DNA from: an uncultured Bacteroidales bacterium
GTDB taxonomy: Bacteria > Bacteroidota > Bacteroidia > Bacteroidales > UBA932
Length of the DNA stretch: 54,916 bases
Assembly (NCBI GenBank): GCA_946405435.1
Contig: CAMJHF010000017.1
Location: 1 to 54,916 of the forward strand
Direction: 5' to 3'
Part shown: piece by piece, positions 1-54,916 of the stretch
Position numbering within the stretch: the stretch's first letter is position 1
Layout: each line of letters starts with the position of its first letter
Translations under genes and position numbers: made by a program
Notes under the pieces: generated by a model
The model's input: only the letters and a program-made list of their open reading frames with translations
Told to the model about the DNA's origin: nothing
Database searches by the model: none

Positions 1-1461
1 ATACTTATCCAGGAATTCTTTCTGCTCTTTGATCGAGAGCGTCTTTTTCATGGCTTCCAGAACGGCCTCATACTGCTCGTTTTTCTTCGTGAAGACACGC
101 CTTCTTTCCTGGCCGTCAACTGCCGCATAAAGGTGGATGTTCCCTGAGTCGGTCATCTCGAACCGGATCAGATCGGAAGTGACGATAGCCGGTGCAAAGA
201 CATCCGGAGACAATTCGCGGAGCCGTGACTCTATTATGTCGATGAAGAGAGAGGCGACACCGTTCGCGGAAGCCAAGGACCGAAAGTCCTTGAGCGCATC
301 CTTCACCCTGTCGATGTACTTCGCGGGATTCTTGATGTCATTCTGAGCAGCGAAGTCCAGTAGGTCTGCGGTGGTTATATCCTCGAACTTCCCCCGCACG
401 GAGAATTCGTGACGTCTCTCAGGAGTTGCGGCCGTTTTCAAGATGAAGCATAGGTCGTAAGCCGGAGAAAGGTGCCAGGAGCCGTCCTTCTCCATGATGA
501 AGGAGAAGTTCTTGGCGTGGTCGTCCGTGTTGTTGGAAAGGATATTGAAGACCATCCGTAGATAGAGTTCATTCAGTTCATCCTGGGGGATGGAGAGCTG
601 CCTACAGGTGGAGAAGAGATCCTCATAGCAGTATGCCTCCGGATTGACGGCGGCGAGCGTCTGGGTGAACACCTTCTCACCGGCGCGGCGGTCGAAACGC
701 TCCGTCAGGAAATGGCTGATGCCTTCCACCTCGATCAGGCGGGAGGGCATCATCGTGATCCCGGCCCGGGTCGCCAGGTCATACCAGGTCTTCTCGATCT
801 CGGAGAGGCAGAACTCAGGGGTGTTGAACTTGAGGATGTAATACTTCCTGTCACCTCTTGCCGAGATCTGGCCGGAAAAGATGTTCCCACCTTGGTCCAT
901 CGCGATGACCGCCTTCTTGAAGCGTCCTCCGGCAGAAGTTCCGACTGCCATCAAAGCCTTCTGCGTAAGTGTCTCTTCCGGGGAAATGATAGCGTGCTCG
1001 CGGTCCTGCTCGATCTTCTTCGCTAAGTCGTACAGTTTCGGGATCATCAGTTTCTCATTCGTGCTGAATGCATCTTCGCTACACGGGACGAATTCGAGCG
1101 CACCCATGGCGCGGCTTCCGACGAAGGAGAGTTTCGCGAGCGGAGTCTTGTCTTTCTCGTGATAGTGATGTTCCGCGAACCACTGGTCAAAGAGGGTGTT
1201 ACCCCAATCGTCCGGAAGTGAGTCCGCGATGAACGGGGGGAGTTTCTGATATTTCGCGGAGTCCGTGTTGCCATAGATGGCGAAACGGGCTGCGGGACTC
1301 TTCGACGAGGCGGTCAGCGGTGCAATGTCGAGCCCCGATGAAAGGTATTCGGGTGAAAAGAAGAAATAGGAATTCCCCTTTGCCGGGTTCCAGCAGAGCT
1401 GTCCGATCTCCCGGTCCCAGAGCATGACACTCAACCTGCCGCTGTCTATATTCCTAGCCAT
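1..1461 (-). CDS. hipA: HipA-type serine/threonine kinase toxin (partial, runs off left edge)
   Basis: HipA toxins are serine/threonine kinases (E. coli HipA phosphorylates GltX) that act in the cytoplasm and are neutralised by HipB. Translating the minus strand from the ATG at 1461 gives 487 codons without a stop down to base 1, so the gene is 3'-truncated by the window. Seen: the catalytic and metal-binding motif NTDDHAKNFSF near residue 310, followed by LSPAYDL, the pair typical of HipA kinases; a Ser/Gly-rich SAGGRFKKAV segment at the nucleotide-binding loop; and ALEFVP upstream. The start overlaps the end of the HTH gene by 8 nt, implying translational coupling. With at least 487 residues it is longer than classical HipA (about 440), so a C-terminal extension is likely. 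Target unknown. Confidence 0.9.
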   Translation of the reverse strand, partial: MARNIDSGRLSVMLWDREIGQLCWNPAKGNSYFFFSPEYLSSGLDIAPLTASSKSPAARFAIYGNTDSAKYQKLPPFIADSLPDDWGNTLFDQWFAEHHYHEKDKTPLAKLSFVGSRAMGALEFVPCSEDAFSTNEKLMIPKLYDLAKKIEQDREHAIISPEETLTQKALMAVGTSAGGRFKKAVIAMDQGGNIFSGQISARGDRKYYILKFNTPEFCLSEIEKTWYDLATRAGITMMPSRLIEVEGISHFLTERFDRRAGEKVFTQTLAAVNPEAYCYEDLFSTCRQLSIPQDELNELYLRMVFNILSNNTDDHAKNFSFIMEKDGSWHLSPAYDLCFILKTAATPERRHEFSVRGKFEDITTADLLDFAAQNDIKNPAKYIDRVKDALKDFRSLASANGVASLFIDIIESRLRELSPDVFAPAIVTSDLIRFEMTDSGNIHLYAAVDGQERRRVFTKKNEQYEAVLEAMKKTLSIKEQKEFLDKY

Positions 1462-1762
1462 TGTTCTTCCTCCTTACTCTTTGTTGCTGATGTTCGGGGG
1501 CCGTCAGATATGGATTCGCGGGCTGCTCCGGAATCAGGTCGTCGAACCTGTCCAGTAGGCCGACAGGCCGAAGCAGGGCCATCAGGTTGGTGATGTTCAT
1601 ATTCGTGATCGTGCCCGTCTCGAACTTGTGGACGGTGGAGACGGAAACGCCCGCAGCCTTGGCCAGGTCTCCCTGGGAAAGGTTCATCATCAACCTGTAA
1701 TCCTTGAACCGCAGCCCTAGCATTTGCAGGATCTGAGTATTCGAATACTTCTTCAAGTCCAT
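1454..1762 (-). CDS. hipB: HipB-like XRE-family antitoxin / autorepressor
   Basis: This is a 102-aa helix-turn-helix protein. Residues of about 17-70 form a Cro/C1-type (XRE) HTH, with the recognition region LAKAAGVSVSTVHKFETG. It is expected to bind the kinase toxin encoded immediately downstream and to repress the shared promoter. The 8-nt overlap with hipA and the upstream promoter/operator (1765-1815) support a two-gene autoregulated operon. The start at 1762 is chosen because it lies just after the operator palindrome and about 16 nt from the predicted transcription start. The C-terminal 30 residues are Pro/Gln/Arg-rich and probably unstructured. Confidence 0.88.
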   Translation of the reverse strand: MDLKKYSNTQILQMLGLRFKDYRLMMNLSQGDLAKAAGVSVSTVHKFETGTITNMNITNLMALLRPVGLLDRFDDLIPEQPANPYLTAPEHQQQRVRRKNNG

Positions 1763-1764
1763 AT

Positions 1765-1786
1765 TGCATCAGTCTTTTCCGATGCA
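1765..1786. promoter_or_regulatory. candidate HipB operator palindrome
   Basis: A perfect inverted repeat, TGCATC-N10-GATGCA, lies between the -7 element and the hipB start codon and touches the -7 box. Its placement over the transcription start suits autorepression by the HTH antitoxin. No binding data are visible in sequence, so the operator role is inferred from position. Confidence 0.5.
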
Positions 1787-1815
1787 AATGTAATTAATTA
1801 TAGGTAAAATTCAAA
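1785..1815 (-). promoter_or_regulatory. hipBA promoter (TTTG-N19-TACATTTG)
   Basis: On the minus strand a -33 element TTTG (1812-1815) is followed by a 19-nt spacer and TACATTTG (1785-1792). This is an exact match to the Bacteroidota primary-sigma consensus TTTG-N19-21-TAnnTTTG. Transcription would start near 1778, about 16 nt before the hipB ATG. Confidence 0.75.
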
Positions 1816-1977
1816 TAATGCTGTTAATTATTATTTTATTATAGCTTACAGTTGTCTTCTTTGTTCCCTTCCCAGTTTTCTTAGCAGTTTTCTTAACAGT
1901 ATTCAGAGCCTTGTAAAGAGCCTTTGTAAAGAAACCTTCTGTCCGAAGGATCAATCGTTGAGTTCATTATCATTCAT

Positions 1978-2015
1978 TTTGCTACATTTTTCATAAGTGA
2001 TGAAAATGTAGCAAA
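1978..2015. repeat. AT-rich inverted repeat upstream of the DUF4143 ATPase
   Basis: Arms 1978-1994 and 2000-2015 are complementary over 16 bp apart from one extra T, around a 5-nt centre. The core is TTTGCTACATTTT. It lies in the 451-nt interval between hipB and the ATPase gene, 200 nt ahead of the ATPase start. It could be an operator or a hairpin; it lacks a GC-rich stem, so it is not a typical terminator. Confidence 0.6.
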
Positions 2016-2095
2016 TAGGAGGATTCGTTCCAAAAAATGCGGTGGAGCACCTAAAACTCGTTGGAAAAAGTGCGACGAAACCATGAAACGTCAAC

Positions 2096-2172
2096 ATTTT
2101 GAGGATTTTGAGAAAAACGCCGTTTTAAATTTTGAGGAAATTGAGAAAAACCACATAAAAAATTTTAAGGAG
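2096..2172 (+). repeat. three-unit 33-bp tandem repeat in the ATPase leader
   Basis: Units begin at 2096, 2129 and 2162, spaced exactly 33 bp. The first two share ATTTTGAGG, then ATTTTGAG or AAATTGAG, then AAAAAC; the third retains only ATTTTAAGGAG. The array sits 40-120 nt upstream of the ATPase start codon, probably in its 5' leader. The rest of 1763-2213 holds the hipBA promoter and one AT-rich inverted repeat; I see no other gene there. Confidence 0.65.
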
Positions 2173-2213
2173 ACCGGAATATACTCTATATTCGCAATGT
2201 TAGAATAAAAGAT

Positions 2214-3557
2214 ATGGAACCTGAAAGACTCTTCAAACGCAAGATTTATGACCGCCTTCTTCAATGGAAGGAAAGCAGTAAGGGAAAGAGAGCTCTTTTT
2301 ATTGAGGGGGCTCGCCGGATCGGTAAATCTACCATTGTAAAAGCGTTCGCCCGAAACGAATACGAATCATTTATATTTATTGATTTCACCAAGTGCTCCC
2401 AAGAGGTGAAGAACCTGTTTAACGATGTTTCAGATCTTAACTACATCTTTCTCCGGTTACAACTTGCATATGGGGTACAATTGGTAGAACGCAAGTCCCT
2501 TATCGTATTCGACGAAGTGCAGTTCCAACCCCTTGCCCGGCAGGCAATCAAGTCATTTGTAGAAGACCATCGATACGATTACATAGAAACTGGCTCGCTG
2601 ATCTCCATCCGTAAGAACACGGAAAACATTCTAATCCCTAGTGAGGAGGAGCGCATCAGTATGTATCCCATGGACTATGAAGAGTTCCGTTGGGCTCTGG
2701 GAGATACTGCCACCATCCCGCTGCTCCGTTCCGTTTGGGAACATCCCCAACCGCTGAAGGAAGTGCATCGCAAACTTATGCGGGACTTCCGTCTCTATAT
2801 GCTTGTGGGAGGAATGCCCCAGGCTGTTGATGCCTATCTTGAGTCCAACAACTTCGAGGTCGTGGATCACGCAAAACGCTTAATCCTAGACCTGTACGAT
2901 GAAGATTTCAGCAAGATTGATCCTACGGGGAAAGCGGCAAGGATATTCGCCGCCATACCGGCCCAACTCAATAGCAACGCTTCTCGCTACCAGATATCCA
3001 ATGTCATCCCCGGAGCCCATGCAGAAGATTTCGTTGAACTAATTTCTGAAATGGAGAAATCCAGGACCGTCAATATCTCGCATCACAGCGATGATCCTAA
3101 TGTGGACTTAGGCAGTACCGAAGATCTGATGCAGTACAAAATGTTTGTTGGTGACACCGGGCTCTTCGTGACACTTGCCTTCCGAGATAAGGCGTTCACC
3201 GAGAACATCATATATGAGCGTTTGCTTAGCGACAAGTTGGCGGCCAATTTGGGCTACCTTTACAAGAACATCGTAGCTCAGATGCTCACGGCCTCCGGCA
3301 ACAAACTGTTCTATCACGTCTGGCCCACCGAGAGTGGCAAACACAACTACGAGGTGGATTTCCTTCTGTCTCATGGAACTAAGATTATGCCCATCGAAGT
3401 TAAGTCCTCTTCCTACAAGACACACGTATCTTTGGATGCCTTCTGTAAGAAGTATTCTTCGCGCATAACTAATGACCGATACCTGATATATACGAAGGAC
3501 TACGCCCATGAAGAGTCGGTCAGGTATATACCGGCCTACCTGGCATATTTCCTGTAA
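2214..3557 (+). CDS. AAA-family ATPase with C-terminal DUF4143 / PD-(D/E)XK-like domain
   Basis: This 447-aa protein has a Walker A motif at residues of about 33-41 (GARRIGKST), a Walker B (LIVFDEVQ) near residue 100, an ETGSL sensor-like motif near residue 126, and a C-terminal EVDFLL...MPIEVKSS motif (about residues 380-400) of the PD-(D/E)XK nuclease fold seen in DUF4143 proteins. This family is abundant in Bacteroidales, often in many copies, and its role is unsettled; proposals include mobile-element or stress functions. Full family length, no signal peptide, cytoplasmic. The gene stands alone between the hipBA region and the nitroreductase. The three-unit 33-bp repeat directly upstream is unusual. 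Confidence 0.9.
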   Translation: MEPERLFKRKIYDRLLQWKESSKGKRALFIEGARRIGKSTIVKAFARNEYESFIFIDFTKCSQEVKNLFNDVSDLNYIFLRLQLAYGVQLVERKSLIVFDEVQFQPLARQAIKSFVEDHRYDYIETGSLISIRKNTENILIPSEEERISMYPMDYEEFRWALGDTATIPLLRSVWEHPQPLKEVHRKLMRDFRLYMLVGGMPQAVDAYLESNNFEVVDHAKRLILDLYDEDFSKIDPTGKAARIFAAIPAQLNSNASRYQISNVIPGAHAEDFVELISEMEKSRTVNISHHSDDPNVDLGSTEDLMQYKMFVGDTGLFVTLAFRDKAFTENIIYERLLSDKLAANLGYLYKNIVAQMLTASGNKLFYHVWPTESGKHNYEVDFLLSHGTKIMPIEVKSSSYKTHVSLDAFCKKYSSRITNDRYLIYTKDYAHEESVRYIPAYLAYFL

Positions 3558-3694
3558 CAAAAGACCTTCTATATTTTTGGAACTAAAGATAGGCGCAGAA
3601 TCACACTTTCTATAATAATCATTACTCACGGACCAATAATCCCCCATCAATCGCCGTAATTGACTATACGTTGGTAAGTTTCGGCGTTTTTTCT

Positions 3695-3724
3695 TTTGCG
3701 GGACGGCATTTTTTTGTACCTTGA
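3695..3724 (+). promoter_or_regulatory. candidate promoter for the nitroreductase gene
   Basis: TTTG (3695-3698), an 18-nt spacer and TACCTTGA (3717-3724) form a near match to the Bacteroidota consensus. It would put the transcription start near 3731 and leave a leader of about 37 nt before the ATG at 3768. Confidence 0.4.
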
Positions 3725-3767
3725 CGAGGTTTTTACAAACAGATTAAAACCCCTATATCAACCTCTT

Positions 3768-4361
3768 ATGAAATATCTAAAATTAGCACTCGTAACTCTG
3801 GTCACCATGTTGTCGATATCTGTAGCCGCCCAGGAAAAGCAAGAGGCCTGCAAGGCCACCCTGGAGAACATCCACGCCCGCAAGAGCGTACGTTCATACA
3901 CCGAAGAGGCCGTCTCTGCCGAGCAGGTGGAAACCATCCTCAAGGCAGCCATGGCGGCACCTTCAGGAATGAACCTCCAGCCCTGGCGCTTTGTGGTGGT
4001 CACGCAGCAAGCCACGAAGGATAAACTGGCCGGCGGATTCAACAAGATGATTGCCAAGGCACCCGTGGTGATTGTCGTCTGCGGCAAAACCACGAACAAG
4101 ATGGGCGGAGAAAACAGGAACTGGACTGCAGATTGCGCCGCTGCTACGGAGAATCTCCTGCTTGCCACCGAAGCCATGGGGCTGGGTGCCGTTTGGACAG
4201 CCTGCTACCCCTACGATGACAGGATGAAGCCCGCAATAGAGGTGCTCGGCCTGCCGGAAGACATCAAGCCGTATTGCATTGTCCCCATAGGCCATCCTGC
4301 CGGAAATGACAAGCCCAAGGACAAGTGGAAGCCGGAGAACATCCACTACGAAAAGTGGTAG
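3768..4361 (+). CDS. exported nitroreductase-family flavoprotein
   Basis: A nitroreductase-fold protein of 197 aa (FMN-dependent NAD(P)H oxidoreductase superfamily). Residues 1-21 (MKYLKLALVTLVTM...) form a signal peptide ending at the AQE site, so the mature protein should be periplasmic, which is less common for this fold. Family hallmarks are RKSVRSYTEEAVS (the FMN-phosphate-binding Arg/Ser region), AMAAPSGMNLQPWRFV and GAVWTACYPYD (the C-terminal flavin-contact segment). The ATG at 3768 is preferred over the upstream in-frame start at 3696 because the predicted promoter lies between the two and because the signal peptide begins there. Physiological substrate unknown. Monocistronic. Confidence 0.88.
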   Translation: MKYLKLALVTLVTMLSISVAAQEKQEACKATLENIHARKSVRSYTEEAVSAEQVETILKAAMAAPSGMNLQPWRFVVVTQQATKDKLAGGFNKMIAKAPVVIVVCGKTTNKMGGENRNWTADCAAATENLLLATEAMGLGAVWTACYPYDDRMKPAIEVLGLPEDIKPYCIVPIGHPAGNDKPKDKWKPENIHYEKW

Positions 4362-4370
4362 CTGAAAGGT

Positions 4371-4877
4371 CTATTCCTTGGGGAACTCCTCCGGATACAG
4401 GGTGCCGCGGTAGCTGATGTCGTCGCGGTTGCGGCAATTGACATGAATGTCCGCCTCGCCGTTGTCGAATACGGTCACGGTGTACACGATGAAGTCCTCG
4501 CCGTTGTCGGTGGAGAACTGGATCCTGCGCCTGTCGCTACGGCTGGTATCCTCTGCATACGCCTTGATCTCGTCTTCGAACACAAGCGCCTTGCCGCCAC
4601 CGTAGGGCACGCTGTACACAACACCGAAATACGGCAGATGAGAGATGACCTTGTCTCCGTCGACAGTCAGGGAATAGGAATCCGTCAAGGCCTTGCTCCG
4701 GCCCCGCAGAGGATACATGTAATCTACTGAAATACGGTAGGTTCTGGCATCAAGCCTCTGATTCACAAGCTGCGCCGTGCGGGCTGCCTGCTCGCGTTTC
4801 TGCTCCGGAGTGAGCCGCACCGTGCCGCAAGCACCAACCAGCACCAGCACGGAAAAGAGTAACAATAATCTACGCAT
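4371..4877 (-). CDS. DUF4251-family lipoprotein
   Basis: A 168-aa protein with a lipoprotein signal peptide ending in the lipobox LVGAC (Cys 17). The mature part matches the DUF4251 pattern common in Bacteroidales: a YRISVDYMYP strand, then a GDKVISHLPYFGVVY core with the characteristic LPYFG tract, and a C-terminal Gly/Asp-rich sandwich ending YRGTLYP. Function of the family is unknown; it is probably an inner-leaflet or periplasm-facing lipoprotein. It converges on the nitroreductase (10-nt gap) and diverges from the Rpn-family gene. Confidence 0.85.
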   Translation of the reverse strand: MRRLLLLFSVLVLVGACGTVRLTPEQKREQAARTAQLVNQRLDARTYRISVDYMYPLRGRSKALTDSYSLTVDGDKVISHLPYFGVVYSVPYGGGKALVFEDEIKAYAEDTSRSDRRRIQFSTDNGEDFIVYTVTVFDNGEADIHVNCRNRDDISYRGTLYPEEFPKE

Positions 4878-4997
4878 AACGGCTCAAATGTAAGCAAAAT
4901 CTGGCGAAATCGCTTAAAAAAGGGATAAACACTGAGAGTTATTGCAGAAAAGCATCTCGAGTCGAACAAAACTGACTGATTTCTGAAGGCATTTCTT

Positions 4998-5030
4998 AAA
5001 AAATCAGCAAAATCTTGTTGCTGATTTTTT
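4998..5030. terminator. perfect 13-bp hairpin in the divergent lipoprotein/Rpn interval
   Basis: AAAAAATCAGCAA (4998-5010), a 7-nt loop, then its exact complement (5018-5030). The A-run and T-run flanks make it resemble a bidirectional intrinsic terminator, but it lies between two divergent genes where no transcript is expected to end. An operator or a mobile-element scar are other readings. Confidence 0.45.
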
Positions 5031-5082
5031 TGATTCCATTGATATTCAGATGCATCGTGCCATATTTGCCGCAAAAAAGACT

Positions 5083-6018
5083 ATGAAAAAGAACTCTTCA
5101 TCTCACGGCACCGGCACCACTATTGCCGCCGATCAAGGAATCGTCTTCATCGACCTTCGCCTCGACTATGCCTTTCATCTTGTATTCGGCACCCCTGGCA
5201 ACGAGAACCTGCTTCTCAGGCTCATCAACGCCATCCTCCCGCACCGGAACATCACCGGAGTGGAGCTTTCAACCCAGGAGCACGTAGGCCTCCGGCCGGA
5301 TTCGAGGAAAGCTGTTTTCGACGTGTTCTGCACCACATCGGACGGCAGCCACCTGACCATCGAAATGCAGTTCGGCGAGCAGAAGGACTTTAACGAACGG
5401 ATGCTCTTCTACTCCACCTTCCCCGTGCAGAACGATATTCGAAAGGGGCGCTTCGGCGAATACGGCTACATGAGCTACAGCTTCCAACCGGTTTGCGTCA
5501 TCGGAATCACCGACTTCATCTTGAAGGGCGTCCCTGAGAACAAAGATATGATCAACTATTATTCGGTGCGAAACGACAAGGAACCGCAGCACTTGTTCTC
5601 GGAGAATGTGAGTTTCGTGACGGTAGAGCTGCCCAAACTCGGGAAGGGCATTTCCGAGCTGTCATCGGACGCCGACTTCATCTTCTACGCTATACGGAAC
5701 ATCCACCGGATGAGGGAGGTTCCGCGGGAATTCACCGGCCGGGGCTTGGAGAAATTGTTCGAATTGTGTAGCTTTGCGAAAATGTCGAAGCAGCATCAAA
5801 TGGAGTATCTTGCAGAATTCATGGCCCGCCTGGACGAGCAGAGCCGCCTGAGAACCGCCTGGGAGAACGGCGAGGAAAAAGGGATCGAGCAGGGGATCGA
5901 AAGAGGCAAAGCTGAAGAACGCGTGGCAAACGCCCGGAAGCTTAAGGCTTTGGGCGTAGCACATGACATAATCTGCCAGGCTACCGGTCTTACGGCCGAG
6001 GAGGTCGCAGCTCTCTGA
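5083..6018 (+). CDS. Rpn-family (YhgA-like) PD-(D/E)XK nuclease
   Basis: Members of this family are recombination-promoting DNA nucleases or transposase-like PD-(D/E)XK proteins. The translation shows LRLDYAFHLVFG near the N-terminus and the catalytic pattern KAVFDVFC...LTIEMQ (Asp then Glu-x-Gln) around residues 80-105. It ends in an Arg/Glu-rich helical tail (GIEQGIERGKAEERVANARKL) typical of the family. The start at 5083 (MKKNSSSHG) is preferred to 5050 because the 5083 product begins at the usual family position. Length 311 aa is normal. No partner gene is evident. Confidence 0.88.
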   Translation: MKKNSSSHGTGTTIAADQGIVFIDLRLDYAFHLVFGTPGNENLLLRLINAILPHRNITGVELSTQEHVGLRPDSRKAVFDVFCTTSDGSHLTIEMQFGEQKDFNERMLFYSTFPVQNDIRKGRFGEYGYMSYSFQPVCVIGITDFILKGVPENKDMINYYSVRNDKEPQHLFSENVSFVTVELPKLGKGISELSSDADFIFYAIRNIHRMREVPREFTGRGLEKLFELCSFAKMSKQHQMEYLAEFMARLDEQSRLRTAWENGEEKGIEQGIERGKAEERVANARKLKALGVAHDIICQATGLTAEEVAAL

Positions 6019-6180
6019 GCGTTCAAGTCACGCGGCGTGCTTTGGTGGCAGCAGAGCGGGCGGGGAGGGAACAAAACGGCCGGTTTTCGTAGCAGGCCCG
6101 CCATGTAAATGACCACCCGGGCACGGTGTGTGATTATCAAACAGCCGGCAGGTATATCTTTGAGGGTATTATATGAAAAC

Positions 6181-6218
6181 AGCAGCAACCTATATGCGAT
6201 TGCATGTAAGTTGCTGCT
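6181..6218 (-). terminator. terminator hairpin downstream of the nuclease reading frame
   Basis: AGCAGCAAC (6181-6189) pairs perfectly with GTTGCTGCT (6210-6218), with an inner ATGC-GATT-GCAT stem. On the minus strand the hairpin is followed by TGTTTTC, so it can end the leftward transcript that stops at 6239. The remainder of 6019-6238 shows no coding sequence; a stray TATCTTTG (6155-6162, plus strand) resembles a -7 box but leads into no convincing gene. Confidence 0.6.
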
Positions 6219-6238
6219 ACTATTCTAAAATGACATTA

Positions 6239-7042
6239 TCAGAAGAACGAATGATTAGTGCCTTCCGCGGTGTCTTGGATGCTCGTTGGAATATTTGCAA
6301 AGAATTCAAATCCTGTGAGCGTTTCCATCTGGTCAATTGTCTTGTCCTGACGGATCATATCTTCATGATTCAAGAGGAAGGCGGCGCCGGTGGCGCTGAC
6401 AGGCTTTCCGGATGCATCGAAGCTGACCTTCATGATACACTTATAATAGTCTGTAGGAACAGGACATGCGACACCGTTGTTGTCGGTTGCGTCGGTCTTG
6501 TAGCCGCTGCCGAAAATGGCTCCTGTGACCACATAGAGCGTATCGCGTCCAGTGGTGGCTTTCCCCAGGTTCTGAATTGATTCCTCCAGCTCATCCCAGT
6601 CGGTTGAACTTCCGGCATTGAAGGCATCTGACTGCGGCGTCATGTTGGAGAAATAGTCCGTCTGGTACATCTGGTAGATGGTTGTCCGCCTGTCATTGGA
6701 TGCCACTTGATGTCCGCGGGTGTAGCCTCCGCCGTAGCTGGAAGTCAATTTAGGCTGCCAAGACTGATCCAGGGCAGGGTCGTACTGCCAGCTATCGCCA
6801 CGTGTGACGTTCCAAGGGTACGCTGTCGCATGCATCGGGAATGCCGCCCAGAGCGCCGCCTTCTTGGTCTTGTCATACAGTATCGTGTAATTGCGATACT
6901 GCTTGCCATTGTACATGAAAGTGTGGGTTACGACCTTCTGATTGGAATTGCCGGAAACGTTGTAGCGCTGCCACTTGGACACGGTATCACTGCCACTGAA
7001 ATCCTTTTCGTTCCCTGAAGCTGCCGTTCCTGACAGTTCCAC
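6239..7042 (-). CDS. DNA/RNA non-specific endonuclease domain, cut off from its lipoprotein N-terminus by an in-frame TGA
   Basis: A beta-beta-alpha-metal (NucA/EndA-type) nuclease domain. The catalytic motif is YTRGHQVASNDR near residues 107-118 (His 111 as general base; the usual DRGH reads TRGH here), followed by NMTPQSDAFNAG carrying the metal-binding Asn, and the family ending ETLTGFEFFANIP. The only possible start is a GTG at 7042, with no signal peptide. Reading upstream in the same frame gives 28 sense codons (a Gly/Ser linker TPSGGGTSGGG and KPGYLSC) to a TGA at 7127-7129, which is the stop of the lipoprotein gene. The nuclease is therefore probably the C-terminal domain of a once-continuous secreted protein of about 1,250 aa. 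It may be expressed only by readthrough, or be decaying. Confidence 0.8.
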   Translation of the reverse strand: MELSGTAASGNEKDFSGSDTVSKWQRYNVSGNSNQKVVTHTFMYNGKQYRNYTILYDKTKKAALWAAFPMHATAYPWNVTRGDSWQYDPALDQSWQPKLTSSYGGGYTRGHQVASNDRRTTIYQMYQTDYFSNMTPQSDAFNAGSSTDWDELEESIQNLGKATTGRDTLYVVTGAIFGSGYKTDATDNNGVACPVPTDYYKCIMKVSFDASGKPVSATGAAFLLNHEDMIRQDKTIDQMETLTGFEFFANIPTSIQDTAEGTNHSFF

Positions 7043-7126
7043 CGCCGGGATCTCTCCACAGGAGAGATATCCCGGCTTGGAATCTGCGGTGTCTCCACCC
7101 CCGGAGGTTCCGCCTCCGGATGGAGT

Positions 7127-9982
7127 TCAGTAAGTTACAGAAATATAATAAACCTTTACGCCTTTACTAATGTTAGTAACGGTAATCGTAATAACATTCC
7201 CGGACGCAGTAGACGTTGATTCGACAATAACATCATTGGCTGCGTTGAGCGATCCTGTACCGACGATGTTATCTCCAACTTTAAGATTCACATCTCCAGC
7301 CGTGCCGCTAAAGCCACCAAATTTTGCGGATATGCCGGAAACGCTGGTGCCAGTAGGAAGAGTAGTGGTAAAAGTAATACTTGTAGCAGGGGCTTTACTT
7401 GAACCAACTTGATAATACTCTGTATTAGAGGTAAACGATGTTGTTCCAACCGTCGTAATGGTCCAAGAGTTGCCTTCGCTGTCATCTCCAGTTACAGATG
7501 CGGCGTTTATTTTGGTGTCATTTGAACCAAAATTAATCGTAGCGATAGTTCCTCCTTCTCCAGGTGTAGTTTCCGCTTTTACAATAATCGTGTAAGAAGC
7601 AGAACCTTCCTTGAAAGAATCATTACCGCTAAACGATGCTGTGATTACGGCTGTTCCTTCTTCCTCGCCAATAAGAATGTCTCCCGTATTTTCATCGACA
7701 TAAGCGACATTGTCATTCGAAGAAGAGTATGTTACTGTTAAGTTGTTGGGGTTGGTAAGTTCAGGTGCTGTAAAATCGGCACCCGTCTCTACGGTGTAAG
7801 ACAGCGAGCCATCGCCAAATGCCAGACCAGAGTCCTGCTTCTCAATAGGCTTAACAGGCTCGGTTCCGGTAAATACAGCAACCTCATCCAGAAAGCCACG
7901 TTTTCCCTCAAATGTAAGAACAAGTTCACCGGTAGCCCCAGCGATAGTTATACTATAGTCTTTCCACGATCCGTTAATAAGGGTGATTTGTGTGTCTCCA
8001 GAAAGTGTGGCTCCTGTGGCCGTCACGGAAAGTGTATTAGTTCCAGAGGCCCAACCTGCAGCTTTGAAAGTGAGTGTTGCATTTCCTGTAAGTTCTATGG
8101 CATCAGTCGTCATTATTCCGTTCGCCGAACCAGTACCAAACTTTAAGCATTGTTTTGCGCCACCAACTTTTTCAAGAACTGACCAATTCTCATCAGTAAT
8201 TGGATCATTAGTCGCAATAGAACCGCTATATGTATTGTCATTCCCGCCGGTTCCATTAATTGAATCAAACGACTCATAGAAGAAAGTCTTTGCCTCTACC
8301 GAACTGTCAACAACGGTGATTGTATAACTTGCTGAACCAGCATTATAATCATCGTTTCCAGCAAAACTGGCAGTAATTACTGCGACGCCAGCAGCACCAA
8401 TCACAATTTCACCTGTAGCTTCATCAACAAGGGCAACATTTTCATTGCTGGAAGAATATGTGACGGTCAGATTATTAGGGTTGGTCAAAGTAGGAGCAGT
8501 AAAGTCTTCTCCAACATTAGCCTCAAACTCTGTTATTTCGCCGAAGGAAAGCTCTGGAGACATCTTGGTCTTAACATCGGTTACCTTGAAGTTTTTGATT
8601 TCCCATGTACCGGCAACACTAGATGTCGAGGTATATTTAAAGCCTATCTTTATAGTCTTACCGTTATAATCTGCAAGGCTGATAGTAGAACTAACAAAAT
8701 TCCAATCAGTTCCAAGCGGATAAACATCGGGAGCAACTTCCGTTTCCGTTTCTCCTTCAATGACAACAACCTTAAAGTAATCTTTGACAGCCGCACCGTT
8801 TAATTTATTAGCCGCCTGATCAAAAGTAAGCTTTGATTTGTTGCTCCCGATAATAAGCTCGGGGGAAATCAAGTAGCTAACAGCCTCGTGTGCAGCACCA
8901 CTAACATAGGCAGAAGCTTTCTCATACTTGTAAGTGTTATCATATATCCAGACGTACGATAAGCCAGAGCCAAGAGTAACATTCTTGATTGTGAAATCAC
9001 CCTGACCATTAGCGAAAGACTCTTCATAATTACCAAGATTGGCGGCTTTCGGAGTGCGAACGGCGGAGGTCATTCCGATGTTCATAGTATTGTGCATGTT
9101 CTTCTTGAATTCACGGGTGAATCCGGAGAAAGAACGCACGTAATATGCTTTGTCAGTTTCTACATTAACAGTGAGTTCAGTAAGAGTTGCCGGGAGCATG
9201 CTCAGCCATACTTTTACAGAATTGTTCTCATAGACCAGGTTATTACCGTTGACGACTATCTCATTGGTAGTTCCCTGTGCGTTGGAAACTGCGCCGGTGG
9301 TGATATCAATATTATGAAGACCAACGAGGTCTGCACCTTCTTGAGCGGTGAAAGTGATGTTGGAGATTGTCTCACCGTCATAAATGCTAAGATTCTTGAT
9401 GGTAAGATCTGCATGAGCAACCTGACGGCTCCATGTTAGGAGAACCGTTTCTTCGCTACTGGGCTTTGCACTATACTCCTCTGATACACCAACCATCAGA
9501 TCGGCAGCGCTGTCAAAGGAATTGGCTGCAGGAGTCTGCTCAGCTGGAATGGTGATCGTAGCAACTGGGGCATTGTCAAAAGATGATGCGGAAATAGATC
9601 CAGGGTAAAGACCATAAAAGATATGTGTTCCAGTAGCAGTTGATGTAAAATTGGAATTCACAGTAAATTCAGCGATTTCAGCGGCTGCCTCAAGTTTGCT
9701 AGAGGCATAAAGCTTAGGAGCTGTGTTAGAGTCACTTGCACCCTGCCATACTCCTTCTACGGTGTAAGCCATGCGAATCTGGTCGTCTTTTGACCATGTT
9801 ATGGTTTCTCCATTCCACTCAGTCTTTGTTGCAATCTCTTCTTCCAAAGAAGGCTTTACAGAAGAGAATACAAAAGTGTCATTAGTAACAGTCTCACTCT
9901 GAGGAGTGATCTCTTTCTGGCAAGCGGTAAAAGCCGCGATAGCTGCTATAGCAGTAATAAAATAAAACTTTTTCATCACCAT
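7127..9982 (-). CDS. fimbrillin-like multi-domain surface lipoprotein (N-terminal part of a nuclease-bearing protein)
   Basis: A 951-aa lipoprotein with signal peptide and lipobox FTAC (Cys about 20). Order of domains seen: a fimbrillin-like region (TKTEWNGETITWSKDDQIRM, about 30-310); a choice-of-anchor-J-like beta-sandwich (about 320-480); a Big2-like Ig domain with NPNNLTVTYSSSN (about 485-570); a second jellyroll (about 575-715); a second Big2-like domain with nearly the same NPNNLTVTYSSSN tract (about 725-805); and a C-terminal sandwich ending VYYISVTY. It is visibly more AT-rich than its neighbours. It stops at a TGA beyond which the same frame continues into a Gly/Ser linker and a nuclease domain. 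Start may be 9982 or 9976 (MKKFYF). Likely surface-exposed, in an operon with the 44-aa microprotein 6 nt upstream. Confidence 0.85.
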   Translation of the reverse strand: MVMKKFYFITAIAAIAAFTACQKEITPQSETVTNDTFVFSSVKPSLEEEIATKTEWNGETITWSKDDQIRMAYTVEGVWQGASDSNTAPKLYASSKLEAAAEIAEFTVNSNFTSTATGTHIFYGLYPGSISASSFDNAPVATITIPAEQTPAANSFDSAADLMVGVSEEYSAKPSSEETVLLTWSRQVAHADLTIKNLSIYDGETISNITFTAQEGADLVGLHNIDITTGAVSNAQGTTNEIVVNGNNLVYENNSVKVWLSMLPATLTELTVNVETDKAYYVRSFSGFTREFKKNMHNTMNIGMTSAVRTPKAANLGNYEESFANGQGDFTIKNVTLGSGLSYVWIYDNTYKYEKASAYVSGAAHEAVSYLISPELIIGSNKSKLTFDQAANKLNGAAVKDYFKVVVIEGETETEVAPDVYPLGTDWNFVSSTISLADYNGKTIKIGFKYTSTSSVAGTWEIKNFKVTDVKTKMSPELSFGEITEFEANVGEDFTAPTLTNPNNLTVTYSSSNENVALVDEATGEIVIGAAGVAVITASFAGNDDYNAGSASYTITVVDSSVEAKTFFYESFDSINGTGGNDNTYSGSIATNDPITDENWSVLEKVGGAKQCLKFGTGSANGIMTTDAIELTGNATLTFKAAGWASGTNTLSVTATGATLSGDTQITLINGSWKDYSITIAGATGELVLTFEGKRGFLDEVAVFTGTEPVKPIEKQDSGLAFGDGSLSYTVETGADFTAPELTNPNNLTVTYSSSNDNVAYVDENTGDILIGEEEGTAVITASFSGNDSFKEGSASYTIIVKAETTPGEGGTIATINFGSNDTKINAASVTGDDSEGNSWTITTVGTTSFTSNTEYYQVGSSKAPATSITFTTTLPTGTSVSGISAKFGGFSGTAGDVNLKVGDNIVGTGSLNAANDVIVESTSTASGNVITITVTNISKGVKVYYISVTY

Positions 9983-9988
9983 GTAATT

Positions 9989-10123
9989 TTAGTCGCCAAG
10001 ATCATCAAGAGGATTATCCCCATAACCATTGCTGGCACTTCCAGGTTCTGAAAGGCAAAGAATGCCCTCGAATCGTACCACGAGGACTTTAGTGTTTGGA
10101 ATAAGGTAAATTTCCTTTTTCAT
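9989..10123 (-). CDS. 44-aa microprotein ahead of the fimbrillin-like lipoprotein
   Basis: Translation of the minus strand from the ATG at 10123 gives a 44-aa peptide, starting MKKEIYLIPNTKVLVV and ending NPLDDLGD, that stops 6 nt before the lipoprotein start. The layout is MKK, aromatic/hydrophobic, Pro, a Val-rich strand, then a Ser/Gly/Asn segment and an acidic tail. The 45-aa peptide at 34814-34951, also just upstream of a fimbrillin-like lipoprotein, has the same layout. The own-promoter match (10218-10248) supports real expression. No function known to me; too short for the usual gene callers. Confidence 0.65.
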   Translation of the reverse strand: MKKEIYLIPNTKVLVVRFEGILCLSEPGSASNGYGDNPLDDLGD

Positions 10124-10217
10124 TTGTTTTGAAATTTAGTTATTGATTGTTAATTGTTTATAATTATCATGTTACATAACTTGCTCAAAGCTCGACGGAA
10201 TAGTCCGTACGAACTTG

Positions 10218-10248
10218 CAAAATTAGTATTTCTTCGGTTTATTTCCAA
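10218..10248 (-). promoter_or_regulatory. promoter for the microprotein/fimbrillin-like operon
   Basis: On the minus strand TTG (10246-10248), a 20-nt spacer and TAATTTTG (10218-10225) fit the Bacteroidota consensus. Transcription would start near 10212. The roughly 88-nt leader begins with a small hairpin ACGGA-ATAG-TCCGT (about 10197-10210). Confidence 0.6.
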
Positions 10249-10297
10249 GGGAGGAGTGAAAAATTTTTGCCGGGATTGATGCTCGGCAAAAGGCCGT

Positions 10298-10413
10298 CTG
10301 GACAGAATTTGTCTTTATCTGTCCCGGCAGAAGGAAATAACGGGGTTTCTGGACAGAAAACGGCGATTTTTGTCCCGGCCGCAGGGAAGAAGGGGGTTCC
10401 GGGGCAGAATGGA
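10298..10413. repeat. 51-bp tandem repeat of hairpin-forming units
   Basis: CTGGACAGAA at 10298 and 10349 and a degenerate copy at 10400 are spaced exactly 51 bp, and TGTCCCGGC recurs at 10320 and 10371 with the same period. In the second unit, GGACAGAAAA pairs with TTTTTGTCC to form a stem of about 10 bp. The array lies just past the stop of the propeller gene (10443, minus strand), so it may act as a repeated terminator for the arc operon. No other feature is seen in 10249-10442. Confidence 0.6.
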
Positions 10414-10442
10414 GTAGGAGTGACTACCGCGGCCCGATGGGG

Positions 10443-11339
10443 CTACAAGAACTCGTAGAGTTCGTGGATCTCGTGGTCGTAGCCGGGGTAGAAGCCGCGG
10501 GGCATGCCGAGTACTATGCGGGCGCCGCGGTTGGAGAGGACCACGAGGGCGCCGGTGGCGGGGTTGATGCAAAGGCCTTCTATCTCGCCGGCGCGGCGAA
10601 GGCCGTCCATGGTCTTGTAGCGTTCCACCCTGGCTTCGCTCTTCAGTTCCCTGCCCTGCGGCGCCTGGCTGCCCGGTGCCACGTGCCCGGCGTACGGGCT
10701 GCAGACATAAAGGTGATCCGGAGAGCCGGAGTCGGCGTCGCCGTCGTCGCTGGAGATGAGGATCTCTCCCCCGTCGGTACAGAAAATGCCCTGCTGAAGG
10801 GCCGGAGCAGGGTCGAGGGCCACCTTGCCGAGGTACTCGCCGCCGGCGAGGTCATAGCAGTAAAGGTGACTGCCGCACACCCAGTCCGCCATCCATACAA
10901 GTCCGCGCGAACGGTCCACTGCGAGCCCGCAGCATTCCACCTGCCCCGAGGCCGGCTCCCAGGTGAGGGACCTCCGGTACTGCAGGGTGGCGGCATCATA
11001 GATGGCCACCTGGATGTTCTGTCCCACACCGTCCATGAAGTACTCGCAGTCGGCGAAGATCTCGCCTCCGTACACGTCGATGTCGCCGATATGGTTGGGA
11101 GCCGGAGAGCCGGCGGTGATGGAGTCGAAGGGCGACTCGTTGCTGAGCAGAAGCTCGCCGTCCAGCGAATACTTGTAGAGCGCGCCGGAGCCGGACACGT
11201 AGTAGTACTTGCCGTCACACGCCACACCCTGGCGCCCGGATACGTCCAGCACCCTCGGCTGCCCGGCACTTCCTGAACAGCTTAAGGCTAAAGCCGTAGC
11301 CATCAAAAAGATAACCATTTTTAAAGTCCTGCAAACCAT
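10443..11339 (-). CDS. beta-propeller (TolB/SMP-30-like fold) lipoprotein
   Basis: A 298-aa protein starting MVCRTLKMVIFL with lipobox LALSC. The mature part is a run of blade-like repeats with YxYDLxG and short Asp/Gly turns (GALYKYSLDGELL, AIYDAATLQY, YCYDLAGGEYLG), ending ALVVLSNRG. It also has a Cys-rich patch (VECCGLAV). It resembles six-bladed propellers such as TolB, 6-phosphogluconolactonase or SMP-30, but I cannot assign a substrate. The start at 11339 is chosen because it gives a positively charged n-region before the hydrophobic stretch; 11318 is the alternative. It is the last gene of the arc operon, 58 nt after the unknown gene. Confidence 0.7.
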   Translation of the reverse strand: MVCRTLKMVIFLMATALALSCSGSAGQPRVLDVSGRQGVACDGKYYYVSGSGALYKYSLDGELLLSNESPFDSITAGSPAPNHIGDIDVYGGEIFADCEYFMDGVGQNIQVAIYDAATLQYRRSLTWEPASGQVECCGLAVDRSRGLVWMADWVCGSHLYCYDLAGGEYLGKVALDPAPALQQGIFCTDGGEILISSDDGDADSGSPDHLYVCSPYAGHVAPGSQAPQGRELKSEARVERYKTMDGLRRAGEIEGLCINPATGALVVLSNRGARIVLGMPRGFYPGYDHEIHELYEFL

Positions 11340-11397
11340 AACTTTAAAATTACATAACAAACAGAGGCTCAACCTTTTACCCTCCAGCCAACGAACG

Positions 11398-11937
11398 CTA
11401 CTTCCCCGCTCCGGAACCCACTTCCTCGAACTTGTAGCCCAGAGCGCACAGCCGTATGGCGGCGCCAAGCTTGAACATGACCTCAACGGTCACGAGGAAC
11501 ATGCGGTAGGCCTGCGCAGTGCCGGGCTCGGGGCACTCGCGCATAAGGTAATGATGCGCCGAGGACGAGCAAGTCTGCATGGCGGCCACGCTGTGCTTGC
11601 TCTCCTTGAGGATACTGCCGGTGATGTGGTCGTCCATGTCGTCAAATCCCCTCTGCCCGAGAAAAAATGAATAGGGACTCGTCTCGTAGCGGGGCCAGTC
11701 ACGGTCCCAGAGCTCGGCCACGGCCATGCCGAGGTATCCCGCGCATGCGAGGCAGTACTCCGGATAGTCGTTGAAATTGCGCACGGCGTCTCCGTAGAAG
11801 GAAGGCGCATAGCGCAGCCAGGCGTTGTCTATGTCTGGCGAGGAGAGCAATGTCCCCTTGAGCAGTCCAGCATCGGTGCTCACGGACAGGAGGTACCGGG
11901 TGAGGTCCTCCCTGTATTTGTCCACCGGGTCCACCAC
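11398..11937 (-). CDS. uncharacterised helical protein coupled to arcB
   Basis: A 179-aa, mostly alpha-helical, Cys- and Tyr-rich soluble protein with no signal peptide; I do not recognise a family. Notable segments are RFNDYPEY-like motifs (DAVRNFNDYPEYCLACAGYLG), DDMDDHITGSIL and SSSAHHYLMRECPEP. It starts with tandem GTG codons (11937/11934) beginning 1 nt after the arcB stop, so it is almost certainly co-translated with the carbamoyltransferase. By position it may be an accessory or regulatory factor of arginine/citrulline catabolism; that is guilt by association only. Start codon choice is uncertain by a few codons. Confidence 0.72.
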   Translation of the reverse strand: MVDPVDKYREDLTRYLLSVSTDAGLLKGTLLSSPDIDNAWLRYAPSFYGDAVRNFNDYPEYCLACAGYLGMAVAELWDRDWPRYETSPYSFFLGQRGFDDMDDHITGSILKESKHSVAAMQTCSSSAHHYLMRECPEPGTAQAYRMFLVTVEVMFKLGAAIRLCALGYKFEEVGSGAGK

Positions 11938-11938
11938 C

Positions 11939-12958
11939 CTATAGCTTAATGGCGCCCTCAGGGGCCAGGGTGGCCACCATGACGGCCTTGATGGTGTGCA
12001 TGCGGTTCTCGGCCTCGTCGAAAACTATGCTGGCGGGACTTTCGAACACATCTTCCGTGACCTCGATGCCGTCCAGGCCGAACTGTTTGTGCACGTCGCG
12101 GCCCACCTGCGTCTCGAGGTTGTGGTACGAAGGAAGGCAGTGCATGAACTTGCAGGATGGATTGCCGGTACGCGCCATCAGGGAGGCGTTGACCTGGTAG
12201 GGACGCAGAAGCTCGATCCTCTCTTTCCAGACCTCAACGGGCTCGCCCATGGACACCCACACGTCGGTGTAGATGAAGTCGCAGCCCTTCACTCCCCCGT
12301 CCACGTCGTCGGTGACGGTGATGCGGGCGCCTGTCTGCGCGGCTATGCGGCGGCACTCCTCCACCAGCTCGGGAGCGGGATGCAGGGCCTTGGGCGCCAC
12401 GATACGCACGTCCATGCCCATCTTGGCCCCTCCTACAAGCAGGGAGTTGCCCATGTTGAAGCGGGCGTCGCCAAGATAGGCGTAGCTCACCTTCGATAGG
12501 GGCTTGCCGGCATGCTCGCGCATGGTGAGGAAGTCGGCCAGCACCTGCGTGGGGTGGAATTCGTTGGTGAGGCCGTTCCACACGGGAACGCCGGCATACT
12601 CGGCGAGCTGCTCCACGGTGGCCTGCGCGAAGCCTCGGTACTCAATTCCGTCGTACATGCGCCCAAGCACACGGGCGGTGTCTTTCATGGACTCTTTGAT
12701 GCCTATCTGCGACCCGGTGGGGCCGAGGTAGGTGACACGGGCGCCCTGGTCGTAGGCAGCCACCTCGAAGGCGCAGCGGGTGCGGGTGGATGTCTTTTCG
12801 AATATCAGGGCGATGTTCCTACCCTTGAGCAGGGGCTGCTCGGTGCCGGCGCGCTTGGCGCGCTTGAGCTCTGCGGCAAGGTCGAGCAGGTACTCTATTT
12901 CTGCGGGAGTGAAGTCGAGCAGCTTGAGGAAGCTGCGGTCCCTTAAATTGATAGCCAT
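11939..12958 (-). CDS. arcB: ornithine carbamoyltransferase (probably catabolic)
   Basis: Catalyses citrulline + phosphate to ornithine + carbamoyl phosphate (reversible); cytoplasmic. The 339-aa translation has all family signatures: STRTR (carbamoyl-phosphate loop, about residue 55), FHPTQ (about 135), and HCLPS with MHCLP near residue 275. The overall length and the [12 protein letters not shown] segment match ArgF/ArcB rather than the shorter N-succinyl/acetyl-ornithine carbamoyltransferases often found in Bacteroidetes. Location directly after carbamate kinase and the arginine-deiminase-like gene points to the catabolic arginine deiminase pathway. 11-nt spacing from arcC. Confidence 0.93.
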
Positions 12959-12969
12959 ATCTTTGAATG

Positions 12970-13884
12970 TTAAGGAATTATCTCTGTGCCGCCGGAGCCC
13001 AGGCTGCCGGCCTCGGTGATGACGCAGCGGCCGCCGGTGCCCTGCACGAACATGATGCCGGCCCGCACCTTGGGGGCCATGGAGCCCTCGGCAAACTGGT
13101 CCTGGGAGAGGTACTCGCGGGCCTGCGCCACGGTCATGCTGTCAAGTGCAGCCTGGCCGGGCTTGCGGAAATTGATGTACACCTTGGGCACGTCGGTAAG
13201 GATGTAGAACTCATCGGCATGCATGTGCACTGCGGCAAGAGCGCTGGCCAGGTCCTTGTCTATGACGGCCTCGACGCCCCTAAAGCCCTCGGCGTCCCTT
13301 ACCACGGGGATGCCTCCGCCGCCAACGGTCACCACTATATTGCCCTCGCGCGCAAGCTGCTCCACTATCTCTATATTATTGATTCTCTTGGGAACAGGCG
13401 AAGCCACCACCTTGCGCCAGCCGCGTCCGGCCGGGTCTTCCCTGTAAAAAGCTCCGTCGGCCGGCTTCTCCTTGTAGTACGGGCCTACGGGCTTGGTGGG
13501 ATTGAGGAACATGGGGTCTGCGGGGTCCACCTCGACGCGGGTCACCAGCGACACCACCCGGCGCTGCAGGCCGGCGGCGCGCAGCACCTTTTCCATGCCG
13601 CTTTCTATCATGTAGGCTATGGAGCCCTGGGTTTCGGCGCCACAGAAATCCATGGGCATGGCCTGCAGTCCGAACTCGCGGCTGCCCGCCTCGTGGCGCA
13701 GCAGCGCGTTGCCAACCTGCGGGCCGTTGCCGTGGCCTATCACTATGTCATATCCTTTCTCCACCAGCCCCAGAAGGCTGCGGCAGGTGCTTTCCACGTT
13801 GGCCAGTTGCTCTGCATAAGTGCCTTTCTGGCCGGCGCGCAGAAGGGCGTTGCCGCCGAACGCCACCATTGCAAGTTTTCCCAT
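12970..13884 (-). CDS. arcC: carbamate kinase
   Basis: Converts carbamoyl phosphate + ADP to carbamate + ATP, the energy-yielding step of arginine deimination; cytoplasmic. 304 aa, normal length. Seen: the N-terminal [18 protein letters not shown], the nucleotide-site tract [11 protein letters not shown], and the C-terminal KVRAGIMFV. The start at 13884 ([14 protein letters not shown]) is chosen because upstream residues in the frame overlap the arcA coding region and do not belong to the family. It begins 2 nt after the arcA-like stop. Confidence 0.95.
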
Positions 13885-13886
13885 GA

Positions 13887-14801
13887 CTAGTCCCTCCTGA
13901 GCGGCAAAGTGGAACAGCGGAGCAGGCCTCCCATCTTGGAAATCTCGCGGTAGGGGACGGTCTCGACCGTCATGCCCCACTTGTTGCGAAGATGCTCGCC
14001 GAGGCGCACGAAATTCTCTTCTATCACCACGACCTCCTCGGAGATGGAGAAGATGTTGGAGTTCATCCAGTACATCTCTTCCTTGGTGATTTCGAACACG
14101 TTATCCTTGCCGAAAAGGTCTACGAGGTGGTCGGCGTCGCGGGGATTCAGGAAGCCGTCGCGGTAGATTATGGCCTTGTCGCGGCCCACCGGCATGAAGG
14201 TGCAGTCCAGGTGGAGTATGCCCTCGTAGGGGTTGGTGTCGCTCTTGCGGAGGTTCAGGGGGATGATGGTCTTGTTGGGGAAGATCATGCGCAGGTAGTC
14301 CAGCGCCAGGCGGTTGGTGCGGGCGGTCTTGACCTCGGAATAGTCCTCGAAGGCGTACTGTCCCAGGAAGATGACTCCGTTGTAGAGCACCACGTCGCCT
14401 CCCTCCACATGCACCGTTTCGGGGAGGTTGTAAATCTGCTTGTAGTGAATCTGGCTGTAGATTTTGTCGTAGGCGTCAATCTCATCCTGGCGGTCGGGAA
14501 TGATGTTGGAGACTATTATCTTGTCGTCGATGACAAAGCCCACGTCGCGGGCGAACACCTGGTTGCAGCCGGGCACAGGCTCGGGACGGTAGACTTTTAC
14601 GCCGTACTTCAAGAGGATCGCCTCGAAGGCATCCATCTCCTTTTTTACGTCCTCTTGTTTGGGGTATATTCCCTTAAGTACTGATTCATAGGATTTTGCG
14701 TCAAAGGTTTCCCGGAGCTGGGGGACGGGGCCCATGGAGTCCGGGAGACCCAGGACGACCTCGCGAAGGCGGGATGTTTCGGAATGTACGTTTAGTGTCA
14801 T
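13887..14801 (-). CDS. arcA: arginine deiminase-related amidinotransferase-fold hydrolase
   Basis: A guanidino-group-modifying enzyme: by context, arginine to citrulline + ammonia. The 304-aa protein has the pentein-fold signatures FARDVGFV, HVEGGDVVLY (catalytic Glu/His region), LHLDCTFMPVG (catalytic His/Asp) and the C-terminal nucleophile Cys in GGLLRCSTLP. It is about 100 residues shorter than classical ArcA and nearer in size to dimethylargininase/CtlX-type enzymes, so a citrulline- or methylarginine-directed activity is possible. The start at 14801 is preferred over 14831 because a -7 element, TATCTTTG, lies at 14819-14826. First gene of the arc operon. Confidence 0.8.
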   Translation of the reverse strand: MTLNVHSETSRLREVVLGLPDSMGPVPQLRETFDAKSYESVLKGIYPKQEDVKKEMDAFEAILLKYGVKVYRPEPVPGCNQVFARDVGFVIDDKIIVSNIIPDRQDEIDAYDKIYSQIHYKQIYNLPETVHVEGGDVVLYNGVIFLGQYAFEDYSEVKTARTNRLALDYLRMIFPNKTIIPLNLRKSDTNPYEGILHLDCTFMPVGRDKAIIYRDGFLNPRDADHLVDLFGKDNVFEITKEEMYWMNSNIFSISEEVVVIEENFVRLGEHLRNKWGMTVETVPYREISKMGGLLRCSTLPLRRD

Positions 14802-14818
14802 TTGGTCATAAGTTTGCA

Positions 14819-14826
14819 CAAAGATA
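14819..14826 (-). promoter_or_regulatory. -7 element of the arc operon promoter
   Basis: TATCTTTG on the minus strand matches TAnnTTTG exactly, 17 nt upstream of the arcA ATG at 14801. I see no well-spaced -33 TTTG, so the promoter may need an activator. Confidence 0.5.
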
Positions 14827-14874
14827 CTCATTCCATTCGATTTTTTTTGTATATTGCCGTCAATTACAATCGTC

Positions 14875-15693
14875 ATGGCTGTAAATGAAAGTGTACGTTT
14901 AGACCTCGACTCCATAGTCGAAGCCAAATTCGGCAAGGGCAAGGTCCCTCGCTTCGTTCTTTCCTGGCTCAAGAAATTCATACACCAGGACCACCTCAAC
15001 GGCATATTGGACCAGGGAGAGTACCTGGGCGTGGACTTCCTCGAGAAAGCAATCGAGTACTACGACGTCCACCTCACGGTGGAGGGCCGCGAGAACCTCC
15101 CCGAGGACGGCCGCCGCTACACTTTTGTGTCCAACCACCCGCTGGGCGGCGTCGACGCGGTGTCCGTGCTGGCCGTCATAGGCCGCAAGTACGACGGCAA
15201 CATCATCATCCCCGCCAACGATATACTCATGGCCGTCAAGCCCATAGCCGAGTATACCATACCGGTGAACAAGTTCGGCGGGCAGTCGAGCAGCCTCTCC
15301 GAGCAGATAAACGGGGCCTTCGCCTCGGACAGGCAGGTGGTGATTTTCCCGGCCGGCCTGTGTTCCCGCAAGATCGACGGCGTGGTGCAGGACCTTCCAT
15401 GGAAGAAGACCTTCATCACCAAGAGCAAAGCCAACCAGAGGGACATAGTCCCCATCTGGTTCAGCGGGCGGAACTCGTGGCGCTTCTACTTCCTGGACAA
15501 GTTGCGCAACCTGCTCAAGCTCAAGCTGAACATAGCCATGCTCACACTCCCCGACGAGCTGTACCGCAGCCAGCACAAGTCATATACTATGGTAATAGGA
15601 AAACCCATACCCTGGCAGACGTTCACTTCCGAAAAGAAGGACATCGAGTGGGCGGCATGGGTACGCGAACAAGTTTATAAACTCAAGAAATGA
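14875..15693 (+). CDS. glsA: PlsC-like O-acyltransferase, probable glycine-lipid synthase GlsA
   Basis: A 272-aa membrane-associated glycerolipid-acyltransferase-fold enzyme. The acyltransferase motif I HX4D is NHPLGGVD near residue 88, and FPAGLCSRK is the glycerolipid-binding motif III equivalent. In Bacteroides, GlsA O-acylates the hydroxy group of N-acylglycine made by GlsB to give glycine lipids and, further on, flavolipins. The adjacent GNAT/OlsB-type gene overlaps it by 4 nt (ATGA), which is the glsB/glsA pairing known from B. thetaiotaomicron, though here the O-acyltransferase comes first. The start at 14875 (MAVNES) is chosen over the upstream TTG. Confidence 0.8.
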   Translation: MAVNESVRLDLDSIVEAKFGKGKVPRFVLSWLKKFIHQDHLNGILDQGEYLGVDFLEKAIEYYDVHLTVEGRENLPEDGRRYTFVSNHPLGGVDAVSVLAVIGRKYDGNIIIPANDILMAVKPIAEYTIPVNKFGGQSSSLSEQINGAFASDRQVVIFPAGLCSRKIDGVVQDLPWKKTFITKSKANQRDIVPIWFSGRNSWRFYFLDKLRNLLKLKLNIAMLTLPDELYRSQHKSYTMVIGKPIPWQTFTSEKKDIEWAAWVREQVYKLKK

Positions 15694-16646
15694 ACCAGGT
15701 ACCTATCATCGAGCCGGTCCAGACCGCCCTGTTGAAAGCCGAGCTCACGGAGGAGCATTTCCTGCGCGAGACCAATCATTCCGGCAACAAACTCTATGTC
15801 GTTGACAATCAATGTGCTCCTAATGTACTTCGGGAGATAGGACGCCTTCGCGAGATCGCCTTCCGCGCCGGCGGAGGCGGCACCGGCAAGGAGGCCGACC
15901 TGGACGCCTTCGACCTGGACGCCGCCTTCTGCTACAAGCAGCTGGTGCTGTGGGACCCCGAGGAGGAATGCATTGTGGGCGGCTACCGTTTCGTACCCTG
16001 CGACGAGGTGCTGTACGACCGCTTCGGCCAGCCCCTCATGCCGTCCTCACACCTGTTCCACTTCACCAAGCACTTCCTGGGGGGAGATTTCCTGCACACC
16101 ATAGAGCTGAGCCGTTCGTTCATACGCCCCGAATACCAGAGCACCGAGCTGGGCAGCAAGAGCCTCTATGCCCTGGACAACCTGATGGACGGTCTGGTGA
16201 CCATCATGGAGCAGTTCAAGGGGCGTATGGAGTTCTTCTTCGGCAAGATGACCATCTATCCGTCCTTCCCCAAGAAGGCGCTGCAGATGCTGCTGTATTT
16301 CCTGCGCAAGCATTTCGGAAGCTGGATGACGGACATAAACAACAAGACCGGACGCCTGGTGGTGCCCAAGAACCCCATCAAGATTACATTTGCGAAGGAG
16401 TGGGACAAACTGTTCACGGAGGATAATTTCCGCGACGACTATGTCATCCTCAAGCGGGAGGTCCGCAAGCTCGGCGCCAACATTCCGCCGCTGGTAAATA
16501 CCTACATGAACCTTTCACCCACCATGAAGTCGTTCGGCGCCGGCATCAACGATGAGTTCGGCGACGTAATCGAGGCCGGAATCCTCATCAAGTTCGACGA
16601 GATCCACCCAGACAAGCTCTGGCGTCACCTACTGCCCCACAGGTAG
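15690..16646 (+). CDS. glsB: GNAT/OlsB-like N-acyltransferase, probable GlsB
   Basis: A 318-aa protein of the hemolysin/OlsB acyl-ACP N-acyltransferase type (Acetyltransf_5-like). Seen: REIAFRAGGGGTG near residue 55, KQLVLWDPEEECIVGGYRF (the GNAT core strand), and HTIELSRSFIRPEYQ (the acyl-donor loop). GlsB in Bacteroides N-acylates glycine with a 3-hydroxy fatty acid, the first step of glycine-lipid synthesis, which supports stress survival and gut colonisation. Overlaps glsA by 4 nt, so the two are translationally coupled. Ornithine-lipid synthesis (OlsB) is the alternative reading. Confidence 0.82.
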   Translation: MNQVPIIEPVQTALLKAELTEEHFLRETNHSGNKLYVVDNQCAPNVLREIGRLREIAFRAGGGGTGKEADLDAFDLDAAFCYKQLVLWDPEEECIVGGYRFVPCDEVLYDRFGQPLMPSSHLFHFTKHFLGGDFLHTIELSRSFIRPEYQSTELGSKSLYALDNLMDGLVTIMEQFKGRMEFFFGKMTIYPSFPKKALQMLLYFLRKHFGSWMTDINNKTGRLVVPKNPIKITFAKEWDKLFTEDNFRDDYVILKREVRKLGANIPPLVNTYMNLSPTMKSFGAGINDEFGDVIEAGILIKFDEIHPDKLWRHLLPHR

Positions 16647-16650
16647 TAGA

Positions 16651-16767
16651 AAGAGATTCCCGGCCTGACTGCTGCAGACTGTACCACCCTCGGCAACATA
16701 AGAGGGAGGGGCCCTTTAGGGAGGGGTCGCGTAGCGACGTCTGCAGCAGCCAGGCCGGGAATCTCTT
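16651..16767. repeat. 29-bp near-perfect inverted repeat between convergent genes
   Basis: Arms 16651-16679 and 16739-16767 are complementary at 28 of 29 positions (the exception is a G-U-type pair), around a 59-nt centre. The centre itself contains GTCGC-GTA-GCGAC and GC-rich AGGGAGGGG tracts. It fills the whole gap between glsB (plus) and the S46 peptidase (minus) and can serve as a bidirectional terminator. The arm length and structured centre also fit a MITE or REP-type element. Confidence 0.7.
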
Positions 16768-16777
16768 GCGCCTGTTT

Positions 16778-18844
16778 TCAGCGGATGTCCATTTCGGACA
16801 GGAGCCAGGAGGCGTGGCCGATGTGCTCAATGACGAACAGCAGGTAACGGACATCCAGGCAGATGTTGCGGCAATAGTCCGGGTCGAACTGGAGGTCGCT
16901 CATCGTACCCTCCCACACACGGTCGAAATTGATACCCACCAGTTCCCCGTCGGCATTCAGCACCGGGCTGCCGGAGTTGCCTCCGGTGGTATGATTGGTG
17001 GCAAGGAAACACACGCTCTGGTCCTCATGGCCGCCGGCGGCATAAATGTCGCGCAGCGACTGGGGAATATTGTAGTCGAAGATGTCCGGGTTGTCCTTTT
17101 CCATGATGCCCTTGAGGGTGGAAACAGGGCGGTAGTACACCGCGTCCGAGGGGCTGTAGCCCGCCACCTTGCCGTAGGCCACCCGCAGGGTGAGATTGGC
17201 GTCGGGATAGAAATCGCGCTGCGGCTCAAACTCCATCTGCGCCTTCATGTACAGGCGGTTGGCGTGCCGCAGCAGCCCATCGATGCTGCGAAGAACGGGC
17301 ATGATGTCGCCGTCCACCCAGTCGGAGAAGCCCTTGTAGAGCAGATAAGCGGGGTCGGCCTGCACAGCCTCGAGGTCGTCCGGGCCAAGAGCCGCCACCC
17401 TGGCGGAATCGGTGAACATGGTACGCGAGTAGACAACCTGGGCAAGGGCCGCCACGCTGCCGTGCAGGGCCAGCTGCTGCTTGAAGTAAGCGGGCTGAAA
17501 ATCCTCGGGCATGTTGGCCCTGAAGGCCTCCAGAAGGGCCTCGAAGGTCTCCCTGTCTATGGGCTCATAGTAGTCTTTGAAGAAGCTGCCGGCCAGGGCG
17601 CCGGCGCTGCGGCCCCTCGAGAGCGCCCCGCCCACATGCCATGCAAGCGAGAGCATTTCAAGGCTCCGGACCGTCTCGTTGAAGTACTCGTAGGCCAGGT
17701 AGTAGGGCTCGCGCTGCTTGTAGATGGCTCCGAGCCTTTCCACAAGGCCCTCGTAGGGGCCTCCGGCAGCCCAGGCGCTGAAGCGGCGCTCATACTCCTG
17801 CTTGGCCGCCACCGTGTGCAGGCGGGCCACCCCGCGCGACTCTCCCTGCCACTTTTTCCAGGCGTTCGAGACATTGGCGTTCTTGGCTGAATACTGGATG
17901 CGGACAGCCTGGCTGCGGGACATGTACTTCTTCTGGATGTCCAGACGAAGGGTTCGCAGGGCGATCTTCTGAGGATCGGACACCTCGCCTATATAGCGCA
18001 CCTCCTCGGACATTACGTATTCGCGCGTGCTTCCCGGGCATCCGTACACCATGGTAAAGTCGCCCTCGGACACGCCGCGGCTGGAAACGGTCAGGTATTT
18101 CCGGGAACGGTAGGGCACGTTGTCCGGGGAATAATCGGCAGGGTTGCCGTCCTTGTCGGCATAGATGCGGAAGATGGAGAAATCTCCAGTGTGGCGGGGC
18201 CACATCCAGTTGTCGGTGTCGCCGCCGAACTTGCCGATGGACGAGGGCGGAGCTCCCACAAGGCGCACGTCGCGGAATACCTTGTATACGAAAAGATAGT
18301 ACTTGTTGGCATAGTAAAGCGCTTCCACAGAAGCCTTTATGCCCTTTTCGGGGAGGGCAATCTCCTTCTGCAGACGGGCGCTGTTGGCCTTGGCCACTGA
18401 GTCGCGGGCGGCTTCGCCCATGGAGGGTTCCCAGCCATAGAGAACTACGTCCGTAACATCTTCCATCCTCTCCAGGAAACTGACCGTAAGGCCTGGATTG
18501 GGCAGCTCCTCCGTGCGGTTCATCGCCCAAAAGCCGTCTTTCAGGTAGTCGTGCTCCACGCTGCTGTGACGCTGGATGTAGCCGTAGCCGCAGTGATGAT
18601 TGGTGAACAGCAGGCCGTCTGGCGACACCAGTTCGCCAGTGCAGCCGGAGCCGAACAGCACCACAGCATCCTTGAGTGACGCCTTGTTGACGCTGTATAT
18701 ATCCTCGGCGCTCAGGCGGCAGCCCTTGGCACCCATGTCATCGATACGGCGGGCGATCAGGTTGGGCAGCCACATGCCCTCGTCGGCCATGGCGGGCAGC
18801 ACGGCGCCACACAGCGCCAGCAGTACAGTAAACAGACGTTTCAT
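16778..18844 (-). CDS. S46-family dipeptidyl-peptidase, DPP11-like (Asp/Glu-specific)
   Basis: S46 enzymes are periplasmic exopeptidases of Bacteroidota that release N-terminal dipeptides. The 688-aa protein has a signal peptide (MKRLFTVLLALCGAVLPAMA), the mature start DEGMWLP typical of the family, and the triad regions FTNHHCGYG (His 84), GGDTDNWMWPRHTGD (Asp about 210) and GGNSGSPV (Ser about 630). The position that in DPP7 is Gly and in DPP11 is Arg reads GINFDR here, so preference for Asp/Glu at P1 is predicted. Last gene of an operon with the alanine symporter (4-nt overlap), the M20-C1B fusion and the glutamate symporter. Confidence 0.92.
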   Translation of the reverse strand: MKRLFTVLLALCGAVLPAMADEGMWLPNLIARRIDDMGAKGCRLSAEDIYSVNKASLKDAVVLFGSGCTGELVSPDGLLFTNHHCGYGYIQRHSSVEHDYLKDGFWAMNRTEELPNPGLTVSFLERMEDVTDVVLYGWEPSMGEAARDSVAKANSARLQKEIALPEKGIKASVEALYYANKYYLFVYKVFRDVRLVGAPPSSIGKFGGDTDNWMWPRHTGDFSIFRIYADKDGNPADYSPDNVPYRSRKYLTVSSRGVSEGDFTMVYGCPGSTREYVMSEEVRYIGEVSDPQKIALRTLRLDIQKKYMSRSQAVRIQYSAKNANVSNAWKKWQGESRGVARLHTVAAKQEYERRFSAWAAGGPYEGLVERLGAIYKQREPYYLAYEYFNETVRSLEMLSLAWHVGGALSRGRSAGALAGSFFKDYYEPIDRETFEALLEAFRANMPEDFQPAYFKQQLALHGSVAALAQVVYSRTMFTDSARVAALGPDDLEAVQADPAYLLYKGFSDWVDGDIMPVLRSIDGLLRHANRLYMKAQMEFEPQRDFYPDANLTLRVAYGKVAGYSPSDAVYYRPVSTLKGIMEKDNPDIFDYNIPQSLRDIYAAGGHEDQSVCFLATNHTTGGNSGSPVLNADGELVGINFDRVWEGTMSDLQFDPDYCRNICLDVRYLLFVIEHIGHASWLLSEMDIR

Positions 18845-20232
18845 TTATTCTCGTATTCTTTAAGCAGACGTATTGCAATGGGACAGAGGAAGATAAGGGC
18901 GGCCACATTAATCCATGCGGTGATGCCCACGCCTATGTCCCCGAGTTGCCAGATAAGATTGGACTCCTTGACGGCTCCGAACACAACCGTCACGAGTATG
19001 GCCAGCCGGTACACCCAGATGACCAGCTTTTCGGCCACCGGCGAAGCCTTGCGGCCCTTGAACAGGTAGATGATGCTGCTCTCGCCGTAGAAATAATAGG
19101 CCATGATAGTGGTGAACACGAAGAAGGCCAGCGCGATGCTCACGAACGCACTGCCGAACCCCGACAGCACCGAATCCACAGCGGCCTGGGTGTATCCCAC
19201 GTAGTTGGCCCCAAGCCCTGGCTGCACCGGCAGGAGCATCTCCCCGGTCTTGGAGTCCAGGATATTGTAAGAGCCGGAGCACAGGATCATGAGCGCGGTG
19301 GCGGTGCAGATGAGCAGGGTGTCCACATACACCGAGAAGGCCTGCGCAAGCCCCTGCTTGGCGGGATGCGACACCGATGCGGACGCCGACACCATGGCTC
19401 CGCCGCCCTGTCCCGCCTCGTTGGAGAAGATGCCGCGCTTGACGCCCATCATTATGGTGGAGCCGAGTATGCCGCCGGCCACTGGCTGAATGCCGAATGC
19501 GCCTTCAAAGATTGCCCTGAACACTCCGGGGACGGCGTCCCAGTGGCTTGCAATCACTATCGCGGTAACGACTATATAGCCAAGGGCCATGAACGGAGTG
19601 ACCACCGATGCCACCCTGGAGATGCTCTTGATGCCGCCTATGATTACAAGGGCCAGTATGAAGGCCAGTCCCAGACCGCACCACAGCGGCGACACGCCGA
19701 AGGAGTTAGTCATGGCGGTGGATAGGCCGTTGGCCTGCACTGTTGGCATCAGCAGCCCGTAGCTGAACAGCGACAGCACCGAGAAAGCCACGGCCAGCCA
19801 CTTTAGGCCAAGGCCCTCCTCGATGTAGTTGGAAGGACCGCCCCGGAATCCGGTGGAGTGGCTGAACTTGTATTTCTGCGCCAGCGTGGACTCCACAAAG
19901 GCGGTCGAGGCTCCCAGGAAGGCGATTATCCACATCCAGAACACCGCGCCGGGGCCGCCCATGGCAATGGCCGTGGCCACGCCCACTATATTGCCCGTGC
20001 CCACTCGGCCGGAAAGAGCCACGCAGAAGGCCTCGAACGAGGATATTCCCTTCTTGTTTCCGTCCTCATGCCTCTCGGCGGGGGCGAAAAGCGAGCGCAC
20101 CATCATGCCGAGGCGCCGCACCTGCACAAAGCGCGTGCGAACGGAAAAATACAGTCCGGCACCTACCAGCAGCACCACCAGCGCCGGGCTCCAAACAACT
20201 GAATTTATGAACGATACGAACTTGTCGAACAT
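18841..20232 (-). CDS. alanine/glycine:cation symporter (AGCS family)
   Basis: A 463-aa integral inner-membrane protein with about 10-11 hydrophobic segments. Family signatures include FEAFCVALSGRVGTGNIVGVATAI near residue 65, GGPGAVFWMW, and GIFSNEAGQGGGAMVSASA near residue 265. AGCS carriers import alanine or glycine with Na+ or H+. Overlaps the S46 peptidase start by 4 nt and follows the M20-C1B gene by 3 nt, so it is part of a peptide-use operon. Confidence 0.93.
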   Translation of the reverse strand: MFDKFVSFINSVVWSPALVVLLVGAGLYFSVRTRFVQVRRLGMMVRSLFAPAERHEDGNKKGISSFEAFCVALSGRVGTGNIVGVATAIAMGGPGAVFWMWIIAFLGASTAFVESTLAQKYKFSHSTGFRGGPSNYIEEGLGLKWLAVAFSVLSLFSYGLLMPTVQANGLSTAMTNSFGVSPLWCGLGLAFILALVIIGGIKSISRVASVVTPFMALGYIVVTAIVIASHWDAVPGVFRAIFEGAFGIQPVAGGILGSTIMMGVKRGIFSNEAGQGGGAMVSASASVSHPAKQGLAQAFSVYVDTLLICTATALMILCSGSYNILDSKTGEMLLPVQPGLGANYVGYTQAAVDSVLSGFGSAFVSIALAFFVFTTIMAYYFYGESSIIYLFKGRKASPVAEKLVIWVYRLAILVTVVFGAVKESNLIWQLGDIGVGITAWINVAALIFLCPIAIRLLKEYENK

Positions 20233-20235
20233 ATT

Positions 20236-22890
20236 CTAGTACAAATTCCACCAGGGAATCTGCTCAGGCGTGCATTCCAGCATCTTCTGCTGTTCGGGCG
20301 ACAGGTATTCGGTTTCTACGGCCATGCGGAACATGTATTTGTCCCACCATCCGGCCTGCATGGTGATGTATCCCGAAGCCCCGCGGGCTGTGCCGAAGCT
20401 GTTTTCGGCCACCCAGCGCTCCACGCCGCCGTCGCTCCGGAGGGCCGCTCCGCACATGGCCATGGCGTGGGCGGACGAGACGTCGCGGCTCAGGAAACTC
20501 TGCTCCTTGTCCATGGTGCCGGTGCCGAGCCGCAGGTCATAGACACCTTCGCGGGCCAGAGCGTCCTTGGACGTGTCGCAGGTAAAGTAGAAGCGTCTGC
20601 CGGCCTTGAGCGACCTGAGCCCTATGGCTTCCAGCTCGGCCGCCGGCAGATTGAGGAAAGTCCACTCGGGGGCGTCGGCGGCGCTGCGGGAGTCCTGCAC
20701 GCGGTACATCCGGTAATAGGCCCTGGTAGGGTCGTTCATGAGCATGACGTAACGCCTGGAGAGGCCTCCCAGGCCGAGGGCGTCACGGTAGGACTGCGGA
20801 GTATGGCGCACGCCCTGCCATTCAAATTCGGCGGGCGGCGTGCCCAGGGCCTGCTGCAGCACTGAATACACCTCTCCGAGAGCCTCGGTCCTCAGGGCCT
20901 CGGGATCGCTGCTCTCGCGCATGCGGAGCCCGTAGGAGCGAAGGAGCGTGCGGAGAGTCTGGCGCAGCGTCTCGGAATCGTGGGCGTCGGGGGTGTCGGG
21001 CATGGCCTCCTCCGGCATAAGTCCGTATTTGTCAATCAGATAAAGGGCGTTCATAAACTGTCCTCCGTCCCAGGTGGGACGGCCGAAGATGCTGGCGTTG
21101 TAGCGGCTGTCAAGGGCCTCGCGGCGGTGCTCCCACACCCTCACGAGGAAGAGGTTTGCCTTTTCCAGCATGTCGTAGAAGTAGCCGTAGGCCGTGCTGA
21201 ACTTCTGGCTTCCCCGCAGCACGTTGGCCGTGGAGAAATACCAGCAGCGGCCCGACGTGCCCTGGTCGGTTATGCCGTGGGCACGAAGGAACACATCAAG
21301 GCCGGTGGTGTCGGCAGGAGCGCTGCCGCCGGCAGAGAGGAAACGCTCGCGGGCGGCCTCGTCAAGGCCGGGACCGGGGCCTGCAGGAGAAGAGGCGAAA
21401 CTCTGCACATCGGGCATGGCGGCGCCCAGCGATGCGGCCTCCATGAAGGGAGGCCTGCGGCTTCCCATGAGAGGCTCGAACTTGAAGTCCGGGCCGCGGC
21501 GACTCTCGAATTCGGCACGCACCTGCGAGAGCAGTCCGGCGTCGGTGAACAGCTCATAGGCGCTGAGGAACAGCACCCTGGCAGCGCCCAGGGCACCTTT
21601 GGTACCGATGGTCGTGCCGGCGCTGGCAACCTGCTGCCAGCTGTGTCCCACTCCGCCGGGAGTGAAGCAGGCGTAGCGGAAGCTGCCCGTGGGCACGGCC
21701 CAGGTGACATTGCCAACATCACTCGAGACGTAGGCCTCGTAGCCCTCGTCCGAGGGAGGAACCACCACCGAGAGGCGGTCTATGAGGTCGGCCGACACTC
21801 CAGATTCGGCGGCCACGGCGCGGGCGAACTCAAGCTCGCGGGCGTCAAGCTTTATTCCGCCCACCTTTTCCAGGCTGCGGCCCACAAGTGAGGCCATGGC
21901 CTCATTGGGAAGGCGCTCGTAGTTGCCGGACAGCAGTTCGTAGTCCATGGTGGTGCCGGTACCCATGGCCGCGCCCTCGGCGGCCGCCAGGGCACGCTCG
22001 AGCAGCTCGCCCACTACCTGGCGGGAAGGACTGCGGAAGTAATAGCGTACGCTTGCGCGGTCGGGCACCACATTGGGGGCCTTGCCGCCGTCGGTTATGA
22101 CATAGTGGATGCGGGAGGTCTGGGGTACATGCTCCCGCATGAGGTTCATCATGTAGTCGAACGCCTCCACGGCGTCCAGGGCGGAACGGCCCTGTTCGGG
22201 AGCTCCGGAGGCATGCGAAGAGCGTCCGCTGAAGGTGAACTGCACCTGCACGTTGGCCAGGCCGCAGGCCTTGTTGACGGTGTTGCGGGTGTCTGGGTGC
22301 CAGTCGAGCATGGCGTCGACGCCTTCGAATACGCCCTCGCGCATCATGTATGCCTTGCCGCCGCCACCCTCTTCGGCAGGGCAGCCGAAGAGCTTTACCG
22401 TGCCCTTATGACCCTGCGCGAGCCATTTGGCGGCGGCAACGGCGCCGGCCACCGAGCCGGTGCCCAGCAGGTTGTGGCCGCAGCCGTGACCGTTGGCACC
22501 CTCAAGAAGCGGCTTACGGTACGGGACGGTATCCTGGGACATGGCGGGAAGGGCGTCGTACTCGGCAAGTATTCCAATCACGGGCGAGCCGCTGCCGAAA
22601 GTGGCCACGAACGCCGTGGGTATGCCGGCGGCTCCCCTTTCTAGTGTAAAGCCTTGGCTCTCAAGGAACGAGGCCCACTGTTCGGCGCTTTTGAACTCCT
22701 TGTAGGCGGTCTCGGCGTAGTTCCAGATGCGTTTCTGGAGGGAATCGTAGAGACTGAAGCTGGAGTCAAGGTACTCAAGGCCTGCGGCAGGAGTCTTCTT
22801 GGCCTTGCGGGGCAGACACCTTCCTGCCGCCGCCACGGACAGCACACTCAGGCCCAGCACAAACGCCAGCATGTATTTGGTTGCTTTCAT
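20236..22890 (-). CDS. secreted fusion of M20 (AbgB-like) amidohydrolase and C1B (bleomycin hydrolase-like) cysteine peptidase
   Basis: An 884-aa exported protein. Residues 1-23 form a signal peptide. Residues of about 38-455 are an M20D amidohydrolase close to AbgB (aminobenzoyl-glutamate hydrolase): GHGCGHNLLG (134-143), PAEEGGGG (171-178) and DWHPD (197-200) hold the metal-binding residues, and the HASGAPEQGRSALDA dimerisation-domain motif is present. After a Pro/Gly-rich linker (about 495-530), residues of about 530-884 are a C1B papain-fold aminopeptidase: Gln 543 and Cys 549 in DQGTSGRCWYFS, His in SSAHAMAMCG, Asn in AENSFG. I know of no described enzyme with this pairing. It overlaps gltS by 4 nt and is followed by an alanine symporter, suggesting release of Glu and Ala from amidated or peptide substrates in the periplasm. 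Confidence 0.85.
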   Translation of the reverse strand: MKATKYMLAFVLGLSVLSVAAAGRCLPRKAKKTPAAGLEYLDSSFSLYDSLQKRIWNYAETAYKEFKSAEQWASFLESQGFTLERGAAGIPTAFVATFGSGSPVIGILAEYDALPAMSQDTVPYRKPLLEGANGHGCGHNLLGTGSVAGAVAAAKWLAQGHKGTVKLFGCPAEEGGGGKAYMMREGVFEGVDAMLDWHPDTRNTVNKACGLANVQVQFTFSGRSSHASGAPEQGRSALDAVEAFDYMMNLMREHVPQTSRIHYVITDGGKAPNVVPDRASVRYYFRSPSRQVVGELLERALAAAEGAAMGTGTTMDYELLSGNYERLPNEAMASLVGRSLEKVGGIKLDARELEFARAVAAESGVSADLIDRLSVVVPPSDEGYEAYVSSDVGNVTWAVPTGSFRYACFTPGGVGHSWQQVASAGTTIGTKGALGAARVLFLSAYELFTDAGLLSQVRAEFESRRGPDFKFEPLMGSRRPPFMEAASLGAAMPDVQSFASSPAGPGPGLDEAARERFLSAGGSAPADTTGLDVFLRAHGITDQGTSGRCWYFSTANVLRGSQKFSTAYGYFYDMLEKANLFLVRVWEHRREALDSRYNASIFGRPTWDGGQFMNALYLIDKYGLMPEEAMPDTPDAHDSETLRQTLRTLLRSYGLRMRESSDPEALRTEALGEVYSVLQQALGTPPAEFEWQGVRHTPQSYRDALGLGGLSRRYVMLMNDPTRAYYRMYRVQDSRSAADAPEWTFLNLPAAELEAIGLRSLKAGRRFYFTCDTSKDALAREGVYDLRLGTGTMDKEQSFLSRDVSSAHAMAMCGAALRSDGGVERWVAENSFGTARGASGYITMQAGWWDKYMFRMAVETEYLSPEQQKMLECTPEQIPWWNLY

Positions 22891-24215
22891 TTTTCTTTGG
22901 TTTTAAGCCAGCCTCTGGCGGCACTCAGGCCGAGGATTGCGACGCCCGACACGGCGCACACCAGCACGAACAGCCAGCCCAGGCCGCTGCTGAAGGCAAG
23001 TGGCGAGAGGCTCACGAGGGCAATCTCCACGGGGGCTATGTAAAGGTAGGCAAAGGCATAGTCGTCCAGGCATCCGCTCTTGGAGTCGGGGTCGGTTATG
23101 CGCAGGAGGGCGATGCCCATGGCCATCGTGCCGGTAAACCAGCCCCAGGTGAATATGGACTTCTCGAAGGCGTCTTTCTTGTGGATGCGGGCCCCTATCA
23201 CGAACACGTAGAGGAGGGTAAGCAGCAGGCCGACGGTGAGCAGGATCAGCAGCGGCACTATGTAGCGGCCCACGACCTCAAGGCGTATGGAGGCCACGCC
23301 GAAGGCCACGAGATAGTCGGTGAAAGCGCCGCTCAGGTGGCCAAGGATGGGTTTTGAGATGTGCTCGTCCACTTTGACCCTGCTCATCACCCACTTGACC
23401 AGTATGCCCACTATGAAGGCGCAACTGAAAACCGGCAGCATGAGTGCGGGCCACGCAAGGGCGATCAGTTTGGCAAGGCCCCAGCCGCCCAGCGCCACCA
23501 TGGCGATGACGGCGAAGTTGAATGTCATGGAATCCAGGGAGATGGCCGAGAATGAGGCCATGCCCATGCTCTTGCGCTTGTCGGGCGGAAGGATGCCTGT
23601 GCGAAGCTCCGGCGACAGATTCTCGAACCTGCAGATATAGCTGGTTTTGCCCCGGGATGCACCCCAGGAGATAAGCCACATGCCTATCACCACGGAAGCA
23701 ACTATACCGACGGTGGCGGAAGTCATGGCCAGCGACTGCATCTCCTCGACTCCGTAGGCCGCGAAGGACTCGCCTATGGCCGCGGCGGTGCCGTGGCCGC
23801 CGCAGAATCCGGCCGGCATGGAAAGGCCCATGGCCGGATTGACGGGCCAGACAAGGCTCAGCACCCATAGGCCCAGCGCACCGCCCAACGCCCACTGGAG
23901 CAACATTCCGGCCTGGGAATAAGCCCACATGCGGCCGATGCGCGAAGTGCCGTCGGAGCGGCCCCGCTCGGAAGTGAAAGGTATACAGCTGAACACCAAT
24001 GCGATAAGGATGCCGGCATAGGTGCCCATGTTGTTGCTCAGGGGCAGCCAGCCCAGCACCTCGGGGCCGAGTATCAGGGCGGTGAGGCCTGCGAGCAGGC
24101 TCGGGGGAATAAAGAATCGCTGTATTATGCGCACCTTGGAACGCAGAAGCTTTCCGAGCAGCAGGAGCAACGAAACAATACCTATATCAATCAGAAGGGT
24201 CCACGGCGTAAACAT
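22887..24215 (-). CDS. gltS: sodium/glutamate symporter (GltS-like)
   Basis: A 442-aa inner-membrane carrier with about 11 hydrophobic segments in two inverted halves. GltS-type features: RFFIPPSLLAGLTALILGP near the N-terminus, and MPAGFCGGHGTAAAIGESF near residue 155, the re-entrant Gly-rich hairpin motif of the ESS family. Imports glutamate with Na+. The ATG at 24215 is preferred to an in-frame TTG at 24224; a TATATTTG box ends only 6 nt upstream, so the mRNA may be leaderless. First gene of the gltS / M20-C1B / agcS / S46 operon. Confidence 0.85.
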   Translation of the reverse strand: MFTPWTLLIDIGIVSLLLLLGKLLRSKVRIIQRFFIPPSLLAGLTALILGPEVLGWLPLSNNMGTYAGILIALVFSCIPFTSERGRSDGTSRIGRMWAYSQAGMLLQWALGGALGLWVLSLVWPVNPAMGLSMPAGFCGGHGTAAAIGESFAAYGVEEMQSLAMTSATVGIVASVVIGMWLISWGASRGKTSYICRFENLSPELRTGILPPDKRKSMGMASFSAISLDSMTFNFAVIAMVALGGWGLAKLIALAWPALMLPVFSCAFIVGILVKWVMSRVKVDEHISKPILGHLSGAFTDYLVAFGVASIRLEVVGRYIVPLLILLTVGLLLTLLYVFVIGARIHKKDAFEKSIFTWGWFTGTMAMGIALLRITDPDSKSGCLDDYAFAYLYIAPVEIALVSLSPLAFSSGLGWLFVLVCAVSGVAILGLSAARGWLKTKEK

Positions 24216-24221
24216 ATTACG

Positions 24222-24229
24222 CAAATATA
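24222..24229 (-). promoter_or_regulatory. -7 element directly upstream of gltS
   Basis: TATATTTG on the minus strand fits TAnnTTTG. With initiation 5-7 nt downstream, the transcript would begin at about the ATG itself. Confidence 0.45.
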
Positions 24230-24300
24230 ATTTTTTTTCGGCGGATTTTTGCGTATGAAATGAATAATCTCTACCTTAACGGGCGAAACAAATAAAAGAT

Positions 24301-25626
24301 ATGAAAACCAAGAAGATCCTCGGAATAGCAGGAGCTGTTCTGGCCGCTGCCCTGGCAGGCGGATGCATCTACATTAACTCCCTCACGCCCATCATTACCG
24401 GCTATGCCGCCAAGAACCTCGCATCTGCGATATTCGTGTCCGGACGCAGCCAGGCCGACGTGGAGGCGCTGGACCTCAACTTCTCGTTCATAAAATTCAA
24501 CCGCAACAAGGTGGATTACGAAAACAAGACGGTCACCAGCCGCTTCCTCTGGGCCCGTTCCACCGCCGCATACAGGGAGGGCTACGGAGTCACGCTGCTG
24601 CGGGGCAAAGACACGCAGGCGTTTCTGGAGCAGCAGTATCCCCTGCCGGCTGATTCTGCACGCACGGACTATCTCCCGGACGGAGACAGCGCCCTGCAGG
24701 CCCGCCTGGAGCCTATAGCGAAGGCGCTCGTCGACGACAGGACCTACAACGGCCATCCTTTCGCCATGGTGGTGCTGCACAAGGGCGCCGTGGTGGCGGA
24801 ACGCTACGACAAGGGCATCTCGGCAAGCACCCCGCTGCTTAGCTGGAGCATGGCAAAAAGCTTCACCAACGCCGTTGCCGGCATCATGGCTTCCGATGGC
24901 CTAATCGACATAAACGCTCCCCTGGGGCTGCCGGAGTGGCAGGCAGACGGCCGCAAGGACATCACGCTCAACCACCTGATGCAGATGCAGAGCGGCCTTG
25001 AGTGGAACGAGGACTACGGCAACCGTTCGGACGTGAACCTCATGCTGCACCGCGAGACCGACATGGGCCTGTACGCCCAGTCCAAGCCTCTCGTGCACGA
25101 GCCCGGCACATTCTGGTATTATTCCAGCGGCAGCACCAACATAGTCATGCGCTACCTTCGCAGCAAGTTCCAGTCCGACAGCGAGTTCCTTGCATACATG
25201 CGCGAGCGTCTCTTCGCTCCGCTGGCCATTTCGAATCCCCGCTTCGAACCCGACATGAGCGGAACGCCGGTTGGATCGTCCTACCTGTACGTCACCGCCC
25301 GGGACTTCGCCCGGTTCGGACAGCTCTATCTGGACGATGGATGCGTGGGAGAGAGGCGCATACTTCCGGAAGGATGGGTGGACTACACTTCCGCGCCCGC
25401 AGCGGCCAGCGAGGGCAGATACGGCGCCTTCTTCTGGCTCAACCGCTGCCACGTATGCCCCGATGTGCCCGAGGACATGTATTCCTGCAACGGGCACGAC
25501 GGCCAGCAGATATACATCATCCCATCGAAGGAACTCGTAGTGGTGATTCTGGGCTATTCACCCAAGCCTGACAGGGTAATAGATTTCAACGGCGTGCTGC
25601 GCGACATTATCGCCCAGCTTCCTTGA
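24301..25626 (+). CDS. serine hydrolase of the class C beta-lactamase / PBP4*-like family
   Basis: A 441-aa protein with an N-terminal hydrophobic segment and GGC (Cys 22), probably a lipoprotein or membrane-anchored. The SxxK motif is SWSMAKSF (nucleophile Ser and Lys, around residue 182), the YxS/YxN equivalent is YYSSGSTN near residue 277, and HDG in CNGHDGQQ near residue 400 stands for KTG. Such enzymes include D-aminopeptidases, esterases and peptide amidases; true beta-lactam hydrolysis is unlikely. Its 3' end overlaps the convergent C45 gene by 20 nt. The wall-degradation genes next door make a role on wall peptides conceivable. Confidence 0.87.
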   Translation: MKTKKILGIAGAVLAAALAGGCIYINSLTPIITGYAAKNLASAIFVSGRSQADVEALDLNFSFIKFNRNKVDYENKTVTSRFLWARSTAAYREGYGVTLLRGKDTQAFLEQQYPLPADSARTDYLPDGDSALQARLEPIAKALVDDRTYNGHPFAMVVLHKGAVVAERYDKGISASTPLLSWSMAKSFTNAVAGIMASDGLIDINAPLGLPEWQADGRKDITLNHLMQMQSGLEWNEDYGNRSDVNLMLHRETDMGLYAQSKPLVHEPGTFWYYSSGSTNIVMRYLRSKFQSDSEFLAYMRERLFAPLAISNPRFEPDMSGTPVGSSYLYVTARDFARFGQLYLDDGCVGERRILPEGWVDYTSAPAAASEGRYGAFFWLNRCHVCPDVPEDMYSCNGHDGQQIYIIPSKELVVVILGYSPKPDRVIDFNGVLRDIIAQLP

Positions 25627-26734
25627 GACGGCCGGCCATACCTTTCCCGAAGCCTGCAAAACGCCGGTCGGCGCAGGCGTTGTAGCGACGGACGCCCTCC
25701 GGAGTAAGGCCGCGGCGCATCAGGCGGCGTGCGGCGTGAAACTCGCGCCTCTGAGCCCTGCGCACGGCCTTTTCGATGCGCCTCAACCGCTTCACATCCA
25801 CCATTTTGGGATGGTCGGGATGAGAGTGCACGCTGGCGCTCAGCTCCACCGACAGCACATTGGCATCGCCCTTAAGGCACTCGGGGATGTCCTCACCTGC
25901 CGCCACCCATACCGCCACAGGATAGGCGCATGGAGTGTAGCCGGTGGCGCACCACATCATGCCTGAGCCTGCATCGGCGCCCGGCGCCACGCCTTCGATC
26001 ACTATCGATGCGGTGGTGGTGGGGCGGGGAATGTAGTCGTGCTCGAGCATCCATCCGCTGCGGCGGCCCCGGAGCGAATCGGCCCCGTGCTGCAGGTGAC
26101 GCCGGCCCGCCTCGAAGAAGAATTCGGGCGTAAAACGGCTCCTGCCGTCGGTCAGACAGCCCATGGTGGCGTAGCGCTCCTGCCCGCGCCCGCGGCCCTC
26201 GTCGCCCGTGAGCGAGTAGTTGGTGCGGTAAAGGATGCCGCCCGGCGGCACGTCGAAGCGCACGAACGACGTATCGGAGACCTCAAAGTAGGCCGCCCCG
26301 CCCTGCGCGTCGATCACCCCGAAGTTGGAGCTCTGCGGACGCGGGCGCGAAGGGTCGCGCAGCAGCGCCTCGAAGTCCTCCAGCGTGCGGCAGCCGGCCA
26401 GGGCGCGGGCCATCAGAGGGCCGGCCTTGGTGCGCTGCACGACCTCGTCGGAGCCGAGGTTGTACGACAGGTTGTTCATGATGCCGAAGCCCGCCTCGTT
26501 GATGCCGGCGTATGCCCTTGTGTGCAGGGAATCCTTGGTCGGGAACAGCGCCGTATAGGCAAACTTGCCGCCCTTTACGTGCACTATGATGTTGTACGGG
26601 TCTGGGGCGTCACGCTGCTTCCACAGCATGGGACGCCCGTCGGCGGACGCCCCCGCACTCACCACGGCGGTGGTGCAGGCCAGCGCCGGTGCGCCGAGCA
26701 GCAGAGCCGCAAGTATAATCCACAGCCGCCTCAT
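25607..26734 (-). CDS. secreted C45-type Ntn hydrolase (acyl-CoA:6-APA acyltransferase-like)
   Basis: A 375-aa protein with a signal peptide ending PALA, after which the mature chain begins with Cys 20 in CTTAVVSAG. An N-terminal Cys nucleophile exposed by signal-peptide cleavage is the arrangement of choloylglycine-hydrolase/C45 Ntn enzymes. Further signatures are DGRPMLWKQRD, AGINEAGFGIMNN and SSNFGVID. These enzymes cleave amide bonds of N-acyl amino acids, bile salts or penicillins; this one's substrate is unknown. The C-terminal 70 residues are Arg-rich. Start chosen at 26734, overlapping the MFS gene by 4 nt (ATGA). Probable last gene of the long right-hand operon. Confidence 0.82.
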   Translation of the reverse strand: MRRLWIILAALLLGAPALACTTAVVSAGASADGRPMLWKQRDAPDPYNIIVHVKGGKFAYTALFPTKDSLHTRAYAGINEAGFGIMNNLSYNLGSDEVVQRTKAGPLMARALAGCRTLEDFEALLRDPSRPRPQSSNFGVIDAQGGAAYFEVSDTSFVRFDVPPGGILYRTNYSLTGDEGRGRGQERYATMGCLTDGRSRFTPEFFFEAGRRHLQHGADSLRGRRSGWMLEHDYIPRPTTTASIVIEGVAPGADAGSGMMWCATGYTPCAYPVAVWVAAGEDIPECLKGDANVLSVELSASVHSHPDHPKMVDVKRLRRIEKAVRRAQRREFHAARRLMRRGLTPEGVRRYNACADRRFAGFGKGMAGRLKEAGR

Positions 26735-27942
26735 TTGCGTATCTTGTAGCCGTAGTAGGCGTAGAACATTATGAGCAGGTAGAACGGCAGGCAGATCCAG
26801 TAGGCGTTCTGCATGCCCACCCAGTCTTTCATGGCTCCGAACAGCAGGGGGATGAGCGCGCCGCCGCCGATGGAGGCCACCAGCAGCGAGGAACCCTTCT
26901 TGGTGAACTGCCCCAGTTCGGTGATTGCAAGGGGCCAGATTGCGGGGTACATCAGCGAACAGGCGAAGCTCAAAAGTGCCACGCACCACACGCTCACCTG
27001 CGGCGGAGTGAGCACTATGAGCAGCGAATCAATCACGGCCACCCAGGTGCAGATGCGCAGGGCCTTGACCTGCGAAATCACCTTAGGAATGCAGATGATG
27101 CCCACAACATAGCCAACGGCCATGCCAATGCCGGGCCAGATAGTGTAGCTCTCGGGGTTGGGAAGCCCGAGCCCCTGGGCGTAGTCAAGCACAGTAAGCA
27201 GCGCCAGATTCTCCACGCCCACGTACACGAACAGCGCCAGCGCCCCAAGCACCAGGTGCGGGAACTGCCAGATGCTCGTCTTGCCGGCGGCGTACGGGCA
27301 GTCCTCGGGATTCTCCTCCCCTTCCGCCTTGATTTCCTCGAGCGGAGCGAAGATGGTGACGACTCCCAGCAGCACCACTACGGCGATGATGATAATCAGC
27401 GGCTTGTCCAGGTCCTGAAGGCCCACGGCCTCGATGGGCTTGCGCGTTACGGCGGCAATGAACACCGACGGCAGCGCCAGCGCCATTGAGTTGCAGATGC
27501 CCATTATGCTTATGCGGCGAGCGGCGCTGTCGATGGGGCCGAGTATGGTCACATAGGGATTGATGGCCGCCTGCAGCACTGTGTTGGCCGTACCGCTGAT
27601 GAAGCACGCCAGCAGGTACAGCGCAAAGCTCTCAAGACGCGCGGCCGGGATGAAGAGTCCGAAGGCCAGCGCGAACATGAAGAAACTCAGCGACATGGTG
27701 CGCTTGTAGCCGATCTTGGCTATTATGCTCGAGGCCGGGAAACTGAATACCAGGAACGCCAGGAAGGTGGCCGCTATGACAAGATAACTCTGTGCCGAGG
27801 TCAAGTGGAGGTTGTTCTCCAGGAACGGCACGAAATACCCGTTGATACCCGTGGCGAATCCCACGGTGAAAAACATCATCCCTATAAATGCCAGGGGAAC
27901 TATGTACTTGTTGTTAGCCATATTTGACATGATATTAATCAT
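26731..27942 (-). CDS. MFS sugar/amino-sugar permease (FucP/NagP-like)
   Basis: A 403-aa, 12-helix major facilitator of the fucose-permease group: VPLAFIGMMFFTVGFATGINGYFVP (helix 1), FPASSIIAKIGYKR (loop 2-3), and NTVLQAAINPYVTILGP. In Bacteroidota, close relatives include transporters for GlcNAc and MurNAc. Location with a BadF-type kinase, MurQ and GH20 enzymes points to import of an amino sugar from cell-wall glycans. The start at 27942 overlaps the serpin stop by 4 nt; in-frame ATGs at 27930 and 27921 are alternatives. Confidence 0.88.
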   Translation of the reverse strand: MINIMSNMANNKYIVPLAFIGMMFFTVGFATGINGYFVPFLENNLHLTSAQSYLVIAATFLAFLVFSFPASSIIAKIGYKRTMSLSFFMFALAFGLFIPAARLESFALYLLACFISGTANTVLQAAINPYVTILGPIDSAARRISIMGICNSMALALPSVFIAAVTRKPIEAVGLQDLDKPLIIIIAVVVLLGVVTIFAPLEEIKAEGEENPEDCPYAAGKTSIWQFPHLVLGALALFVYVGVENLALLTVLDYAQGLGLPNPESYTIWPGIGMAVGYVVGIICIPKVISQVKALRICTWVAVIDSLLIVLTPPQVSVWCVALLSFACSLMYPAIWPLAITELGQFTKKGSSLLVASIGGGALIPLLFGAMKDWVGMQNAYWICLPFYLLIMFYAYYGYKIRK

Positions 27943-29249
27943 TCTTTACCGGTAAACACTCCTTCAAACAAAATTACTCCTGATGTTTTTTCTACAATCA
28001 CAAAGGCAAAAGGATGGTCGGCCTTGAACACTGTAGGTTTACGTTCAATGCCACTATCACCTATCATCAAATCGGCCGTAACTGCGGCTGCTTCTGTCCC
28101 CCACTCTGTAACTTTAATACGCGATTTCTGTATAACTTCACTTAAATCGCAAGAGTATTGTTTATTGTTTTTCAGAATCATTCTGTCGAATCCGGCTGAA
28201 GAAAAAGCCTTTCCGACGCCCAAAGAAACAAGCGCCTGCTTTAGCTGGTAACGTTTTGATATCTCAAAAGATGGCAGGAAAACAACAACTTCGCGACTGA
28301 TTCTGGTTTCGTCTATTATTTTCTCCCATTCATCAGCTGAAAGACAATCAAATAGCGCTTGTATTCCAAGCCCATTTCTTCCATCAGGTAGAAGTACATA
28401 AAAAGCATATTTATTCCCTGCATAAGGTAGTTCCAAGACTTCATATCCAGATCTCCGGGAATAGTTAAGGTATGCATCACTGTACATGTAGTCCACATTG
28501 ATTGTGCCTCCATTATCGAGATAAAACGGAGAGTCTTTCAAGGCCAGTTCAGGCACAAATGCTAAAAATTTATTCCAAGGAGCCTTGAAATAAAGGGCAT
28601 TCATCAAGATTGCCAAAAGATCATTACCTATATCGCTTTTATATAAAAATGGATTGATTAATCCATTAGTATTTCGACTAGCCCATTCATTTATCCGGTC
28701 AAGAACAACCTCCGGATTTCTTAGACTAACATATTCAACAGGTGCATAATACACATTGTTCATTGTACTTTTAAAAGATGCATCAGCCTTGAACTTGTCG
28801 TTAATAAGTACAGCATCGGTGACTTTCAACTCTACGTTCGGATCCAGCGCCGGCAACTGGTTGAGCAGGATAGTCATGAAACTATTCATGGATTGTATAT
28901 CACCACACCCTATTGTCTCCGTAATTACCCGGGCAACTTCTTCGTCTGCTCCGTTTGCTGCCATAGCCAGTGCATATTGGAGACTAAGCGGAGAATAAAC
29001 AATGTTTTCTCCTTCGCTATTTTCGAAGATGGCCTTTAGACACCGAAAAGAAAAATCATTTCCATTTCGAACACATGCCACCTGATCTTCATTCAATGTT
29101 ACCCCCTGCAGCTTGGCAGAAGGACGCGGAGAGCTGATATCAATCGGACTATTATCTACCTGGACATCCACGTTTTTCTCTACACCACACTTAGTAGCCA
29201 ACACTGATATGAATAAAGTGCAGAAAACGGAGATAATATACTTAAACAT
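27939..29249 (-). CDS. serpin (serine protease inhibitor), AT-rich
   Basis: A 436-aa serpin with a signal peptide (MFKYIISVFCTLFISVLA). The core fold is recognised by NIVYSPLSLQYALAMAANGA, LINPFLYKSDIGNDLLAILMNALYFKAPW, and the C-terminal ADHPFAFVIVEKTSGVILFEG. The reactive-centre hinge EWGTEAAAVTAD is of the inhibitory type (small residues at P12-P9). Counting from the hinge, P1-P1' falls around GDSG, perhaps Asp-Ser, but loop length is uncertain. The gene is visibly more AT-rich than the flanking GC-rich genes, which suggests separate acquisition. It sits between the sugar kinase (24-nt gap) and the permease (4-nt overlap). It may protect surface proteins from host or prey proteases. Confidence 0.92.
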   Translation of the reverse strand: MFKYIISVFCTLFISVLATKCGVEKNVDVQVDNSPIDISSPRPSAKLQGVTLNEDQVACVRNGNDFSFRCLKAIFENSEGENIVYSPLSLQYALAMAANGADEEVARVITETIGCGDIQSMNSFMTILLNQLPALDPNVELKVTDAVLINDKFKADASFKSTMNNVYYAPVEYVSLRNPEVVLDRINEWASRNTNGLINPFLYKSDIGNDLLAILMNALYFKAPWNKFLAFVPELALKDSPFYLDNGGTINVDYMYSDAYLNYSRRSGYEVLELPYAGNKYAFYVLLPDGRNGLGIQALFDCLSADEWEKIIDETRISREVVVFLPSFEISKRYQLKQALVSLGVGKAFSSAGFDRMILKNNKQYSCDLSEVIQKSRIKVTEWGTEAAAVTADLMIGDSGIERKPTVFKADHPFAFVIVEKTSGVILFEGVFTGKE

Positions 29250-29273
29250 AATCGACTATTGTCTATATGCATC

Positions 29274-30122
29274 CTAATTGTTCAGATGATACTTGATAAG
29301 TCCTTCCATGGGGGCTTTGAGGATAGTGCCCATCTTCATTCCATATTCCTCAACGACGGGTTGGAGGAGGGGCTTGAAATAGTAGGCGACGGAGCCTACG
29401 GCGTTGAAGGTATATTTTTGATAATCAGGGTAATGAGTGACTATTAGCTTGAAGAACTGACGGAAGGCGTCGGTCACGAGGTCCGGGAAATACGGATCGA
29501 AGTCCAGATGTTCGTTGATGAACTTGGCGTACTGGGCGCAGAAGCGGTTGGGGAAAGGACGGGTGTAGATTATGTCCAGCAGCTCGTCGTTGTTGTGTCC
29601 GAGCTCCCGGCCCACCAGTTCGTACACCTTAGGAGGCATGTTGCGGCGTATGTAATCGGTGATCATCCTCTTGCCAAGGTTGCCTCCGGAGCCCTCGTCG
29701 CCAAGGATAAAGCCGCAGGAGTCCACGTTCAGACCCTCGTTGCAGCCGTCGTAAAGGCAGCTGTTGGCACCGGTGCCCAGAATGGCGGCAAAGCCCGGCT
29801 TGTCCTGCAGAAGCGCCCGGCAGGAGGCAAGGGTATCCATGGCTATGAACACCTTGCCAGCCTTGGTAAACACCTCGCGCAGGGTCTTTTCCATGAACGG
29901 ATACTGAAGTTCGGTAACTCCGGCTCCGTAGAAGTAAATCTCGCTCACAAGCGTCGGGTCCAAGCTTGCGGGAAGATTAGCCTTGATATCCTCGACAATC
30001 TGAGGTCCGGTTATGTAATTGGGGTTATACCCCTGGCTCGTAAAGCCTATTCGGGTGGCTCCGTCGCGGGAAACGCATCCCCACTCGGTCTTGGTGGCTC
30101 CGCTGTCTGCAATAAGTATCAT
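29274..30122 (-). CDS. BadF/BadG-type N-acetylhexosamine kinase (GlcNAc/MurNAc kinase-like)
   Basis: A 282-aa ASKHA-fold kinase: ADSGATKTEWG (phosphate-1 loop), YNPNYI, a FIAMDTLASCRALL segment with the catalytic Asp, AILGTGANS (phosphate-2 loop) and GFILGDEGSGGNLG. Bacteroidota members phosphorylate GlcNAc or MurNAc at C6 in the cytoplasm. With MurQ and the MFS permease in the same operon this matches the transporter-kinase-etherase set used for MurNAc salvage in Tannerella. 5 nt after the 750-aa protein gene. Confidence 0.9.
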   Translation of the reverse strand: MILIADSGATKTEWGCVSRDGATRIGFTSQGYNPNYITGPQIVEDIKANLPASLDPTLVSEIYFYGAGVTELQYPFMEKTLREVFTKAGKVFIAMDTLASCRALLQDKPGFAAILGTGANSCLYDGCNEGLNVDSCGFILGDEGSGGNLGKRMITDYIRRNMPPKVYELVGRELGHNNDELLDIIYTRPFPNRFCAQYAKFINEHLDFDPYFPDLVTDAFRQFFKLIVTHYPDYQKYTFNAVGSVAYYFKPLLQPVVEEYGMKMGTILKAPMEGLIKYHLNN

Positions 30123-30127
30123 AATAA

Positions 30128-32380
30128 TTAGTTATAAAGTCCATTAAGGTCCGGAATCTCCCCCAGCCCGTAGCGGAAGAGCACCACGCCTTCGGCCTTG
30201 GTGCCGACAAAGAGTTCACAGTCGCTGCGAATCTTGGATGCGCTCATGGGCACCGTACTGGCGCTGTCTGTATCTTCGTAGGTAGTAATACCTGCCCAGA
30301 CCTTGGCGGGAGAGCCCTTGGTGGCGAAGTGATTGGCCACATTCACTGCCCAAGTCTGCCCACCGCTGCGATAGCCACCTGTGCGGAAATAAATCATTGG
30401 TATGAGTATATCCATATACTGGCCCATCTGGGCGGGGTTCTGGCCATAATAATATTCGCTGTCGGGCTCGGGCATGAGGGCGGCCGAAAGTATAATATCG
30501 GAATTGACAGCCTTGGTGGCGGCGTTTATCTGCCTGCAAAACTCGGTCACGGCGCCCGTGGCAGTAATTTCAGCCGACGGATTGTGCTTGTATGCCGTTC
30601 CGCCGAAGCGGATGTAGTCCAGATGGATACCGTCGACTCCATAGCCTGCGTACCTCACCGCGCGCTCTATAACCTCGTCGAAGTATTCTTGCTTGTAGCG
30701 GTTGTTCTCATCGTCCACAGGATTTACCCAGCTGCCGTTGGAGTAGAAGCACTGCAGCCAGATATGAACTTTCATTCTCTGAGAATGCGCCGACTTTATA
30801 AAGGACTTGACAGATTCCGTACCGTGACTGGTAAAAGCCACCTCGTGCAGGATAATGTGCTTGATATCATTGCCGGCAAGAATATCCAGGTTGACAGTAT
30901 TCATGTACTGGGACCAAAGCCATATACCATTGTTGGACGCCGTATCCGAAGACTGCCTTGACTGGAAGAGTTCGCAGCGTATAACGGTATCGTCAGCCAG
31001 TCCCGACGCCTTGTCCAATCCGTTGTCAAGCAGATATTTGAATAAGAAGGCGTAGGTAATCAGCGCCCGCATTGAGCAGAAGCTGCCGGTGTAGGCGGTG
31101 ATGGGACTCCGGGGATAAGTGCACATGTTGGAAATGGACTGTCCGCTCTGGAAATTAAGGGCACGCATGGCCCAGTTGTCCAAAACATCCAGCGTTACAA
31201 TATGTGACACTCCGTCAGTTGTGCGGAAATACCCGCCGTTGCCCGGAGCCTCATTGTAGGGCATCGCGCCCCAGTAATAATTGTGCGTTCCGGGGACGGG
31301 CGTTTCGCTCATTCCTACGGCACCACCGGAGAGTGCGGCAATGGATCCCGGGCCATAATGCGTCCGGTCCAGGCCGTCGTAACCACGGACCAGCAGATAG
31401 CTGCGAAGCGCAGTTTCGAGCATGTCGGCAGTGTTGTAGGTCTTGTCCCCCACCGTAATCGTGGTGGTCGACGGAATGTAATGCGCTCCTGGAACATTGA
31501 AATCGCCTCCGGCGTAATTCTCCCCTTTGACAAGGTCAATCGTGCCCGTAGTCTTGTCCCACACATCCAGTATCTTGATGTACTCCTTGGCAAACGCCTT
31601 GATGGTACCGTCGCCGTCGAAACTCTCTTCGGGAGAAGAATATATCTTGCCGGCGGCAAGAGTAATACCTGCAGTGCGTTTGGTCATGGTTACGCCGGAC
31701 CCATCGACAACCTTGACGGTGATGCCATGGGCATAGTTGCCCGGAGGCACGGCTATGTAAACACTGGACACCTCCGGCGACAGCGTCCTGCCCACAGCCA
31801 CGCGGACCGCCTTGTCGGCAGCGGCGGAAGAAGCCCCGGACAGCACTCCGGTTGAATAATCCACGCCGAAATTGCCGCAAACCTGCTCGCCGCCATTGCC
31901 GGAAAGCTCTACATAGTCAACCGGAGCCGAGCCGGCTCCGGGCGTCAGCCGGACCTTGACAACCGCAGCTACATGCTTGAACTTCAGGCTATTGCCAGAA
32001 GCCGTAAAGGCCACTGTAGGAAGAGCGTTCTGCCCAAATGAGGCATCGCTGCCGGCGGCCTGAACGGAGGGCAGACATATCGTGCCGTCGGACACCCAGA
32101 TGGAAGAAGGGTAAACCGCCTTCTTCTCATCCGGGAGCACGACGCCGAAGCTGAATTCCGCCGTGGAGGCAGGAGAACCTATGGACAGCGGAGAGGACGC
32201 CGAGCCATTGATACAGATAGCGTCCCCGTCCTGCCAGAAGACTTTCCTGCCGTCCGGCTGAAGCTCTGTCCTGGTGTTGTCAAAACCGGCAGTAACTACG
32301 GTACCGGGAGCGGTTTCCACGACCTTGGCACATCCGAATGCCAGGGCCAACGCAGCGGCAATGCAGTATATCCGTTTCAT
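30128..32380 (-). CDS. lipoprotein: fimbrillin-like domain + PMBR-like module + TIM-barrel putative glycoside hydrolase
   Basis: 750 aa. Residues 1-17 form a lipoprotein signal (AFGC). Residues of about 27-255 are a fimbrillin-like domain, closely similar to that of the next protein upstream. Residues of about 258-472 are a repeat module with TITVGDKTYNTADMLETAL (308-326), RSYLLVRG and ALITYAFLFKYLLDN (439-453), which I compare with pseudomurein-binding repeats. Residues of about 483-750 form a TIM-barrel like the putative glycoside hydrolase domain of methanogen surface proteins: GIHLDYIRFGGTAYKH (584-599), SAALMPEPD (632-640), YYYGQ (643-647), PMIY and VVLFRYGLGE. Asp 588 and Glu 638 are plausible catalytic acids. 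Start ATG 32380 overlaps the preceding stop (TGATG). Likely surface-exposed. Confidence 0.82.
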   Translation of the reverse strand: MKRIYCIAAALALAFGCAKVVETAPGTVVTAGFDNTRTELQPDGRKVFWQDGDAICINGSASSPLSIGSPASTAEFSFGVVLPDEKKAVYPSSIWVSDGTICLPSVQAAGSDASFGQNALPTVAFTASGNSLKFKHVAAVVKVRLTPGAGSAPVDYVELSGNGGEQVCGNFGVDYSTGVLSGASSAAADKAVRVAVGRTLSPEVSSVYIAVPPGNYAHGITVKVVDGSGVTMTKRTAGITLAAGKIYSSPEESFDGDGTIKAFAKEYIKILDVWDKTTGTIDLVKGENYAGGDFNVPGAHYIPSTTTITVGDKTYNTADMLETALRSYLLVRGYDGLDRTHYGPGSIAALSGGAVGMSETPVPGTHNYYWGAMPYNEAPGNGGYFRTTDGVSHIVTLDVLDNWAMRALNFQSGQSISNMCTYPRSPITAYTGSFCSMRALITYAFLFKYLLDNGLDKASGLADDTVIRCELFQSRQSSDTASNNGIWLWSQYMNTVNLDILAGNDIKHIILHEVAFTSHGTESVKSFIKSAHSQRMKVHIWLQCFYSNGSWVNPVDDENNRYKQEYFDEVIERAVRYAGYGVDGIHLDYIRFGGTAYKHNPSAEITATGAVTEFCRQINAATKAVNSDIILSAALMPEPDSEYYYGQNPAQMGQYMDILIPMIYFRTGGYRSGGQTWAVNVANHFATKGSPAKVWAGITTYEDTDSASTVPMSASKIRSDCELFVGTKAEGVVLFRYGLGEIPDLNGLYN

Positions 32381-34800
32381 CAATAGTTTCCGTCTTTGCC
32401 TGTAAGCTCGGAACGGAGGATGACATTCGTGCCTATGCCGTCGGCCTTGTCAAGATTATTGTCCAGCATGTATTTGAAGAAGAAGGCATAGGTAATCAAA
32501 GCCCTCATTGAGCAGAAGCTTCCGGAATAAGCCGTAATGGGAGAACGGGGATACGTGCACATGTTGGTAACAGGCTTTCCGCTCTGGAAGTTCAGCGAAC
32601 GCATGGCCCAGTTGTCCAAAACGTCCACTGTGACAACATGATAAGTTTTGGAAGTGGTATGGAAATAACCGCCGTTTCCAGATGTTTCGTTGTAAGGGTT
32701 GGCTCCCCATGTATATCCGTGGGTTTCAGGCACAAGAGTCTCGCTCATGCTTACTGCTCCACCCGACAGGGCGGCAATTGCTCCCACACCGTAATTGGTC
32801 CTGTCCAAACCGTTGTAGCCTCGTACAAGAAGATAGCTCCTGATGGCGGTTTCGAACATATCGGCAGTGTTGTAGGTCTTTCCTCCAACCGTTATTGTGG
32901 TCGTGGACGGAATGTAATGTGCATCCTCTACGTTATAGTCGCCGCCTGAATAATTTTCGCCTTTCAGCAAGTCTATGGTTCCGGTGGTATTCTCCCACAC
33001 CGTGAGGACGGTGACATATTCCTGGGCAAAATCTTTGATTGTTGCAGGAGCCGGTTCTGAATATTCAGCCTGGGTGATTGTGATTTCAAGGCCCTCAGGA
33101 ACATTGCCGCCGCTTATGGTGACCTTGCCCTCCCGGGCCGCACCCGTATTGGCGGATACGCTCACATCAACCGAAATCTTTCCTAAGCTTCCGGAAGAGG
33201 GACTGACGGTAATCCAACTGTCAGAAGGCGTTGCCGTCCAGTTTGTATAAGCGTCGAAAGAGGCCGGCTGGGTTTGCGCCTCACAGCCGAACGAAAGGTT
33301 GGCCGTATTAATCTTGATATCAGACCTTCCCGCAGTTTCCAGACCGAAGAGCTCGGAACGGATAACAACATCAGAGCCAAGGCCGCTGGCCATGTCCAGA
33401 TCATTGTCAAGCATATACTTGAAGAAGAATGCGTATGTAAGGAGCGCACGGCCGGAGCTGAAACAGCCGCCGTAATTGGTTATAGGATCGCGGGGATAAC
33501 CGCAAATATTGGTTATCACAAGATCGTGGCTCAATGCCCAGTTCAGGGACCTCTGCGCCCAGTTGTCGAGGATCACGGGGTCGACCTGACCATAATACTG
33601 CAGGCCGTCGATAGTCTTATACAAGTATCCGCCGTTACTGCTTTCGATGAGAGGCGTCCCGAACTTGTAGCCATGAGTCTGGGGGACGGCGGCATTCATC
33701 GAAACGGGCGTCGTAGAAGGGAAGGCTCCCCATCCGGCCACGTTGGTGGCGTTGCCGTCCCAACCACGAAGCAGCAGGTAGGAACGCAGGGCCGTCTCGA
33801 GCATGTCGCCGGTGGTGTAGGTCTTGTCGCCCACGGTAACGGTGAAGTCGGCTGGCACATAGTGCGCATTCTCGACAATGTCCTTATCGCCCTCCTGGGC
33901 CAGAGCCCAGTTGGACACTCGATTGATTGTTCCTATATTTTGCTCCCACACATCCAGTATGGTAACATAAGCCCTGGCAAATGCCTTGATAGTGCCGTCA
34001 TCCTCGAATTCAGAGACCGGAGTAGGGTAAACTTTACCGGCCTGCAGGGTTACGGGGCCCACGCGCTTTGTCATGGTGACGCCGTTTTCGTCCACTATCT
34101 TTACCGTAAAACCGCTGGAATAGTTGGCCGGAGGGACAGCTATGAACACACACGTCTGGTCTGCAGCCAAAGCCTTGCCGACCGTCACACGAACCTTCCT
34201 GTCTGCATCGCTGAAGTCAGGCAGGCCTGTAATGGTGCCGGAAGAATAATCCACGTCGAAGTCACCGCTGACCTGCTCACCGTCATTGCCGCTGAACTCC
34301 ACGTAGTCAATGGGTGCCGACGTTTCACCGGCGGTAAGACGAACTTTGATAACTGCCGCTATCGTTTTAAATACAAGGTTGTTTCCTGATTCGGTGTAAG
34401 CAACCATCGGAAGGGCGCCCTGGCCAAAGGAAGCATTGGTGCCGGCTTCCTGTACGTCAGGCAGGCGTACGGTTCCTTCAGACACCCACAATGTAGAAGG
34501 GTACACGGCATTCTTGACATCGGCAAGCGTCTCGCCGAAAGAGAATTCCGCGGTCTGAGCCGGAGAAGAGATACTGAGGGCCTCGGAAGCCGTGCCGTTT
34601 ATCGCGATGACATCGCCATTCTGCCAATAAACTTTCTTGCCGTCGGACTGGAGTTCCGTCCTGGTACTTTCAAGACCGGCAGTTATGACGGTGCCTGCTT
34701 TGCCGGGAGTGACAGTTTCGATTCCTTCCTGCACCTTGGAGCATCCCGCTGCAAGGGAGAGCGCTGCAAAAGCATACGCAAAAAGCTTGATAGTCTTCAT
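32380..34800 (-). CDS. lipoprotein with fimbrillin-like domain, two PMBR-like modules and a BACON domain
   Basis: 806 aa, non-catalytic by appearance. Lipobox LAAGC (Cys 20). Fimbrillin-like domain about 33-265; module 1 about 268-488, with VTVGDKTYTTGDMLETALRS (321-340) and RALLTYAFFFKYMLDN (451-466); BACON domain about 495-580 (SDSWITVSPSSGSLGK); module 2 about 586-806, with TITVGGKTYNTADMFETAI. Module 2 is much like the module of the 750-aa protein, and module 1 like those of the 1,415-aa protein. By architecture it is a surface glycan-binding protein, taking the place of SusE/F. The start at 34800 is fixed by the signal peptide; the ORF is open further upstream, but there it overlaps the microprotein. 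Confidence 0.82.
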   Translation of the reverse strand: MKTIKLFAYAFAALSLAAGCSKVQEGIETVTPGKAGTVITAGLESTRTELQSDGKKVYWQNGDVIAINGTASEALSISSPAQTAEFSFGETLADVKNAVYPSTLWVSEGTVRLPDVQEAGTNASFGQGALPMVAYTESGNNLVFKTIAAVIKVRLTAGETSAPIDYVEFSGNDGEQVSGDFDVDYSSGTITGLPDFSDADRKVRVTVGKALAADQTCVFIAVPPANYSSGFTVKIVDENGVTMTKRVGPVTLQAGKVYPTPVSEFEDDGTIKAFARAYVTILDVWEQNIGTINRVSNWALAQEGDKDIVENAHYVPADFTVTVGDKTYTTGDMLETALRSYLLLRGWDGNATNVAGWGAFPSTTPVSMNAAVPQTHGYKFGTPLIESSNGGYLYKTIDGLQYYGQVDPVILDNWAQRSLNWALSHDLVITNICGYPRDPITNYGGCFSSGRALLTYAFFFKYMLDNDLDMASGLGSDVVIRSELFGLETAGRSDIKINTANLSFGCEAQTQPASFDAYTNWTATPSDSWITVSPSSGSLGKISVDVSVSANTGAAREGKVTISGGNVPEGLEITITQAEYSEPAPATIKDFAQEYVTVLTVWENTTGTIDLLKGENYSGGDYNVEDAHYIPSTTTITVGGKTYNTADMFETAIRSYLLVRGYNGLDRTNYGVGAIAALSGGAVSMSETLVPETHGYTWGANPYNETSGNGGYFHTTSKTYHVVTVDVLDNWAMRSLNFQSGKPVTNMCTYPRSPITAYSGSFCSMRALITYAFFFKYMLDNNLDKADGIGTNVILRSELTGKDGNY

Positions 34801-34813
34801 AACCGCACTCGAT

Positions 34814-34951
34814 TTAATAAGTCCAAGGGAGTTCTTCCGCCTCGTCAAGTTCGTTAATGCTTCCCGCAGGATTGCCGCTGGCGGCAATGAACTGGCCGAG
34901 ACTCACGTTCAGAAGGCCAACTTCAGGAGCCTGATAGAAAAATTTTTTCAT
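34814..34951 (-). CDS. 45-aa microprotein inside the wall-degradation operon
   Basis: Translation from the ATG at 34951 begins MKKFFYQAPEVGLLNVSLG and ends ELDEAEELPWTY, stopping 14 nt before the 806-aa lipoprotein. It shares its layout with the 44-aa peptide at 9989-10123: MKK, aromatic residues, Pro, a beta-strand-like VGLLNV, an ASGN turn and an acidic tail. Both sit directly ahead of a fimbrillin-like lipoprotein. Function unknown; assembly chaperone, leader peptide and signalling peptide are all possible. Confidence 0.68.
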   Translation of the reverse strand: MKKFFYQAPEVGLLNVSLGQFIAASGNPAGSINELDEAEELPWTY

Positions 34952-34961
34952 AAGGTTATAT

Positions 34962-35846
34962 TTATTTGGTTTTTAGCTCATTAAGGTCCGGAATCTCCCC
35001 CAGCCCGTAGCGGAAGAGCACGACGCCCTCGGCAAGCGTGGAGTCGGCGAACATGCGGCAGTCGCGCAGGATTTCGTCGGCGTTCATGGGAACGACCTTG
35101 GTGGAGTCGGTGTCATAATAGGTGGTGAGACCGGCCCAGACTTTTGCCGGTGCACCCTTGGTTGCAAAGTGGTCGGCGACCATCTTTGCCCACGGGGCAC
35201 CGCCCTTGCGGTAGGAGTCGCAGTGGAAGTAGATCATGGGCATGAGGATGTCGATGTACTGCCCCATCTGGGCGGGATCCTGACCATAGTAGTACTCGCT
35301 GTCGGGCTCGGGCATGAGGGCAGCGGACAGGACGATGTCGGGATTGGCGGCCTTGACCGCGGCGTTGATCTGCCGGCAGAACTCGGTCACGCAGCCCGTG
35401 GCGGTAATCTCCTCGGAAGGGTTGTGCTTCCACGCCGTTCCGCCGAAGCGGATGTAATCGAGATGGATACCGTCTACGCCGTATCCGACATACCTCACCG
35501 CACGCTCTATGACTTCGTCGAAGTACTCCTGGTCGTAGCAGTTGAGAGAATCCTTGACGGGATTGATCCACTTGCCGTCTTTGTAGAAGCATTGGAACCA
35601 GATGTGGACCTTCATGTCACGCTTGTGCGCCTCGGCCACAAAATCCAGTGTGGAGTCCACTCCGTGGCGCTCGAAGGCCACTTCGTGCAGGATGATGTTC
35701 TTGATGTCCTTGGCTGCCAGAGTGTCGAGATTCACTTCGTTCATGAACTTGGACCACAGCCAGATGCCGTTGAAATTGGGTTCCGCCGCCTTCTTGCATC
35801 CCGCAAGGGCGAGGACGGTAAGTGCAATGATGATATACTTTTTCAT
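34962..35846 (-). CDS. stand-alone TIM-barrel putative glycoside hydrolase lipoprotein (methanogen-like family)
   Basis: 294 aa, lipobox LAGC (Cys 17). The whole mature protein is the TIM-barrel domain also found at the C-terminus of the 750-aa protein, with strong identity: GIWLWSKFMNEVNLDTL (27-43), HIWFQCFY, GIHLDYIRFGGTAWKH (126-141), SAALMPEPDSEYYYGQD (174-190), PMIYF and VVLFRYGLGEIPDLN. The GIHLDYxR / SAALMPE / YYYGQD / FRYGL set is what I recall from Methanobrevibacter pseudomurein-associated proteins and is related to GHL10/DUF4015 glycoside-hydrolase-like domains. Asp 130 and Glu 180 are candidate catalytic residues. Glycan-cleaving activity is inferred. 10 nt upstream of the microprotein; 5 nt after the transglutaminase gene. 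Confidence 0.82.
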   Translation of the reverse strand: MKKYIIIALTVLALAGCKKAAEPNFNGIWLWSKFMNEVNLDTLAAKDIKNIILHEVAFERHGVDSTLDFVAEAHKRDMKVHIWFQCFYKDGKWINPVKDSLNCYDQEYFDEVIERAVRYVGYGVDGIHLDYIRFGGTAWKHNPSEEITATGCVTEFCRQINAAVKAANPDIVLSAALMPEPDSEYYYGQDPAQMGQYIDILMPMIYFHCDSYRKGGAPWAKMVADHFATKGAPAKVWAGLTTYYDTDSTKVVPMNADEILRDCRMFADSTLAEGVVLFRYGLGEIPDLNELKTK

Positions 35847-35851
35847 GATCG

Positions 35852-36949
35852 TCAGAAAGGAAGCTGGTTATAACGTCCGTTGAATGTTTCCATGCCTTTC
35901 CAGGTGGGGTGCCCCCAGGTGGCGCTGTTGTTGGAAGGATCGCAGATCCACCAGCGGCCGTCGGCCCAGATCTCGGGAATCACGTGGCCTATTACGCCCG
36001 ACAGGAAGTAGCACTGCCCGTGCATATAGCGGGCGGGAATGCCTGCCGCCCTGCAAAGGGCAAGCGTGGCATGGGTAAGGTCGCAGCAGTTGCCGCCTTT
36101 GGCCTTGATGGTGCCCAGGGCTCCCTTGCTGGTGTTGCTGTAGTTTTCCCATTCCCACTCGTCCCGGGTGTAGGCAAAGATGGCCTCGGCCTTCTGGCGG
36201 GGCGTAGCGTCGGCGGAAAGGCCCTTCAGGGCATCCTGGAGAGTAGAGAGCACCAGAGGGTCGTCGATGGGGCAGTTGTTCACTTTCCGCAGGTAATCGG
36301 AGCCCCAGGTGCACACCTTGTCGGGGAACTCCAGATTATGCTTGTAATGATAGAACATGCGGCAAAGGGCGGCGCCGTAGTCGCGTGAGATGATGTTGCC
36401 GATATACTTGACGCCGTCTTTGAAAGGTGTGTCGTAGGTATAGTTGTACGTGCTGTCCCTGCCGTAGCCGGAACATTTGATGGTGCCGAACGAGCAGTAG
36501 TTGGGCGTGGCGCCGTTCTTGACGGAATAGTTATAAATCTTCTCTGCCGCCCAGCCGAGCGCTTCAAGGGATATGCTGTCCTGCTCGAATGTATTGTTCT
36601 GCTCATTGCCGCCCCAGTTCATGCGCACCGGAACGTCCACTTCTTCGTCCTCCCAGTGCTCGGGATTGTCCTGGATTTCCTTGAGCAGAAGACATGCGGC
36701 GCAGATATACTGACCTTTACTGTAGAGAATGCCCTCGACATTGACGGAGGCCGGGAGGTTGTCCGTCTCCACAAAAGTCTCATAAGCCCCGGCAAGGGCA
36801 TCCACGAAATAGCCGTTGAAGCGGGTGGCGGTAAACTCCTTGGGGGTATCCGGCACATCCGGTTCATCGGGATCTACCGGTTTGGGCTGGCAAGCGCAAG
36901 TGGCGATAAGGCTGGCAAAAGCCAGTAATACTAAAGAAAATTTTTTCAT
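35852..36949 (-). CDS. transglutaminase-like cysteine peptidase lipoprotein, candidate pseudomurein endoisopeptidase (C71-like)
   Basis: 365 aa. A lipoprotein signal with Cys 18/20 is followed by a Pro/Asp linker (22-38). Residues of about 44-92 resemble a pseudomurein-binding repeat (LPASVNVEGILYSKGQYICAA), and about 136-215 a second one (GATPNYCSFGTIKCSGYG...FYHYKHN). Residues of about 235-365 are a transglutaminase-fold domain with a complete triad: Cys 288 in GGNCCD, His 322 in GHV, Asp 337 in CDPSN, plus AAGIPARYMHG. The order PMBR-like repeats then Cys peptidase, the tract NTSKGALGT and the ending LPF are what I remember from methanogen and methanogen-phage C71 (PeiW/PeiP/PeiR-like) proteins, which cut the isopeptide bonds of pseudomurein. 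Activity is inferred. Confidence 0.82.
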   Translation of the reverse strand: MKKFSLVLLAFASLIATCACQPKPVDPDEPDVPDTPKEFTATRFNGYFVDALAGAYETFVETDNLPASVNVEGILYSKGQYICAACLLLKEIQDNPEHWEDEEVDVPVRMNWGGNEQNNTFEQDSISLEALGWAAEKIYNYSVKNGATPNYCSFGTIKCSGYGRDSTYNYTYDTPFKDGVKYIGNIISRDYGAALCRMFYHYKHNLEFPDKVCTWGSDYLRKVNNCPIDDPLVLSTLQDALKGLSADATPRQKAEAIFAYTRDEWEWENYSNTSKGALGTIKAKGGNCCDLTHATLALCRAAGIPARYMHGQCYFLSGVIGHVIPEIWADGRWWICDPSNNSATWGHPTWKGMETFNGRYNQLPF

Positions 36950-36970
36950 AACTATGCAGTTTATTTGGGA

Positions 36971-36998
36971 GCAAAGGGGACGGTCAGGTCCCCTTTGC
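36971..36998 (-). promoter_or_regulatory. intra-operon stem-loop, no U-tract
   Basis: GCAAAGGGGAC (36971-36981), a 6-nt loop, then the exact complement (36988-36998). It lies in the 68-nt gap between the 1,415-aa gene and the transglutaminase gene. Without a following T-run it is more likely an RNA-processing or 3'-end-stabilising hairpin, or an attenuator, than a full terminator. Confidence 0.5.
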
Positions 36999-37017
36999 CA
37001 TAATTATTCAGACCAAA

Positions 37018-40000
37018 CTACAGGGTAGCTTTGAGCTCCACCTTGGGAAGGTCTTTGTTGCCCCAGGCCCAGATGGTGACCTCCGAATTGGGAATTGCGG
37101 AGACATCCTTGCGGGGAACGCTGAACTCGATGAATGCGCCGTCGCCGTTGACCTGTCCCTTGCAGACCACATTTGCCACAGTGGAAGGCGAAGGCTCGCA
37201 GCCGCCGGCAGTTCCGGCAGCCTCGGTAATGGCAGGAGAAGCAGCTGATCCACCATAGGGGTAGACCAGGAGCAGAAGGTCATAAGCCTCGCTGGCCCAA
37301 AGCTTTGCGGTGTTGTTGGCCGGGTTGTTGTCCAGCTCGAAGCCGACATAAATATACCCAGTGCCACCCCATATATCGGAATACCGGCCTTCGGTAGTCC
37401 TATGGCAGTAGAAATAGAGGTTGTCGGCGTCGGATGCGACTTTGAAAGAACCGAATGCGCCATTGCTCACGCCCTGGACAGCATCCCAGTCGGACAGGTC
37501 GCCGTCGATCTTGACGGAAGCTCCGGTTGCAGGAGCCTGTCCGTAGAGGTCGAAGTCGAACTTCTGGCCCTTGATGGCAGTATAGACGTTGCTGTCGATA
37601 TTGTTGTCCAGCAGGTACTTGTAGATACGCATCATGACCAGCAGCTCTCGCATGGGGGAAATGTATCCCACATAGTCGCCGTTCTGGCCCTTGAGGTTGA
37701 GGGTTTTGGAAGAAGTGCCGAATTCCTGGAAGTTGCCTATCATCTCAAGAGGGGTGTTGGAGCCGACTGCAATGAAGGAACGAACCACATGCCAGGCACC
37801 TACCTTGAGCATGAAGTCGATGCCTACCTCGCTTATTTCCTGACCTCCGTCCTTCACAAGACTTGTAGATTCATACCAGGGGTGCTTGCCCCATTTGTTG
37901 TACTGACTGGTGGCGGAAACGGGAGCCTTGGAAAGAGCCAGCCCGTCCTGCATGGTGTAAGCCTTGTTGCGGTCGGTCATTCCGTCAAGGAAGGCCTCGC
38001 CCTCGGCGGTGCACATGTTAAGAAGGCCGCGGATGGCTATCTCCCATGCCTGGCTGGAGCTGTACTCGGTGCCCTTGACATTGAGCGTCCAAATCTTGTC
38101 GGCCCACTTGGGATCGTACTGGTTTCCGGCGTGGCTCAGGTACTCGCAATTGGGGTTGGGAACGATAGGGATGAAGTGTACGTTCTCCCATGCAGCGCCC
38201 TTCTCAATGAGGTGATCACTCTCGGACTCAACGGTGCCCACGGTATTCTCCCATACCTGGAGGCCCTTTACGAACTCCTGTGCGAAGTCCTTGAGGGTAG
38301 GTTCGTTGGAGGTCTCGATACCGAAGAGCTCGCTGCGGATGACTACGTCGGCGCCAAGGCCATCGGCCTTCTGGAGGTTGTTGTCAAGCATGTACTTGAA
38401 GAAGAAGGCGTAGGTCAGCAGGGCGCGGCCGGAGCTGAAGCAGCCTTCGTAATTGGTGATATTGTGATCTGCCCTAGGATAACCGCACAGGTTGGTAATC
38501 ACCTTGTCGTGGGTCATTGCCCAATTGACGGACCTCTGCGCCCAGTTGTCAAGGATGATGGGATCTACCTGGCCGTAGACCTTCTCTCCGTTGACTATCT
38601 TGGCGAGGTATCCGCCGTTGGAAGTCTCGATAAGCGGGCTGCCGAACACATAGTCATGGGTTTCGGGCAGAGGTGCGTTGATGTCGACCGGAGTTACCTG
38701 GGCGAAGTTGCCCCAGCCGGCCTTCACGGTCTCGTTGCCGTCCCAGCCGCGCAGAAGCAGGTAGGAACGCAGGGCAAGCTCGAGCATGTCACCGGTGGTG
38801 TATACCTTGTTGCCCAGCATGATGGTGGTGCCGTTGGGAACATAGTGGGCGTTCTCGACCACGTCGTTGTCGCCGGTGACTGCAAGTTTCCAGTCGGAGA
38901 GACGGTTGATGGTGCCTACGTTGTTCTGCCAGATATTGAGAATCTTGACATACTCCTGGGCGAAGTCCTTGATGGTGTACTGGGTCTGGGAGGCGGTCTC
39001 GAGTCCGAAGAGCTCGCTTCGGATGACTACGTCGGCGCCGAGGTTGTCGGCCCTCTCAAGACCGTTCTCGAGCATGTACTTGAAGAAGAAAGCGTAGGTC
39101 AGCAGGGCACGGCCGGAGCTGAAGCAGCCTTCGTAATTGGTAATATTGTGATCTGCCCTAGGATAACCGCACAGGTTGCTGTGCACCTTGTCGTGAGTGA
39201 ACGGCCAGTTGAGGGCACGCTGCGCCCAGTTGTCGAGGATCACAGGATCAACCTGTCCGTAAACCTTCTCACCGTTGACTATCTTGGCGAGGTATCCGCC
39301 GTTGGAAGTTTCGATAAGCGGGCTGCCGAACACGAAATCGTGGGCTGCAGGCAGAGGTGCGTTGATGTCGACGGGTGTTACCTGGGCGAAGTTGCCCCAG
39401 CCGGCCTTCTCGGTCTCGTTGCCGTCCCAGCCGCGCAGAAGCAGGTAGGAACGCATGGCCAACTCGAGCATGTCGCCGGTGGTGTAAGTCTTGCCGCCTA
39501 CCTCGATGGTGTAACCGTTGGGAACATAGTGTGCATCTTCAACTATATCGCTGTCGCCTTCCTTGGCAAGTTCCCAGTCGGAGAGACGGTTGATGGTGCC
39601 CACGTGGGTGGCCCACTGGTCGATGATCTTGATGTATTCCTGTGCAAATTCCTTGATGGTGGCAGTGCTGGGCTCGGTGTACTTGGCCTGACTGATCGGA
39701 ATCTCAAGGCCTTCGGTGATATTGCCGCCCTTGATGACCACCTTGCCCTCACGGGCATCGCCGCTGTTGGGTGCGCAGGTAATCTTGATGGTGATGTCGC
39801 CGGCCTCGCCGCTGGAAGGATCAACGGTAATCCAGCTCTCGCTTGCGGTGGCGGTCCATGCCTTCTTGGCGGTGAACTTGGCCTCGCGGGTCTGCTCGAC
39901 GCAGTCGAAATCAAGTTTCTTGGTGCTGAGTTCGATGTCGGGCATGTCGACGCCGTAGAGGTCGTAGTTGAGCGCTACGTCCTTGGTAGCATCCCATACG

Positions 40001-41265
40001 TTCTCATCGATGTTGTTCTTGAGCAGATAGTCGTAGAAGCGGATCATGATGAGGAAGGTACGCATGGCGGAGATGGTTCCTGCATACTCGCCGAAATTGA
40101 TAGTGCCCTCACCCGTGCCGAAGGTCTGGAAGTTGCCGATGGCAGGAGTGTCGAACTGGGTGCAGCGGGTAAGATACCAGCCAAGTTCGTGTGCGATGAA
40201 CTCGATGGTACAAGGCAGGCTCTCGGAGAAGTTGATGATGGGGCCGTCGTTGGTGTTCTCATACCAAGGATAGGCATTGAAACCGGTAACGGTGGCATAC
40301 TCTGCAGGTGCAGGCATGGGCTCGTTGAGGCTCTTGCCGTTGCCCATTGTGTGCACGAAGGGGTTGCGGGTAGGCTGCAGCAGGGAAGAACCTTCCTTGG
40401 TGACGAGGTCCATGATACCCTGGGCCGCAATGCTCCAGCACTCGGCGGCAGTGTATTCCTTGCCGTCCACTACCGGGTGATAGTAAGGCATGTACTGGTC
40501 TGAATACATGGTACCGTCCTTGTAGCCGCCGGAGTACTCGATGGGGATGAAGTGGACATTCTTCCATGCAGATTTGTTGGATGTGCAGTGCGAACCGTCG
40601 GCATCTACGTCGCCAACGGTCTTCTCCCACACGTCGAGGTACTTGACAAGCTCTTTGGCAAAGGCCTTGAGGGTGTTGGAAGCGCCCTTGTAACCAGCAT
40701 CGATGGTCTCGGGAAGTTTGCCGTCGGCTTTGTACTGTGCCAGTGCGCGGGAAATAACGATGGTGGCACGGTTGGTCGAGAAAGCGATGGCGCTTCCGTT
40801 GCGGGTGAAGTTGGTCTGGTTGGGAACCTTGAGGTCGGCCGCCATGCGGGAGAGCATCCTGGTGGCCACGTTCACGAGGTCCTCGGTTTCCTCGCCGTTC
40901 TTGGGACCGTTGGCAACGGCGATGGTCTCTTTGTCGTAGCTGTCCCTCTCGGGATGGTCGGCAGGCTTGTAGGACTTGACCTCGATCTCGCCGGTCTTGC
41001 CGGCACTGATGTTGGCCAGAGCCTGGCATATGGCGTTCTGATACTGCGGGAGGGTCAGTTCCTTGTCGCCGACCTTGAAGGTCTCGGGGAAGGATTCCTC
41101 TGTTTCCCAGGTGCTGAATGCGGTCGCCGCCGCATCGACAATCTGAGAAAAGGAGAACTTGCCGACACTGTTGGCATCGGTCTGCTGTTCGGGCTCTTTA
41201 TGGCAACCGGTAAAGGCGACCAGGGCCGCCACGGCAGTCATCAAGAGGTAGTGGATTTTTCTCAT
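37018..41265 (-). CDS. 1,415-aa multi-modular lipoprotein with PMBR-like arrays, BACON and CBM9-like domains
   Basis: Lipobox FTGC (Cys 21). Order: two short PMBR-like repeats (about 38-187: VGDKELTLPQYQNAI, RNGSAIAFSTNRATIVISRAL); large module 1 (199-438); BACON domain (446-527, SESWITVDPSSGEAGD); module 2 (536-756); module 3 (764-984), almost a copy of module 2; module 4 (990-1242, diverged, closer to module 1); and a CBM9-like sandwich (1250-1415, VKIDGDLSDWDAV). Modules 2 and 3 carry VGGKTYTTGDMLELA / RSYLLLRGWDGN and GRALLTYAFFFKYML. No catalytic motif is seen, so it is probably a very large surface binding protein presenting several wall-binding sites. It starts 40 nt after the lamin-tail/TIM-barrel gene. 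Confidence 0.82.
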   Translation of the reverse strand: MRKIHYLLMTAVAALVAFTGCHKEPEQQTDANSVGKFSFSQIVDAAATAFSTWETEESFPETFKVGDKELTLPQYQNAICQALANISAGKTGEIEVKSYKPADHPERDSYDKETIAVANGPKNGEETEDLVNVATRMLSRMAADLKVPNQTNFTRNGSAIAFSTNRATIVISRALAQYKADGKLPETIDAGYKGASNTLKAFAKELVKYLDVWEKTVGDVDADGSHCTSNKSAWKNVHFIPIEYSGGYKDGTMYSDQYMPYYHPVVDGKEYTAAECWSIAAQGIMDLVTKEGSSLLQPTRNPFVHTMGNGKSLNEPMPAPAEYATVTGFNAYPWYENTNDGPIINFSESLPCTIEFIAHELGWYLTRCTQFDTPAIGNFQTFGTGEGTINFGEYAGTISAMRTFLIMIRFYDYLLKNNIDENVWDATKDVALNYDLYGVDMPDIELSTKKLDFDCVEQTREAKFTAKKAWTATASESWITVDPSSGEAGDITIKITCAPNSGDAREGKVVIKGGNITEGLEIPISQAKYTEPSTATIKEFAQEYIKIIDQWATHVGTINRLSDWELAKEGDSDIVEDAHYVPNGYTIEVGGKTYTTGDMLELAMRSYLLLRGWDGNETEKAGWGNFAQVTPVDINAPLPAAHDFVFGSPLIETSNGGYLAKIVNGEKVYGQVDPVILDNWAQRALNWPFTHDKVHSNLCGYPRADHNITNYEGCFSSGRALLTYAFFFKYMLENGLERADNLGADVVIRSELFGLETASQTQYTIKDFAQEYVKILNIWQNNVGTINRLSDWKLAVTGDNDVVENAHYVPNGTTIMLGNKVYTTGDMLELALRSYLLLRGWDGNETVKAGWGNFAQVTPVDINAPLPETHDYVFGSPLIETSNGGYLAKIVNGEKVYGQVDPIILDNWAQRSVNWAMTHDKVITNLCGYPRADHNITNYEGCFSSGRALLTYAFFFKYMLDNNLQKADGLGADVVIRSELFGIETSNEPTLKDFAQEFVKGLQVWENTVGTVESESDHLIEKGAAWENVHFIPIVPNPNCEYLSHAGNQYDPKWADKIWTLNVKGTEYSSSQAWEIAIRGLLNMCTAEGEAFLDGMTDRNKAYTMQDGLALSKAPVSATSQYNKWGKHPWYESTSLVKDGGQEISEVGIDFMLKVGAWHVVRSFIAVGSNTPLEMIGNFQEFGTSSKTLNLKGQNGDYVGYISPMRELLVMMRIYKYLLDNNIDSNVYTAIKGQKFDFDLYGQAPATGASVKIDGDLSDWDAVQGVSNGAFGSFKVASDADNLYFYCHRTTEGRYSDIWGGTGYIYVGFELDNNPANNTAKLWASEAYDLLLLVYPYGGSAASPAITEAAGTAGGCEPSPSTVANVVCKGQVNGDGAFIEFSVPRKDVSAIPNSEVTIWAWGNKDLPKVELKATL
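38314..39660 (-). repeat. two tandem ~663-bp coding repeats (684-bp period)
   Basis: Copies at about 38314-38976 and 38998-39660 encode modules 2 and 3 of the 1,415-aa protein and are highly similar at DNA level. Examples are the stretches around ACTACGTCGGCGCC (near 38342 and 39024) and CTTCGTAATTGGT (near 38445 and 39130). They mark a recent in-frame duplication. Confidence 0.75.
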
Positions 41266-41305
41266 AATGCAGAAATTTGGTTGTTAATAAAAGTTATATA
41301 TGTGT

Positions 41306-42652
41306 TTAGTTCCAAAGATCGTTCACATCGGGGAAGGTTCCCAGCTGATAACGGAAAAGTACGACGCCCGAGGCCTTGCTCTGGGCCATGATGTCGATGT
41401 CCTTGCGCAGTGCCTCGGCGCTCATTCCCTTGGTGGAAGCATCGTAGGTCTGTATGCCGGACCATGACACTCCTCCGCTCTTTGCAGCCTGCTCGGCATA
41501 GTAATCCGAGCGCTCCTTGAATGAAGTATCGCTGAAATTGTACGAGCCGTAGCGGTAGATCATGGGCATGAGGATATGTATGTACTTGGCCATGTCGGCG
41601 GGCTTCTGCCCGTAGTACTGGCTGGAGTTGGGCTCCGGCATCAGCGCGGCAGAGGTCACGAGTCCCTCGCCATAGCTGTCGCAGGTCTCGCGGATTTCGC
41701 GGCAGCAGCGGTTGACAGCATTGACAGAATTGACTTCCGTGGTCCAGTTGTGCTTTGAGGCGGTGCCGCCGAAGCGGATGTAGTCCAGGTGGACTCCCTT
41801 CACGCCCCAAGTTTCGATGTAACGGGCGGCGTCGTTGCGGATGCGCTCGAAAATATCTTCCCGGAAAGTCTTGCTTTTATCGTCGATAGGGCTCACCCAG
41901 TCGCCGTCCCAGAAGGCCTGGAGCCACACGTGCACGGCAAGTCCTATCTCGTCGCAGATGCGTATGCAGTTTATGGCCTGCTGGCGGTAATTCTTGTTCT
42001 CGAATCCGGCGTAGTTCATCAGCAGATGGTCATAGCCGAGTTTCTTGAGATTGCGTAGTTTGGCACCGTCGTCGGCCGTAAGGTCGCTGAGGTGCGAGCC
42101 CCATGCCCACACAGCAGTGGGCCTGGTCTTGGACAGGTCGAAAAGCTCGTTGGCGCGGCCCTCGCTTGAATAAGTCACGTACTTCCACTCGCCGGTGGCG
42201 TCCGGAATCCTCTGATAACTGCCGAAGTAGCCCAGGGCCTTGGCATCCTCCGCGCGCTCGTAAGAATCCACGGGATGCTGTGCATCCGGGCCAAGAGCGA
42301 GCGTGAATGCAGCATCGGAAGCGATTCCGGTGCGCAGGGCTCCGTCGGCGGTCGAATAGACCTTGCGTTCTCCTGCAGCCAACGTCCCCGAAAGGGCGCC
42401 GATGTCCTGACCGGAGAAATACTCGTCTGTAATGAAGAACGACAGCCCGTCCAGGGCGATATCCTGACCCGAGGTATTTACGATTTCTACCCAAGTGTCT
42501 ATTCCATCGACATCTTCGTGTGCGGCTATTTCATTGATAACCACACCTTTGTATGCTTCGGAAGGATCTGTCTTGGGAAGTTGCTGACACGCCGCGGCAA
42601 AAAGAAACGGCAAAACCAGGGCAGGAGCAGATATGTGTCCAGCTAATTTCAT
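41306..42652 (-). CDS. lamin-tail domain + TIM-barrel putative glycoside hydrolase lipoprotein
   Basis: 448 aa with a lipoprotein signal (FAAAC, Cys 22). Residues of about 35-165 are a lamin-tail (LTD) beta-sandwich: VVINEIAAHED..TWVEIVNTS. Residues of about 178-448 are a diverged third copy of the TIM-barrel family: WAWGSHLSD, VHVWLQAFW, GVHLDYIRFGGTASKH (286-301), SAALMPEPN (334-342), QYYGQ, PMIYRYG and VVLFRYQLG. Asp 290 and Glu 340 align with the candidate acids of the other two copies. The start at 42652 overlaps the murQ stop by 4 nt (ATGA), excluding the longer ORF start upstream. Likely exported and membrane-anchored. Confidence 0.82.
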   Translation of the reverse strand: MKLAGHISAPALVLPFLFAAACQQLPKTDPSEAYKGVVINEIAAHEDVDGIDTWVEIVNTSGQDIALDGLSFFITDEYFSGQDIGALSGTLAAGERKVYSTADGALRTGIASDAAFTLALGPDAQHPVDSYERAEDAKALGYFGSYQRIPDATGEWKYVTYSSEGRANELFDLSKTRPTAVWAWGSHLSDLTADDGAKLRNLKKLGYDHLLMNYAGFENKNYRQQAINCIRICDEIGLAVHVWLQAFWDGDWVSPIDDKSKTFREDIFERIRNDAARYIETWGVKGVHLDYIRFGGTASKHNWTTEVNSVNAVNRCCREIRETCDSYGEGLVTSAALMPEPNSSQYYGQKPADMAKYIHILMPMIYRYGSYNFSDTSFKERSDYYAEQAAKSGGVSWSGIQTYDASTKGMSAEALRKDIDIMAQSKASGVVLFRYQLGTFPDVNDLWN

Positions 42653-43479
42653 TTGATAATTCCTTGTGCTTTGAGGTACTCTTCCGCTTTCACGAGGCCG
42701 CCGGTCTTCTTGATGGTTTCCTGGCAGAACTCGTAGCTGAGAGAGGGGTTGCGCTCCACCATGGTGCGGGTAAGGCGGTCCACTACCTTGTTGTTGATAA
42801 GATTGGCGCACACCATGCGGTTGCCCTGCACGCGGCCCAGGCGCACCATGATGGTGGTGCTTATCATGTCACACATGAGCTTCTGGGAGGTGCCGGACTT
42901 CATGCGGGTGCTGCCGGTTATGAATTCGGGGCCCATGACTATCTCTATGGGATAATCCACATAGTCGGAAATGGGGGAACCGGGGTTGTTGCAGATGCTT
43001 CCGCAGGGGATGCCGTGCTCCTTGCAGGCCTTCATGGCCGCCATCACGTAGGGGGTGTTGCCGCTGGCGGAGATGCCCACCACGATGTCCTTGGGGGTGA
43101 TGTGATGCTTGTCGCGGAGCGTCACCCAGCCCTCGTCCACGTCGTCTTCAGCCTCTTCGAGGTCGAGCACCAGGTTCTCCACGCCGCCGGCGAGCACTGC
43201 CTGCCAGATTTCAGGATCTACTCCGTAGGTATTGGGAACCTCCAGCACGTCCAGCACGCCGAGTTTGCCGCCGGTGCCTGCGCCGAGCCAGAAGAAACGG
43301 CCGCCGGCGCGGAGCTGATTCTCTATGGCGGTACAGAGTTTCTCTATGTCGGGAAGCACTTTCTCTATGGCCGGTGCCACTTTCTTGTCTTCGTTGTTGA
43401 TGTCGCGGATAAGTTCGGCGACGGATTTTGTCTCCAGATGGTCGTACAGCGACGGCTGTTCAGTTAGTCTTACACTCAT
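42649..43479 (-). CDS. murQ: N-acetylmuramic acid 6-phosphate etherase
   Basis: Cytoplasmic SIS-domain enzyme that splits MurNAc-6-phosphate into GlcNAc-6-phosphate and D-lactate. 276 aa, slightly shorter than E. coli MurQ (298). Seen: RLTEQPSLYDHLETKSV at the N-terminus, GAGTGGKLGVLDVLEVPNTYG (canonical GAGTSGRLGVLDA.E; the catalytic Glu is kept), GISASGNTPYV, and the family signature GPEFITGSTRMKSGTSQKL. Presence in this operon shows that at least part of the imported sugar is, or resembles, MurNAc. Begins 1 nt after the GH20 stop. Confidence 0.93.
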   Translation of the reverse strand: MSVRLTEQPSLYDHLETKSVAELIRDINNEDKKVAPAIEKVLPDIEKLCTAIENQLRAGGRFFWLGAGTGGKLGVLDVLEVPNTYGVDPEIWQAVLAGGVENLVLDLEEAEDDVDEGWVTLRDKHHITPKDIVVGISASGNTPYVMAAMKACKEHGIPCGSICNNPGSPISDYVDYPIEIVMGPEFITGSTRMKSGTSQKLMCDMISTTIMVRLGRVQGNRMVCANLINNKVVDRLTRTMVERNPSLSYEFCQETIKKTGGLVKAEEYLKAQGIIK

Positions 43480-43480
43480 A

Positions 43481-45328
43481 TCAAAAGTCTTTATATTTAA
43501 TTGTTCCTATCATTTTGCCGTCACGGAAGGCGGCGGCGGTAACTCTCTGCTGGCGGTTGATGGCGAAGGGCCCCTCGTACAGCGGCGAAGAGGCCGTGGG
43601 GGCCGTTCCGTCAAGGGTATAGCGTATCTCGGCGCCGGGGGCGTCTACGCTGATGGTGGCCACTTTGCTGTGTTCCGTGTCCTTATGAAGTTCGATGAAC
43701 GGGTTCCAGAAGGCCTTGCAGTATCCTACGTCCAGGCGGTCGAGCCTGCCAAGGTGGGTTTCGAGGCGGCGGGTGAAGCCGTCCCAATCCTTGGCGGCTT
43801 TGGTCCAGCCGGCCTCTGCAATGGCGCACATGCGCGGCCACGCCATATATTCCACGCGGGCGGGCGTGGGCATGTATTCGGTCCACACGCAGCCCTCTAC
43901 TCCTATTATGTATTTGCGCTCCTCGGGCGTGAGTACCTCGGGCACGGGGTTGTACTCATACATGGTGCGCAGCAAGGTGGGACCTCCCATGGCCAGGGGC
44001 TCGCTGTCTGGGTCGGCCTGCCAATAGTCCAAATAGTACTTGGGATATGGGGCCATGACCACCTCGTGATGCTGTTGTGCGGCCTTGATGCCGCCTTCCT
44101 CGCCCAGCCAGCTCATGACCTTGGCATTGGGGGCGAGGCCTCCTTCGAGAATCTCGTCCCAGCCTATTATCTGGCGGCCCTTGGAGTTGATGTATTTCTC
44201 CATGCGCTGGATGAACCAGCTTTGGAGCTCGTATTCGTCCTTGAGCCCGAGCTTCTTGATAAGAGCCTGGCAGTGAGGACATTGCTTCCAGCTGGCCTTG
44301 GGGCACTCATCGCCTCCGATATGGATTACCTCGGAGGGGAAGAGCTCGATTATCTCGTCGAAGACATCCTCCAGGAATGCGAAAGTCTCTTCCTTGGGGC
44401 AGTATACCTGCTTGAAGATACCCCACTTGGTGGCGGTCTCATAGTGGTCCTCCAGGCCGCAGCTCAGCTCTGGATAGCAGGAAATGGCGGCCAGGGAATG
44501 GCCGGGAATCTCGATTTCGGGGATGATGGTTACATAGCGCTCGGCGGCGTACTTGATAAGGTCGCGTGCCTCTTCCTGGGTGTAGAAGCCGCCGTAGGGC
44601 TTGCCGTCGTAGATGCCGGAGTAGAGCGAGCCCACCACGGTCTCCTTGCGCCACTGACCCTTTTCGGTGAGGAGCGGATACTTCTTTATCTCGATGCGCC
44701 AGCCCTGGTCTTCGGTGAGGTGCCAGTGGAAGCGGTTGACCTTGTGGAGGGCCATAAGGTCGATGTAGCGCTTGAGGAAGGGGATGTCGAAGAAGTGCAG
44801 GCAGCAGTCAAGGTGCATGCCGCGGTACGGGAAGCGGGGGCTGTCCTCTATGTCGCAGCAAGGCAGCAGCCAGCGCACACCGCGCTGCGGAGTTTCGGCA
44901 AAAATGGCTTCAGGAAGCAGCTGGTAAAGGGTTTGGAGGGCGTAGAAGGCACCCGCTCCGTCGGCGTACTCCACCACTACCCTGCCCGGCGTCACCCTGA
45001 GGTTGTAGGACTCGGGAAGATATCCTGCCTGCAGCCAGAAGATGCCTTTCTCCTCGCCGTGGCGAAGGGGATCGTCGGTACTGACCTTGAGCTCGAAGCC
45101 GGCGGCCTTGCGAAGGCGCTCGTTGAGAAAGCCGACGGTCCGCAGCAGAGCGGTGTCGCCAGCGTCTACGTACACGGGGGTATTCCTGTCTATGCAGAAA
45201 CTGCCCTCGGTGCGCTGGAGGAAGGTAGGCTGCGGGATGACCTGCGGCTCCCCCGCCTCCTGCTTCTGTCCGCAAGAGACCAGCAGCACAAGCGCCGCGG
45301 CTATGTATAAGAAGCTTCTATTTACCAT
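43481..45328 (-). CDS. GH20 beta-N-acetylhexosaminidase lipoprotein (1)
   Basis: 615 aa, lipobox LVSC (Cys 18). GH20b-like N-terminal domain about 30-155, then the (beta/alpha)8 catalytic domain: FHWHLTEDQGWRIEIKKYP near residue 200, IPEIEIPGHS near 260, and the substrate-assisted catalytic pair HIGGDECPK (Asp-Glu) near 325. A C-terminal Fn3/chitobiase-C-like sandwich follows (RYTLDGTAPTASSPLY). Removes terminal beta-linked GlcNAc/GalNAc. Start taken at 45328, giving the signal peptide; overlaps the preceding gene by 11 nt. Confidence 0.94.
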   Translation of the reverse strand: MVNRSFLYIAAALVLLVSCGQKQEAGEPQVIPQPTFLQRTEGSFCIDRNTPVYVDAGDTALLRTVGFLNERLRKAAGFELKVSTDDPLRHGEEKGIFWLQAGYLPESYNLRVTPGRVVVEYADGAGAFYALQTLYQLLPEAIFAETPQRGVRWLLPCCDIEDSPRFPYRGMHLDCCLHFFDIPFLKRYIDLMALHKVNRFHWHLTEDQGWRIEIKKYPLLTEKGQWRKETVVGSLYSGIYDGKPYGGFYTQEEARDLIKYAAERYVTIIPEIEIPGHSLAAISCYPELSCGLEDHYETATKWGIFKQVYCPKEETFAFLEDVFDEIIELFPSEVIHIGGDECPKASWKQCPHCQALIKKLGLKDEYELQSWFIQRMEKYINSKGRQIIGWDEILEGGLAPNAKVMSWLGEEGGIKAAQQHHEVVMAPYPKYYLDYWQADPDSEPLAMGGPTLLRTMYEYNPVPEVLTPEERKYIIGVEGCVWTEYMPTPARVEYMAWPRMCAIAEAGWTKAAKDWDGFTRRLETHLGRLDRLDVGYCKAFWNPFIELHKDTEHSKVATISVDAPGAEIRYTLDGTAPTASSPLYEGPFAINRQQRVTAAAFRDGKMIGTIKYKDF

Positions 45329-47132
45329 AACTGCTGAAGAAACGTTTCTCGGTAACTTTACCGAGAGGCTTGCCGTCGCGGCCGAAGGCACGTGCCTTGA
45401 TGACCGCGTCCTTGTCCACCATGAACGGAGTGCCGTCATATTCCGGACTCTGCAGCGTAGGCTCCGAGCCGTCAAGGGTGTAATGCACGGTGCCGTCGGG
45501 ATAGTCCAGCTCGAGGTTCATGGGCTTGGGGAAAGGCAGGCGGCGGTCGTAGTCGAAGATAACCTCGTAGAACACGGGGCAATAGCCTATGTGCTTAGCC
45601 TCCAGACGCTTGAGGATCTTTGGCATGCGGGCGCGGAAACTCTCCCAGTCCTTGTTGGGACGGCTCGTCCATGCCACTTCGGAGGCTGCCACATTGCGCG
45701 GGAAGGCCATCCACTCCGCCTTGGCGCTGTCGGGGATGTACTCTGTCCACAGGCAGGTCTCATAACCTATGATGTACTTCTTGCTGAGGTCGGGGATGGA
45801 ATCGACCGCAGGATAGTAGTTGTAGACCTTCTTGAGGGGCATGAACACCTCCTGAGCCAGGTCGTCCGGCTGGTCGTCCTGGTGGTTGTCGAGGTAGCAC
45901 CAGCGGTTGGGGGTAAGGACCACGCGAATGCCGCGCCTGATGCCCCTGGCTGCAGGTGCATGGCCGCGGTAACTCATGGCGATAGGGTCGTCAAGGGCTC
46001 CGCCGTCCAGGATTTCGTCCCAGCCTATGCAGGTCTTGCCGTTGGCCTTGAGGAAGTCGCCGATGCGCTTCACGAAGAAGGTCTGGAGCTCTTCAACGTC
46101 CTTGAGCCCAAGCACTTTCATAAGGTCTTGGCAATATTGGCTCTCGCGGTACACGTCCTTGGGGGCCTCGTCGCCGCCGATGTGGTAAATCGGCGAAGGG
46201 AAGAGCTCGAACAGCTCGGTGAACACATCCTCCAAGAACTGAAAGGTGTAGGCCGTGGGGGCATAGAGGTTCTTCCAGATGCCCCAGCGGGTCTCTACCT
46301 CGTAATGGCGCTCCGGGAAGCAGCTGAGCTCGGGATAGGCGGCGATGGCGGCCGTGCTGTGGCCGGGGATTTCCACCTCCGGAATCACGGTTACGCAGCG
46401 CCTGCGGGCATATTCTACAATCTCACGTATGTCGTCCTTGGTGTAGAAGCCGCCATGGGGCTCGCCGTTGCCTATCCAGCTGTGGAAGGCAGTTTCCTTG
46501 CGCCAGGCGCCCACCGTAGTTAAGCGGGGATACTTGTCTATCTGGATACGCCAGCCCTGGTCCTCGGTGAGGTGCCAGTGGAACATGTTCTGCTTGTGCA
46601 TGGCCATGAGGTCGATGAACTTCATCACCTCCTCCTTGGGGAAAAAGTAGCGGCCGCAGTCGAAAAGGAAGCCCCTGTAGGCGAATTCCGGCTCGTCGTC
46701 GATTACGCAGCAGGGGGCGGTCCACTTGACCTTCTTTACCTGCTTGTCCGAGTAAATCTCGGCCGGGAAAAGCTGCAGGAGCGTCTGCAGGCCGTAGAAG
46801 GCACCGTTGACCTCGGATGCCTCGATCAGCACTTCCGCCGGCCTTACGGTGAGCCGGTAGGCCTCTTTGCCGAAGCCGTCGGCCTTGCGCAGGATGATGC
46901 GCGGACCGCTGCCCTTGAGGGCGAAGCCGGTGGAGGCGGACACCTGGGTGCGGAAGTCGGCGGCAATCTCGTCGAAGGACGCATCCTCAACGTTCAGGGC
47001 CGTGGTTTTTCCGAGGGTAAATACGCTCTGGGCAGGCACGAGGCTTTTGGGAGTGGGTACTATATCATATACCGGCGGATTTAGCACCGGCACAACGGTA
47101 AGGAGGACTGCAAGCAGGACGGCAGTAATCAT
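45318..47132 (-). CDS. GH20 beta-N-acetylhexosaminidase (2)
   Basis: 604 aa with a cleavable signal (MITAVLLAVLLTVVPVL) rather than a lipobox, so probably periplasmic where copy 1 may be surface- or membrane-bound. Same architecture: GH20b domain, catalytic barrel with FHWHLTEDQGWRIQIDKYP, IPEVEIPGHS and the acid pair HIGGDEAPK, and a C-terminal chitobiase-like sandwich (HYTLDGSEPTLQSPEY). The start at 47132 overlaps the ceramidase-like gene's stop by 4 nt. The two GH20 proteins are paralogues and may split the work by location or linkage. Confidence 0.94.
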   Translation of the reverse strand: MITAVLLAVLLTVVPVLNPPVYDIVPTPKSLVPAQSVFTLGKTTALNVEDASFDEIAADFRTQVSASTGFALKGSGPRIILRKADGFGKEAYRLTVRPAEVLIEASEVNGAFYGLQTLLQLFPAEIYSDKQVKKVKWTAPCCVIDDEPEFAYRGFLFDCGRYFFPKEEVMKFIDLMAMHKQNMFHWHLTEDQGWRIQIDKYPRLTTVGAWRKETAFHSWIGNGEPHGGFYTKDDIREIVEYARRRCVTVIPEVEIPGHSTAAIAAYPELSCFPERHYEVETRWGIWKNLYAPTAYTFQFLEDVFTELFELFPSPIYHIGGDEAPKDVYRESQYCQDLMKVLGLKDVEELQTFFVKRIGDFLKANGKTCIGWDEILDGGALDDPIAMSYRGHAPAARGIRRGIRVVLTPNRWCYLDNHQDDQPDDLAQEVFMPLKKVYNYYPAVDSIPDLSKKYIIGYETCLWTEYIPDSAKAEWMAFPRNVAASEVAWTSRPNKDWESFRARMPKILKRLEAKHIGYCPVFYEVIFDYDRRLPFPKPMNLELDYPDGTVHYTLDGSEPTLQSPEYDGTPFMVDKDAVIKARAFGRDGKPLGKVTEKRFFSSYGK

Positions 47133-48493
47133 AGCGCTTGTTGTATGGTTTTGTCTATGGCTTCGGCGAATGCCTCCGGCATGGTATCGGACAGAGGATA
47201 GGGAGCCTTTATGTAAATATGCATCTGGTCGATTTCGTATTCGTAGCCCTTGCGGTACTCGTAGGCATGGGCAGACGGGAGATAGGAATTCTGACCGTTT
47301 GTATAGCCGGCAAAGATAACTGTCTTGCCGGGGAAATGACTGCGGGCGCCCATCTGGTATTCGCAGAAAGGCTCGCCCTGGGTGAAGAAGAAAATGATTC
47401 CGTTGATGTTGACAGCGCCCATGGTGAAGTCCAGCGTGTTGTGCACTTTGCCCTCTGCCAGACGGCTCAGAATCAGGTTTTTCCAGCCTTCCACATCTTC
47501 TTTCCAGCTCCAGTTGACCGAGAGCTCGCCGCCCCACTTCTCAACAAGTTCGGCGGCATGGGCCTCGACGGCCTCGGGAGTGATCCGGGCGATGCGGAAC
47601 GGCAGGCCCACGGTGTCGTTCACCACTTTGAACTCGCCCGTGGGGCGCACCTTTTCGAACTGCACCTTGAGAAGAGAGTCTGCAAGGCTGCGGCCGCACT
47701 CTTCGGCATATTCCACCATCTTGGGGCCCTCGGCGGGGTCCATGTTGCCGGCGGCGCCGGTGAGCTGGAACACGTCACCTCCCCAGGCCTCACGCAGTAT
47801 CTTGCCGCATACGCCAGGGTAATCGGACGACACCAGAAGGCTCTTGTGTCCCATGCACACAGGGTGGCATGCCAGGTTGACTATGGACACTATGGGCGCG
47901 CCCTTGGTGTCCAGGAAGCGGACCACGTAGACGTCTCGGTCCACGGGACCTGTCTCCTTCTCGCAGCGGTTGCCGTTGATGCTGGTCTGCGCCTTGCCCA
48001 CCTCCATCTTGAAGGGACGGAAGGAGGCATCGTCGGTAATGGTCTTTACGGCATTGGCAACCAGCACCTTGTGCAGGCGCTCCTTGTGGGAGTAGTTGCT
48101 GCCGCCGGGTTCCGCCCGCCAGCCGCCGTTGCGCGGAGCCGAGTGGGTGTGGATGCAGTGCATGAAGATACGGTCGAGCGGAAGGCCGGACTGCTCTGAG
48201 ATTTCTTTACGCCACTCCAGGCTCAGCTCGGGCGAAATCTCCATGAGGTCGTTGGAAATGATGCACACCTTGTCCGCACCTTTGCCTACTACAAGGCAGT
48301 GGGTGTACAGGGGGAGGTGCAGTCCGGTGGAGAGGTCGTTGCGGGCGGCGAAGCCGGCCAGCATCGTGTGCTCGTCAGGCGTCGTGGAAATGTCGGCGGC
48401 GTTGTAATTCATGGTCAGGGCGTCCCCCCGGCATCCTGTGAGGATGCCCAGGAGGACGGCTGCCACGAATGCATAACGGAAGAATTTCATCAT
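47129..48493 (-). CDS. neutral/alkaline ceramidase-family lipoprotein
   Basis: 454 aa with lipobox LTGC. Matches the N-terminal catalytic domain of neutral/alkaline non-lysosomal ceramidases: CIHTHSAPRNGG (zinc-site His pair and substrate region, about 115), NLACHPVCMG (about 205) and QLTGAAGNMDP (about 245). Known members hydrolyse N-acyl-sphingosine, but Bacteroidota have many short homologues in sugar-utilisation loci with undefined amidase activity. Here a role in removing an N-acyl group, or in attacking lipids of the target cell, is open. ATG 48493 overlaps the SusD stop (TGATG). Confidence 0.82.
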   Translation of the reverse strand: MMKFFRYAFVAAVLLGILTGCRGDALTMNYNAADISTTPDEHTMLAGFAARNDLSTGLHLPLYTHCLVVGKGADKVCIISNDLMEISPELSLEWRKEISEQSGLPLDRIFMHCIHTHSAPRNGGWRAEPGGSNYSHKERLHKVLVANAVKTITDDASFRPFKMEVGKAQTSINGNRCEKETGPVDRDVYVVRFLDTKGAPIVSIVNLACHPVCMGHKSLLVSSDYPGVCGKILREAWGGDVFQLTGAAGNMDPAEGPKMVEYAEECGRSLADSLLKVQFEKVRPTGEFKVVNDTVGLPFRIARITPEAVEAHAAELVEKWGGELSVNWSWKEDVEGWKNLILSRLAEGKVHNTLDFTMGAVNINGIIFFFTQGEPFCEYQMGARSHFPGKTVIFAGYTNGQNSYLPSAHAYEYRKGYEYEIDQMHIYIKAPYPLSDTMPEAFAEAIDKTIQQAL

Positions 48494-50541
48494 CAATAGT
48501 TATATCCGGGATTCTGGATGATCTTATGCACCTGTCCGTTCTTGTCGTAGGTCTTGTCTATCTCGGTCTGGGGGATAGGCATAAGGTAGTTCGGGTAATC
48601 CTCGGGATTCTCGGTACCGGGCTTGTTGGTGCAGGTGATCTTGCCGGCCTCGGGGAGGTTGTTGCGGCTCGAGTTGGGGAACCACTTCTGGGTAGGGGAA
48701 ATGGTGAGGCAGGCCTCGCCGTAGTCGACCTCGTAGGTCTTGCCCTTCCAGACATAGTTGACAAGATAAGCCACGTTGTGACCGTTGTTGGAGGTGATGT
48801 AGGCCGCACTCTCGCCGGTATTGGTCCAGTAGTAGTTGCGGTCTTTGTTGACCATATTGGCGGGCTGCACGCAGCGGTACAGGGTGTCCTGCTTGCTGCC
48901 TTTCTGCAGCAGCATGGTGCGCATGCCGGCGAAGGGAACGTTCTCGTAGGTGGTCGCTATCTTAAGGCGCCTGGTGTCCAGGTAACGGAAAGACTCGAAG
49001 GCGAGCTCGATACGGCGCTCGTTCACGATTTCGTCCCAAAGGTTGTCGCCGCTGTCGGTAATCTCCGGCATCATGACGTCGGCACGGCTGCGTATCTTGT
49101 TGAGGCAGGCGCGCGCCTCATCCTCACGGTGGAGATGCCATGCAGCCTCTGCGAGGTTAAGATACATCTCGCCCATACGGAACCAGGGATACATCACGTT
49201 GCCGATGAGGGACTCGGAGATGTACTTGTCGGGCATGTACCACTTGGTGAGGCCGCTGCCGCCGGTGTTGGTAAGATGGATCTGGTCGCTGGCCTTCTTG
49301 GAGGTGACAGGCTCTGGTTTGCCCTTGTCGAAGTCAGCTATCTCGGTGTTCTCGTAAAGGAGGTAGAGCTGAAGCTGGGTTTCCTGATTCTTGCCTTCCT
49401 TGTCGAGCCACTTGTACATCTTGGTCGGGTAGATTATGCAGTGCTCGAAACGGGGATCACGGCCCTTGAAGGGGTGTAGGGGATCATATCCGGAGCCCTC
49501 TTCGAAGATCTTCTTGCCGTTCTTCATCTCGTAGTCGAGCCACATGGCCTGGGTTGGGTTGAAGCTCTCCCAGCCGCCGCCGCCGAAGTCCATCAGACTG
49601 TAGAGCAGCTGGGCCTTGTGGGGCTGGCCGCTGCTCTGCACGAAGTACTTGGCCCAGATGACCTCGGGCGAGTTGATGTCGCGCCAGAAGCCGTCGTAAG
49701 TGTCGTCGAGGGCATAGGCTCCGTCCACGTCGGCACGGTCGCAGATGGCCTTGGCGGCCTTATATGCATCTTCCCACTTGCTCTCCGAGTATGCGCCGCG
49801 GAATACTCCTCCCGTGGGGAAGTTGGGGTCGTTGAACAAAGGGGAGGCAACGATGAGGGTCAGGCGGCAGCGGAGTGCCAGCACGCAGTCCTTGTGCACG
49901 CGGCCCTGGGCGGTGCCGTTCTTGTCGGGGAGAAGCTCATAGGCTTTGTCGAGGTCGCCGTTGATGAATTCGACGCACTTGTCGAAATCGGAACGGACCT
50001 CGGCAAAATCGGAGCCAAGATCATCATGAGGCTTGTCCACCAGCACCACGCCTCCGTAGCGCTGGATAAGGTTGGTATAGGCCCACGCACGCAGGAAGTA
50101 GGACTCGCCGACAAGGCGGTTCTTGACGTCCTCGCTGAGGGCCGAACCCTTCTGTTCTACGTAATTCAGGAAGTAATTGATGCGGTAGATGTACTCGTAG
50201 GCACGGTTCCAGATGTTCAGGAACGTGGTACGGGTATTATGAGCCGGGCCGCCCTCGTCCTGGGGAATGATGGAACTGGGGGTCATGGAGCCGTCGGCTA
50301 TGTAGCGGGTGGAGGTGCCTCCGTAACGGAAGAAGCCCTCGTCGGAAATGCATCCGGTGTTGCCCTCGGTGAAGGGGTCGGGCAGAACGGTGTAGATGGC
50401 GTTGATGTAGCTCTCGGCCAGGGCGTCGCTGTTGAACACTGCCTCCTCGGACATCTTGTCAAGGGGCTTCTTGTCCAGGAATCCGTCGTTGCAGGCGGTG
50501 AGGACGGCGACAAATGCAATTATATATAGTATCTTTTTCAT
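48493..50541 (-). CDS. SusD/RagB-family outer-membrane nutrient-binding lipoprotein
   Basis: 682 aa, lipobox LTAC (Cys 17) followed by NDGFLDKKPLDKMSEEAVF, the standard start of SusD proteins. Contains the ESYFLRAWAYTNLIQRYGGVVLV TPR-type helix motif and FRMGEMYLNLAEAAW near the C-terminal half. Forms the lid of the SusC transporter and binds the oligomer to be imported. 12 nt after SusC. Confidence 0.95.
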   Translation of the reverse strand: MKKILYIIAFVAVLTACNDGFLDKKPLDKMSEEAVFNSDALAESYINAIYTVLPDPFTEGNTGCISDEGFFRYGGTSTRYIADGSMTPSSIIPQDEGGPAHNTRTTFLNIWNRAYEYIYRINYFLNYVEQKGSALSEDVKNRLVGESYFLRAWAYTNLIQRYGGVVLVDKPHDDLGSDFAEVRSDFDKCVEFINGDLDKAYELLPDKNGTAQGRVHKDCVLALRCRLTLIVASPLFNDPNFPTGGVFRGAYSESKWEDAYKAAKAICDRADVDGAYALDDTYDGFWRDINSPEVIWAKYFVQSSGQPHKAQLLYSLMDFGGGGWESFNPTQAMWLDYEMKNGKKIFEEGSGYDPLHPFKGRDPRFEHCIIYPTKMYKWLDKEGKNQETQLQLYLLYENTEIADFDKGKPEPVTSKKASDQIHLTNTGGSGLTKWYMPDKYISESLIGNVMYPWFRMGEMYLNLAEAAWHLHREDEARACLNKIRSRADVMMPEITDSGDNLWDEIVNERRIELAFESFRYLDTRRLKIATTYENVPFAGMRTMLLQKGSKQDTLYRCVQPANMVNKDRNYYWTNTGESAAYITSNNGHNVAYLVNYVWKGKTYEVDYGEACLTISPTQKWFPNSSRNNLPEAGKITCTNKPGTENPEDYPNYLMPIPQTEIDKTYDKNGQVHKIIQNPGYNY

Positions 50542-50553
50542 ATCGGGCGCAGA

Positions 50554-53500
50554 TTAGAATGTTACTTTAACACCGAAATTGAAAATCTTGACCTGAGGAT
50601 AGGTCTGGTAGCCTTCGTCGCTGGTTTCCGGGTCGATGGTCTTGAGCTCGGAGAAGGTGAGAAGGTTGTAGCCTGCGGCATAGAAGCGGGTGCTCTTGAT
50701 GCCGACCTGGTGGCCGAACACGCGGCCGGGCAGGGTGTAGCCTATTTCGAGGTTCTTAAGACGCAGGAAGGCTGCGTTGCGATAGTAGAAGGACGTACGG
50801 TACACGCCGCCGTTGCCGATGTTGGAGGCGATACGGGGGTAGTTGGTATCGGGATTGTCCAGATTCCAGGCGTTGACTGCCACGTCGGCCTCGATGTTGC
50901 CGGACACGGGGTCGGTCAGAGGAGCGTAGTAGTAACGCGCCCTTGCCTGGCCCTGCAGGAGGATGGACAGGTCGAAGTTCTTCCACTGCAGCTCGCTGTT
51001 GAGACCGAACACGATCTGGGGAACTGCGGTGAGATCCATCCTCATACGGTCCTGGGAGTCGATGATGCCGTTTTTGTCGAGGTCCTTGAAGTAGAAGTCG
51101 CCGAGGCCGGCGCCAGCCATCTGCAGGTGATTCTGCAGGTCATCGTGGGTGCGGTTGATGCCCTCCACCTGATAGATGAGGGAGGCGCCCATGGGGTGGC
51201 CGGTGCGGTTCATGTACTGGTGCTTCTCGTCGTAGGGGGTTTCATCCATGTACTCGATGGTGTTCTTGGCGTACATGATGTTGCCGGCCACGCGGTAGCG
51301 GAGGTCGCCGCCCAGTGCCTTGTTCTCATGGGTGAGCTGAAGCTCGACACCCTTGTTGGAGACTATACCGATGTTCTCGTCGGGCAGGTTGCCGGTGAGA
51401 CCGGTAAAGTAAGGTATGGAGGCGTTGCGGGTGCAGAGGATGTTGCTGCGGCGGGTGTGGAAGTACTCGAGCTCCCATCCCAGCAGGCCGTGATGGATGT
51501 TACCGTCCAGACCGAGGTTCCAGGTGCGGGCCACCTCCCAGGTGATGTTGGGGTTGGGGACGCCGTCGGGCAGGATGTAGTTCACTTCCTTCTGGTCGTA
51601 GAGGGCGCGGTAGGAGCTGCTGGAGGTGTAGGCGTAGGTGGCGAGATACTGGAATGCGGCCACCTGGTCGTTACCCTGCTCGCCGTAGGAGGCGCGGAGC
51701 TTGAGGTTGGTGAGCCAGGGGATGTTGTCCTTGATGAAGGACTCCTCGGACAGACGCCAGCCCACGGACACGCCGGGGAATACGCCCCAGCGCTTGCCAA
51801 CGGGGAAGTTTTCGCTTCCGTCCCAGCGCACGAGGGCCTGGATCATGTACTTGCTCTTGTAGTCGTATCCGGCACGGGCGAAGAAGGAACGGCGGGCGGT
51901 TTCGGAGGCATATCCTCCGATCTTGTAGAAGGACTTGTCGGCGTTGCCGGCGAAGAACTGGTCAAGTATGTCGGAGTCGTACTTCTCGATGTTGGCGTTG
52001 AAGCGGTCGCGGCGGAAGCTGCTCTGCTCCATACCGGCAAGGGCGGTCACGTGGTGGTCGCCGAAGGTACGGTCGTAGTTGATGTTGGCGTTGATGGTCA
52101 GGGTGTGGTAGTTGTTCTGGCTCTCCGTGAGGGTAGGGGTGGTGAACACGCCGCTGTCCCTCTCGCGGTAGGTCTCCGTAATCTCGTCGTAGGAGTAGCA
52201 GGGCCAGTTCTTGGACCAGTTCTTATTGAAGTTGTTGTGCACGTCGTATGCCAGCACTGCATTGACGGACAGGCCTTTGGTGATGGCGTGCAGGTCGTAG
52301 TTGCCGCGGAAGGTGGTGTTGATGGTGTTGTAGGTGGTGCGGTCGTAACCGGTGAGGTCCTGCACCAGGGCGGCGGGGTTGGAGCCGCTGCGCAGGTAGC
52401 CGTTGGGATAGTACGGGGCGCTGGAAGCGTAGCGGCGGGTGGTGATATAGAAGATACCGTAGTTGTCCGAAGGGTAGGCCGAGTAGTTCTTGTGCTGCTG
52501 ACGGACGTTCAGGTCGATACCGAGTTTGAAGTCGTCGGTGACGTTGATGTCGATGTTGGAGCGCACGTTGTACTGGTTGTAGTTGGTGGCGGACTTGACA
52601 TAGATACCATCCTGGTACTGGCCGTTGAACTGCACGAAGTAGCTAACCTTGCCGGCACCGCCCTGCAGGCTCACGCCGTATTTGTGCTGCGAGGAGAAGG
52701 GCTTGATGATGGCCTTGAACCAGTCGGTGTTGGGGTAGTTGATGGGGTCGTCCTGGTCGATGTAGTGCTGGATCTGCTCCTGGGTGTAGATGGGAGAGGA
52801 TCCGGTAATGGCGCGGGCGGCGTTGTAGGCCGTGGCGAACTGCACCGCGTCGGCCATCTTGAGCAGGCGGGTGGGCGACTGCATACCGTAGTCGTAGGTG
52901 AAGGTCACGGTGGGGGTACCGTCTGTGCGGCCGCGCTTGGTGGTGACGAGGATGACGCCGTTGGCGGAACGGGCTCCGTAGATGGCTGCGGAGGCGTCCT
53001 TCAGCACGTTGATGCTCTCGATTTCCTCACCGGTGAGGCGGGAGAACTCATCGCCTCGGCCGGGGACGCCGTCGATGATGATGAGCGGAGAGTTGTCTCC
53101 AAGGGTGGAACGGCCTCGGATGTACATGACGGCGTCGTCACGTCCGGGCTCGCCGGAACGGTTGTTGACGATGACGCCGGACATACGGCCTGCAAGTCCC
53201 TGGGAGAGGTTGACCGAGGAGTTCTTGACCAGTTCGGCACCGGAAGTCGAGGTGACGGATCCGGTGAGGGTGATCTTGGACTGGGTGCCGTAGCCGATTG
53301 CCACAGCCTCCTCGAGGAGCATCTGGTCCTCTTTGAGGATGAAGTCCACGGTGGTCTGGCCGCTGGCGAGCTTGACGGATTGATCCTCATAGCCCATGAG
53401 GCTGGCGGTAAGGGTGGCGCCGGAGGCGACATTGTTCAGGGAATAGCTTCCCATAGGATCGGTCATGGCACCGTTCTGGGTGCCGTTCACAATGACCATG

Positions 53501-53640
53501 GCTCCCACCAGCGGTTCACCGTTGGCGTCCTTGACCGTTCCCTGAACGCGGACACGACTCTGAGCCGTGGCGTCAAAAGTGGTTAAGGCCGTGATAGTGA
53601 AGGCCGAAAGGAGCATCAAAAAGAATTTGAATTGCTTCAT
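50554..53640 (-). CDS. SusC/RagA-family TonB-linked outer-membrane transporter
   Basis: 1,028 aa. Signal peptide 1-26; carboxypeptidase-D-like domain about 31-110 (VQGTVKDANGEPLVGAMVIV); plug with LLEEAVAIGYGTQSKITLTGSV (about 112-135), the IRGRSTLGDNSPLIIIDGVPG tract and INVLKDASAAIYGARSANGVILVTTKRG; a 22-strand barrel ending in Phe (VKIFNFGVKVTF). Imports oligomers with energy from TonB-ExbBD. First gene of the 28-kb operon, so the substrate class is that of the operon, proposed to be wall fragments. Confidence 0.96.
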   Translation of the reverse strand: MKQFKFFLMLLSAFTITALTTFDATAQSRVRVQGTVKDANGEPLVGAMVIVNGTQNGAMTDPMGSYSLNNVASGATLTASLMGYEDQSVKLASGQTTVDFILKEDQMLLEEAVAIGYGTQSKITLTGSVTSTSGAELVKNSSVNLSQGLAGRMSGVIVNNRSGEPGRDDAVMYIRGRSTLGDNSPLIIIDGVPGRGDEFSRLTGEEIESINVLKDASAAIYGARSANGVILVTTKRGRTDGTPTVTFTYDYGMQSPTRLLKMADAVQFATAYNAARAITGSSPIYTQEQIQHYIDQDDPINYPNTDWFKAIIKPFSSQHKYGVSLQGGAGKVSYFVQFNGQYQDGIYVKSATNYNQYNVRSNIDINVTDDFKLGIDLNVRQQHKNYSAYPSDNYGIFYITTRRYASSAPYYPNGYLRSGSNPAALVQDLTGYDRTTYNTINTTFRGNYDLHAITKGLSVNAVLAYDVHNNFNKNWSKNWPCYSYDEITETYRERDSGVFTTPTLTESQNNYHTLTINANINYDRTFGDHHVTALAGMEQSSFRRDRFNANIEKYDSDILDQFFAGNADKSFYKIGGYASETARRSFFARAGYDYKSKYMIQALVRWDGSENFPVGKRWGVFPGVSVGWRLSEESFIKDNIPWLTNLKLRASYGEQGNDQVAAFQYLATYAYTSSSSYRALYDQKEVNYILPDGVPNPNITWEVARTWNLGLDGNIHHGLLGWELEYFHTRRSNILCTRNASIPYFTGLTGNLPDENIGIVSNKGVELQLTHENKALGGDLRYRVAGNIMYAKNTIEYMDETPYDEKHQYMNRTGHPMGASLIYQVEGINRTHDDLQNHLQMAGAGLGDFYFKDLDKNGIIDSQDRMRMDLTAVPQIVFGLNSELQWKNFDLSILLQGQARARYYYAPLTDPVSGNIEADVAVNAWNLDNPDTNYPRIASNIGNGGVYRTSFYYRNAAFLRLKNLEIGYTLPGRVFGHQVGIKSTRFYAAGYNLLTFSELKTIDPETSDEGYQTYPQVKIFNFGVKVTF

Positions 53641-53669
53641 ATAACTTGGCTATTGGTTTTTCAAGTTTC

Positions 53670-53677
53670 CAAATGTA
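53670..53677 (-). promoter_or_regulatory. -7 element of the SusCD operon promoter
   Basis: TACATTTG on the minus strand matches TAnnTTTG; transcription would start near 53663, about 22 nt before the susC ATG. No well-spaced -33 TTTG is seen, which is common for regulated PUL promoters. No sigma/anti-sigma or hybrid two-component regulator is encoded in the window. Confidence 0.5.
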
Positions 53678-53719
53678 GTCATTTTTTGGGGAAAATTATA
53701 TGTTTCAAAACAATATTTA

Positions 53720-53727
53720 TATTTTTG
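53720..53727 (+). promoter_or_regulatory. -7 element upstream of msrA
   Basis: TATTTTTG on the plus strand fits TAnnTTTG, leaving a leader of about 90 nt before the ATG at 53823. Together with 53670-53677 it makes the 182-nt interval a divergent promoter region. Confidence 0.4.
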
Positions 53728-53822
53728 CAATCGGAACAAAGCATTGTTTGGTGAAGGTCAAACAGTATTTTGCTACGGTTTGCAGACCGGCCGCGGCCGT
53801 TGCCTGACCCTGTGGATTGAAT

Positions 53823-54916
53823 ATGAAAAAAGTCATTTATTTTGCCGGCGGCTGCTTCTGGGGCGTCGAGCATTTTTTCAAAGGCGTGGACGGCGTGGTG
53901 TCGGCCACGCCCGGCTATGCCAACGGCAGTGTTGACAACCCGTCGTACGAACAAGTTTACACCGATACCACCGGACACGTCGAAACGGTGAAAGTGGTGT
54001 ACGATGACGCCCGCGTGAGCCTTGAGCGGCTTCTGATGCTGTTTTTCGCCAGCATCGACCCGCTGGACACCGGCGGGCAGGGCCACGACAGGGGCACCCG
54101 TTACCGCACGGGGGTGTACTATTCTGATCCGTCAGACTTGCCTGTGCTCGAGGCCGGATTCGCAGCCCTGCGCTCGCGGCTTGGGGTTTCGCCGGCTACG
54201 GAACTGCTCCGGCTCGAGGGATTCTGGCCCGCCGAGGAAAGGCATCGCGACTACCTCGACAAAAACCCTGGAGGATACTGCCATCTGGACTTGAAAGTTT
54301 TCAGGTATCTGCGTCTCTATCAAGACCTTGCACTGGTCCTGGAGGGAGAGCCCGACGCCGTCGCCCGCCAGGCCCAGACGGCCGCCATGATATACGAAAG
54401 GATGAAGTTCTTCTGGGTAGGATTCTACCGGGTGCTGGACGGCCAGCTCGTGCTCGGCCCCTTCCAGGGTCCGCACGCATGCTTCCGCATAGCCTACGGA
54501 CGCGGAGTCTGCGGCACCGCCTGGAAGCAGCGCCGCACCATCATAGTCCCCGACGTCGATCAGTTCCCCGGCCACATCGCCTGCAGCTCCGAATCCCGCT
54601 CCGAAATAGTCGTGCCGCTGTTTGCCGGCAATCAAGAGACCAGCTCCGAATCCCGTCCGGGAGCTACTGTTCCAACTGGCGAAGGCAAGGAGGTGAGCGG
54701 ATCCCTGGGCGCTGCGGCTCCGATGTTTGCCGGCAAGGGGGTGACCGGTTCTGAGTCCCGTCCGGGAGCTGCTGCTCTGATGTTTGCAGGCAAGGGGGTG
54801 ACCGGATCCGAATCCCGTCCGGGACTTACTGTTCCAACTGACGAAGGCAAGGAGGTGAGCAGATCCCTGGGCGCTGCGGCTCCGATGTTTGCCGGCAAGG
54901 GGGTGACCGGATCCGA
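53823..54916 (+). CDS. msrA: MsrA - free methionine-R-sulfoxide reductase (GAF) fusion, with repeat expansion (partial, runs off right edge)
   Basis: The N-terminal domain (1-160) is peptide-methionine-(S)-S-oxide reductase: AGGCFWGVEHFF with catalytic Cys 11, GYANGSVDNPSYEQV, and GYCHLDL. Residues of about 165-265 form a GAF-type fRMsr domain: FFWVGFYRVLDG, HACFRIAYGRGVCGTAW and GHIACSSESRSEIVVPLF, with the three Cys positions typical of free Met-R-SO reductases. Instead of continuing to the usual GVLDIDS strand, the frame enters a Ser/Gly/Pro-rich minisatellite (54-aa unit) that is still open at the window end. The fusion would handle both protein-bound S- and free R-sulfoxides in the cytoplasm. 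The repeats interrupt the fRMsr fold, so that half may be non-functional or length-variable. Confidence 0.85.
   Translation, partial: MKKVIYFAGGCFWGVEHFFKGVDGVVSATPGYANGSVDNPSYEQVYTDTTGHVETVKVVYDDARVSLERLLMLFFASIDPLDTGGQGHDRGTRYRTGVYYSDPSDLPVLEAGFAALRSRLGVSPATELLRLEGFWPAEERHRDYLDKNPGGYCHLDLKVFRYLRLYQDLALVLEGEPDAVARQAQTAAMIYERMKFFWVGFYRVLDGQLVLGPFQGPHACFRIAYGRGVCGTAWKQRRTIIVPDVDQFPGHIACSSESRSEIVVPLFAGNQETSSESRPGATVPTGEGKEVSGSLGAAAPMFAGKGVTGSESRPGAAALMFAGKGVTGSESRPGLTVPTDEGKEVSRSLGAAAPMFAGKGVTGS
54645..54916 (+). repeat. 162-bp in-frame minisatellite in the fRMsr domain
   Basis: Unit 1 spans 54645-54806 and unit 2 starts at 54807 and runs off the window; the copies differ at a few bases. Within a unit a 57-bp sub-repeat beginning ATGTTTGC(C/A)GGCAAGGGGG occurs at 54723 and 54780. 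The translated repeat (SESRPG, MFAGKGVTG) looks derived from the native SSESRSEIVVPLFAG segment just upstream. Confidence 0.8.

Follow-up and report, generated by a model that had tools for sequence, protein, structure and literature searches.

Which polymer is the target of a Bacteroidales operon that places a Sus-type uptake system beside relatives of methanogen wall proteins? Methanobacteriales are the main methanogens of the rumen. Their wall consists of pseudomurein, which is described in PMC2989375 and PMC6189367 as inert to lysozyme and to the known bacterial wall hydrolases. Among the enzymes found in the open-access literature, the published pseudomurein-cutting ones (PeiW, PeiP and PeiR) all come from methanogen viruses. 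Among the titles and abstract openings listed in searches of the open-access PMC literature, no description of bacterial use of pseudomurein was found; pseudomurein as the target of a polysaccharide-utilisation locus, a link by which bacteria eat archaea, was likewise not found in the literature searched. Seven bacterial proteins with pseudomurein-binding repeats (PMBR) are noted in PMC2989375, and therefore PMBR in bacteria are not new as such.

Gene content of the operon

The window, i.e. the whole stretch of DNA analysed, comprises 54,916 nucleotides from an uncultured Bacteroidales bacterium of the gut (UBA932; assembly GCA_946405435.1, contig CAMJHF010000017.1, positions 1-54,916). Translation and Pfam searches place in it an operon of 16 co-directional minus-strand genes (25607..53640), susC being the first and the gene of an AAT-type hydrolase the last. 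The original prediction of a minus-strand run led by SusC/SusD with overlaps or short gaps is borne out, with 16 genes instead of the 17 counted there. The 15 intergenic gaps range from -11 to 68 bp, with the sole exception of 161 bp between the genes of the 806- and 294-aa proteins. A serpin and a ceramidase-like lipoprotein had been left out of the prediction.

The first gene, on the minus strand as are all features below, encodes a SusC/RagA TonB-dependent outer-membrane transporter of 1028 aa (50554..53640; TIGR04056, 877.6 bits vs a cut-off of 368) and is followed by that of a SusD/RagB surface glycan-binding lipoprotein of 682 aa (48493..50541; PF07980, E 5.5e-41). The third product is the neutral-ceramidase-like lipoprotein of 453 aa (47129..48490; PF04734, E 8.8e-10), whose match to neutral ceramidase in the PDB is weak (E 3e-4). 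Two GH20 beta-N-acetylhexosaminidase family proteins come next, one of 604 aa with predicted GlcNAc release (45318..47132; PF00728, E 8.8e-105) and a lipoprotein of 615 aa (43481..45328; PF00728, E 9.4e-120), with neighbouring gaps of 1, -11 and -4 bp. The locus is thus of the Sus type, having adjacent SusC and SusD homologs and carbohydrate-active enzymes in the same run. A divergent MurQ-like SIS protein of 276 aa (42649..43479) precedes a 448-aa lipoprotein that joins a lamin-tail-like domain to a DUF4015/DUF4434-like TIM barrel (41306..42652; A2 profile, E 3e-82; three Pfam matches, all under the cut-off).

The central part of the operon encodes a 1415-aa lipoprotein with a PMBR-like pair, a BACON domain, four repeat modules and a C-terminal module (37018..41265); a 365-aa lipoprotein in which a PMBR-like pair precedes a transglutaminase-fold (TG) Cys-His-Asp enzyme, a predicted pseudomurein endoisopeptidase (35852..36949); a 294-aa DUF4015 TIM-barrel lipoprotein, a predicted wall-glycan hydrolase (34962..35846); an 806-aa lipoprotein with an N-terminal domain, a repeat module, BACON and a further repeat module (32380..34800); and a 750-aa protein with a fimbrillin-like domain (under the cut-off), a repeat module and a DUF4015 TIM barrel (30128..32380). 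The last four products are a 282-aa kinase of the BadF type, which belongs to the GlcNAc/MurNAc kinase group (29274..30122) and together with the MurQ-like protein resembles murein salvage; the serpin (436 aa, 27939..29249; PF00079, E 3.2e-81); an MFS permease over the gluP subfamily cut-off that resembles NagP (403 aa, 26731..27942); and an AAT/C45-type Ntn hydrolase (375 aa, 25607..26734; PF03417, E 2e-4, and NF040521, E 3e-12, both under the cut-off).

As to a sensor or regulator beside the locus, neither of the two minus-strand ORFs of at least 100 aa upstream of susC matches a Pfam family at E<=0.1 (the window ends at 54916). Adjoining the operon is a run of four minus-strand genes (16778..24224; Pfam) for a glutamate-symporter family protein, an M20+C1 peptidase, an Na/Ala symporter and an S46 dipeptidyl peptidase, which likely uses the peptides set free by the operon enzymes. 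In 21 of the 23 relatives with at least 1.5 kb of room, the AAT gene is followed by that of the glutamate symporter, and in all 22 with at least 3.5 kb by the M20+C1 gene.

Modules shared with methanogen proteins

By the refuting condition set with the original prediction, the proteins of the window taken alone fail to show PMBR, for the 365-, 806-, 750- and 1415-aa ones have zero matches to PF09373 at E<=10. A PMBR search of the whole genome found none, so the link would be missed using Pfam alone. The expected PMBR match is nonetheless present in the relatives: 29 of the 120 listed TG relatives carry a precomputed PF09373 label, and 31 of 40 hand-picked ones match PMBR at E<=0.1 (best 1.5e-10). 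A methanogen PMBR-pair profile was built from 19 rows (17 from methanogen genomes, one from Drs3 and one clostridial, L050); L090 and L099, in which the pair is absent, were dropped. Profile-profile comparison with it gives a probability of 97.1% for the pair in the 365-aa lipoprotein (residues 39-215; 36305..36835) and 99.0% (E 2e-18) for that of the 1415-aa protein (residues 31-198; 40672..41175). Reversed controls reach 0.5-0.7% (0.5 for the 1415-aa pair), and an unrelated-profile control, the 1415-aa pair vs the TG domain, 34% over 14 columns at a shared boundary. Through their relatives and these profiles, both N-terminal pairs are identified as PMBR homologs. For the repeat modules carried by the 806- and 750-aa proteins, the link to PMBR is only indirect, profile comparison giving 17% directly against PMBR and 92.5-95.6% against the bacterial PMBR-like pairs.

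The TG domain of the 365-aa lipoprotein (residues 215-365; 35855..36307) matches PF01841 (E 3e-18). As expected of the predicted transglutaminase-like Cys-His-Asp protein, Cys288, His322 and Asp337 are invariant in an alignment of 40 relatives hand-picked from the 120 listed, 21 of them PMBR-labelled. Identity to methanogen PMBR-TG proteins, the adhesin-like group III of PMC11532034, is 33-41% over 117-154 aa and 28% over 331 aa. In these proteins and in the methanogen fusions L064 and L068, as in the operon, a PMBR pair is followed by the same Cys-His-Asp domain, and the TIM barrels belong to the same family; the C-terminus is mostly LPF or SF in both the methanogen PMBR-TG proteins and the operon TG. 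The methanogen proteins are, however, archaeal single chains, some with Ig-like stalks, whereas the operon distributes the modules over bacterial lipoproteins encoded by separate genes beside SusCD.

A search of 50,697 phage records with the TG family returned only four matches, from two viruses, both of methanogens (Drs3 and vir080). The relative in the Methanobacterium virus Drs3, annotated as a pseudomurein-binding repeat protein, also consists of a PMBR pair and a TG domain, with 40% identity over the catalytic domain, but differs from the operon in being viral and in having no TIM barrel. PeiP and PeiW (peptidase C71; phages psiM2 and psiM100) have N-terminal PMBRs and a C-terminal Cys-His-Asp transglutaminase-fold domain (PMC2989375), the domain order found in the 365-aa protein. 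PeiP is also the best Foldseek PDB match of the TG model (8z4f, E 1.8e-9), PeiW (8jx4) ranking eighth; VIA-align places a Cytophaga protease above both and PeiP tied near other TG folds. On the other hand, PeiP and PeiW are out of sequence-profile reach and carry four PMBRs instead of one pair. The proteins of the window fall short of the C71 model (PF12386), which is also absent from the 11 families matched by the 40 relatives at E<=0.1; methanogen and virus TGs match it weakly. Direct membership in peptidase C71 was rejected on the Pfam and profile tests, fold and architecture alone agreeing; what had been predicted as a C71 match is instead a match to PMBR-TG-TIM proteins encoded by methanogens and to the Drs3 protein.

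The TG family is matched in 78 of 80 Methanobacteriales genomes (E<=1e-15), in 13 of 299 genomes of the window organism's own family (E<=1e-20) and in one of 151 of a clostridial order, this being the very genome that prompted that search. Order-wide, 11 of 393 genomes match at E<=1e-10, full-length only in the window's genome; the other ten, which match part of the model, were set aside, and the eight of them retrieved are all distant in the tree. This tree has 58 rows, including 27 of the 46 Bacteroidales rows (duplicate loci left out), which form one clade (100/100). Its branch measures 0.83 and stands next to rows from archaea, viruses and clostridia. For eight generic Bacteroidales TGs the branches measure 3.0-3.3.

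The three TIM barrels predicted are present in the 294-aa protein and in the C-terminal parts of the 750-aa and 448-aa proteins. Against the DUF4015 (PF13200) cut-off of 27 bits, the first two score above it (32.9 and 32.4) and the third below (19.9). The 294-aa barrel shares 41% identity with a PMBR-TIM protein of a methanogen over 277 aa. A PDB sequence search with a methanogen protein of this kind gave nothing at E<=1. The predicted occurrence of the barrel in methanogen-phage lysins did not hold and a viral origin was rejected, the sole phage-record match being weak (27%, E 1e-3) and in an unannotated human-faeces record outside methanogen viruses. DUF4015 occurs in 71 of 80 Methanobacteriales genomes at E<=0.001 (61 above the cut-off; controls 1/14) and PMBR over the cut-off in 79 of 80, and L064 and L068 unite TIM, PMBR and TG in a single chain. 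All three module types are thus traced to Methanobacteriales, as predicted. Methanogens or their viruses are the probable source of the operon modules.

Conservation of the locus and the murein alternative

The locus is conserved. Synteny was compared in 29 relatives with at least 9 kb upstream and 5 kb downstream of TG, each ORF being assigned once, to its best window protein. A core of a TIM barrel of either type, a repeat protein, MurQ-like protein, GH20 and BadF lies beside TG in 27 of the 29, and hence the cluster did not arise by chance; both TIM types occur as separate genes in 16. The serpin, found in one of 45 loci and at its flank, is not a conserved member. In the own family, the 13 genomes with TG all fall within the 15 of 299 that have a TIM barrel of either type. 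The records of 14 of the 45 loci name a ruminant or a ruminant gut site.

Feeding on bacterial murein is the foremost alternative, albeit an improbable one. The enzymes would then cut peptidoglycan, and MurQ, the BadF kinase and the MFS permease would salvage MurNAc and GlcNAc. MurK/MurQ-type MurNAc salvage occurs in Tannerella, and the operon likewise joins a BadF kinase, whose relatives include solved GlcNAc/MurNAc kinases, a MurQ-family protein and a permease. The MurQ-like protein exceeds the PRK05441 subfamily cut-off (283.9 bits vs 168), and the TIM fold is nearest to the structures of Cwp19 (the best Foldseek PDB match), PgaB and SleL. Cwp19, a clostridial wall protein with a GHL10/DUF4015-like fold and a murein hydrolase role, is 18% identical to the operon TIM barrel. 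However, MurQ scores below the TIGR00274 equivalog cut-off (235.9 bits vs 302) and has GTGGKLGVLDVLEVPNTYG in place of GTSGRLGVLDASECPPTFG of solved MurQ proteins; GTGG[KR] and PNTYG are kept in 33 of 33 aligned orthologs, which marks a distinct variant. This divergence, and the second, canonical MurQ-BadF pair of the genome on contig C27, weaken the case for murein. Moreover, almost all Methanobacteriales carry the TG branch, which is rare among the bacterial groups sampled.

Predicted use of the methanogen wall

Since the uptake genes lie beside relatives of three methanogen wall-associated modules, the operon likely serves the binding, cutting and feeding on methanogen walls. It is quite probable, judging from sequence relationships, that this Sus-type operon binds, opens and imports pseudomurein as food, and the evidence is best read as predicting a patchy polysaccharide-utilisation locus for this polymer. 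The original interpretation is in this respect supported by the three module types traced to Methanobacteriales proteins. As in other Bacteroidetes Sus-like loci, SusC/SusD, surface lipoproteins, exo-glycosidases, a kinase and a permease share one operon; what sets this operon apart is its predicted substrate, a peptide-glycan of the archaeal wall.

The PMBR-like pairs of the 365- and 1415-aa lipoproteins would hold the methanogen wall at the cell surface, perhaps aided by the divergent modules found in the 806- and 750-aa proteins. The 365-aa Cys-His-Asp enzyme would hydrolyse the isopeptide cross-links, the DUF4015 TIM barrels would cut the wall glycan and SusCD would import the oligomers. 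The GH20 enzymes would release GlcNAc, which the MFS permease would import and the BadF kinase phosphorylate. The divergent MurQ-like enzyme may act on another sugar phosphate, one that possibly derives from the talosaminuronic moiety, and the Glu and Ala symporters and the peptidases next to the operon would serve to use the peptides.

Alternatively, the main role of the proteins could be adhesion of the bacterium to live methanogens for the sake of hydrogen transfer; TG would then form bonds instead of cutting them. Wall binding by PMBR modules is described in PMC2989375 and crosslinking is possible for the transglutaminase fold according to PMC11915815, but the catabolic set (SusCD, two GH20, kinase and permease, with peptidases and amino-acid symporters next to them) and the lysin-like place of the Drs3 TG relative, whose gene comes second after that of a tail protein, make this highly unlikely. 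A locus for another glycan (mucin, chitin, plant or host glycoprotein) with recruited archaeal-origin modules is likewise highly unlikely. Many glycan loci include GH20 and ceramidase-like genes, but three separate module families indicate one same wall and the core genes are conserved together.

The reading as a pseudomurein locus may be extended, more tentatively and with rather more doubt than confidence, to gut Bacteroidales that use a captured methanogen wall-cutting kit externally, lysing and grazing on live methanogens; a clostridium would have a second, dockerin-based kit, and an archaeal-wall-eating guild would limit rumen methanogens. If the operon acts on pseudomurein, it would constitute a trophic link from archaea to bacteria and provide mesophilic methanogen-lysing enzymes for use in methane control, pseudomurein probes and candidate genes for talosaminuronic acid breakdown. 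The operon makes the fate of the archaeal wall in guts a directly testable question.

Operon layout and conservation of the locus

The operon is located on the minus strand of the window, at positions 25607-53640, in a source assembly of 2.56 Mb that is 85% complete. It is formed by 16 genes that overlap or are separated by short gaps. These genes encode, in order, SusC, SusD, a ceramidase-like lipoprotein, two GH20 proteins, a MurQ-like protein, a lamin-tail/TIM-barrel protein, a 1415-aa repeat lipoprotein, a 365-aa transglutaminase-fold lipoprotein (TG), a 294-aa TIM barrel, an 806-aa repeat lipoprotein, a 750-aa repeat/TIM protein, a BadF kinase, a serpin, an MFS permease and an AAT-type Ntn hydrolase. 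The lipoproteins were assigned from the lipobox as read by a script, that of the 750-aa protein being judged by eye.

A scan of genome contigs returned 47 TG loci: 45 from Bacteroidales, one from Methanosphaera and one from a clostridium. Gene counts were obtained from the 29 Bacteroidales loci whose sequence extends 9 kb or more upstream and 5 kb or more downstream of the TG gene, each ORF being given once, to its best-matching window protein. A repeat protein, a GH20 and a TIM barrel of some type are found in all 29 loci, the stand-alone 294-aa type in 21 and the lamin-tail type in 25. MurQ is present in 27, BadF in 28, MFS in 27 and AAT in 20, and every assigned ORF shares the strand of the TG gene. 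The core set (either TIM barrel, repeat protein, MurQ, GH20 and BadF) is complete in 27/29 loci, and includes both TIM types in 16/29. SusC was seen in 5/45 loci and SusD in 12/45, low counts that most likely arise because the flanks reach 10 kb at most. The serpin gene (27939-29249) has a relative in one of the 45 related loci, placed there on the flank.

The region beyond the AAT gene was compared in 29 loci with an AAT match. The run continues in these relatives: a gene of the glutamate-symporter family comes after AAT in 21 of the 23 loci with at least 1.5 kb of sequence left. Where at least 3.5 kb is left, 22 of the 22 loci carry an M20+C1 peptidase gene there. The corresponding set in the window (16778-24224) comprises a glutamate-symporter-family gene, an M20+C1 peptidase, a Na/Ala symporter and an S46 peptidase. 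It is separated from the operon by a single plus-strand gene of the beta-lactamase family (PF00144; 24301-25626), for which no match was found among the 48 loci searched. The left part of the window contains, also on the plus strand, an AAA_14/DUF4143 protein (2214-3557) and a PD-(D/E)XK-family transposase (5050-6018).

The transglutaminase-fold protein and the binding repeats

Transglut_core is the sole above-chance Pfam family in the 365-aa protein, and the catalytic Cys, His and Asp residues are invariant across 40 aligned relatives. A match to the pseudomurein-binding repeat (PMBR, PF09373) at E<=0.1 occurs in 31 of these 40 rows, which were picked by hand and included 21 already labelled as PMBR; the precomputed label is carried by 29 of 120 TG relatives among the matches listed. 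The catalytic domain shares 33-41% identity with methanogen PMBR-TG proteins across 117-154 aa, and one such protein retains 28% identity across 331 aa, PMBR part included. The TG profile matches these proteins with E values down to 3e-40 (small database).

The family is found at E<=1e-15 in 78/80 Methanobacteriales genomes. In the window's own bacterial family it occurs in 13/299 genomes, confined to two of 25 genera, and all 13 fall among the 15 genomes in which one or other type of TIM barrel occurs. In the clostridial order, TG is found in 1/151 genomes, namely the starting genome G002. A search of 50,697 phage records returned four, corresponding to two methanogen viruses with two accessions apiece. 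In one of them, the Methanobacterium virus Drs3, the TG gene, annotated as a pseudomurein-binding repeat protein, is the second gene past that of a tail protein. In a 58-row tree, the 27 Bacteroidales TG rows group in a single clade (100/100). The distance between this clade and the archaeal, viral and clostridial rows is 0.83 changes per column, and eight generic Bacteroidales transglutaminases are placed on branches of 3.0-3.3. The tree gives no clear deep branching order, so the direction of transfer was inferred from the distribution. Two TG gene copies (L015 and L030) lie about 17 kb apart on the goat-omasum contig JAFRSW010000022.1, and on an IMG/VR virus contig (L001:9677-10435) a peptidoglycan-binding domain (PF01471) is joined to the same TG.

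The repeats were compared by profile-profile alignment with a methanogen PMBR-pair profile of 19 rows, including one viral and one clostridial. The TG N-terminus matches it at a probability of 97.1% (E 7e-11) and residues 31-198 of the 1415-aa protein at 99.0% (E 2e-18), with two unrelated profiles at 0.1-0.4% and reversed controls at 0.5-0.7%. The modules of about 220 residues in the 806-, 750- and 1415-aa proteins reach only 17-18% against this profile, but 92.5-95.6% against bacterial PMBR-like pairs, and judged by these profiles they are probably divergent PMBR pairs. The PMBRs of PeiW and PeiP, the pseudomurein endoisopeptidases of methanogen phages, which have been assayed with synthetic Ala-epsilon-Lys peptides (PMC4592898), score 96% with the methanogen profile and only 28% and 14% with the bacterial pairs. 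The Pfam PMBR model is above cut-off in 79/80 Methanobacteriales genomes and in 0/393 genomes of the window's order, with two weak matches, a contrast that covers clear PMBR only, as the window's own genome is silent to this model.

TIM barrels and the clostridial counterpart

DUF4015 is matched at E<=0.001 in 71/80 Methanobacteriales genomes, above cut-off in 61, and in 1/14 controls. Over 277 residues, the 294-aa protein shares 41% identity with the TIM barrel of the methanogen protein L066, compared with 37% for its operon neighbour. L066 joins at least three PMBR stretches and the TIM barrel in a single chain, and the methanogen proteins L064 and L068 combine a DUF4015 TIM barrel, PMBR and TG in the same way; the three are probably wall-remodelling enzymes.

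G002, a goat-colon clostridium with a 1.7-Mb genome, is the source of the proteins L048, L050, L121, L122 and L125. Its genome contains 27 matches to PMBR at E<=0.001 and five to TG. In L125 a dockerin is joined to TG and to a PMBR that scores below cut-off, while L121 and L122 carry a dockerin, a GHL10/DUF4015 TIM barrel and PMBR, above cut-off in the former and below it in the latter. Given these dockerin-linked proteins, bacteria appear to have put together the same module set on two occasions, and the fusions look like a cellulosome-style version of it.

The predicted substrate

The genes, their homology, their linkage and their distribution are established from sequence. The predicted function is that of a Sus-type utilisation locus for pseudomurein, the wall polymer of methanogens, whose products would bind, cleave, import and use it. 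The wall material could come from living methanogens or from debris. On the sequence evidence pseudomurein is the likely target. Bacterial murein, whose salvage the presence of MurQ and BadF might otherwise suggest, is an improbable one. The operon's MurQ-like protein scores below the MurQ equivalog cut-off, and its 33 aligned orthologs have GTGG[KR] and PNTYG in common, in place of the GTSGR and PPTFG of solved MurQ proteins. The same genome also encodes a canonical MurQ (GTSGR, PPTYG), which adjoins a second BadF kinase on another contig (C27). Murein salvage is thus served by genes outside the operon, whose own pair looks like a specialised copy and may act, as a guess, on a sugar phosphate derived from pseudomurein. 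Two overlapping ORFs (L112:43-1160) some kb away from the canonical murQ encode repeated QMDPKRRK-like units. That the proteins serve adhesion, or that another glycan is the target, is in either case very improbable. The gene counts in the 29 loci and the restricted reach of the Pfam PMBR contrast leave these likelihoods as they are.

Among the papers listed by searches of open-access full text in PMC, none described bacterial pseudomurein utilisation. Sus-type loci are already known as a kind; the new elements are the substrate predicted for this one and the likely donor of its modules.
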